Source of the DNA: Giesbergeria sp.
GTDB lineage: Bacteria; Pseudomonadota; Gammaproteobacteria; Burkholderiales; Burkholderiaceae_C
DNA length: 33,907 nucleotides
Direction of reading: 5' to 3'
Assembly (NCBI GenBank): GCA_017985015.1
Contig: JAGNYI010000032.1
Location: forward strand, 1 to 33,907
The notes under the pieces were generated by a model. The model saw only the letters and a list, made by a program, of their open reading frames with translations. It was not told where the DNA came from and did not search any database. A program made the position numbers and the translations under genes. Position 1 is the stretch's first letter. Every line of letters begins with the position of its first letter. This document shows, one piece after another, positions 1 through 33,907 of the stretch.

Positions 1-363
1 GCCGACGAACCCGAGGTGGCGGAACTCGCCCGCCTGTGCGACGGCGCGGTGGTCTTGACCTCCACCGACCCGGCCAATGCCTTGCTGGCGGCGCACCGTG
101 CCAACGAACAGGGCCGCGCCGTGCTGCTGCAGGGCGGCCAGGTGCTGCTGGTGCAGGGCCATAGCGAGAAGTCGCTGGGCGCGCTCGACCGCCTGACGCA
201 GGGCCACGGCGACGCGCCCGTGCCCGTACCGGCGTTGCTGGCCGCCATTGGTGCGGCCTGGGCGCTCGACATTGCTCCCGACCTGATTGCCGCTGGCGTC
301 AAGACCTTCGAACCCGCTGCGGCAGGCGCAGGCGCGCTGCGCGTTCCGGTTCTTCCGCTCTGA
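1..363 (+). CDS. cphA: Cyanophycin synthetase, 3' end only (first of two tandem copies)
   Basis: The open frame runs in from the left edge and stops at TGA 361-363, so only the last 120 codons are visible. They align by eye with the end of the Mur-ligase-like central domain of the complete cyanophycin synthetase just downstream: the stretch AAIGAAWALDIAPDLIAAG here matches SVAAAWGAGLSWETVRRGL there. After that helix this protein continues only about 20 more residues, whereas the downstream paralogue has a further ~150-residue C-terminal lobe. This copy therefore appears to lack the C-terminal Mur-ligase lobe. Cyanophycin synthetases polymerise aspartate and arginine into storage granules. Whether this shorter paralogue elongates from free amino acids, from dipeptides, or acts as a partner subunit cannot be told from the fragment. 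It is 24 bp upstream of the next gene and probably in the same operon. Confidence 0.8.
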   Translation, partial: ADEPEVAELARLCDGAVVLTSTDPANALLAAHRANEQGRAVLLQGGQVLLVQGHSEKSLGALDRLTQGHGDAPVPVPALLAAIGAAWALDIAPDLIAAGVKTFEPAAAGAGALRVPVLPL

Positions 364-387
364 AACCCACTTCGTCCGAAAGATTCC

Positions 388-2955
388 ATGGAAGTTTCCC
401 GTACCCGGGCCTTGCGCGGCCCCAACCTCTGGAGCCGCAATACCGCCATCGAAGCCATCGTGCGGTGCACGGCGGACGAATGCGCGGTGTCGCAAATGGC
501 CGGCTTTGAAGCCCGGCTGCGCGCCCTGTTCCCTGCGATTGGCGCGCTGTTGCCCGAAGGCAGCGAAAGCGACATCACGCTGGCCCACGTGCTGCAATCG
601 GCCGCGCTCGCATTGCAGGCACAGGCGGGCTGCCCGGTGACTTTCAGCCGCACCGCGCACACGCCAGAGACTGGCGTTTTCCAGGTCATCGTCGAATACA
701 CCGAGGAGGCCGTGGGCCGCAAGGCTTTTGAGGATGCACAGGCACTGATTGCAGCCGCGCAGGGCGGCGGCACGTTTGACTGCGACGCCGTAGTGGCGGC
801 GCTGCGCGAGCTCGACGAGGACGAGCGCCTGGGCCCCAGCACCGGCGCCATCGTTGAGGCGGCGGCCGCGCGCGGCATTCCGTGGCGCAGGCTCACGCAG
901 GGCAGTTTGGTGCAGTTTGGATGGGGTTCACGCCAACGCCGCATCCAGGCCGCCGAAATCGATGCGACCAGCGCCGTGGCCGAATCCATCGCGCAGGACA
1001 AAGATCTGACCAAGCGCCTGCTGCACGCCGCCGGCGTCCCCGTGCCCATGGGGCGGCCCACCGCCACCGTGGACGAAGCCTGGGCCGTGGCGCTCGATGT
1101 CGGCCTGCCCGTGGTAGTCAAGCCCCAGGATGGCAACCAGGGCAAGGGCGTCACGGTCAATATCACCGAGCGCGCGCAACTCGATGAAGCCTTTCGCGTG
1201 GCCGCCGAATACGGCGAGGTCATGGTCGAGCGCTTTCTGCCCGGGCACGACTTCCGCCTGCTGGTGGTGGGCAATCAACTCGTGGCCGCCGCGCGGCGTG
1301 AGCCGCCGCAGGTGCTGGGCGACGACATCCACACCGTGCGCGAACTGGTGGACCTGGTCAACCTCGACCCGCGCCGGGGCGAGGGCCATGCCACACCGCT
1401 CACCAAGATCCGCCTTGACGACATTGCCGTAGCGCGTCTCACCACACAAGGGTTGACGCCCGACTCGGTCCCGCCCAAGGGCCAGCGCATCATCCTGCGC
1501 AACAACGCCAACCTCTCCACTGGCGGCTCGGCCACCGACGTCACCGATGATGTGCACCCCGACGTGGCGGCGCGCGCCGTGGCGGCCGCGCAAATGGTGG
1601 GTCTGCACATCTGCGGCGTCGACCTGGTCTGCGAGAGCGTGCTGCACCCCATCGAAGAGCAAGCCGGTGGCATTGTCGAAGTCAACGCCGCGCCCGGCCT
1701 GCGCATGCACCTGGCGCCCTCGTACGGCAAGCCGCGCGCGATTGGCCAGGCCATGGTGGATCTGGTGTTCCCGCCGGGCAGCGACGGACGCATTCCGGTG
1801 GTGGCTGTGACCGGCACCAATGGCAAGACCACGACGGCACGCCTGATTGCCCACCTCTTTTCCGCCCAGGGCCTGCGGGTAGGCATGACCAATACCGATG
1901 GCGTGTACGTCAACGGCCGCCAGATCGACAGCGGCGACTGCAGTGGCCCCAAAAGCGCGCGCAATGTGCTGTTGCACCCCGAGGTGGATGCAGCAGTATT
2001 CGAAACCGCGCGTGGCGGCATCCTGCGCGAAGGCCTGGGGTTTGACCGCTGCACCGTGGCGGTGGTCACCAACATTGGCGAAGGCGACCACCTGGGGCTG
2101 AACTTCATCACCACGGTGGAAGACCTGGCGGTGCTCAAGCGCGTCATCGTGCAGAACGTGGCGCCCGATGGCTATGCGGTGCTGAATGCAGCCGACCCCA
2201 TCGTCGCTGCCATGGCGCCGGCCTGCCCCGGCAAGATCATCTTCTTCGGCGCCGACCGCCACCACCCGGTGATGGCCACGCACCGCGCCCAGGGCAACCG
2301 CTCGGTCTATGTCGATGGCGATTCGGTGGTTGCCGCCGAGGGCTCGTGGCGTGAGTCCATTCATCTGCGCGACGTCCCCATCACGCGCAGCGGCAAGATC
2401 GCTTTCCAGGTGGAAAACGTCATGGCCTCGGTGGCCGCCGCCTGGGGCGCGGGCCTGTCGTGGGAGACGGTCCGCCGCGGCCTCTCGGGTTTCGTCAACG
2501 ACAGCGACAACGCGCCCGGGCGCTTCAACCTGATGGATTTCAAAGGCGCCACGGTCATTGCCGACTACGGGCACAACCCCGACGCCATGCGCGCCCTGGT
2601 GGGCGCCGTCAATGCACTGCCGGCCAAGCGCCGCAGCGTTGTCATCAGCGGCGCGGGCGACCGGCGCGACGAGGACATCCGCGCGCAGACCGTCATTCTC
2701 GGCGCCGCCTTTGACGACGTGCTGCTGTACCAGGACGCCGCCCAGCGCGGCCGCGCCGACGGCGAGGTAATGCGCCTGCTGCGCGAAGGCCTGGCCGGCG
2801 CCGGGCGGACCCAGCATGTCGAGGAGATTCGCGGCGAATTCATCGCCATCGACACCGCGTTGGCGCGCCTGGCGCCCGGCGACCTGTGCCTGGTGCTGGT
2901 GGACCAGGTCGAAGAAGCATTGGCGCATCTGGCGCGCCGCTGCGCAGAAACCTAA
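388..2955 (+). CDS. cphA: Cyanophycin synthetase CphA, full length
   Basis: This 855-residue protein has the usual length and order of CphA: an N-terminal domain (about 1-160), an ATP-grasp domain (about 220-470) with the glycine-rich VVKPQDGNQGKGV at 243-255, and a Mur-ligase-like domain with P-loop GTNGKTTT at 476-483. A C-terminal Mur lobe follows, carrying DYGHNPDAM from 726. The family makes multi-L-arginyl-poly-L-aspartate in the cytoplasm. The ATP-grasp site adds aspartate to the backbone and the Mur-like site attaches arginine to the side chain, each using ATP. The ATG at 388 is the first plausible start after the preceding stop, with only a weak purine stretch (gaaaga) in front. Nothing is missing from the motifs. 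It lies directly behind a shorter paralogue and 7 bp before creA, so the three are probably cotranscribed. Confidence 0.95.
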   Translation: MEVSRTRALRGPNLWSRNTAIEAIVRCTADECAVSQMAGFEARLRALFPAIGALLPEGSESDITLAHVLQSAALALQAQAGCPVTFSRTAHTPETGVFQVIVEYTEEAVGRKAFEDAQALIAAAQGGGTFDCDAVVAALRELDEDERLGPSTGAIVEAAAARGIPWRRLTQGSLVQFGWGSRQRRIQAAEIDATSAVAESIAQDKDLTKRLLHAAGVPVPMGRPTATVDEAWAVALDVGLPVVVKPQDGNQGKGVTVNITERAQLDEAFRVAAEYGEVMVERFLPGHDFRLLVVGNQLVAAARREPPQVLGDDIHTVRELVDLVNLDPRRGEGHATPLTKIRLDDIAVARLTTQGLTPDSVPPKGQRIILRNNANLSTGGSATDVTDDVHPDVAARAVAAAQMVGLHICGVDLVCESVLHPIEEQAGGIVEVNAAPGLRMHLAPSYGKPRAIGQAMVDLVFPPGSDGRIPVVAVTGTNGKTTTARLIAHLFSAQGLRVGMTNTDGVYVNGRQIDSGDCSGPKSARNVLLHPEVDAAVFETARGGILREGLGFDRCTVAVVTNIGEGDHLGLNFITTVEDLAVLKRVIVQNVAPDGYAVLNAADPIVAAMAPACPGKIIFFGADRHHPVMATHRAQGNRSVYVDGDSVVAAEGSWRESIHLRDVPITRSGKIAFQVENVMASVAAAWGAGLSWETVRRGLSGFVNDSDNAPGRFNLMDFKGATVIADYGHNPDAMRALVGAVNALPAKRRSVVISGAGDRRDEDIRAQTVILGAAFDDVLLYQDAAQRGRADGEVMRLLREGLAGAGRTQHVEEIRGEFIAIDTALARLAPGDLCLVLVDQVEEALAHLARRCAET

Positions 2956-2962
2956 GGGCAGC

Positions 2963-3469
2963 ATGAACCGCAACCGCTCTACCGCATTCACCCACCTGCT
3001 GCGCGCAGCCATCGCGGCGCTGTCGCTGACCAGCGCCATGGCCGGCCACGCGGCCGAAAAAATCGGTTCTGTGGACACCGCCTTCCAGTGGCTGGGCCGC
3101 GACCACGACATCCTTGTCGAGGCCTATGACGACCCAGGGGTTGCGGGCGTGACCTGCTACGTCTCACGCGCCCGCATCGGCGGCATCAAGGGCACGCTCG
3201 GCCTCGCCGAAGACCGGGCCGAGGCGTCCATCGCCTGCCGCCAGACCGGGCCACTCTCGTTTGCCAAACCGCTGCGCCAGCAGCAAGAGATCTTTTCCGA
3301 GCGCATGTCGCTGCTCTTCAAGCGCCTGCGCGTGGTGCGCATGGTGGACGCGCCGCGCAACACCCTGGTCTACCTGAGCTACTCGGACAAGCTGATTGAC
3401 GGCTCACCGCAGAACAGCATCACCGCCGTCCCGGTAGACCGCGCCACGCCGATTCCGCTCGACAAGTGA
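2963..3469 (+). CDS. creA: CreA family periplasmic protein
   Basis: This is a 168-residue protein starting at ATG 2963, chosen because AAGGG at 2954-2958 sits just ahead and because a signal peptide begins there (basic start, hydrophobic stretch, cleavage likely after AMAGHA near residue 30). The mature part shows the CreA hallmarks: GSVDTAFQWLGRDHDI, a VEAYDDPGVAGVTCYVS segment, GGIKG and ASIACRQTGP. CreA is a small conserved proteobacterial protein of unknown biochemical function; in E. coli it lies beside the creBCD genes, which are absent here. The two conserved cysteines (VTCYVS and IACRQ) could form a disulfide in the periplasm. The gap to cphA is only 7 bp, so it is likely read from the cyanophycin operon, an unexpected partner for CreA. 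Confidence 0.85.
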   Translation: MNRNRSTAFTHLLRAAIAALSLTSAMAGHAAEKIGSVDTAFQWLGRDHDILVEAYDDPGVAGVTCYVSRARIGGIKGTLGLAEDRAEASIACRQTGPLSFAKPLRQQQEIFSERMSLLFKRLRVVRMVDAPRNTLVYLSYSDKLIDGSPQNSITAVPVDRATPIPLDK

Positions 3470-3489
3470 TTGGCCACGAAAACTTTAGG

Positions 3490-3545
3490 TAAAAATAGCC
3501 TCTAACGCTTATCCCATAAGGGATTGCAGCTATTAACTTGATAGT
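3490..3545 (-). repeat. Two-hairpin intergenic repeat, copy 1
   Basis: Read on the minus strand, the 42-bp core (3504-3545) is ACTATC / 5-nt loop / AATAGC, a 4-nt spacer, then ATCCCTT / 7-nt loop / AAGCGTT. It is followed by the flank agaggctatttttacc. The spacing matches the five other copies in this window exactly, though this copy has diverged and has mismatches in both stems. It fills the gap between the convergent creA and DsbA-family genes and reaches the stop codon of the latter. It could contribute to transcription termination, but the T-rich flank lies several bases beyond the stem. Confidence 0.75.
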
Positions 3546-3546
3546 T

Positions 3547-4194
3547 TCAAGCCTGTGCCGCAATCTGCCGCAGCGCCTGCTCAAACACCTCGACCGGCTG
3601 GCCACCCTGGATCAGGTGGCGGTCATTCACGATGACGGCCGGCACCGAGTGAATGCCTTGTTGCAGGTAGAACTGCTCACGCTCACGCACCTCGGTCGCG
3701 TAGCGGTCCGACTGCAGCAGGGCGCGCGCCTCGGCCACATCCAGCCCCACCTCGCCCGCCAAGCGCACCAGCAGCTCGTGGTTGCTCGGGTCTTCTCCGT
3801 CGGTGAAGTAGGCCTTGAACAAGGCGTTCTTGAGCGCCGGCTGGCGCCCCTGCAGCTCGGCCCAGTGCAGCAGGCGGTGCGCGTCGAAGGTGTTGTAGAT
3901 GCGGCCGCGCGCACCGGGCGTGAAGGTGAAACCCAGCTCGGCACCGCGCGCAGCGATGGCGGCGCGCGTGGCTTCGCGCTGCTCGGCGGACGCGCCGTAT
4001 TTTTGCTGCAGGTGCTCGCCGATATCCTGGCCCTCAGGCGCCATCTGCGGATTGAGCTCAAACGGCTGGAAGTGCAGGTCCAACTGCACCTCACCGGCCA
4101 GGCGCTCGGCGGCCTGCTCGAGCGCGCGCAGGCCGATGACGCACCAGGGGCAGGACACATCGGAAACGAAATCAATTTTGAGGGGGGTGGCCAT
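3547..4194 (-). CDS. DsbA family oxidoreductase, FrnE-like
   Basis: This is a 215-residue protein starting at ATG 4194, with GGAG about 6 nt upstream on the minus strand. The longer frame adds 38 non-conserved residues and is not preferred. The sequence opens with MATPLKIDFVSDVSCPWC, giving a thioredoxin-fold active site C15-P-W-C18. The cis-proline segment SVPAVIVN near residue 182 and the helical insertion in between fit the FrnE/2-hydroxychromene-2-carboxylate isomerase-like DsbA family. No signal peptide is present, so it is probably cytoplasmic, unlike classical DsbA. FrnE relatives act as thiol-disulfide oxidoreductases or isomerases, sometimes under oxidative stress; the substrate here is unknown. 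It converges on creA and diverges from the SPOR-domain gene. Confidence 0.88.
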   Translation of the reverse strand: MATPLKIDFVSDVSCPWCVIGLRALEQAAERLAGEVQLDLHFQPFELNPQMAPEGQDIGEHLQQKYGASAEQREATRAAIAARGAELGFTFTPGARGRIYNTFDAHRLLHWAELQGRQPALKNALFKAYFTDGEDPSNHELLVRLAGEVGLDVAEARALLQSDRYATEVREREQFYLQQGIHSVPAVIVNDRHLIQGGQPVEVFEQALRQIAAQA

Positions 4195-4388
4195 CACAAT
4201 CTCCGGCAATCGGGTAAGCCTGCATTCTGAAGCGAAGCCGCCAGCGGCGCAGGCGGCAGCGCGGAACCTGCATGGGAAACCGGGGCGGAACGCGCCAAGC
4301 TCCCGCATTCATAGCGCACAGCACATATCCACCAAGCGCTGGAGGCCGATTGGGCTTGGGATTTCCCCGTTCACAACAGGGCTTTGCC

Positions 4389-5753
4389 ATGCCAGAATGC
4401 CGCATGCCCACGCACAGCCCCTTTGCCGACGCATACGCGCCATCGCAGGCCGCCAGCGGCAACACCGTGGATGCGCTCTACCGCGCCGCGCTCGGCCCAG
4501 TGCAGCAGCCGCGCTATCTGGCACTGTTTGAACGCTTTGACCAGGCGGGGCGGGCGCCCGTGGGCTGGAACCTTTCGGCCAGCCTGGCCACGCTCAACTG
4601 GATGCTGCTGCACCACCTGTGGACGGCGGCCTTGGTTTATGTGGCCTTGGTGGAAGGCCTGGCCCTGCTGATCTTTGGCGTGGGCCGCCCGCTGCTGCAC
4701 TGGCCCGAACAGGTGGAATGGGGGCTGATCGCGGCCTTCGCCCTGTTTGCCATCGTCCTGCCCGGCCTGTTTGGCGACGCGCTGCTGTACAGCGAAATCC
4801 GCAAGCGCATGGCACGCGCCCTGGTGGCAGCGCACAGCATTCCCGAAGCCTGCAACTTGCTCGCCCGCCAGGCCAGCAGCTGGCGGCGCCTGGTCTGGAT
4901 TGCCGTGGCCAATGGGGTGCTGTTTGCGGCCATCGCCGCCGCCTGGCTCTGGGTGCCCGAGGACGACTGGCGTGCGGGCCGCCCGACCGACGCGCAGGTA
5001 GCATCCGGTCCGGTGCAGAGTGCGAGCAAGGCGGTTTTGCCGGCCAGCGCTCCTGCTTCGGCTCCCGCGTCTGCTTCGGCTCCGACGCTCGCCACCGAGC
5101 CACGCACGGCCCCCGCCAGCGCCCCGAAGGCAGTGGCGTCAGGGCCTCAGACCATCGCGGTTTCGGCCACCGCCGCCGACGACGCCTCTTCTGTGCACCC
5201 CAGGGCGCGCGATGGCGGCGCGGGAGACACGCGCGTGCCGGATGCGGCGACGCCTGCCCCGACACAAACCGAGTACAGCGCAGCAAAGACTCCTTCTCCA
5301 CCCAACGCCACAGCGCCAACCCAAGACGCAGCGGCCCAAGTGGGGAAAGTGAGCCCACCGCCGGGCAAGCGGCGCGTCCCAGGGGCAGCCTCCCCTGCAA
5401 CGTCAAAATCGCTGGCCTCGTCTTCGCCTCTGGCCGCTGCGCCCTCCACCCCAGCCAGCGCTGCCACGCCCCCCCGCGAAGCTGCCAGCACACCCGCGCC
5501 CACGGCGCTGGGCAGTGCGCCCGGCTACTACCTCAACGTCGGTCTGTTTTCCGAAGAGGCCAACGCGCGCCGAGCGCAGGCCAAGCTGCTCAACGTCGGG
5601 CTGCCTGCGTTCCGCCAGACCTTCAATACCAAAAACGGCGAGCGCACCCGCGTGCGCGTGGGCCCGTTTGCCAGCGAGGCCGACGCGCAAAAAGCAGCCA
5701 CGCAGATTCGCAGTCTGCAGCTCGATGCGCTGATGTACCGCCAGCGCGGCTGA
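4389..5753 (+). CDS. Membrane protein with C-terminal SPOR domain
   Basis: This 454-residue protein begins at ATG 4389; ATG 4404 is equally possible, and neither has a clear ribosome binding site. The N-terminal half has three hydrophobic segments (about 77-98, 111-134, 168-190) in an arrangement that vaguely recalls DUF2628-type proteins. A long linker (about 195-375) rich in Ala, Pro, Ser and Thr follows, including an ASAP-like repeat. The last ~75 residues form a SPOR domain (YYLNVGLFSEEANARRAQAK, then RVRVGPFASEADAQKAA). SPOR domains bind glycan strands lacking stem peptides, usually at the division septum. The layout suggests an inner-membrane protein whose flexible linker reaches the peptidoglycan, possibly in cell division. 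The linker residue bias follows the high GC content and is probably unstructured. The exact family of the N-terminal half is uncertain. Confidence 0.8.
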   Translation: MPECRMPTHSPFADAYAPSQAASGNTVDALYRAALGPVQQPRYLALFERFDQAGRAPVGWNLSASLATLNWMLLHHLWTAALVYVALVEGLALLIFGVGRPLLHWPEQVEWGLIAAFALFAIVLPGLFGDALLYSEIRKRMARALVAAHSIPEACNLLARQASSWRRLVWIAVANGVLFAAIAAAWLWVPEDDWRAGRPTDAQVASGPVQSASKAVLPASAPASAPASASAPTLATEPRTAPASAPKAVASGPQTIAVSATAADDASSVHPRARDGGAGDTRVPDAATPAPTQTEYSAAKTPSPPNATAPTQDAAAQVGKVSPPPGKRRVPGAASPATSKSLASSSPLAAAPSTPASAATPPREAASTPAPTALGSAPGYYLNVGLFSEEANARRAQAKLLNVGLPAFRQTFNTKNGERTRVRVGPFASEADAQKAATQIRSLQLDALMYRQRG

Positions 5754-5891
5754 CGGCCCAGCGCCATGGCCCGGCCGCCGCAGCCTCCTGCAGGAGTCGA
5801 TCCGCGCGCCTACTGCTGCCGAGAGCGGCCCGGAGGATGCTGGCGGGGTGGGTCCATTGGCGGCAGCCACCGCCATCGCGCAGTGCCAGCC

Positions 5892-5920
5892 CTTGAAACT
5901 CGGGCAAATGCCCTTATCAT
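5892..5920 (+). promoter_or_regulatory. groES-groEL promoter, sigma-70 with sigma-32-like features
   Basis: TTGAAA (5893-5898) and TATCAT (5915-5920) are separated by 16 bp and each match the sigma-70 hexamers at 5 of 6 positions. The same DNA reads CTTGAAA (5892-5898), 12 bp, then CCCTTATC. The first part is an exact heat-shock sigma-32 -35 element and the second is a partial match to its -10 (CCCCATnT). The promoter runs straight into the CIRCE operator and lies about 110 bp ahead of groES. Confidence 0.7.
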
Positions 5921-5946
5921 TAGCACTCGTCCGATGCGAGTGCTAG
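5920..5946 (+). promoter_or_regulatory. CIRCE operator (HrcA binding site)
   Basis: The sequence TTAGCACTC (5920-5928), 9 bp, then GAGTGCTAG (5938-5946) matches the CIRCE consensus TTAGCACTC-N9-GAGTGCTAA at 17 of 18 arm positions. CIRCE binds the HrcA repressor, whose activity depends on GroE. Its position immediately downstream of the -10 fits repression of the groES-groEL transcript with feedback by chaperonin level. hrcA itself is not in the window. Confidence 0.95.
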
Positions 5947-6029
5947 CAACCTGCGCGGACTGAATACCGAGCGCCTGCCCTGCAGGCGCTTCGCCTTCCA
6001 GGCACATTTTTTGAACCAGGAGTACTGCA

Positions 6030-6320
6030 ATGAACCTTCGCCCCCTGAACGACCGCGTGATCGTCAAGCGCATCGAGTCTGAAACCAAGACCGCCTCGGG
6101 CATCTTCATTCCCGACAACGCCGCCGAAAAGCCCGACCAAGGCGAAGTGCTGGCCGTGGGCCCGGGCAAGCACGACGAAGACGGCGAGCGCATTGCGATG
6201 AGCGTCAAGGTCGGTGACCGCGTGCTGTTTGGCAAGTACAGCGGCCAGACCGTCAAGGTCGATGGCGACGAACTGCTTGTGATGAAAGAAGACGACCTTT
6301 TTGCCGTCGTCGAAAAATAA
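6030..6320 (+). CDS. groES: Co-chaperonin GroES
   Basis: This 96-residue protein has the typical GroES length and opening [16 protein letters not shown]. The mobile loop that contacts GroEL is seen at about residues 16-32 ([14 protein letters not shown]), followed by the [10 protein letters not shown] segment and the [11 protein letters not shown] core. Seven copies form the lid that closes the GroEL folding chamber in the cytoplasm. The start ATG 6030 is preceded by AGGAG at 6018-6022. It is the first gene of the CIRCE-controlled operon, with groEL following after an unusually structured 162-bp spacer. Confidence 0.98.
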
Positions 6321-6347
6321 ATCGCGATTTATTTTCAGCGCAGGCTC

Positions 6348-6380
6348 ACTTGGCGCAGCCAAGTTAAGGGGCAAAGCCCC
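6348..6380 (+). other. Two tandem perfect hairpins in the groES-groEL spacer
   Basis: ACTTGGC-gca-GCCAAGT (6348-6364) and GGGGC-aaa-GCCCC (6368-6380) are perfect stem-loops separated by three bases. Neither is followed by a T-run, so they do not look like complete terminators. They may be a processing or mRNA-stability structure between the two chaperonin cistrons. Confidence 0.6.
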
Positions 6381-6405
6381 GGCCGAAGCTAAAAGTAATT
6401 CAAAC

Positions 6406-8141
<1,736 letters not shown>

Positions 8142-8150
8142 TTGCCCCGG

Positions 8151-8168
8151 GGCGGAGTGTGCTCCGCC
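8151..8168 (+). other. Hairpin just after groEL
   Basis: GGCGGAG-tgtg-CTCCGCC forms a perfect 7-bp stem 10 bp after the groEL stop. There is no T-run. It lies just ahead of the real terminator and may protect the 3' end. Confidence 0.5.
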
Positions 8169-8180
8169 TCAGCGTTTCAC

Positions 8181-8215
8181 AAAACCCGCAGGTCTCAGGG
8201 CCTGCGGGTTTTTTC
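8181..8215 (+). terminator. groEL rho-independent terminator, probably bidirectional
   Basis: The stem AACCCGCAGG (8183-8192) pairs with CCTGCGGGTT (8201-8210) over an 8-nt loop, and TTTTTT runs through 8209-8214. On the other strand the stem is followed by TTTTG, and the stop codon of the opposing DUF805 gene is 3 bp away. The same hairpin could therefore end both transcripts. Confidence 0.9.
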
Positions 8216-8217
8216 GT

Positions 8218-8550
8218 TCAGGTGGCCGAAGACTCGCCGTAGCCGTTGGCCTCTGCTTGGCTGGGCTGGACGAACCAATACAGCAGCACCAGATAGCCAA
8301 TGCCTGTGATCGTGAGCAGCTGCCACCAGCCCGAACGCCCCACGTCGTGCAGACGGCGCGTGCCCACGGCCAGCGCGGGCAGCAGCAACAACAACGCAAG
8401 AATGCTGTAGGCCACGTCGCCCAGCATGCCCGAGACAATCAGTGCCAGTATCTGGAACAGGAAGAACCACCAGAACTCAGACCGCGATGCACGGCCAGAA
8501 AACGTCGCGTACTGGCTCAGGCAGCTTTGAATGGCCTGCATAAAATTCAT
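8218..8550 (-). CDS. DUF805 family membrane protein
   Basis: This 110-residue protein opens with MNFMQAIQSCLSQYATFSGR and contains the DUF805 pattern GRASRSEFWWFFLF followed by hydrophobic helices and GTRRLHDVGRSGWW. There are about four membrane segments. DUF805 proteins are small inner-membrane proteins of unknown function. The start at 8550 has GAGAGGAA about 8 nt upstream on the minus strand. It converges on groEL and shares its terminator; no functional link is implied. Confidence 0.9.
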   Translation of the reverse strand: MNFMQAIQSCLSQYATFSGRASRSEFWWFFLFQILALIVSGMLGDVAYSILALLLLLPALAVGTRRLHDVGRSGWWQLLTITGIGYLVLLYWFVQPSQAEANGYGESSAT

Positions 8551-8832
8551 GGTGCGGTTCCTCTCTTGACTGGTTTTGGCTGGATTTCTGGGCGATTGCC
8601 CCGCGCCATGATAGGGCCTTCCGCGCCCATATCGCCCCGCTTCTCATCGACTCCGCTTGCCGATCTCAGAGGCATCTCGCTTCTCTTTTTGCTTTTATTT
8701 TGATAGCTATAAGTGCTTTACAGATAAGCGCTACAGCCAATTTTCTCTCTAATTTTTTGTCTGCCATTCGCCACAACCCGGGGCGCATCCCGCGTTAAGC
8801 CAATCTTCATGCCCGCCCCGCACCATGGCGGC
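8551..8832. other. Intergenic region between the DUF805 and SHP genes
   Basis: This 282-bp spacer separates two divergent genes. It holds the DUF805 ribosome binding site at its left edge and one copy of the two-hairpin repeat at 8691-8745. I see no convincing promoter hexamers, operator or further gene in it. Confidence 0.6.
8691..8745 (+). repeat. Two-hairpin intergenic repeat, copy 3
   Basis: The core 8691-8732 reads GCTTTT / 5 nt / GATAGC, spacer tata, then AGTGCTT / 7 nt / AAGCGCT, followed by acagccaatttt. The first stem has one mismatch and a wobble pair; the second has one G-T wobble. Unlike most copies it lies between two divergent genes, upstream of the cytochrome cluster. Confidence 0.8.
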
Positions 8833-9261
8833 ATGCATTTCTCACACCGCTTTCTCCCGACCGCCCGGGCCGCGCTGCTGGCGCTGGCCTGCACCCTGTC
8901 TCTGGCGCACGCCGCCGACACCACCGCCGCCCTGCAGATGCAGCGCTGGAGCGATGCCGCAGGCGCGCCTGCCAGCGCCGAGCGCGGGCGTGCGTTCTTC
9001 ACCAGCCGCCACGGCGGCGAATGGTCGTGTGCGTCGTGCCACGGCAACCCACCGACCACGGCCATGCGCCACGCTTCCACCGGCAAGACGATTGCCCCAT
9101 TCGCGCCCATGTTCAATCCCGAGCGCTTCACCGACACCGCCAAAGTGGACAAATGGTTCCGCCGCAACTGCAAGGACGTAGCAAGCCGCGAGTGCACGGC
9201 TGCCGAAAAGGCCGACATGCTGGCCTGGCTGCTTCAGTTCCACCCCAAGGACAAGCCATGA
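8833..9261 (+). CDS. SHP-type monoheme cytochrome c (DUF1924)
   Basis: This is a 142-residue exported protein. Starting at ATG 8833 gives a clean signal peptide with cleavage near residue 28 (LSLAHA|AD). One heme site, CASCH, is at 66-70. Further on, WFRRNCKD places Asn112 next to Cys113, with another Cys at 121. In sphaeroides heme protein (SHP) an Asn is the displaceable distal heme ligand, next to a disulfide cysteine, so this arrangement supports an SHP assignment. SHP binds small ligands such as oxygen or NO at the heme and takes electrons from a diheme cytochrome c. The following gene starts within this stop codon (ATGA), and its product is that predicted electron donor. The upstream ribosome binding site is weak. 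Confidence 0.85.
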   Translation: MHFSHRFLPTARAALLALACTLSLAHAADTTAALQMQRWSDAAGAPASAERGRAFFTSRHGGEWSCASCHGNPPTTAMRHASTGKTIAPFAPMFNPERFTDTAKVDKWFRRNCKDVASRECTAAEKADMLAWLLQFHPKDKP

Positions 9262-9737
9262 CCGCGTTCATCCCGCTGCTGCGTCCTGCCGCCGTCCTGT
9301 TGGCGCTGGCCAGCGCCGCGTCCGCCGCGCTGGCCGACAGCCGCGCCATGCCCGCCGACAGCATGCTGCCGGCCTACCGCCAGGAATGCGCCGCCTGCCA
9401 CATGGCCTATCCACCGGGCATGCTGCCCGCCGCTTCGTGGACGCGGATGCTGGGCCGCCTGGACCAGCACTACGGCAGCGACGCCTCGCTCGACCCGGCC
9501 CTGATGCGCCAGATCGGCACCTGGCTGGAGGCGCATGCCAGCACCTACAAGCGCGTGCGCGAACAGCCCCCGCAAGACCGCATCACCCGCTCGGCCTGGT
9601 TCGAGCGCAAGCACCGCGAGCTGGACGCCGCCGTGTGGCAGCGCACCTCTGTCGGCAGCCGCGCCAACTGCATGGCTTGTCACACGCGCGCAGACCGGGG
9701 CGATTTTGACGACGACCGCGTCCGCATTCCGAAGTGA
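9258..9737 (+). CDS. Diheme cytochrome c (DHC type)
   Basis: This 159-residue protein starts at ATG 9258, which overlaps the previous stop by four bases and implies translational coupling. Residues 1-28 form a signal peptide ending near AALADS. Two heme-binding sites are visible: CAACH early (YRQECAACHMAYPPGMLP) and CMACH near the C-terminus (GSRANCMACHTRAD). The MAYPPGMLP motif after the first heme and the WLEAHAS helix are typical of the DHC family that accompanies SHP. It should be periplasmic, carrying electrons between the membrane cytochrome b encoded next and the SHP encoded before. Confidence 0.9.
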   Translation: MTAFIPLLRPAAVLLALASAASAALADSRAMPADSMLPAYRQECAACHMAYPPGMLPAASWTRMLGRLDQHYGSDASLDPALMRQIGTWLEAHASTYKRVREQPPQDRITRSAWFERKHRELDAAVWQRTSVGSRANCMACHTRADRGDFDDDRVRIPK

Positions 9738-9745
9738 GACCTTCC

Positions 9746-10474
9746 ATGACGAGCAATACCCTTTCCCCTGCCACCGCAACGCCGGCTCCAGCGCCCAGCC
9801 GACGCGTGGTGGACGCCACCACGCGCATGCTGCACTGGCTCATGGCGTTCACATTCACCACCGCCTACCTCACGGCCGACGGCGAGCGCTGGCGGCTGGT
9901 GCACGTCACCTTGGGCTACACCTTGGCCGCCCTGGTGGTGGCGCGCCTCCTGTGGGGACTGGTCGGGCCGCGCCCGGTGCGGCTGTCGGTGCTGTGGGGC
10001 AAATTGCGCGGCCTGCCCAAATGGCTTCAAAACGCGGTTGCCGTGCGTTCGCCCAGCGCTCTGCAAGCCACCTGGAGGCCGGCGCAGCACCTGCTGATGG
10101 CGCTGGCCGTGGCACTGATCCTGGCCTTGGTGCTGCCGCTCACACTCAGCGGCTACGCCGTGTGGGACGAATGGGGCGGTGAATGGCTGGAGGAAGTGCA
10201 CGAATTTTTCGGCAATGCCCTGCTGGGAATGGTGCTGGCGCACATCGGCCTGATTGCATTGCTCAGCCTGCTGCGCCGCAAGAACCAGGCGCTGTCCATG
10301 CTGACCGGGCGGGTGCCCGGCAAGGGGCCTGACATCGCCAAGAACAACCACGGCTTTCTCGCCGCCCTGGTGCTGGCCTGCGTCCTCGGCTTCTGGGCCT
10401 GGCAGTGGCAGACGGCGCCCCAAGCGCCGCAGCAGCACGGGAGCGAGAATCACCGCTACGACCACGACGACTGA
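9746..10474 (+). CDS. Membrane cytochrome b (b561 family)
   Basis: This 242-residue protein starts at ATG 9746; a GTG at 9734 overlapping the previous stop is an alternative. The N-terminal RRVVDATTRMLHWLMAFTF carries a heme-ligand type histidine. Further hydrophobic segments follow, with histidines in RLVHVTLGY, PAQHLLMALAV and MVLAHIGLI, as in four-helix diheme cytochrome b561 proteins. The tail is rich in His and Asp (ENHRYDHDD) and faces one side of the membrane. In SHP/DHC operons this protein is thought to pass electrons from the quinone pool to DHC. The gene is 8 bp after the DHC gene and 10 bp before the response regulator, so all are probably one transcript. Confidence 0.9.
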   Translation: MTSNTLSPATATPAPAPSRRVVDATTRMLHWLMAFTFTTAYLTADGERWRLVHVTLGYTLAALVVARLLWGLVGPRPVRLSVLWGKLRGLPKWLQNAVAVRSPSALQATWRPAQHLLMALAVALILALVLPLTLSGYAVWDEWGGEWLEEVHEFFGNALLGMVLAHIGLIALLSLLRRKNQALSMLTGRVPGKGPDIAKNNHGFLAALVLACVLGFWAWQWQTAPQAPQQHGSENHRYDHDD

Positions 10475-10484
10475 CCAACCACCC

Positions 10485-11174
10485 ATGCGCATCCTGCTGG
10501 CCGAAGACGACGAACTGCTGGGTTCGGGCATCCGCGCCGGCCTGGCACAGCACGGCTTTGCGGTGGACTGGGTACGCGACGGCATGGCGGCAGAGCGCGA
10601 ACTGGCCACTGGCGCCTACCAGGCCTGCGTGCTTGACCTGGGTCTGCCGCGCCAGGACGGCATGGACGTGCTGCAGGGCGCGCGCGCACGCCGCAACACC
10701 ACGCCGGTGCTGGTGCTCACCGCCCGCGACGCGGTGCCCGCGCGCATTGCCGGGCTGGATGCGGGGGCCGACGACTACCTCATCAAACCCGTGGATCTGC
10801 ACGAGCTGGCCGCCCGCCTGCGCGCCTTGGTGCGCCGCGCCCACGGCCAGAGCGATGCGCTGCTGACGGTGGGCAGCGTCACGCTCGACCCGGCCGCGCA
10901 CCAAGTGCTGCTGGGCGGCCAGCTGGTGGAACTGTCCAACCGCGAATACAAGCTGCTGCACGCCTTGCTGCTCAACGCCGGGCGCGTGCTCTCGCGCGAG
11001 CAGCTGGAGCAGCGCCTGTACCAGTGGGGCAGCGAGATCAACAGCAACGCGGTGGAGGTGCACATCTACCACCTGCGGCGCAAGCTGGGCGCCACGCTGA
11101 TCGAGACCGTGCGCGGCGTGGGCTACCGGATCGCCCGCACCAGCGTCGGCGCATCCCCTGAAAACGATGGCTGA
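10485..11174 (+). CDS. OmpR/PhoB-family response regulator (QseB-like)
   Basis: This 229-residue protein has a receiver domain (1-115) with acidic pair D8-D9, phosphoacceptor Asp51 in VLDLGLP, Thr79 and Lys101 in the DDYLIKP motif. A winged-helix DNA-binding domain follows (about 130-220) with SNREYKLL, EVHIYHLRRKLG and TVRGVGYRI. It overlaps the histidine kinase gene by 8 bp, so the two are translationally coupled. The gene closely follows the cytochrome b gene, suggesting autoregulation and control of the cytochrome operon. The natural signal is unknown; redox state or a ligand of SHP is a reasonable guess. Confidence 0.92.
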   Translation: MRILLAEDDELLGSGIRAGLAQHGFAVDWVRDGMAAERELATGAYQACVLDLGLPRQDGMDVLQGARARRNTTPVLVLTARDAVPARIAGLDAGADDYLIKPVDLHELAARLRALVRRAHGQSDALLTVGSVTLDPAAHQVLLGGQLVELSNREYKLLHALLLNAGRVLSREQLEQRLYQWGSEINSNAVEVHIYHLRRKLGATLIETVRGVGYRIARTSVGASPENDG

Positions 11175-12507
11175 CCGCACCCCGCGCTCACTGCAATCGC
11201 AGTTGCTGCTGGCCGTGCTCGGCCTGGTGCTGCTGGCCTGGACGGCCGCCGCCGCCCTGACCTGGCACCAGGCCCAGGACGAAGTGGGCGACCTGCTCGA
11301 CGCGCACCTGGCGCAGACCGCCTCTCTGCTGCGCCTGCAGCAACTCGACGAATTGAACGAAGACCAGTTGAATGAAGCGCCCGACCTCGACAAGCACCAG
11401 CACCATGTGGTGTTCCAGCTCTGGCGGGAGGGCCAGTTGCTGGCTCGCTCGAAGAACGCGCCCACCGAACCCCTCACCCATCAAAGGGGGCGCGGCTTTG
11501 CCGACAGCCAGGCAGCGGGCAAGTCCTGGCGCGTGTTCGTCACCCAGGGGCACGAGGGCGATGTGAACATTCTTGTCGGCGAACAGCAGTCGGCGCGCCA
11601 AGACATCGTGCGGGCCAGCGTGGTCGGCATGCTCAAGCCCATGGCCTTGGCGCTGCCCCTGCTGGCACTGGGCATCTGGTGGGTGGTGCGCGGCCTGGTG
11701 CGCCCGCTGCGCCAGTTGGGCACGGCCGTGTCAGTGCGCCAGCCGCAGTCGCTCGTGCCCCTGCCCACGGCCGGTGTGCCGCCCGAGGTGCTGCCGCTGG
11801 TGAGTGCACTCAACGACTTGTTCACGCGCATGGCCGAGCTGCTGGTCACCGAACGACAGTTCACGGCGGACGCCGCGCACGAGCTGCGCACGCCTATTGC
11901 CGGCATCCGCATGCAGGCCCAGGTGGCCCAGGGCGCCACGCAGAGCGCCGAGCGCGCAGCGGCACTCGACGCCACCGTGCAGGGCTGCGACCGTGCCACC
12001 CGCCTGGTGGAGCAGCTCTTGCAACTCGCCCGGCTCGACGCCGAGACGGCCACCCCGGATGCAGCGGCCACGGATCTCGGGCGCGTAGCGCACATGGTGG
12101 TGGCAGATCTGCAATCTGCGGCCCAGGCACGTGGCCAGCAGGTGCTGCTGCAGACCCCCGGCCCAGTGAATATCCACCTGACGGAGCCACTGGCGCAAGT
12201 GCTGCTGCGCAACCTCCTGGACAACGCGCTGCGCTACAGCCCGGACGGTGCACAGGTGCAGGTCCACATAACTGCCGCCAGCGCTGGCATCCCGGCACGG
12301 CTGTGCGTGGAAGACGGCGGGCCGGGCCTCACGAATGGCGAGATGGCACGGCTGGGCGAGCGCTTTTTTCGGGTACTTGGCACGGGACAGAGCGGCAGCG
12401 GCCTGGGCTGGTCCATCGTGCGGCGCATCGCCCGCCTCCACAACCTGCGCTTGCAGGTGGACCGCAGCCCGGCGCTGGGTGGGCTGCGGGTGCAGGTCAG
12501 CTGGTAG
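11167..12507 (+). CDS. Sensor histidine kinase (QseC-like)
   Basis: This 446-residue inner-membrane protein has TM1 at about 13-32, a periplasmic loop of about 125 residues, and TM2 near 157-178. The HisKA box FTADAAHELRTP contains the phosphoacceptor His238. The catalytic domain has N-box LLRNLLDNALRYSP, the G1 segment VEDGGPGL, the F box ERFFRV and the G2 segment GSGLGWSIV. All kinase motifs are intact. It is the last gene of the cytochrome-TCS cluster and shares 8 bp with its regulator gene. The repeat element that follows lies in the gap to the convergent AraC-type gene. Confidence 0.92.
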   Translation: MADRTPRSLQSQLLLAVLGLVLLAWTAAAALTWHQAQDEVGDLLDAHLAQTASLLRLQQLDELNEDQLNEAPDLDKHQHHVVFQLWREGQLLARSKNAPTEPLTHQRGRGFADSQAAGKSWRVFVTQGHEGDVNILVGEQQSARQDIVRASVVGMLKPMALALPLLALGIWWVVRGLVRPLRQLGTAVSVRQPQSLVPLPTAGVPPEVLPLVSALNDLFTRMAELLVTERQFTADAAHELRTPIAGIRMQAQVAQGATQSAERAAALDATVQGCDRATRLVEQLLQLARLDAETATPDAAATDLGRVAHMVVADLQSAAQARGQQVLLQTPGPVNIHLTEPLAQVLLRNLLDNALRYSPDGAQVQVHITAASAGIPARLCVEDGGPGLTNGEMARLGERFFRVLGTGQSGSGLGWSIVRRIARLHNLRLQVDRSPALGGLRVQVSW

Positions 12508-12516
12508 CGGCAATCA

Positions 12517-12573
12517 GCTATTATTCATATAGCATAAAATGCTTTATGAATATGCGCTAGAGCCATTTTCATA
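12517..12573 (+). repeat. Two-hairpin intergenic repeat, copy 4
   Basis: The core 12517-12558 reads GCTATT / 5 nt / TATAGC, spacer ataa, then AATGCTT / 7 nt / ATGCGCT, followed by agagccattttcat. Each stem has mismatches but the spacing is conserved. It is the main content of the gap between two convergent genes, just after the kinase stop. Confidence 0.8.
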
Positions 12574-12595
12574 CCGGCATCCAGCCCGCCAGATT

Positions 12596-13639
12596 TCACA
12601 ACCCGCGCTCAGATACCGGCATTGCCCGGTGGACCGCCTTGCGGTACACCAGCGGCGTCTCGCCGGTCCAGCGCCGGAAGGCATTGATAAAGCAGGTGGG
12701 CTCTGCATAGCCCAGATGGTCTGCAATGTTCTCGACGGACAACGATCCGCCGGACAGCAACTCTTCGGCGGTTGCACGCCGCACTTCCTCTCGCAATCGA
12801 AGAAACGTCGCGCCCTCCTCCAGCAGTCGACGCCGCAGGGTCCGTGGCGTCATGCACAGCGCGTCGGCCACTTCATCCATGCCGGGCATGCCTGCGCCCT
12901 GCCGGGTCAACAGGCTCTTTACTCTTGCGGCAAGACCGGCGCCTGACCGGTGGCGCTCCAACAAGTCGGAGCACTGCGCCTGCGCGGCCTTGAAGGCCAG
13001 GGCATTGCCCTGAGACAAAGGCTCCATCAGCACCGACCTGTCCATGGTGGCCACGTTCGACGAAGCCCCAAATACCGGCTCGACGCCATAAAAAGAGGCG
13101 TACGCCTGTGCATCAACCGGCGCACGGCGCGTGAATCGCAGGCCCTGAAGGACAGGACGCGACGAAAACAGGTCACGCTGTATGGTCACCAAGGCGGCCG
13201 CATCGCGCTCGACGATGAAGGCCCGCACATCCTCCGGCAGGCTGGACTCGTCCAGCGTGATGTGCGTCTGAGCACCTTGGTCTTCGACATGGAAGCGCGT
13301 AAACGCGAAGGTGAGCTGGAAATACCGCAGAGTCACGTCCAGCGCACTGCGGGCATTCGGGCTGCTGACCATGGCAAACCCCAAAGCGCCAAATGCCGTG
13401 AAGTGGTAACGCTGTCCTGCCTGGAGACCCAGCCCCGGGACGGTGCCCAGATGTTTGAGCAAATTGCGGATCAGGCGCAACTCCTGCCCGGCCGACACCA
13501 GCATGGTGGGGTTTGCCAGATCCTGCTCCTTGACGCCTGTTTCCGCCAGGCAGGCGTGCGCCGAGAGTCCGTGTTCGACACCCAACTCGGTCATCAACCG
13601 CATGCTGGTCACACTGCGTGTGAAATCCCATTCCACCAT
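12596..13639 (-). CDS. AraC-family transcriptional regulator
   Basis: This 347-residue protein starts at ATG 13639 (MVEWDFTRSVTSMRLM). Residues 15-210 resemble the arabinose-binding-like sensor region of OruR/ArgR-type AraC regulators, including the segment near HFTAFGALGFAMVSSPNARS. The C-terminal ~100 residues hold two helix-turn-helix motifs: VADALCMTPRTLRRRLLEEG, then VENIADHLGYAEPTCFINAF with RWTGETPLVYR. It is transcribed away from the acyl-CoA dehydrogenase operon across a 171-bp gap, the usual position of a pathway-specific activator. The effector is unknown, but by family and position it is probably the operon substrate or its CoA ester. Confidence 0.9.
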   Translation of the reverse strand: MVEWDFTRSVTSMRLMTELGVEHGLSAHACLAETGVKEQDLANPTMLVSAGQELRLIRNLLKHLGTVPGLGLQAGQRYHFTAFGALGFAMVSSPNARSALDVTLRYFQLTFAFTRFHVEDQGAQTHITLDESSLPEDVRAFIVERDAAALVTIQRDLFSSRPVLQGLRFTRRAPVDAQAYASFYGVEPVFGASSNVATMDRSVLMEPLSQGNALAFKAAQAQCSDLLERHRSGAGLAARVKSLLTRQGAGMPGMDEVADALCMTPRTLRRRLLEEGATFLRLREEVRRATAEELLSGGSLSVENIADHLGYAEPTCFINAFRRWTGETPLVYRKAVHRAMPVSERGL

Positions 13640-13810
13640 TCAGCACACCCCTGGGAACTGGCTGTCCTTGAATATCGATTTTTTGTCTTCTGTGAATGTA
13701 GCACCGCTTCCTGTCCGTCCTTAGCATCTGGCGTCAAAGATCCCATGGGCAAAGACCCGGGACGAACCGAGACACCCTGCCGCCGCGGGTCACATTGAGG
13801 ACACCCACCG

Positions 13811-14941
13811 ATGCACCTGGATACCGAGGACTCGCAGCGCCTGCTGGAAGAGCTTGGCCGCTTTTCCCGTGAGCGCATCGCCCACCTGGCAGCACGGCCA
13901 CATCGGCCCATTGATGGGCGCCAGCTGGCCCTGCTCACGGGGGAAGCCCTTGATATGGGCATCTTGCCGCCATCGACGGCAGAGAGCGGATTTGGCATCT
14001 GGGAACACTGCGACACAGCCCCGGCCATGGCGTTCAATACGGGAGCGCTCCGGCACATTGCCGGAGCCAGCCCGGGTGTGGCATTCACCTGGCACCGCCT
14101 AGCGCTGGCCCGGTGGGTGGCGGTCCAGTTGGGCCAGTCACTGGGCGCAGACGACCTGACGGGTCTGCAGTTGGTCCCCACCGGACACTATGGACTCGCT
14201 CGTGGCAGCCTCGCCCGGTGGCTCCGAGGCGGCGCGCTGGAGACTGCGGACCAGGCCATGCTGTCGGACTGGCTCGATCGGCGCACCCATACCACTACGC
14301 TGTATGCCCCCGAAGACTGGAAGCTGCTGCTTTGGCCCGTATGGGCGGGCGTTCATGTCACCTGGCAGCTGGTCGATCGTCAAGCGCTGAGCGTCCGCGC
14401 AGAGAAGGCGCAGCATGGCTTTGATGAACTGGCGGGTTTTTCTGTCAACCTGGCAGGGGAAGGCTCGGCCATCGCGATGGCGCCAGAAATCTCGCGCACC
14501 CTGTTCACGCGCCTGTTCAAGCTGGACATGCTGGGTTTGATGGCGATCGGCGCTGGCGCACTGGACCAGGGCCAGACGCTGGCCCGCGCTTACGCTGCAA
14601 TCCGTCGCCAGGGCGGCAGCGCTATCGCGGCGCATCCGGCCGTGCAGCACATGCTCAGCGACATCGAGATCGCACGGCAGCGCATCGACATGGCACTGGC
14701 TGCATTGGCACAGCCGGTCGATACGCTCGATACCGGCGCTGTAGCGGCAGCGCGGGCCAACATAGCCCCTGCGCTTTGCCATGCGGCCAACCAGGTGATG
14801 CAGGTACATGGGGGTATCGGCTATATGCGGGACGCTGGGCCAGAGAAGCTGGTCCGTGACCAGAACATGCTCAAGCTCGCTTCGGGTGGCACACGCGACC
14901 TGCACGCCTTCCTGGCGGGCTGGACAGGAGCCTGCGCATGA
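13811..14941 (+). CDS. Acyl-CoA dehydrogenase-like subunit lacking the catalytic Glu
   Basis: This 376-residue protein has a recognisable C-terminal acyl-CoA dehydrogenase helical domain, for example the segment VMQVHGGIGYMRDAGPEKLV. The N-terminal half is only weakly similar to the family and I cannot find the usual middle-domain FAD/substrate motif (TEPxAGSD). Where active enzymes have the catalytic EGT motif, this protein reads LKLASGGTRDL, with Ser358 at or next to the Glu position. It therefore looks like the non-catalytic or cofactor-completing partner of a heteromeric dehydrogenase, by analogy with the paired FadE proteins of steroid degraders. Its stop overlaps the start of the next dehydrogenase gene (ATGA). 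The start ATG 13811 has GAGGA about 10 nt upstream. Confidence 0.8.
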   Translation: MHLDTEDSQRLLEELGRFSRERIAHLAARPHRPIDGRQLALLTGEALDMGILPPSTAESGFGIWEHCDTAPAMAFNTGALRHIAGASPGVAFTWHRLALARWVAVQLGQSLGADDLTGLQLVPTGHYGLARGSLARWLRGGALETADQAMLSDWLDRRTHTTTLYAPEDWKLLLWPVWAGVHVTWQLVDRQALSVRAEKAQHGFDELAGFSVNLAGEGSAIAMAPEISRTLFTRLFKLDMLGLMAIGAGALDQGQTLARAYAAIRRQGGSAIAAHPAVQHMLSDIEIARQRIDMALAALAQPVDTLDTGAVAAARANIAPALCHAANQVMQVHGGIGYMRDAGPEKLVRDQNMLKLASGGTRDLHAFLAGWTGACA

Positions 14942-16311
14942 ACACGCCAGACCACCTTCAAGGGCACCTGCCCGCAGACCACCGCCTTTCACCGCGCTGG
15001 CAGTTCCGCCATCTGCCGCTGATCGGACGCATGCTGGCGGACTATCCAGCACAGGACTTGTGGCAAACCGACTTTGCCAGGCTGCCGCGTGCGCTGGCCC
15101 GTCAGCGCCAGCGCGCCAGAGCGTTCACCGAGCAACACATCCTGTCCGCAGCAGACGAATTGGACCTGGCCCCGCACCTGCAGGCCGGGGAATGCCATCC
15201 AACCGCGCGCCGCATTCTGTCCGAGGCGGGCAAACAAGGGTGGCTGAGCTATTTCTTGCCAGCCCCGCTGGGCAAAATGCCCTGGGGCACTGTGGTGCAT
15301 GCGCCGATCTGGCAAAGCTGCCTGATCGTTGAAGAGTTCAGCCGTGGCTGCGGCGGTCTGATGCTGCTGCTGTCGGCACACCATCTCGGCGCCATGCCCT
15401 TGATCCTGTCCGGGCGCGTGCAGCACATTCTGAAGCTCCTGGCCCCTGTCTACCGCAGTTGTGAGCGCGGCGATCCGCAGCTGATCGCGTTCGCGATCAC
15501 CGAGCCCGCAGCCGGGTCCGACGTGGAGGACGGGCACGGTGCGCAGACCTACCACCCCGGCGTCGTCGCGACACCCACCAAAGGCGGCTACCTGCTCAAT
15601 GGCCGCAAGTGTTTCATCAGTGGCGGCGATCTGGCAAAGACGGCCACCGTCTTTGCTGCGCTGCAGGGCGAAGGAATGGAATCGTGGACCTGCTTCTATG
15701 TGGACTGCTCTGACCCCGGATACCGGGTGGCCCGCACGGAGCTCAAGATGGGCATGCGCGCCTCTGGGGCGGCCGAGATTGAATTGTCCGATGTCTTTGT
15801 CCCCACCGATCGCGTCATCGGCGGGTTGCGCAATGGCTGGGTGCTGAACCGCGCCACCCTCAACGCCTCACGGATTCCTGTGGCGTCCATGGGGGTTGGC
15901 TTTGCCAGGGCCGCCACCGAAACGGCCGTGGAGTTTGCCCAACACTACAAGGTGGGCGGCAAGGCCTTGATCCACTACCAGGACGTTCAGCTGCACCTGG
16001 CCACCATGGTGGCCGAGACCCGCGCGTTGCGCGCACTGGTCTGGCAAGAAGCCCGCCTTGCCTGGAAGCCCCGGCAACTCCATGCATCGCTGTGCAAGTT
16101 CCACGCCACCGATCGCGCCCAGCGCGTCTGCGAAATGGCGATGGACCTGCTCGCCGACCATGGTGCACGGCATGAGAACAGGATCGAGAAAATCTTCCGC
16201 GACGTCCGGTTGACCCGCATCTTCGAGGGCACCAACCAGATCAACCGCCTGTCCCTGATCGAAGACTGGCAGCCCCAGCTGCTCGATCCTGACCACCCCG
16301 CAGGAGTATGA
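14938..16311 (+). CDS. Acyl-CoA dehydrogenase, catalytic subunit
   Basis: This 457-residue protein has a full family layout: an N-terminal helical domain, a middle domain with IAFAITEPAAGSDVEDGHG and GYLLNGRKCFISGG, and a C-terminal helical domain. The catalytic motif IFEGTNQINRL contains Glu430, the predicted base. The enzyme should oxidise an acyl-CoA to the 2,3-enoyl-CoA using FAD and pass electrons to electron-transfer flavoprotein. It is longer than typical short-chain acyl-CoA dehydrogenases (about 380), mainly through an extended N-terminus. Four-base overlaps with the genes on both sides suggest stoichiometric expression with the preceding partner subunit. The substrate is not evident. 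Confidence 0.88.
   Translation: MNTPDHLQGHLPADHRLSPRWQFRHLPLIGRMLADYPAQDLWQTDFARLPRALARQRQRARAFTEQHILSAADELDLAPHLQAGECHPTARRILSEAGKQGWLSYFLPAPLGKMPWGTVVHAPIWQSCLIVEEFSRGCGGLMLLLSAHHLGAMPLILSGRVQHILKLLAPVYRSCERGDPQLIAFAITEPAAGSDVEDGHGAQTYHPGVVATPTKGGYLLNGRKCFISGGDLAKTATVFAALQGEGMESWTCFYVDCSDPGYRVARTELKMGMRASGAAEIELSDVFVPTDRVIGGLRNGWVLNRATLNASRIPVASMGVGFARAATETAVEFAQHYKVGGKALIHYQDVQLHLATMVAETRALRALVWQEARLAWKPRQLHASLCKFHATDRAQRVCEMAMDLLADHGARHENRIEKIFRDVRLTRIFEGTNQINRLSLIEDWQPQLLDPDHPAGV
16302..16306 (+). promoter_or_regulatory. Ribosome binding site that decides the next start
   Basis: AGGAG lies only 1 nt before the ATG at 16308 but 7 nt before the ATG at 16314. The second ATG is therefore the better start for the acetoacetate-decarboxylase-family gene. 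Confidence 0.6.
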
Positions 16312-16313
16312 AC

Positions 16314-17108
16314 ATGCAGCACCACAAATGGCAGAGCGACCTGTTCTTTCAGTACCCGCGCAACACCGTTGCGACGTCAGAGGGCAAGGTGGAGATGCCG
16401 ATCCTGTACTACGACAACTCGGTCATGATGGCCCTGTTTCGTGTGGACAGCAACAAAGCCCAGGCACTGGTAGCAGAACAGGGCCTGCAAGTGGTCCGCA
16501 CCCTGGGCGGCAAGGCGCTGGCAGGCATTGCCTTCTACCAATACCGGGACACCTCCATCGGCGTGTACAACGAGGTCGGCGTCGCCATTGCCGTTGTGCC
16601 CAGCGGTACCAAGGCGCCCCGGTACCCCCTGGTGTCCATGCTCAACACACTGGACAAGGCCCCCGTTGGCTTCTGCATCCTGGACCTGCCGGTCACGACC
16701 CCTGCCGCCTGTGCGGCCGGGCGCGAGATCTGGGGGTATCCGAAGTTCGTGACACCGATAGCCTTTTCCCTCAAGGGTTCCCAGTTTGATGGGGTGGTCA
16801 CCGACCCCGACACACACCAGGATCTGCTTCACCTCTCCGGCAAGGCGGGCGCTGGCATTCCTGGTCCCTTGCTGGACCTGGTCCTGTATTCACGCCACAA
16901 CGCAGAGCTGCTTCGCACCTTGGTCAACACCCGGGGCGGGGCGCACATCTGCCTACCCGGATCGATGCGCGCCACCGTATCCGATAGCAGCACCCACCCC
17001 ATGGCCCAGCGATTGCGTGCCCTGGGGCTGCACCACGCCAGGCCCGCTTTTGTCTTTCACAGCCATGCACTGCAGTTGCGCCTCAATGCTGGTGCCGTGC
17101 TGCCCTGA
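16314..17108 (+). CDS. Acetoacetate decarboxylase family protein
   Basis: This is a 264-residue protein from the ATG chosen by its ribosome binding site; an ATG two codons earlier is possible. The family core is clear: YNEVGVAIAV (Glu87, matching a conserved active-site Glu), LPVTTPAACAAGREIWGYPK and the following FVTPIAF strand. Lys144 in GYPKF is at or near the position of the Schiff-base lysine of acetoacetate decarboxylase. Members either decarboxylate beta-keto acids or perform other Schiff-base chemistry such as aldol/dehydratase reactions, so decarboxylation is likely but not certain. Placed after acyl-CoA dehydrogenases, it could act on a beta-keto or related intermediate of the same pathway. 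Confidence 0.85.
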   Translation: MQHHKWQSDLFFQYPRNTVATSEGKVEMPILYYDNSVMMALFRVDSNKAQALVAEQGLQVVRTLGGKALAGIAFYQYRDTSIGVYNEVGVAIAVVPSGTKAPRYPLVSMLNTLDKAPVGFCILDLPVTTPAACAAGREIWGYPKFVTPIAFSLKGSQFDGVVTDPDTHQDLLHLSGKAGAGIPGPLLDLVLYSRHNAELLRTLVNTRGGAHICLPGSMRATVSDSSTHPMAQRLRALGLHHARPAFVFHSHALQLRLNAGAVLP

Positions 17109-17166
17109 GAATCTGCTCATGGTCTTTTCAGGGGGCGCGCAATCCCTCAAACAACGGCACGACCCC

Positions 17167-17943
17167 ATGGAATCTCGCCCTTGTCTGTTCATCACCGGAG
17201 CCGCCGCAGGCATCGGCCGTGCCACCGCCCGCCTTTTCTGTCGTCAGGGCTGGTTTGTCGGCCTCGCCGATATCGATCGCGCTGGTCTGCTGGCCTTGAG
17301 CGAGGAACTGGGCGACCACAATGCGATGGCGCTGTCACTGGACGTGGCCTGTCCAGAGCAATGGCAAGCGGCGCTCAGCGCCTTTCACCAGCGCACTGGG
17401 CGCCTTGACGTACTGGTGAACAACGCGGGCATCCTGATCTCGGGCCCATTCGAGAGCAACCCCCTGGCACGCCACCACGCCGTGGTCGATGTCAACCTCA
17501 AGGGACTGCTCAACGGCTGCTACCTGGCCAAGCCCTATCTGGCAGCAACGCCACAGGCCCGCGTCATCAACCTTTCCTCGACGGCGGCACTGTACGGCCA
17601 GGCATCGCTGGCAACGTACTCCACCACCAAGTGTGCGGTGCGAGGCCTCACAGAAGCACTGAACGTCGAATGGCAGGCCGATGGCATCCGTGTGATGGAC
17701 ATCATGCCGATGTTTGTTCAAACGGACATGCTCACCGCCATCAATGCCCGCAGCATGGACAGACTGGGCGCCCGGCTGACCGCAGAGGAGGTGGCCAGAA
17801 CCCTCTGGGCCGCCGCCACGTACCGGGGCGGCTTCGGCAAGGCGCATTGGCCCGTTGGCTCGCTCGCGACCTGGCTCATGCGCCTGACCCGCCTGGCACC
17901 CGACCGCCTCAACCGCTTCATCGCAAAGCGGGTTGCTACCTGA
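17167..17943 (+). CDS. Short-chain dehydrogenase/reductase (SDR)
   Basis: This is a 258-residue classical SDR. The cofactor motif TGAAAGIG is at 10-17, NNAG at 85-88 and the catalytic residues are Asn110, Ser138, Tyr151 and Lys155 (YSTTK). Asp35 at the end of the second strand suggests NAD(H) rather than NADP(H). An ATG at 17119 would add 16 residues that do not fit the fold, so 17167 is preferred, although its ribosome binding site is weak. It is the last gene of the AraC-linked operon, 58 bp after the decarboxylase-family gene, and probably oxidises or reduces a hydroxy/keto group of the pathway intermediate. The C-terminal tail is rich in Arg and Leu. Confidence 0.88.
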   Translation: MESRPCLFITGAAAGIGRATARLFCRQGWFVGLADIDRAGLLALSEELGDHNAMALSLDVACPEQWQAALSAFHQRTGRLDVLVNNAGILISGPFESNPLARHHAVVDVNLKGLLNGCYLAKPYLAATPQARVINLSSTAALYGQASLATYSTTKCAVRGLTEALNVEWQADGIRVMDIMPMFVQTDMLTAINARSMDRLGARLTAEEVARTLWAAATYRGGFGKAHWPVGSLATWLMRLTRLAPDRLNRFIAKRVAT

Positions 17944-18014
17944 CTTCCTGGACGCCTTATGGCTTGCGCTAGCGCTTACCGGGGATATGCAGCATGGCAC
18001 TGGTGTAGAAATTT

Positions 18015-18071
18015 ACTATCTAAAAGATAGCTGTAATCGCTTATTAGATAAGCGCTAGATCCATATTTCAC
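18015..18071 (+). repeat. Two-hairpin intergenic repeat, copy 5
   Basis: The core 18015-18056 reads ACTATC / 5 nt / GATAGC, spacer tgta, then ATCGCTT / 7 nt / AAGCGCT, followed by agatccatatttca. There is one mismatch in each stem. It lies between the convergent SDR and eda genes and its flank touches the eda stop codon. Confidence 0.8.
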
Positions 18072-18706
18072 TGGTTTTTTTCACGCATCGCGTGCGTTGC
18101 CTGCGCCTGTTCCGTGATGCGCGCCCAGTCGCCTGCGCCCACGGCATCGGGTGGCGTCAGCCACGAGCCACCCACGCAGCGCACATTGGGCAGCGCGAGG
18201 TAGTCGCCCGCCGACTGCGCTGTGATACCGCCCGTAGGGCAGAAGCCGACGGCGCCAAACGGGCTGGCCCAGGCTTTGAGCAAACCGACACCCCCCACGG
18301 CCTGCGCCGGGAACAGCTTGAGAAAGTCGTAGCCGTCGGCCAGGGCGGCCATGATCTCACCCGAGGTCGCCACGCCGGGCAGCAGCGGCAGGCCCAGTGC
18401 GCGGCAGGCTGCGCCCACGGCGTGGGTGTAGCCGGGGCTCACAGCAAACACCGCGCCTGCTTCTTGGGCACGCCGCGCGTCCTCGGCGTTCAGCACCGTG
18501 CCCGCGCCGACGATGGCGTCGGGCAATGCACGCGCGATCGCTTCGATGGCCGGCAGGGCGGCAGGCGTGCGCAGGGTGATTTCCAGCACCCGCACGCCGC
18601 CAGCGAGCAACGCGCGCGCCAGCGGCAGTGCGTCGGCCTCGCGCTCGATCACGATAACGGGAATGACAGGCCCGAAACCGGGCAAATCCTGTGTCTTCAA
18701 AGCCAT
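18068..18706 (-). CDS. eda: 2-keto-3-deoxy-6-phosphogluconate aldolase
   Basis: This 212-residue protein is the final enzyme of the Entner-Doudoroff route. It splits KDPG into pyruvate and glyceraldehyde 3-phosphate. The Schiff-base lysine is Lys130 in [11 protein letters not shown]; Glu42 and Arg46 (VLEITLRTP) are the expected active-site residues, and the GAGTVL and PGVATSGE segments are typical. The start ATG 18706 has AAGGAG upstream, although the frame stays open further. The start lies 10 bp inside the end of edd, so the two are translationally coupled and share the edd promoter and its HexR-like sites. Confidence 0.97.
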
Positions 18707-20466
18707 GTGCAGGCTCCTTGTTCGGCACCGGCTGCGTTCTGCCGGAAGTTGTGGAAAAGATCGCGTCCGAAGGTGTGCGCCGGCGGGGCGCTCGGCTGCG
18801 CGGGGGCGCGGGCTTCCCATTCTTCGGCGCCCACCAGAACGTCCAGCGTGCCGCCATCGGCGTCGACACGCACGATGTCGCCATCGCGCACCCGCGCCAG
18901 CGGTCCGCCGCCCAGCGCTTCGGGCGTGACGTGGATGGCAGCGGGCACCTTGCCCGAAGCACCGCTCATGCGCCCGTCGGTCACCAGCGCCACGCGCAAG
19001 CCCTTGCCTTGCAGCACGGCCAGCGGCGGCGTGAGCTTGTGCAGTTCGGGCATGCCGTTGGCGCGGGGGCCTTGGAAGCGCACTACGGCCACCAGGTCGC
19101 CTTGCAGTTCGCCCGCATCAAACGCGGCCAGCAAGGCCTCCTGCGAATCGAAGACACGCGCTGGCGCCTCGACCACATGCCGGTCATCCGGCACGGCAGA
19201 CACCTTGATGACGGCGCGGCCCAGGCGCCCTTGCAGCAGGCGCAGCCCGCCGGTGGGTGAGAACGGCGCCGCCGCTGTGCGCACTACGCCTTCGTCGCCC
19301 GAGACCGCAGGTGCGGCCTTCGCACCGGCACGGATACCACCGGCATTCACGCTGAGCACGTCCGCGTGCATCAACCCGGCGTCCAGCAGCTCGCGCAGGA
19401 TCCATGGCGGGCCACCGGCCGCCTGGAACTGGTTCACGTCGGCATCGCCATTGGGATAGACGCGCGCCAGCAGCGGGACTGCCGCAGACAGATCGTCAAA
19501 GTCGGTCCAGTCAATGAAAATCCCCGCGCTGCGCGCCACCGCCACCCAGTGGATCAGGTGGTTGGTCGAGCCGCCCGTGGCCAGCAAGGCCACCATGGCG
19601 TTGACGATGCAGCGTTCGTCCACCAGGTAGCCGATGGGCGTGAAGCGCGCGCCGCGCTTGCCGATGTTCAGCACGGTGGCAAGGGCATCGCGCGTGAACT
19701 GTTCGCGCTCTGCGCTGGCCGGGTGGGCAAAAGCGGCGTTCGGTACATGCAGGCCCATCGCTTCGAGCAGCATCTGGTTGCTGTTGGCCGTGCCGTAGAA
19801 GGTGCAGGTGCCGGGGCCGTGGTACGCGGCCTGCTCGGACGCCAGCAGCTCCGGGCGGCCCACCTTGCCCTGGGCATAGTCTTCGCGCACCTTGGATTTG
19901 GTTTTGTTGGAGATCCCCGTGCCCATCGGGCCGGCGGGCACGAAAACGCAGGGCAGATGGCCGTAGTGCAGCGCGCCAATCAACAGGCCGGGCACGATCT
20001 TGTCGCAAATGCCCAGCAGCAAGGCGCCATCGAACACGTCGTGCGACAAGGCGATGGCGGTGGACATGGCGATGGCATCGCGCGAGAACAGGCTCAGCTC
20101 CATGCCGGCCGTGCCCTGGGTAATGCCGTCGCACATGGCGGGCACGCCGCCCGCCACCTGCACCGTGGCGCCCAATCGCGCCCCCTCATCGCGCAGCACC
20201 GCCGGAAAGCCCTGGTAGGGCTGGTGGGCCGAGAGCATGTCGTTGTAGGCGGTGACGATGCCGATGTTGGGCGCCTTCTCCACCGTCACCTTGAGCTTGT
20301 CGGCGCCGGGCAGCGCGGCGTAGGCATGCGCCAGGTTGGCGCAGCCCATGCGGTCCTGTGGCGGCCTGCGCGCAATCATGGTGTCGACATGGGCGAGGTA
20401 GGCGGCGCGGGTCTCGCGGCTGCGATCAACGATGCGCTGGGTGACGCGCGCGACGACGGGATGCAT
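18697..20466 (-). CDS. edd: 6-Phosphogluconate dehydratase
   Basis: This 589-residue protein is close to the family length of about 600. It belongs to the IlvD/Edd family, with Cys ligands for a 4Fe-4S cluster expected in [19 protein letters not shown] and GICDKIVPG, plus [12 protein letters not shown]-type and [15 protein letters not shown] segments. It dehydrates 6-phosphogluconate to KDPG in the cytoplasm. The start ATG 20466 is chosen because GGAG precedes it. The longer frame from 20514 would run through a HexR-like operator. It is the first gene of edd-eda. Two operator-like palindromes lie 32 and 118 bp upstream. Confidence 0.97.
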
Positions 20467-20497
20467 GGCAGGCTCCGATCTGAAAAGGAACGAAGAA

Positions 20498-20512
20498 TGT
20501 AACTTGATAACC
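20498..20512 (-). promoter_or_regulatory. HexR-like operator, weak, upstream of edd
   Basis: On the minus strand GGTTATCAAGTTACA matches the HexR-type consensus TGTAATTAAATTACA at 11 of 15 positions. It lies between the edd start and the stronger site further upstream. One arm is degenerate. Confidence 0.45.
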
Positions 20513-20583
20513 ATTTTTCTTCAAGCGAACCCAGCCAAAAGCCTAAAAAACACTCTTATTTCTTAATGGAGAAAGCGCAATTA

Positions 20584-20598
20584 AGTAACTAAATTACA
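20584..20598 (-). promoter_or_regulatory. HexR-like operator upstream of edd
   Basis: AGTAACTAAATTACA matches the HexR-type consensus TGTAATTAAATTACA at 13 of 15 positions, with perfect GTAA/TTAC arms. It sits 118 bp upstream of the edd start and just beyond the pgi stop codon. HexR is an RpiR-type repressor released by KDPG, the product of Edd. Confidence 0.65.
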
Positions 20599-20605
20599 AA
20601 CTCGC

Positions 20606-22162
20606 TCACTCTGCGCGCAAGCGCTCCAGCAGCCCAGCGGTGGAGCCGTCCAACCCTTGCGTATCTCCGCTGCGCAGCCGCTGCTCCAGATCGTTGGCAA
20701 GTACTTTCCCGAGTTCCACGCCCCATTGGTCAAAGCTGTTGATGCCCCAGACGCTCCCACTGACGAAGACCCGGTGCTCCTGCAGCGCCAGCAGCGCACC
20801 CAGGCTGCGGGGCGTCAGGGCTTCGAGCAGCAGAAAACTGCTGGGCCGGTTGCCCGGAAACTCGCGGTGGCGGTTCGCGTTGGCGCGGCCCACCATCAAG
20901 GCCTGGGCCTGAGCCAGGGCGTTGGCCAGAAGCTTTTCGTGGTGGCCGGGCCAGGGGTGGTCGGCCTGGCGCACGGCAACGATCTCCAGCGGCAGCACCT
21001 CCGTACCCTGGTGCAGCATCTGGAAGAAGGCATGCTGGCCGTTGGTGCCGGGTTCGCCCCAGAGGACAGGGGCGCTGTCGACGCAGAGCAGCGCGCCGCT
21101 GCGGTCCACACGCTTGCCGTTGCTCTCCATTTCAAGCTGCTGCAGATAGGCCGGCAAGCGGCCCAGGGCGGCGTGGTAAGGCGCCACGCAGCGACTGGAG
21201 AAACCATGGAAATTGCGGTACCAGACGTCCAGCAGCCCCATGCGCAGCGGCAGGTTGGCTTGCGGTGGCGCGGTGCGAAAGTGCTCGTCCATGGCATGGG
21301 CCCCGGCCAGAAACTCGCCAAAGCGGGCTTTGCCGATGGCAATGGCAAGCGCCAGCCCAATGGCCGACCAGATCGAGTAGCGCCCGCCCACCCAGTCCCA
21401 GAAACCAAGGCAGGTGTGGATACCCAGCGCCCGCGCTGCCTCGATGTTGGTCGTGAGGCCGATGAAATGGCGGGCCACGTCCTGCCCGCCCTGCTGCGCA
21501 AACCAGGCCATCGCCGAGTGCGCGTTGGTCATGGTCTCGGCGGTGGTGAAGGTCTTGGAAGCCACCAGAAACACGGTGCTCTCGGCCCGCAAACCTCGCA
21601 GCACGGCATGGAGCTCATGGCCATCGACGTTGGAGACGAAATGCAGGCGCTTGCCCGGCGCGCGGTACGCCTCCAGCGCACGCACGGCCATGGCCGGCCC
21701 CAGATCCGAGCCCCCAATGCCGATGTTGACGATGTCGGTGATGCGGTCGTCGGCGCGCACCCGTTCGGCAAAGTCCAGCATGGCTGTCTGCACGGCATGC
21801 ACCTCGGCCAGCAGTCCGGCAATTTCCGGCCGATCGCCCGGCAAGGTGAGGCCTGCGGGCCGGCGCAGCAGGGTATGCAGCACGGCGCGCTGCTCGGTGG
21901 TGTTGATCGGATCGCCGCGCAGCATGGCGTCGCGCTGCCCGGTGACGCCGGAGGCCCTGGCCAGCTGCTGCAGCAGCGCTTCGGTCTCGCGCGTCCAGAG
22001 GTTCTTGGACAGATCGGCAAACACCTCGGGAGCCTGCTGGCTGAAGTGCGCGAAGCGCTGGGCGTCGCGCGCAAAGGCCTCGCGCAGGTCCAGCGCACAC
22101 CCCTCTGCATCGAAATGGGCTTGCAGACGGGGCCATTCGGCGGTTTGATCACAACGTTGCAT
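20606..22162 (-). CDS. pgi: Glucose-6-phosphate isomerase
   Basis: This 518-residue enzyme interconverts glucose 6-phosphate and fructose 6-phosphate. Visible family segments are NIGIGGSDLGPAM, the SKTFTT loop that binds phosphate, GGRYSIWSAIGL and GEPGTNGQHAFFQMLHQGTE containing active-site residues. The C-terminal region FDQWGVELGK carries the conserved lysine. The start ATG 22162 has AAGGA 8 nt upstream on the minus strand. It is divergent from zwf over a 146-bp control region with two HexR-like sites. In Entner-Doudoroff bacteria it usually works backwards, returning fructose 6-phosphate to glucose 6-phosphate. It is probably not cotranscribed with edd, given the 139-bp gap and a separate operator. 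Confidence 0.97.
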   Translation of the reverse strand: MQRCDQTAEWPRLQAHFDAEGCALDLREAFARDAQRFAHFSQQAPEVFADLSKNLWTRETEALLQQLARASGVTGQRDAMLRGDPINTTEQRAVLHTLLRRPAGLTLPGDRPEIAGLLAEVHAVQTAMLDFAERVRADDRITDIVNIGIGGSDLGPAMAVRALEAYRAPGKRLHFVSNVDGHELHAVLRGLRAESTVFLVASKTFTTAETMTNAHSAMAWFAQQGGQDVARHFIGLTTNIEAARALGIHTCLGFWDWVGGRYSIWSAIGLALAIAIGKARFGEFLAGAHAMDEHFRTAPPQANLPLRMGLLDVWYRNFHGFSSRCVAPYHAALGRLPAYLQQLEMESNGKRVDRSGALLCVDSAPVLWGEPGTNGQHAFFQMLHQGTEVLPLEIVAVRQADHPWPGHHEKLLANALAQAQALMVGRANANRHREFPGNRPSSFLLLEALTPRSLGALLALQEHRVFVSGSVWGINSFDQWGVELGKVLANDLEQRLRSGDTQGLDGSTAGLLERLRAE

Positions 22163-22207
22163 CGGGGAATCCTTGGATCGGGCGAGGGCTCATTCCGGGC
22201 ACAGGAA

Positions 22208-22222
22208 TGTAACTTAATTACT
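22208..22222. promoter_or_regulatory. HexR-like operator, pgi side
   Basis: TGTAACTTAATTACT matches TGTAATTAAATTACA at 12 of 15 positions with a GTAA/TTAC dyad. It lies 46 bp upstream of the pgi start in the divergent pgi-zwf region. Confidence 0.6.
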
Positions 22223-22263
22223 TTTCATCAAAGATATATCCACAAAGAACTTCCAAATATTCA

Positions 22264-22278
22264 TGTAACGCGATTACA
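22264..22278. promoter_or_regulatory. HexR-like operator, zwf side
   Basis: TGTAA-CGCGA-TTACA is a perfect 5-bp inverted repeat with 5-bp spacing, 30 bp upstream of the zwf start. The centre differs from the AT-rich consensus but both arms match fully. Confidence 0.65.
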
Positions 22279-22308
22279 ATTTTTCGTCCCATCCCTAAGG
22301 AAGTGTCC

Positions 22309-23763
22309 ATGAGTTTCGATCTGGTGCTGTTTGGCGGAACCGGCGATCTGGCCTGGCGCAAGCTGATGCCGGCGCTGTTCCAGGCTTTTCGCCACGGCAC
22401 GTTGCCCGCGGGCGGCCGCATTATTGGCGTCGCCCGCGACGATCTGAGCGACACCCAGTACCGACAGTTGATGGCCGAACGGGCCGAACGGGTGGAGCTG
22501 GCCAAGCGGCCCAGCGACGAGGAGTTTGCCCAGTTTGGCGCCATGCTGCACTACCTGCGCATGGATTTGTCGCAGTCCGCTGACTACGAACGGCTGGCAG
22601 CGCTGCTGCGCGAGCGCGAGGCCGATTGCGTGGTCATGTACCTGGCGACGGCCCCCGGGCTGTTCACCTCGGTGGCCGAGCAGATCGGCGCGGTGGGGCT
22701 GAACGGCCCGACGACGCGCATGGTGCTGGAAAAACCCCTGGGGCACGACCTGCAGTCCAACCGCGCGATCAACGCCACGCTGGCCAGCGTACTGGACGAA
22801 GACCAGATTTTTCGCATCGACCACTACCTGGGCAAGCCTTCGGTGCAGAACCTGTTTGCGCTGCGCTTTGGCAACACCCTGTTCGAGCCCCTGTGGCGGC
22901 GCGACACCATCTCGAACATCCAGATCACGATTGCCGAAGACCTGGGTGTAGAGACGCGCGGCGCCTTCTACGACCAGACCGGGACCCTGCGCGACATGGT
23001 GCAGAACCACGCCCTGCAACTGCTCTGCGCCATTGGCATGGAGCCGCCGATCAATTCCAGCGCCAGCGCCATCCGCGACGAAAAACTCAAGGTACTGCAA
23101 TCGCTCAAGCCCTGGACCCCCGAAACGCTGGCGAAGCACGTGGTGCGCGGGCGCTACGCCAGCGGCACGGCGCTGGGCCAGCCTGTGCCCGGCTACCTGC
23201 AGGAAAGCGGCGTGGCAGCCACCAGCACCACCGAGACCTTTGTGGCGCTGCGCACCGAGATCTCGAACTGGCGCTGGGCGGGCGTGCCCTTCTACATTCG
23301 CACCGGCAAACGGCTGGCAGGGCGCGACGCACACATTGCCATCAACTTCCGCCCGGTGCCGCACCCCATTTTCAAGACCCCGCTGGGCGCAGCCAATCGC
23401 CTGGTGATCAACCTGCAGCCGCGCGACGGCCTGGAGCTGCACCTGCTGGCCCAAAGCGCCGCGCAAGACCAGGCCCAGCCCACGCTGGCGCCGGTGCATC
23501 TGAACCTCGACTTTGACCAGCGCTTTGGTGCCGAGCGCGTGGGCGCCTACGAGCGCCTGCTGCTCGACGTGATCGCCGGGCGCCTGAACCTGTTTGTGCG
23601 CAGCGACGAGCAGGAAGAGGCCTGGCGCTGGGTGGAACCTATCCTGCAGCACTGGCGCAACGATCCGGCCGGCCCGCGCCCCTATGTGGCCGGCGGCTGG
23701 GGACCGAGCGCAGCCAGCGCCATGATTGCGCGCGACGGCCATTGCTGGAGCGAGGAGATGTGA
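22309..23763 (+). CDS. zwf: Glucose-6-phosphate 1-dehydrogenase
   Basis: This 484-residue enzyme oxidises glucose 6-phosphate to 6-phosphogluconolactone with NAD(P)+. The nucleotide-binding motif GGTGDLAWRK is at 9-18 and the signature RIDHYLGK at 169-176 contains the substrate-binding lysine and histidine. VPFYIRTGKRL further on is also typical. The start ATG 22309 has AAGGAA 7 nt upstream and is preferred over the GTG two codons earlier. The gene is transcribed alone and ends 15 bp from the convergent glk. The lactonase gene pgl, often next to zwf, is absent from this window, so that step must be encoded elsewhere or be spontaneous. Confidence 0.97.
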   Translation: MSFDLVLFGGTGDLAWRKLMPALFQAFRHGTLPAGGRIIGVARDDLSDTQYRQLMAERAERVELAKRPSDEEFAQFGAMLHYLRMDLSQSADYERLAALLREREADCVVMYLATAPGLFTSVAEQIGAVGLNGPTTRMVLEKPLGHDLQSNRAINATLASVLDEDQIFRIDHYLGKPSVQNLFALRFGNTLFEPLWRRDTISNIQITIAEDLGVETRGAFYDQTGTLRDMVQNHALQLLCAIGMEPPINSSASAIRDEKLKVLQSLKPWTPETLAKHVVRGRYASGTALGQPVPGYLQESGVAATSTTETFVALRTEISNWRWAGVPFYIRTGKRLAGRDAHIAINFRPVPHPIFKTPLGAANRLVINLQPRDGLELHLLAQSAAQDQAQPTLAPVHLNLDFDQRFGAERVGAYERLLLDVIAGRLNLFVRSDEQEEAWRWVEPILQHWRNDPAGPRPYVAGGWGPSAASAMIARDGHCWSEEM

Positions 23764-23778
23764 GCGGTACCCGCCGCC

Positions 23779-24759
23779 CTATCGGCTTGCAGCGTCCGCC
23801 ATGTCCAAGGCCCGCGCGGCGCCATACAGGGCCGGCGCGCCATCGGGATCGATCACCCAGCAGGGAATGCTGGCCAGGTAGTCCCTGAAGCGCCCCTTGG
23901 CTTCAAAGCGCTTGCGGAAGGACGACTGGTCAAACCACGGGCCCAGGCGCGGCACGATGCCCCCGCCCAGGTACACGCCGCCCTTGGCGCCCAGGGTGAG
24001 CGCCAGATTCCCCGCCACGCTGCCCAGAAAACCGCAGAACATGTCCAGCGCCTGCAGCGCCAAGGGCTCGTGCTGCTCCAGGGCCAGGCCAGTGACCTGG
24101 GCGGGATCGGTCACTTCTTTGCCAGCTTCGCGCCCCAATTTGCGCAGGGCGTGGTACAGATCCACCAGACCCGCCCCCGAGAGGGCACGCTCGGCCGACA
24201 CGTGGCCATAGCGCTCTTTGAGCAGGGACACCACCTCGAACTCCTGCGCCGTTTCGGCGGCGAGCGACACATGGCCACCCTCGCCCGCCAAGGGCACGCC
24301 CCGCCCGGAGCCCTGGGGAAAGAGCAGGCCCGATACGCCAAGCCCGGTGCCCGGCCCCAGCAGCGCCACCGCCGCGCCCGGTACGGCTTGGCTGCCGCCC
24401 ACCTGGCGCAGCAACTCTGGCTTGAGCTGGGGCAGCGCCAATGCCAGCGCGGTGAAGTCGTTGATGACGATCAGCCGCTGCAAACCCAGGGCTTGCTGCA
24501 CGGCGCGCTGCGAAAAGCTCCAGGAGTGGTTGGTCATGCGCACTTCGTCGCCCACCACCGGGTTGGCAATGCCAAACGCCGCCTCCCGCGGCTGCGGCAC
24601 CTGTACCTGCGCCAGGTAGGCTGACACAGCCGCCGTCAGGCTCGGGTAGTCGTCGCAAGGCTGTACCCGGATGTCATTGAACGGGCCCTGGGGCGTGGCC
24701 TGCCAGGCCAGGCGGATATTGGTGCCACCAATGTCGGCAAGAAGGCGCGAAGGGTGCAT
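23779..24759 (-). CDS. glk: Glucokinase
   Basis: This 326-residue enzyme is of the E. coli Glk type. The phosphate-binding motif DIGGTN is at 9-14, the catalytic base is Asp101 in VINDFTALAL, and LGPGTGLGVSG is the second nucleotide loop. It phosphorylates glucose with ATP after uptake by the ABC transporter encoded upstream. I chose ATG 24759; an in-frame TTG at 24792 would add 11 poorly conserved residues. No good ribosome binding site is seen for either. No HexR-like site lies directly upstream. The gene follows the transporter ATPase gene after 143 bp that hold a two-hairpin repeat, so it may be read through from the transporter operon. Confidence 0.95.
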   Translation of the reverse strand: MHPSRLLADIGGTNIRLAWQATPQGPFNDIRVQPCDDYPSLTAAVSAYLAQVQVPQPREAAFGIANPVVGDEVRMTNHSWSFSQRAVQQALGLQRLIVINDFTALALALPQLKPELLRQVGGSQAVPGAAVALLGPGTGLGVSGLLFPQGSGRGVPLAGEGGHVSLAAETAQEFEVVSLLKERYGHVSAERALSGAGLVDLYHALRKLGREAGKEVTDPAQVTGLALEQHEPLALQALDMFCGFLGSVAGNLALTLGAKGGVYLGGGIVPRLGPWFDQSSFRKRFEAKGRFRDYLASIPCWVIDPDGAPALYGAARALDMADAASR

Positions 24760-24800
24760 AAGAGAGGAAGCGCGCGCCCCGGCTCCGGCCAAGGCACGTC

Positions 24801-24857
24801 GCTATTAAATAAATAGCTTATAGCGCTTGTGGAATAAGCGCTGGAGCCTGTTTTTAC
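24801..24857 (+). repeat. Two-hairpin intergenic repeat, copy 6
   Basis: The core 24801-24842 reads GCTATT / 5 nt / AATAGC, spacer ttat, then AGCGCTT / 7 nt / AAGCGCT, followed by ggagcctgtttttacc. Both stems are perfect. It lies between the ATPase gene and glk. If those genes share a transcript, the element is transcribed in the antisense sense relative to its own orientation. Confidence 0.85.
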
Positions 24858-24902
24858 CTGAAATTTCAACGCACCGCCAGTGTACGGACCTGCGAAACCG
24901 TA

Positions 24903-25964
24903 TCAGGCAGCGCGGCTTTCGGTTCGCACGTCAAACCAGTGCGCGTGGGCCGGCGCCACGCTCAGGCCGACGCGGTCGCCGGGCTGCACCCGGGTCTGTG
25001 CGTGGGTGCGCAGCGTGACGCTGCCGGCCGAGGTGTCCACCATCACGTAGGTGTCCGGCCCCGTGGGCTCAACCACGCTCACCTCTCCGCGCCACGCAGC
25101 GCCGTCCTGCAACTCCAGGTGCTCCGGCCGCACGCCCAGCAGCCATTCGCTCCCGCCTTGCGGCGCGCTGAGATCCAGCAGCGCACCCGGGACGCCGAAT
25201 TGCCCGTCGGTCTGCGCGCCGCGCAGCAGGTTCATGGTGGGCGAACCGATGAAGGTGGCGACATAGGTGTTGGCGGGGCGGTTGTAGATCTCGTCCGGCG
25301 TGCCCAGTTGCTGCACGACGCCGCCTTTCATCACCGCGATGCGTGAGCCCAGGGTCATCGCTTCCACCTGATCGTGCGTGACGTACACGCTGGTGATGCC
25401 ACTGGCCTGGTGCAGACGCTTGATTTCGGCGCGCATTTCCACCCGCAGCTTGGCGTCCAGGTTGGACAGCGGCTCGTCAAACAAAAAGAGCTGCGGCTGG
25501 CGCGCCAGGGCCCGCCCCATGGCCACGCGCTGGCGCTGCCCGCCGGAGAGCTGGCTGGGGCGGCGGTCCAGCAGGTGGCCGATCTGCAGCATGGCGGCCA
25601 CTTCGTCAATGCGCTTTTTGCGTTCGGCCTTGGGCATCTTGCGCATCTCCAGCGCGAAGCCGATGTTGTCGGCCACCGAAAGCGTCGGGTAGAGCGCGTA
25701 GCTCTGAAACACCATGGCGATGTCGCGGTCGCGCGGCGCCATGCCGACCACGTTCTTGCCCGCGATGCGGATTTCGCCCTCGGTCGGCTCGGCGAGCCCG
25801 GCAATGATGCTCAGCAGCGTCGATTTACCGCAGCCCGAGGGGCCGACGAGGATCAGGAACTCGCCCGGCTCAACGTGGATGTCCACCTTTTGCAGCACCT
25901 CCACGCTTTTGTCGCCCTTGCCAAAGCGCTTGTTGATGCCGCAAATCTCCAATGAAGACGCCAT
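24903..25964 (-). CDS. gtsD: Sugar ABC transporter ATP-binding protein (MalK/GtsD-like)
   Basis: This 353-residue ATPase of the CUT1 carbohydrate family has Walker A GPSGCGKST at 41-49, Q-loop Gln87, signature LSGGQ at 139-143, Walker B LFLFDE at 159-164 with catalytic Glu164, and switch His197. The C-terminal ~110 residues form the OB-fold regulatory domain common in MalK/UgpC (LLGVRPEHLEL). Two copies drive import through the two permeases encoded just upstream. The start ATG 25964 is preferred; a GTG at 25985 would add seven residues. It is separated from the permease gene by a 184-bp structured region. The symbol is inferred from the glucose-type binding protein of the same operon. Confidence 0.92.
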   Translation of the reverse strand: MASSLEICGINKRFGKGDKSVEVLQKVDIHVEPGEFLILVGPSGCGKSTLLSIIAGLAEPTEGEIRIAGKNVVGMAPRDRDIAMVFQSYALYPTLSVADNIGFALEMRKMPKAERKKRIDEVAAMLQIGHLLDRRPSQLSGGQRQRVAMGRALARQPQLFLFDEPLSNLDAKLRVEMRAEIKRLHQASGITSVYVTHDQVEAMTLGSRIAVMKGGVVQQLGTPDEIYNRPANTYVATFIGSPTMNLLRGAQTDGQFGVPGALLDLSAPQGGSEWLLGVRPEHLELQDGAAWRGEVSVVEPTGPDTYVMVDTSAGSVTLRTHAQTRVQPGDRVGLSVAPAHAHWFDVRTESRAA

Positions 25965-25969
25965 GATGG

Positions 25970-26149
25970 GGAGCCTGTTATGCACTTTTACATGCCCACG
26001 AAAGCCGGGGAAAGGCCCGGCAACTAGGCGCAGGACGCGCCGCGGTATGGATACCGCAAGCGTTCTGCAACAACGTGGCCGGGCCTTTCCCCAGCTTTCC
26101 CGAAGGGTTGGACTCCAACGCGGGTACGTAAAAGTGCATCACAGGCTCC
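25970..26149. repeat. Long imperfect inverted repeat inside the transporter operon
   Basis: The left arm starts at 25970 (GGAGCCTGTTATGCACTTTT) and the right arm ends at 26149 with its near-exact reverse complement. The outer 31 bp match at 27 positions. A second block around GGGGAAAGGCCCGGC (left 26000-26021, right about 26075-26096) matches at 21 of 22. The right arm has about 20 extra bases with a small hairpin GTTGG-act-CCAAC. The centre contains the perfect hairpin GCGGTAT-gg-ATACCGC (26042-26057). In RNA this would fold into a stem over 50 bp long. It may be a MITE-like insertion or an mRNA structure that sets permease versus ATPase levels. No target-site duplication is evident. Confidence 0.8.
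25978..26139 (-). CDS. Possible small protein of 53 residues
   Basis: An ATG at 26139 follows AGGAG by 6 nt, and that AGGAG overlaps the stop codon of the upstream permease (TAGGAG). The frame runs 53 codons to TAA at 25978. The predicted product starts MHFYVPALESNPSGKLGKGP and has four cysteines, no membrane segment and no family I recognise. It lies wholly inside the long inverted repeat, so the frame may be an accident of that structure. The well-placed ribosome binding site is the reason to list it. Confidence 0.25.
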   Translation of the reverse strand: MHFYVPALESNPSGKLGKGPATLLQNACGIHTAARPAPSCRAFPRLSWACKSA

Positions 26150-27018
26150 TACCCTTTCACTGCGCCGGCCGTCAGGCCGCGCACAAAAAACTGCCCTGCC
26201 AGCACATAAATCACCATGGTGGGCAGGCCGGCGATGATGGCGGCCGCCATGTCCACGTTGTAGGCCTTCACGCTGCTGGACGTATTGGCCAGGTTGTTCA
26301 GCCCCACGGTGATCGGCTTCGATTCGGTGCCCGAGAACACGACGCCAAACAGGAAATCGTTCCAGATGTTGGTGAACTGCCAGATCAGCGCCACCATGAC
26401 GATGGGCATGGACAGCGGCAGCACGATGCGCCAGAAGATCTGCCAGAAACCCGCGCCGTCCATGCGCGCCGCATTCACCAACTCGTTCGGGATTGCGGCG
26501 TAGTAGTTGCGAAAGAACAGCGTGGTCCCTGCCAGGCCCGCCAGACAGTGCACCAGCACCAGCCCGGCAATCGAACTCGACAGACCCAGCCAGCCCAGCA
26601 CCTGGCTCATGGGCAGCAGCACCACCTGGTAGGGCATGAACACGCCAAACAGTAGCAGGCCAAACAGCGTGTCGCTGCCGCGAAACTTCCACAGGCTGAG
26701 CACATAACCGTTGAGCGCGCCCCAGACGGTGGAGATCGCCACCGCCGGCACCACCATCCACACCGAATTCCAGAAGAAGGGACGCAGGCCCTGGCAATCC
26801 ACCCCCGTGCACGCGCTGGACCACGCCGTGCTCCAGGCGGCTGCGTTCAGTGAGTGCGGCAGCGCGAGCAGCGAGCTGGCGCGGATTTCCTGCGCATCCT
26901 TGAACGAGGTGACCAGCATGGCGTAGAGCGGCAGCAGGAAAAATACCGAGGCCAGAACCAGCACGGCATAGACCAGCAATCGGCCCACCAAAGGGAAAAG
27001 ATGGGGCTTAGCGGTCAT
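26149..27018 (-). CDS. gtsC: Sugar ABC transporter permease (MalG/GtsC-like)
   Basis: This 289-residue inner-membrane protein has about six hydrophobic segments, the first at 11-35. The EAA loop that docks on the ATPase reads ELVNAARMDGAGFWQIFWRI, followed by VLPLSMPIV. This is the MalG-type partner of the CUT1 family. Its start overlaps the end of the preceding permease gene by 11 bp. A loop with two cysteines (SACTGVDCQG) near residue 70 is an unusual detail of the periplasmic side. The specificity, glucose or related hexose, is inferred from the binding protein. Confidence 0.92.
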   Translation of the reverse strand: MTAKPHLFPLVGRLLVYAVLVLASVFFLLPLYAMLVTSFKDAQEIRASSLLALPHSLNAAAWSTAWSSACTGVDCQGLRPFFWNSVWMVVPAVAISTVWGALNGYVLSLWKFRGSDTLFGLLLFGVFMPYQVVLLPMSQVLGWLGLSSSIAGLVLVHCLAGLAGTTLFFRNYYAAIPNELVNAARMDGAGFWQIFWRIVLPLSMPIVMVALIWQFTNIWNDFLFGVVFSGTESKPITVGLNNLANTSSSVKAYNVDMAAAIIAGLPTMVIYVLAGQFFVRGLTAGAVKG

Positions 27019-27886
27019 GGGGTTTGTTCCGCAGTTCGCTGTAGAGGTAGGGGATGACCAAGGCCGCCACGGTGGCCAGCATCATGGTCGCGCTGGCCGC
27101 GCCCAGGCCGATCTGCCCGCGCGAGAGCGACATGGTGTACATGAAGGTGGCGGGCACATCGGTGGCGTAGCCGGGGCCGCCGGCCGTGAGCGCCATCACC
27201 AGGTCAAAGCTCTTGATCGCCAGGTGCGACAGGACCATGAGCGTGGAGAAAAACACCGGCCGCAAGGCCGGCAGCACGATGCGCCAGTAGATGCGCGGCA
27301 GCGACGCGCCATCGACCTGCGCCGCCTTGATGATGCTGTCGTCGATGCCGCGCAGCCCCGCCAGAAAGAGCGCCATGGCAAAGCCGGCACTCTGCCAGAT
27401 GCCGGCAATCACCACGCAGTAGATCGCCTTGTCGGTATCGACCAGCCAGTCAAAGCTGAAACCCGCAAAGCCCCAGTCGCGGACCATCTTCTCAATGCCC
27501 AGTCCCGGGTTGAGCAGCCACTTCCAGGCCGTCCCCGTGACGATGAACGACAGCGCCATGGGGTAGAGATAAATCGTGCGCAAAGCGCCTTCGGCGCGGA
27601 TCTTCTGGTCCAGCAGCACCGCGAGCACGACCCCGATCGCCAGCGACCCGCCGACGTAGCCCGCGCCAAAGATGCCGAGATTCTTGAGCGCCACCCACCA
27701 GCGGTCCATCTCCCAGAGCTTCTGGTACTGCGCGATCCCCGCCCACTCGTAGTTGGGCAGCATGCGCGAACTCGTCAGGCTCAGCACACCGTTCCAGACC
27801 ATCAGGCCATAAATGAAGGCGAAGCCCAAGACAAAGGCAGGCGTGACCACCAGCTTGGGGAGCCAGGTTTCAAACGAATTCTTCAT
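27008..27886 (-). CDS. gtsB: Sugar ABC transporter permease (MalF/GtsB-like)
   Basis: This 292-residue inner-membrane protein has about six membrane segments. The EAA loop reads DDSIIKAAQVDGASLPRIYW, followed by RIVLPALRPVF, as in MalF-type CUT1 permeases. The start ATG 27886 has only a weak ribosome binding site. It pairs with the next gene product to form the translocation pore. The gene is separated from the upstream porin gene by about 207 bp containing a strong intrinsic terminator. Its expression therefore depends on read-through or on a promoter I cannot see. Confidence 0.92.
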   Translation of the reverse strand: MKNSFETWLPKLVVTPAFVLGFAFIYGLMVWNGVLSLTSSRMLPNYEWAGIAQYQKLWEMDRWWVALKNLGIFGAGYVGGSLAIGVVLAVLLDQKIRAEGALRTIYLYPMALSFIVTGTAWKWLLNPGLGIEKMVRDWGFAGFSFDWLVDTDKAIYCVVIAGIWQSAGFAMALFLAGLRGIDDSIIKAAQVDGASLPRIYWRIVLPALRPVFFSTLMVLSHLAIKSFDLVMALTAGGPGYATDVPATFMYTMSLSRGQIGLGAASATMMLATVAALVIPYLYSELRNKPHDR

Positions 27887-27920
27887 GGCCGCAGAGATTT
27901 ATTTGCATACACCTGCAAGG

Positions 27921-27953
27921 AAAAAAACGGGGGACACCCACTGCGTGTCCCCC
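27921..27953 (-). terminator. Intrinsic terminator between porin and permease genes
   Basis: On the minus strand GGGGGACAC (27953-27945) pairs with GTGTCCCCC (27937-27929) over a 7-nt loop and is followed at once by CGTTTTTTT. This is a textbook rho-independent terminator placed inside the transporter gene cluster, after the porin gene. Confidence 0.88.
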
Positions 27954-28000
27954 AAAGAACAAAGCTAACTCGAACTCACAAGCTTCCTTGGTCCGGTTCT

Positions 28001-28083
28001 CAATCAATCGAGTACGCGAAGGCGAAGCGCAGACAGTGCTATCGCACTGGCTAAGCGAAGCCGACAAAGCAATCGGTTGATTG
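28001..28083 (-). other. Structured 3' untranslated region of the porin gene
   Basis: CAATCAATCGA (28001-28011) can pair with TCGGTTGATTG (28073-28083) with one mismatch, closing a large loop. Inside the loop is the perfect hairpin CAGTGC-tatc-GCACTG (28034-28049). The structure lies between the porin stop and the intrinsic terminator. It could protect the porin mRNA or be a source of a 3'-UTR-derived small RNA. Confidence 0.45.
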
Positions 28084-28093
28084 ACAAGCGGAA

Positions 28094-29278
28094 CTACCAC
28101 CACACTTCGTATTGCACGCCCACCAACGTGCGCGAAGTTTTTCCATTCATGCCGAAACTGCCCGCATTGGCCACAGCGGCTGCCTGGTTCCAGTTCGCCT
28201 TGGTTACGTACAGGCGCAACTCGGGGCGGGACCAGAAGTCTTCCGAAAGGGCCAAAGCACCGGCCAGCGTGAGCTTGCTCAGCCGCTGGTCCGGGCCCGC
28301 GCCCTTGCGCGTGGTGGTGGACACCTCGGCCAGCCCCTTGAAGTGCTTGGTAAATGCGTAGGAACCGCGCGCGCCCAGGGAGAAATCCTTGGTGGTCGGG
28401 CCACCCAGATCGGAGCGGTTGGTCTGGTAGGCCATCAGCGCCTGCCCACCAAAGGGCCCGCTCTGCCAGGTGATCGAATCGGCGATGCGCGTCGCACGCT
28501 TGCCTGCGGACAGCCCGTCAATCGACTCAAATTCACCGTCGATGCGGGCATGGCCGCGCGAAGTCTGCAGGAACAGCGCGTTGCTCATTCCCTTGAGCAG
28601 AAAATCGGCCTGGTTGTGCGAGACCGAAATGCCGGAACCCGAATCTCCGTGCACCTGGCCGCTGCCGCCTACCGCCGTCAGCAGCACGCGCAGCTTGCCC
28701 CCCGGGTTGGTGTCGATGTCGGAAAGGTCGGCGTTGATCCGATGCGCCTTGACGTTGTCCGGCAGGCTGTTGTCGAACTTGTCGCCCGTGAACACCCCAA
28801 GGCCGAGCTTCATGCCGCCCACCGAGATGTCGGTCACGCCCGCGCCCTGGTTGTCGCCGTAGTTCATCAGGAAGTTGTCGACGATGTGCACGTCCTGAAT
28901 CCGCAGGCGCCGCTGGCCCACCCAGAACTTGGCCTCCGGCAGGAACGAGAAGCCGCTCATCTCCACGTAGGCCTGCTCGGTGCCGATCTTGCCGCCGCTC
29001 CATTTGGCTGGCATGTAGTCGACTTTCCACTTCACGCCGTTGGTTTCGAAGCTGCGCGCCAGGTTGATTTCAATGCCGTTGTCGCCCTCGTTGCCGAGGC
29101 GAAACTTCTGCAGATCGCCCCCCAGGGCCAAACCTCCCTTGATGCCGTCGGAGTGGTTGAACACCGGTCCCCCGCGGGAGTAGCCGTTGAATTCAAAGCC
29201 TGCAACGTCCATTGCCATTGCGCCATTCGCGCATGCGGCGGCCAAAGCCACCGCCGTGAGGCGGCTTCTTTTCATCAT
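28094..29278 (-). CDS. LamB-like carbohydrate porin
   Basis: This 394-residue outer-membrane protein has a signal peptide of about 22 residues (ending GAMA). Maltoporin-family features are GFEFNGYSRGGP at the mature N-terminus, the LGNEGDNGIEINLAR segment, YGDNQGAGV, and FWSRPELRLYVT before a C-terminus ending in aromatic Trp (YEVWW), as barrel proteins do. It should form an 18-strand sugar-selective channel. Two adjacent ATGs (29278, 29275) follow AAGGGA. It lies 22 bp after the binding-protein gene, so outer-membrane entry and periplasmic capture are made together. In Pseudomonas the matching gene is oprB, from a different porin family. Confidence 0.9.
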   Translation of the reverse strand: MMKRSRLTAVALAAACANGAMAMDVAGFEFNGYSRGGPVFNHSDGIKGGLALGGDLQKFRLGNEGDNGIEINLARSFETNGVKWKVDYMPAKWSGGKIGTEQAYVEMSGFSFLPEAKFWVGQRRLRIQDVHIVDNFLMNYGDNQGAGVTDISVGGMKLGLGVFTGDKFDNSLPDNVKAHRINADLSDIDTNPGGKLRVLLTAVGGSGQVHGDSGSGISVSHNQADFLLKGMSNALFLQTSRGHARIDGEFESIDGLSAGKRATRIADSITWQSGPFGGQALMAYQTNRSDLGGPTTKDFSLGARGSYAFTKHFKGLAEVSTTTRKGAGPDQRLSKLTLAGALALSEDFWSRPELRLYVTKANWNQAAAVANAGSFGMNGKTSRTLVGVQYEVWW

Positions 29279-29300
29279 GATGGAATCCCTTAGTGCGGTT

Positions 29301-30551
29301 TTATTGGGTTTTCGCGGCGGTCGCGATCTGCTTCATGGCCTCGGCGACGCTCACCTTGTCGTCGTTCCAGAACTGGCTGACGACATCCTTGATGGCCCCC
29401 TCCGTGGCGGGCGCAATCGCCATGCCGTGGGCCACGCTGGGCACCAGGCCGCCGTTCTTTGCGGTTTCCGTGAAGTCTTTGTTGGAGAGCTTGGCGCAGT
29501 CGTCAAACTTGTCCATGTTCTGCCCGGTGCGCACGGGAATGGAGCCCTTGTTCAGGTTGAACACCTCTTGAAACCCGCTGCTCATGAGCGCGCTCGCCAG
29601 GTCGCTCTGCGCCTTCTGCGCAGCCGGGTCCTTGAGCTTGAAGAAAATGAACGAATCGACGTTGAAGGTGAACGCGTTCGCCGTGCCCGGCGCAGCAGCG
29701 CACAGAAAATCCTTGTTTGGCGCCTTGCCGGCCGCCAGAAATTCGCCCTTGGCCCAGTCGCCCATCAGCTGGAAGCCCGCCTTGCCCTGAATCAGCATGG
29801 CGGTGGCCAGGTTCCAGTCGCGCCCAGGTGCCGCCGGATCGGTGTACGACTTGATGCGGCGAAAGGTCTCCAGCGATTGCTTCATGGTGTCGCTGCCCAA
29901 GGCCTTGGGGTCGAGCTTGACCAGGGCGTCCTGGTAAAACTTGGCACCACCCACCCCGAGCACCACCGATTCAAAGGTGGTGAAGTCCTGCCAGTTCTGC
30001 CCGCCATGGGCCACCGGAATCAGCCCGGCCGCCTTGAGCTTGTCGGCCGCGGCAAAGAACGCATCCCAGGTGGTGGGCATGGCGCTCACGCCCGCCTTCT
30101 TGAGCGCGTCCGCACTGCCCCACAGCCAGTTGACACGGTGCACGTTGACGGGTGCCGCCACATAGTTGCCCTGGTATTTCATGACGTTGGCCACCACCTT
30201 GGGCAGCGCATCGTCCCATTTTTCGGCCTTGGCGAGGCCATTCATGTTGGCCAGCACGCCTTCGGCGGCCCACTCCTGAATGGCGGGCCCCTTGACTTGG
30301 GCGGCAGACGGCGGATTGCCAGAGATCACGCGGCTCTTGAGCACCGTCATGGCGCTGTCGCCGCCGCCCCCGGCCACGGCAAAATCGCGCCAGGTATGGC
30401 CTTTGGCCTGCATGATCTTCTTGAGCTCGGCCGCCGATTTGGCCTCGCCGCCGGAAGTCCAGTAATGCAAGACCTCCACCTCGCCGGCGCTGGCGGACAA
30501 GGCGGCCGCCAAGCCTATCGTCGCTGCCGCGATCTTTGTGATGTTCCCCAT
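29301..30551 (-). CDS. gtsA: Glucose-type ABC transporter substrate-binding protein (GtsA-like)
   Basis: This 416-residue periplasmic protein has a signal peptide ending near ALSASA at 22. The mature start EVEVLHYWTSGGEAKSA and the segments WRDFAVAGGGGDSAMTVLK, GNPPSAAQVKGPAIQEWA and VNVHRVNWLWG strongly resemble glucose-binding proteins of Pseudomonas GtsA type (CUT1, solute-binding family 1). The start ATG 30551 has AGGAG 9 nt upstream; the longer frame runs into the control region and is rejected. It is the first gene of the transporter cluster. A HexR-like site lies 65 bp upstream and a two-component system is divergent, so it is probably both KDPG-responsive and sensor-controlled. Confidence 0.93.
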   Translation of the reverse strand: MGNITKIAAATIGLAAALSASAGEVEVLHYWTSGGEAKSAAELKKIMQAKGHTWRDFAVAGGGGDSAMTVLKSRVISGNPPSAAQVKGPAIQEWAAEGVLANMNGLAKAEKWDDALPKVVANVMKYQGNYVAAPVNVHRVNWLWGSADALKKAGVSAMPTTWDAFFAAADKLKAAGLIPVAHGGQNWQDFTTFESVVLGVGGAKFYQDALVKLDPKALGSDTMKQSLETFRRIKSYTDPAAPGRDWNLATAMLIQGKAGFQLMGDWAKGEFLAAGKAPNKDFLCAAAPGTANAFTFNVDSFIFFKLKDPAAQKAQSDLASALMSSGFQEVFNLNKGSIPVRTGQNMDKFDDCAKLSNKDFTETAKNGGLVPSVAHGMAIAPATEGAIKDVVSQFWNDDKVSVAEAMKQIATAAKTQ

Positions 30552-30615
30552 ACCCGTTGTCTCCTGAATGTTGTGGTTTCCTCTTGAGCCGACGCCCCTC
30601 GCTATCAGCGCAGCC

Positions 30616-30630
30616 CGTACTTTAATTACA
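30616..30630 (-). promoter_or_regulatory. HexR-like operator upstream of gtsA
   Basis: On the minus strand TGTAATTAAAGTACG matches TGTAATTAAATTACA at 13 of 15 positions. It lies in the 138-bp gap between gtsA and the divergent response regulator gene, where it could affect both. Confidence 0.6.
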
Positions 30631-30642
30631 ATAATTAATTGT
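30628..30642. promoter_or_regulatory. Second dyad overlapping the gtsA operator
   Basis: ACAAT-AATTA-ATTGT is a perfect 5-bp inverted repeat that shares three bases with the HexR-like site. It might bind the neighbouring response regulator or another factor; no consensus is known to me. Confidence 0.35.
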
Positions 30643-30689
30643 TGTCCTGGTACTTTCCCTGATGATGCCGCCGGGCAAATTTCAGAGCT

Positions 30690-31418
30690 ATGCTCAATTC
30701 CATGTTCACGATTCTCATCGTCGAAGACGACGCCCTGCTGCTCGACGCATTGACCGGGCAGCTCCAGCAGCAGGGCTACGGCGTCTGCACCGCGTCCAGC
30801 GTGCCAGAGGCTTGCGCATCGCTGCAGACACGTGCGGTGGACGGGATCATTCTCGACCTGGGCCTGCCGGGAGCCGACGGCATGGAGCTGCTGGTCTGGG
30901 TGCGCAGTCACATTGCGGGCTTGCCGGTTCTCATCCTCACCGCCCGCGACGGCGTGGACGAGCGGGTGCGCGGGCTCAATGCCGGTGCCGACGACTACAT
31001 CACCAAGCCCTTCAACATGCAGGAGCTACAGGCCCGGCTGCAGGCCATGCTGCGGCGCGCGCGCCAGCCGGCGTTCGTCCATTCCGCCAGTGCATTGGGA
31101 GGTCAAGGCCTCAACCTGGGGCCGCTGCAGCTGGACCCGGCCAGCCAGACGGCTGCACTGGGTGGCGTACCACTCGAATTGACGCAGCGCGAGTGGGAAT
31201 TGCTTGAACTGCTGGTGCAGCGCTGCGGCGAAGTGGTCACGCGCGAGGATGTGCTGGCCGCATGGCGCGCCAGCCCACCCGAGCCTGGGCAGGCCGCCGC
31301 CATGCTCAACTCGAACGCGCTGGAGGTCTACGTGCACCGCCTGCGCAAAAAACTCGACTCCTCCAGCTTGGCGATTCGCAATATTCGCGGCCTGGGCTAC
31401 ATGCTGGCCAAACCCTGA
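30690..31418 (+). CDS. OmpR-family response regulator (TctD/GltR-like)
   Basis: This 242-residue protein has a receiver domain with D13-D14, phosphoacceptor Asp56 in ILDLGLP and Lys106 in DDYITKP. A winged helix follows, with LTQREWELLELL, NALEVYVHRLRKKLD and NIRGLGYML. It starts at ATG 30690 or 30702; neither has a clear ribosome binding site. It is divergent from the glucose transporter operon and followed by its kinase. In Pseudomonas the comparable pair GltR-GtrS controls the gts operon, so the same role is inferred here. The TctDE family (tricarboxylate control) is the alternative by sequence. Confidence 0.9.
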   Translation: MLNSMFTILIVEDDALLLDALTGQLQQQGYGVCTASSVPEACASLQTRAVDGIILDLGLPGADGMELLVWVRSHIAGLPVLILTARDGVDERVRGLNAGADDYITKPFNMQELQARLQAMLRRARQPAFVHSASALGGQGLNLGPLQLDPASQTAALGGVPLELTQREWELLELLVQRCGEVVTREDVLAAWRASPPEPGQAAAMLNSNALEVYVHRLRKKLDSSSLAIRNIRGLGYMLAKP

Positions 31419-31515
31419 AGCCGGAAATGCCCCTGCCCCACCGCGCCTTTTTCGCTGTGCCTCGGGCAAGCCGGGCCGCGCCGATTCGGCGGTATCCGGT
31501 TTGGGCCTAGACGCC

Positions 31516-32907
31516 ATGCAGCCGGTCTCCCGCGTCTCGCTCAAGCGCAAACTGCTGCTGTGGCTGCTGTTGCCGCAGCTGGTGCTGTGGCTGTCGGGCG
31601 GATTTTTCGCCTGGCGGCTGGCGCTGCAAAACGGCGAAAAAGGCATTGACCAGACGCTTACGCAGTCGGTGCGCGGACTGGCGCGGCAGATCAAACCGAT
31701 TGGAGACGGACTGCTGGTCGACTTTCCCAAGGCCGCGCAAGACCTGCTGGAGCAGGATCCGGCCGATCGCATCACCTACATGGTGTCGTCCCCACCCGGC
31801 AAGTTCCTGCTGGGCAATGCCCAATTGCCGCCCCCGCCGCCGGTCAGCGTGCGTGTGGGCGAGCCGCTGCTGTACCAGGCGCGCCTGGACGGGAAAACCG
31901 TGCGCGTCGCCCTGCTGGACGTGGACTACGGCACGCCCCAGGCGCGCCAAACCCTGCGCGTGCAGGTGGCCCAAAGCCTGGCCGTACGCCAGCGCATTGC
32001 ACAGGAGCTGCTGGCGCAAATGCTGCTCCCCATGGGCCTCATGGGCCTTGCGCTCAGCGCATTGGTGTATGCCGGTGTCCTGCGCGGCCTGCAGCCGCTC
32101 AAGCGGCTCGAAGCACAGATCGAGCAGGCCGGGGCCCGGCCCCATGGCGGCGCCGAGCCGCTGCTGCCCATCGAGCTCACCTCGGCGCCGCAGGAGGTGC
32201 ATTCGCTGGCCAGTACCATCAACGGGTTGCTTGAAGCCGTTGCAAGTGGCCAGCAAAAGGAAAAGCGATTTTTGAACGACGCAGCACACCAGTTGCGCAC
32301 GCCGCTCGCCGGACTGATTGCCCAGACCGAGCTGGCGCTGCACGAGAGCCGGGAGCCGGCGGTACGCGAGCGTCTGGAGAAAGTTCTCTCGGCCGCCCGG
32401 CGCAGCGCCCATCTGGTACACCAGTTGCTGCAGCTCGCGCGCTCGGAGGCCCACGTGGAGATGCAGCCACTCGACCTCGCCGCGCTGGCCCGCGAGGTGG
32501 CCCGCGAGTGTGCAGGCCGCGCGCTTGCACAAGGCACCGATCTGGGCTACGAGGGCGACGAGCAACGCATGGTGCAGGGCCAGCCGCTGCTGCTGCGCGA
32601 GGCCCTCAACAACCTGATCGACAACGCACTGCATTACGCAGGCCCTGGCGCCACCGTGACGGTGCGCGTCTCGGCCAACCCCGATGGCTGGGCCGACCTG
32701 GTGGTGGAAGACGACGGACCGGGGGTGGCACAGCAGCACTTCGCCGATCTGTTCTCGCGCTTCTGGCGCGGCTCCGATCAGGCCGGTGGCTGCGGCCTGG
32801 GCTTGTCCATCGTCGAGGAAATCGCCTTGCGCCACGGAGGCCGCGCCGTGGCGGAGCCCGTGCGTCCACATGGTTTGCGGGCGGGGCTGAAACTGCCCCT
32901 GACCTGA
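31516..32907 (+). CDS. Sensor histidine kinase (TctE/GtrS-like)
   Basis: This is a 463-residue inner-membrane kinase. TM1 is at about 12-33, a periplasmic sensor of about 125 residues follows (2CSK_N-like, starting ALQNGEKGIDQTLTQSVRGL), and TM2 is near 168-192. The HisKA box FLNDAAHQLRTPLAG has His258. The ATPase domain has N-box ALNNLIDNALHYAG, VEDDGPGV, FSRFWRG and GCGLGLSIVEE. The frame is open far upstream through the regulator gene, so the start is not forced, but ATG 31516 gives the expected N-terminus. The gap to the regulator gene is 97 bp, longer than usual for a coupled pair. The likely ligand is a sugar or sugar acid, inferred from position only. Confidence 0.9.
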   Translation: MQPVSRVSLKRKLLLWLLLPQLVLWLSGGFFAWRLALQNGEKGIDQTLTQSVRGLARQIKPIGDGLLVDFPKAAQDLLEQDPADRITYMVSSPPGKFLLGNAQLPPPPPVSVRVGEPLLYQARLDGKTVRVALLDVDYGTPQARQTLRVQVAQSLAVRQRIAQELLAQMLLPMGLMGLALSALVYAGVLRGLQPLKRLEAQIEQAGARPHGGAEPLLPIELTSAPQEVHSLASTINGLLEAVASGQQKEKRFLNDAAHQLRTPLAGLIAQTELALHESREPAVRERLEKVLSAARRSAHLVHQLLQLARSEAHVEMQPLDLAALAREVARECAGRALAQGTDLGYEGDEQRMVQGQPLLLREALNNLIDNALHYAGPGATVTVRVSANPDGWADLVVEDDGPGVAQQHFADLFSRFWRGSDQAGGCGLGLSIVEEIALRHGGRAVAEPVRPHGLRAGLKLPLT

Positions 32908-32935
32908 ATGGGCAATCGCCCTGCGGGCGCAGCCC

Positions 32936-33883
32936 TCACGCTGCCTGGATAAGCTTTTCCAGCTTGATGGCATCCACCGCAAAAGCACGAATGCCTTCGG
33001 CCAGCTTCTCGGTGGCCATGGCGTCTTCGTTCAGGGCATAGCGAAAGCCCGCCTCGTCGTACTGCACCGCTGCGATCTCCATCTTGCCTGCCGCATCCGC
33101 ATCCAGCGCGCGTGCGAAAGGCGCCTCGGTCTGCGCGAGCTGGGCCAGCAGATCCGGTGCAATCGTGAGCAGATCGCAGCCCGCCAGCGCAGTGATCTGC
33201 CCGACGTTGCGAAAGCTCGCTCCCATGACTTCGGTGGCAATGCCGAAATGCTTGTAGTAGTTGAAGATCTGCCTGACCGACTGCACGCCCGGGTCATTGG
33301 CCCCGGCGCGCGCCGCCTCGTCCCACGCAGCGCCGGCGCTTTTCTTGTGCCAGTCGTAAATGCGCCCGACAAACGGGGAGATGAGCTGCACCTTGGCCTG
33401 GCCGCAGGCCACGGCCTGGGCCATGGAGAACAGCAGGGTCAGGTTGGTATGGATGCCGCGCGCTTCGAGCTTGCGCGCCGCCTCAATCCCTTCCCAGGTA
33501 GCTGCGACTTTGATCAGCACGCGGTCAATGTGCAAGCCCTCGGCCTGGTAGAGCTCAATGATCCGCTCGGCACGCGAGACGGTGGCGCTGGTGTCAAAGC
33601 TCAAGCGGGCATCGACCTCGGTGGATACGCGCCCCGGAATGGTGGCCAGAATCTCGCACCCAAAACGCACCAGCAGGCGGTCGATGACCTCGTCCATGGC
33701 ACGGCCGCGCCAAGCAGCGACGGTGTCTTTCAACAGCGGCGCATATTCGGGTTTTTGCACCGCCTTGAGGATCAGCGAGGGGTTGGTGGTGGCGTCTTGC
33801 GGCTGGAACTGGGCCAGTTGCTTGAAGTCGCCGGTATCGGCGACGACGGTGGTGAATTGTTTGAGGGCGTCGAGCTGGTTCAT
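32936..33883 (-). CDS. tal: Transaldolase
   Basis: This 315-residue enzyme is of the E. coli TalB class. The Schiff-base lysine is Lys125 in [13 protein letters not shown]; Asp16 (VVADTGD), DATTNPSLI and SFDTSAT are further conserved segments. It transfers dihydroxyacetone units between fructose 6-phosphate and erythrose 4-phosphate in the pentose phosphate pathway. The start ATG 33883 has AGGA about 9 nt upstream on the minus strand, and the five extra residues of the longer frame are not needed. It converges on the kinase gene over 28 bp. No HexR-like site can be judged, since the upstream region is cut off by the window end. Confidence 0.96.
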
Positions 33884-33907
33884 GCGGGATCCTGGCAAGC
33901 AAAGCGG

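Follow-up and report, generated by a model that had tools for sequence, protein, structure and literature searches.

A dispersed chromosomal site of about 71 bp in part of the Comamonadaceae, with a putative role in nucleoid or supercoil organisation

The window analysed here, a stretch of 33,907 nucleotides of the Giesbergeria sp. genome (contig JAGNYI010000032.1), raises the question of what a repeat of nearly fixed geometry signifies when it returns again and again along the DNA. The first-pass annotation had described it as a purely intergenic unit of 57 bp, folding into two hairpins and present in six copies.

Extent and number of the copies

All six copies were indeed found where they had been placed, with the spacing described, and a seventh, weaker one (42 bits) was added at 4294-4364 on the plus strand. 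The copies in the window are as follows.

3480..3550, minus strand: 71-bp element, weight-matrix match of 78.8 bits; copy 1 of the first-pass annotation
4294..4364, plus strand: 71-bp element with divergent flanking genes, 41.9 bits; absent from the first-pass list
6401..6471, plus strand: 71-bp element in the groES-groEL interval, 67.9 bits
8686..8756, plus strand: 71-bp element with divergent flanking genes, 86.3 bits
12512..12582, plus strand: 71-bp element with convergent flanking genes, 56.1 bits
18010..18080, plus strand: 71-bp element with convergent flanking genes, 82.4 bits; one of them, 18068-18706, is overlapped at its 3' end
24796..24866, plus strand: 71-bp element flanked by two minus-strand genes, 88.3 bits

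The copy at 3480..3550 lies between two convergent genes (2963-3469, plus strand; 3547-4209, minus strand) and shares 4 bp with the second at its 3' end; the one at 12512..12582 starts 5 bp past the end of gene 11167-12507. Several of these places are occupied in relatives as well. The groES-groEL copy was found at the same place and in the same orientation in 13 of the 20 relatives examined, and genome G012 holds a copy (57 bits) between the orthologs of the genes that flank 4294..4364, and another (86 bits) at the place matching 24796..24866. A single copy (85 bits) also lies in G012 between the orthologs of 8218-8550 and 18068-18706; since the intervening DNA is missing there, it may match either 8686..8756 or 18010-18080. 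The sites are thus inherited vertically at orthologous places, and the earlier remark that similar sequences occur in other Comamonadaceae was borne out.

With positions counted from the TAGC motif, column information rises from about -18 and returns to background after +52/+53. These sharp edges therefore define an element of ~71 bp, longer than the annotated unit; the 57-bp core is real, and each of its copies is part of the larger, bounded element. The best self-symmetry of the weight matrix has its dyad at +18 (r 0.46 vs a median of 0.12), and the mirror symmetry of the element about its centre is rough and only partial. In 833,907 bases of the same genome, the ungapped weight matrix retrieved 123 copies, the weakest at 17.4 bits, whereas reversal of this DNA gave a top score of 8.4, and 739,866 bases of codon-shuffled genes one of -11.3; the copies are not due to chance. 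Extrapolation from 123 per 834 kb gives ~500 copies for the genome of 3.37 Mb, in accord with the earlier guess of many hundreds, and in the chromosomes sampled the element recurs about once every 6-7 kb. A strict pattern run on the whole genome gave 344 strand-hits, with some places counted on both strands, vs 0 for a control pattern. The geometry, previously called invariant, proved nearly so: among 208 nhmmer hits (both strands counted, E up to 10), two were unequal in model and sequence length, both at one place, and the groES-groEL copy of G014 is one base short. It is to be noted that pairs of inverted half-sites are present in G029, so that the geometry is not absolute everywhere.

Placement along the chromosome and distribution among genomes

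In the Giesbergeria genome, with genes called by a simple script rather than a standard caller, the ends of genes were favoured on the 3' side, in either orientation of the element: the numbers of sites and of intergenic regions (70 bp or longer) were 32 and 51 for the convergent arrangement, 58 and 214 for the tandem one and 8 and 74 for the divergent one, where the sites may also sit in regions shorter than those counted. Within tandem regions the two orientations were equally frequent (29 and 29). Neighbouring copies shared their orientation in 68 of 112 pairs, a weak tendency (p 0.03) that was given no weight. Polarity along the chromosome was considered for G012, in which the matches listed between ~0.88 and 3.08 Mb were nearly all on the plus strand; rescanned stretches there contained both orientations, and the plus-strand excess among the matches listed was therefore taken as an effect of the listing.

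The spacing of own-genome copies of at least 45 bits had a coefficient of variation of 0.635, vs 0.909 +/- 0.079 under a null that takes intergenic regions into account. For the other two genomes the gap null assumed uniform placement only; against it, G012 had 5 gaps below 2 kb where 12.4 were expected, and G029 had 6 where 7.0 were expected, with a coefficient of variation of 1.36 over 200 kb. The own genome and G012 thus support avoidance of near neighbours, or even spacing, which was not seen in the small G029 sample. Within the genus, 23 of 26 genomes are saturated with sites, and three species nearly lack them, namely G002, G005 and G008 with 0, 3 and 2 sites (1, 5 and 5 at a laxer setting). 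Overall, the element is restricted to part of one family, the Comamonadaceae.

Such placement could be explained without any dedicated protein if the element were a preferred wrapping site of gyrase or topoisomerase IV, at which positive supercoils are removed at gene ends. The 3'-end and convergent preference (32 sites to 51 regions), the lack of orientation bias and the A/T-rich columns lying some 2 and 3 helical turns off the dyad all speak for it, and the gyrase sites of E. coli REP/BIME elements behave similarly. However, a topoisomerase site would not be expected to be confined to part of one family or to be nearly absent from three genus members that presumably keep gyrase, and the known gyrase preferences have less length and information than the 71-bp element; we consider this explanation unlikely.

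Sites within genes and the pairing of the stems

Overlap with called genes was found for 24 of the 123 copies, 20 well inside and 4 at gene edges; the repeat is therefore not purely intergenic, as had been assumed, nor extragenic in the manner of REP/BIME elements. The 24 copies are held by 23 genes, of which 19 were scanned against NCBIfam. A site of at least 15 bits occupies the orthologous place in 14 of 20 relatives for dxr, 17 of 20 for lpxB and 16 of 20 for a methyltransferase gene; a site was likewise found in 10 of 20 for metG and in 9 of 21, one of these not evaluable, for aroA-cmk (the rows for aroA-cmk of G012, a partial gene alignment, and metG of G030, fragmented, were dropped). 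In these five genes the same codons are occupied in many relatives by means of AT-rich synonymous codons, and the protein carries no 24-residue insertion, its length being native to within a few residues. In carriers, dxr, lpxB and the methyltransferase gene each have a lowest-GC3 window of 24 codons that begins no more than 2 nt from the site edge, with GC3 of 0.36-0.44 within the site vs 0.80-0.83 outside; dxr of G004, whose site scores 63 bits, was kept out of these codon statistics because of a partial gene match. Between groES and groEL, high-information columns differ in 21% of pairs among 14 orthologs and low-information columns in 56% (Spearman -0.59). Conservation thus acts on the DNA itself, whatever the reading frame or strand, as in a chromosomal protein-binding site. 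In aroA, metG and pgi, presence of the site goes with small changes in length; recC, acnA and the acetoacetate-CoA ligase gene, which lie outside the relative comparison, clearly exceed their family models, and insertion may have occurred there.

The double hairpins did not hold as a conserved feature. Among 105 copies, with those under 45 bits left out, pairing was near the expectation of independence at every stem pair. A second alignment of 50 copies, made of 48 of 49 references (every second of 97 copies above 50 bits) and two window copies, had 74.5% of cells paired against a shuffled mean of 74.5, and a covariation score of 0.074 vs a shuffled mean of 0.083. Coupling was found between neighbouring bases, most strongly TTT vs AAA at +38..+40, where AAA replaces TTT in about one-fifth of the copies. 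The hairpin reading fails because no stem pair covaries and the coupling joins neighbouring bases, and a double hairpin acting as RNA was rejected on both sets of copies. Such coupling is as in a double-stranded protein site, and a duplex DNA site appears to be the best reading of these alignments. The earlier expectation of many further copies with fixed spacing was thus upheld, and that of compensatory changes was not. The view that the copies are no ordinary terminators is also sustained: an intrinsic terminator needs a hairpin with a U-run directly behind it, pointing the same way as the gene upstream, and here the tandem orientations are balanced and the TTT at +38..+40 is not constant. 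Rfam returned no match in the window at gathering, and one copy searched together with its flanks had none at E up to 5.

A REP/BIME-like or MITE-like repeat, spread by transposition and partly domesticated, would owe its fixed geometry to transposase recognition. Like REP/BIME elements with their RAYT transposases, the element has hundreds of copies, 3'-end intergenic preference and a partly palindromic look, and the over-long intragenic hosts would suit a mobile origin. Against this, no stem-loop is kept by compensatory change, indels are almost nil despite strong divergence, near neighbours are avoided, and the element is written into essential genes, with no insertion of 24 residues in the five genes compared, and sits at the same places in related species. 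Rickettsia palindromic elements, which likewise lie in reading frames, are present as insertions, unlike the sites in the five host proteins compared. The suggested search for a REP-associated transposase led to the rejection of RAYT as a partner, since the Y1_Tnp family (PF01797) is present in the non-carriers G002, G005, G008, G026, G030, G032 and G033 and was not found in the carrier G003, which is 99% complete. A mobile-repeat origin is accordingly quite improbable.

A signal for self-recognition or DNA uptake has only a very slight chance of being correct. Uptake sequences of Neisseria and Pasteurellaceae also reach high copy number, often at gene ends and at times within genes; in its favour, BLAST with the consensus matched no phage record and only 2 plasmid records, a search with one consensus being insensitive, and an acquired-looking 46-kb stretch of G029 holds no site. 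However, a fixed site of 71 bp far exceeds an uptake sequence in length, and neither the avoidance of close pairs, seen in two genomes, nor 3'-end placement is needed for uptake. An RNA-level element, with the two hairpins as terminator, mRNA 3' stabiliser or attenuator, is equally hard to credit: copies follow stop codons, many are able to form both stems and a T-run comes after most, but compensatory change is absent, both orientations are used equally, and 12 of the 24 intragenic copies are in sense orientation, including those in recC and aroA-cmk, where a terminator would do harm.

Candidate proteins and the proposed role

The explanation that we favour as probable is a chromosomal duplex site of ~71 bp, in ~500 copies per chromosome, held by purifying selection and bound by a protein that would organise the nucleoid or supercoiling; both this protein and its function we infer from sequence. 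Two families were tested as its reader, the Y1_Tnp family above and NdpA (PF04245), and neither tracks the site, NdpA being rejected for want of co-distribution. Synteny with G002, in which 44 own genes were strongly matched in 11 stretches, yielded four candidate missing genes, all unconvincing. Literature searches by word and by four motif strings gave no description of the element, the motif strings returning one, unrelated, paper; subscription papers and preprints lay mostly outside their scope, so that a description may exist. The available passages of PMC2755013, PMC2817692 and PMC9045143 hold nothing on it.

The putative protein, dimeric or oligomeric and specific to part of the family, would bind both halves of the site and probably bend or wrap its 71 bp. 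Sites that mark the ends of transcription units every 6-7 kb could in that case serve as anchors of nucleoid loops or restrict how far supercoiling spreads, and loss of the protein would release all sites together, as may have happened in G002, G005 and G008. Established chromosome-maintenance motifs, such as matS/MatP, parS/ParB, KOPS/FtsK and the Noc and SlmA sites, are of ~8-20 bp, dispersed, selected and tolerated in coding DNA. The present element resembles them as a dispersed double-stranded site under selection, also in coding DNA, with protein binding predicted; it differs in its length of ~71 bp, its ~500 copies, its 3'-end preference, its restriction to part of one family and the lack of a clear orientation bias in our sample. 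To our knowledge, the motifs of this dispersed kind described to date are short.

In its fullest form, the proposal is that part of the Comamonadaceae carries ~500 such sites, one each 6-7 kb, encoded within essential genes through the choice of codons if room between genes is short, that they are read by a putative wrapping protein which defines supercoil or loop domains, and that a lineage may lose the entire system in one step; we regard this as evenly poised between right and wrong. If it is true, a 71-bp site dictates synonymous codons in dxr, lpxB and aroA, and chromosome architecture would thus constrain protein-coding sequence. The element also offers natural sites in their hundreds, cases of natural loss and a clear route to the protein, and such sites would make testable the question of what sets the borders of supercoil domains in bacteria.

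Extent, copy number and distribution of the element

The six repeats reported by the first-pass annotation were indeed found in the window, with a single common geometry, and the two hairpins described there are the left and middle portions of an element of about 71 bp. The unit was set at this length because, counted from the conserved TAGC, column information rises near -18 and fades near +53, and the columns beyond carry no signal. An ungapped weight matrix, iterated over the window and forty 20-kb stretches of its own genome (833,907 bases; the assembly has 3,368,410), retrieved 123 copies, of which the lowest scored 17.4 bits, against a background maximum of 8.4 bits in the identical DNA reversed and -11.3 in codon-shuffled genes. 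The prediction of many hundreds of copies per genome holds, at about 500 by extrapolation from the sampled DNA. The window contains one further copy, listed here with the groES-groEL features:

4294-4364, seventh copy of the element
6401..6471 (+), copy between groES and groEL
6343-6395, second inverted-repeat-like segment, upstream of the groES-groEL site

Model and sequence length were unequal in 2 of 208 nhmmer matches, both at a single place; these matches are local, and indels close to the element ends could escape. The site has an approximate dyad, as the matrix best resembles its own reverse complement at about +18, the midpoint of the element (r 0.46; median 0.12).

Among 80 listed stretches, of at least 115 in named genomes matching an exact pattern, the genera were Acidovorax, Simplicispira, Comamonas, Rhodoferax, Giesbergeria, Extensimonas and Paenacidovorax, the remaining listed records being named only at a broader taxon. 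At a setting of 0.001, matches were obtained in 31 of 60 genomes, own included. In the window's genus, 23 of 26 genomes had at least 83 scored candidates, the other three being G002 (0), G005 (3) and G008 (2); ten other genera of the family gave at least 83 in four, 77 in one, 9 in one and none in four, and no matches came from the 24 genomes sampled in the order's other families. A laxer setting yielded 1 match in G002 (29 bits by weight matrix), 5 each in G005 and G008, and 13 in a further genome, G031. In a sample drawn from across the family (250 genomes, 126 genera), matches at 1e-6 were present in 72 genomes and 46 genera. BLAST with a single consensus, an insensitive search, returned two matches in plasmid records and none in phage records.

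Base pairing and selection on the DNA

The base-paired hairpins of the first-pass annotation were not supported. In 105 copies, Watson-Crick pairing at each pair of the two stems was close to the value expected from independent column frequencies, the largest difference being 6 points, downwards. In 50 copies, paired cells under the proposed structure amounted to 74.5%, the same as after shuffling, cells changed on both sides numbered 5 versus 6.6, and the covariation proposed as a check for both stems was 0.074 versus 0.083. The 3' arm AAGCGCT is almost invariant in the 105 copies, and in each stem one 5' partner is an A facing C in about 38% of copies. With pairing close to independence and no covariation, a hairpin identity of the element was rejected. 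Coupling was strongest among adjacent bases, above all as TTT or AAA at +38..+40, and this is the appearance of a double-stranded site with A/T tracts.

The 24 copies overlapping genes were 12 sense and 12 antisense, and 17 of them share one reading phase. NCBIfam was scanned with 19 of the 23 host genes; at the E-value applied, three of the 19 gave no match:

Above cut-off: recC, lpxB, dxr, metG, aroA-cmk, acetoacetate-CoA ligase, acnA, dihydropteroate synthase gene, ksgA, hutF, glcE, trpF
Below cut-off: RlmB-like methyltransferase (trmH-like), dihydrolipoamide acetyltransferase, FAD-linked oxidase, DNA methyltransferase-like gene

For the genes compared, mobile insertion of 71 bp does not account for the copies, and selection on DNA does. 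Sites of at least 15 bits occupied the orthologous place in 14 (dxr), 17 (lpxB) and 16 (methyltransferase gene) of 20 relatives, in identical codons where aligned, and no 24-residue insertion was found at these three sites in the relatives' dxr-lpxB cluster. In carriers, the lowest-GC3 window of 24 codons begins no more than 2 nt from the site edge in all three genes (see table).

Codon statistics at three intragenic sites (inside/outside the site)
Gene; carrier genomes; GC3; synonymous codon identity; gene windows equally or more identical than the site
dxr; 13; 0.36/0.80; 0.83/0.72; 4.0%
lpxB; 14; 0.44/0.82; 0.83/0.74; 4.5%
methyltransferase gene; 14; 0.44/0.83; 0.82/0.73; 6.4%

In aroA, the invariant residues SSASYFIA are encoded in carriers by codons such as gct agc tat ttc ata gct, and in non-carriers by more GC-rich ones; the site is present in 9 of 21 relatives, two others scoring 14.3 and 11.8 and one not being evaluable, and its stretch is 25 residues long in carriers versus 20-25 in non-carriers. 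The metG site, found in 10 of 20 relatives, spans 23-25 residues in carriers versus 15-25 elsewhere. Of 11 relatives, 5 bear a site in a variable loop of pgi, scoring 15.0 to 49.6 bits; the own genome has none there. The excess over the matched NCBIfam span was 73 residues in recC, 73 in acnA, 42 in acetoacetate-CoA ligase and 24 in metG; of these four overlong genes, metG was the one compared in relatives, and insertion may apply at the other three.

Orthologous places and chromosomal placement

The groES-groEL element recurs in 13 of 20 relatives, and pairs among its 14 orthologs differ at 21% of high-information versus 56% of low-information columns. DNA similar to window 6343-6395 lies in the same gap of two relatives (G013, G017), and a different insert in two others (G012, G024). 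Twelve G002 stretches contained no weight-matrix score above 2.7 bits. Its orthologous places at dxr (-20.8) and the methyltransferase gene (-16.5), where the same scan gave -51 to -70 for non-carriers G032 and G042, score as would be expected of decayed sites; its lpxB place (-49.4) was little better than theirs (-63.2, -60.4). Near-total loss in G002, G005 and G008 suggests loss of one putative site-binding protein.

G005 retains variants within longer repeats, at 3042 and 3946 of L265 (contig G005:C45) and near 9742 and 10063 of L266 (G005:C3); the former lie near an integron-integrase-like reading frame, named by eye, in a setting that looks like a gene-cassette array. All five G008 matches are on a single contig, G008:C372 (L268 and nearby), possibly through contamination or transfer from a carrier.

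With genes called by a simple caller, 98 of the 123 copies were intergenic, 24 overlapped genes (4 at gene edges) and 1 was at a stretch end. Convergent regions contained 32 copies, tandem 58 and divergent 8, against 51, 214 and 74 regions of 70 bp or longer in the same classes; the tandem copies were evenly oriented (29 each way). Gene 3' ends lie at a median of 3 bp from the element edge on one flank and -2 bp on the other (n = 61 for each), versus 22 under random placement.

Copies avoid one another in two genomes. In the own genome, those of at least 45 bits had a gap CV of 0.635 versus 0.909 +/- 0.079, and 4 gaps below 2 kb versus 18.7, under a null of random intergenic regions drawn with identical class preferences; in G012, a complete relative (19 stretches), there were 5 such gaps versus 12.4 under uniform placement (p 0.004). 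Avoidance was not seen in G029, of another genus (6 versus 7.0 expected), where the gap CV was 1.36 over 200 kb including a 46-kb site-free stretch whose genes, judged by eye, include restriction- and transposase-like ones.

Five 20-kb samples at about 1.8-2.1 Mb of G012:C1 (L253-L257) held 1, 0, 3, 2 and 3 sites, sparser than elsewhere, with a GC-skew change nearby. In G012 (L198), the orthologs of window 8218-8550 and 18068-18706 are joined without the intervening DNA, with one site at the junction; the own genome has one at each end (window 8686-18080), and deletion between two sites might account for the difference. Near offsets 106055 and 128479 of G029 (joined L269-L278), half-site-like stretches form inverted pairs 50 bp apart, and the half-site may stand as a unit of its own.

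Candidate proteins and proposed function

An association with a REP-associated tyrosine transposase, which the first-pass annotation suggested testing, did not hold: the Y1 transposase family is present in non-carriers but none was found in carrier G003, and it was rejected as the binding protein. NdpA (PF04245), absent from most carriers, was likewise rejected. A single Y1_Tnp-like gene lies at L071 (G000:C55:45276-45605; open frame 250 aa), and many family genomes, element-bearing or not, contain similar copies with open frames of about 230-300 aa.

No description of the element was found in the literature searched. It resembles REP/BIME repeats in location and number but lacks their defining covariation, transposase and extragenic location. 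Short chromosome-maintenance motifs include matS, KOPS, parS and Noc sites; the element may work like these, although it is several times longer and confined to part of one family.

Overall, purifying selection acts on the element as a double-stranded DNA site that is roughly symmetric and neutral in orientation, located at transcription-unit ends and, in two genomes, away from its neighbours. A protein dimer or oligomer would bind it, and A/T tracts about two and three helical turns from the dyad would ease bending or wrapping; the 6-7 kb spacing and 3'-end preference would suit borders of supercoil domains or loop anchors.
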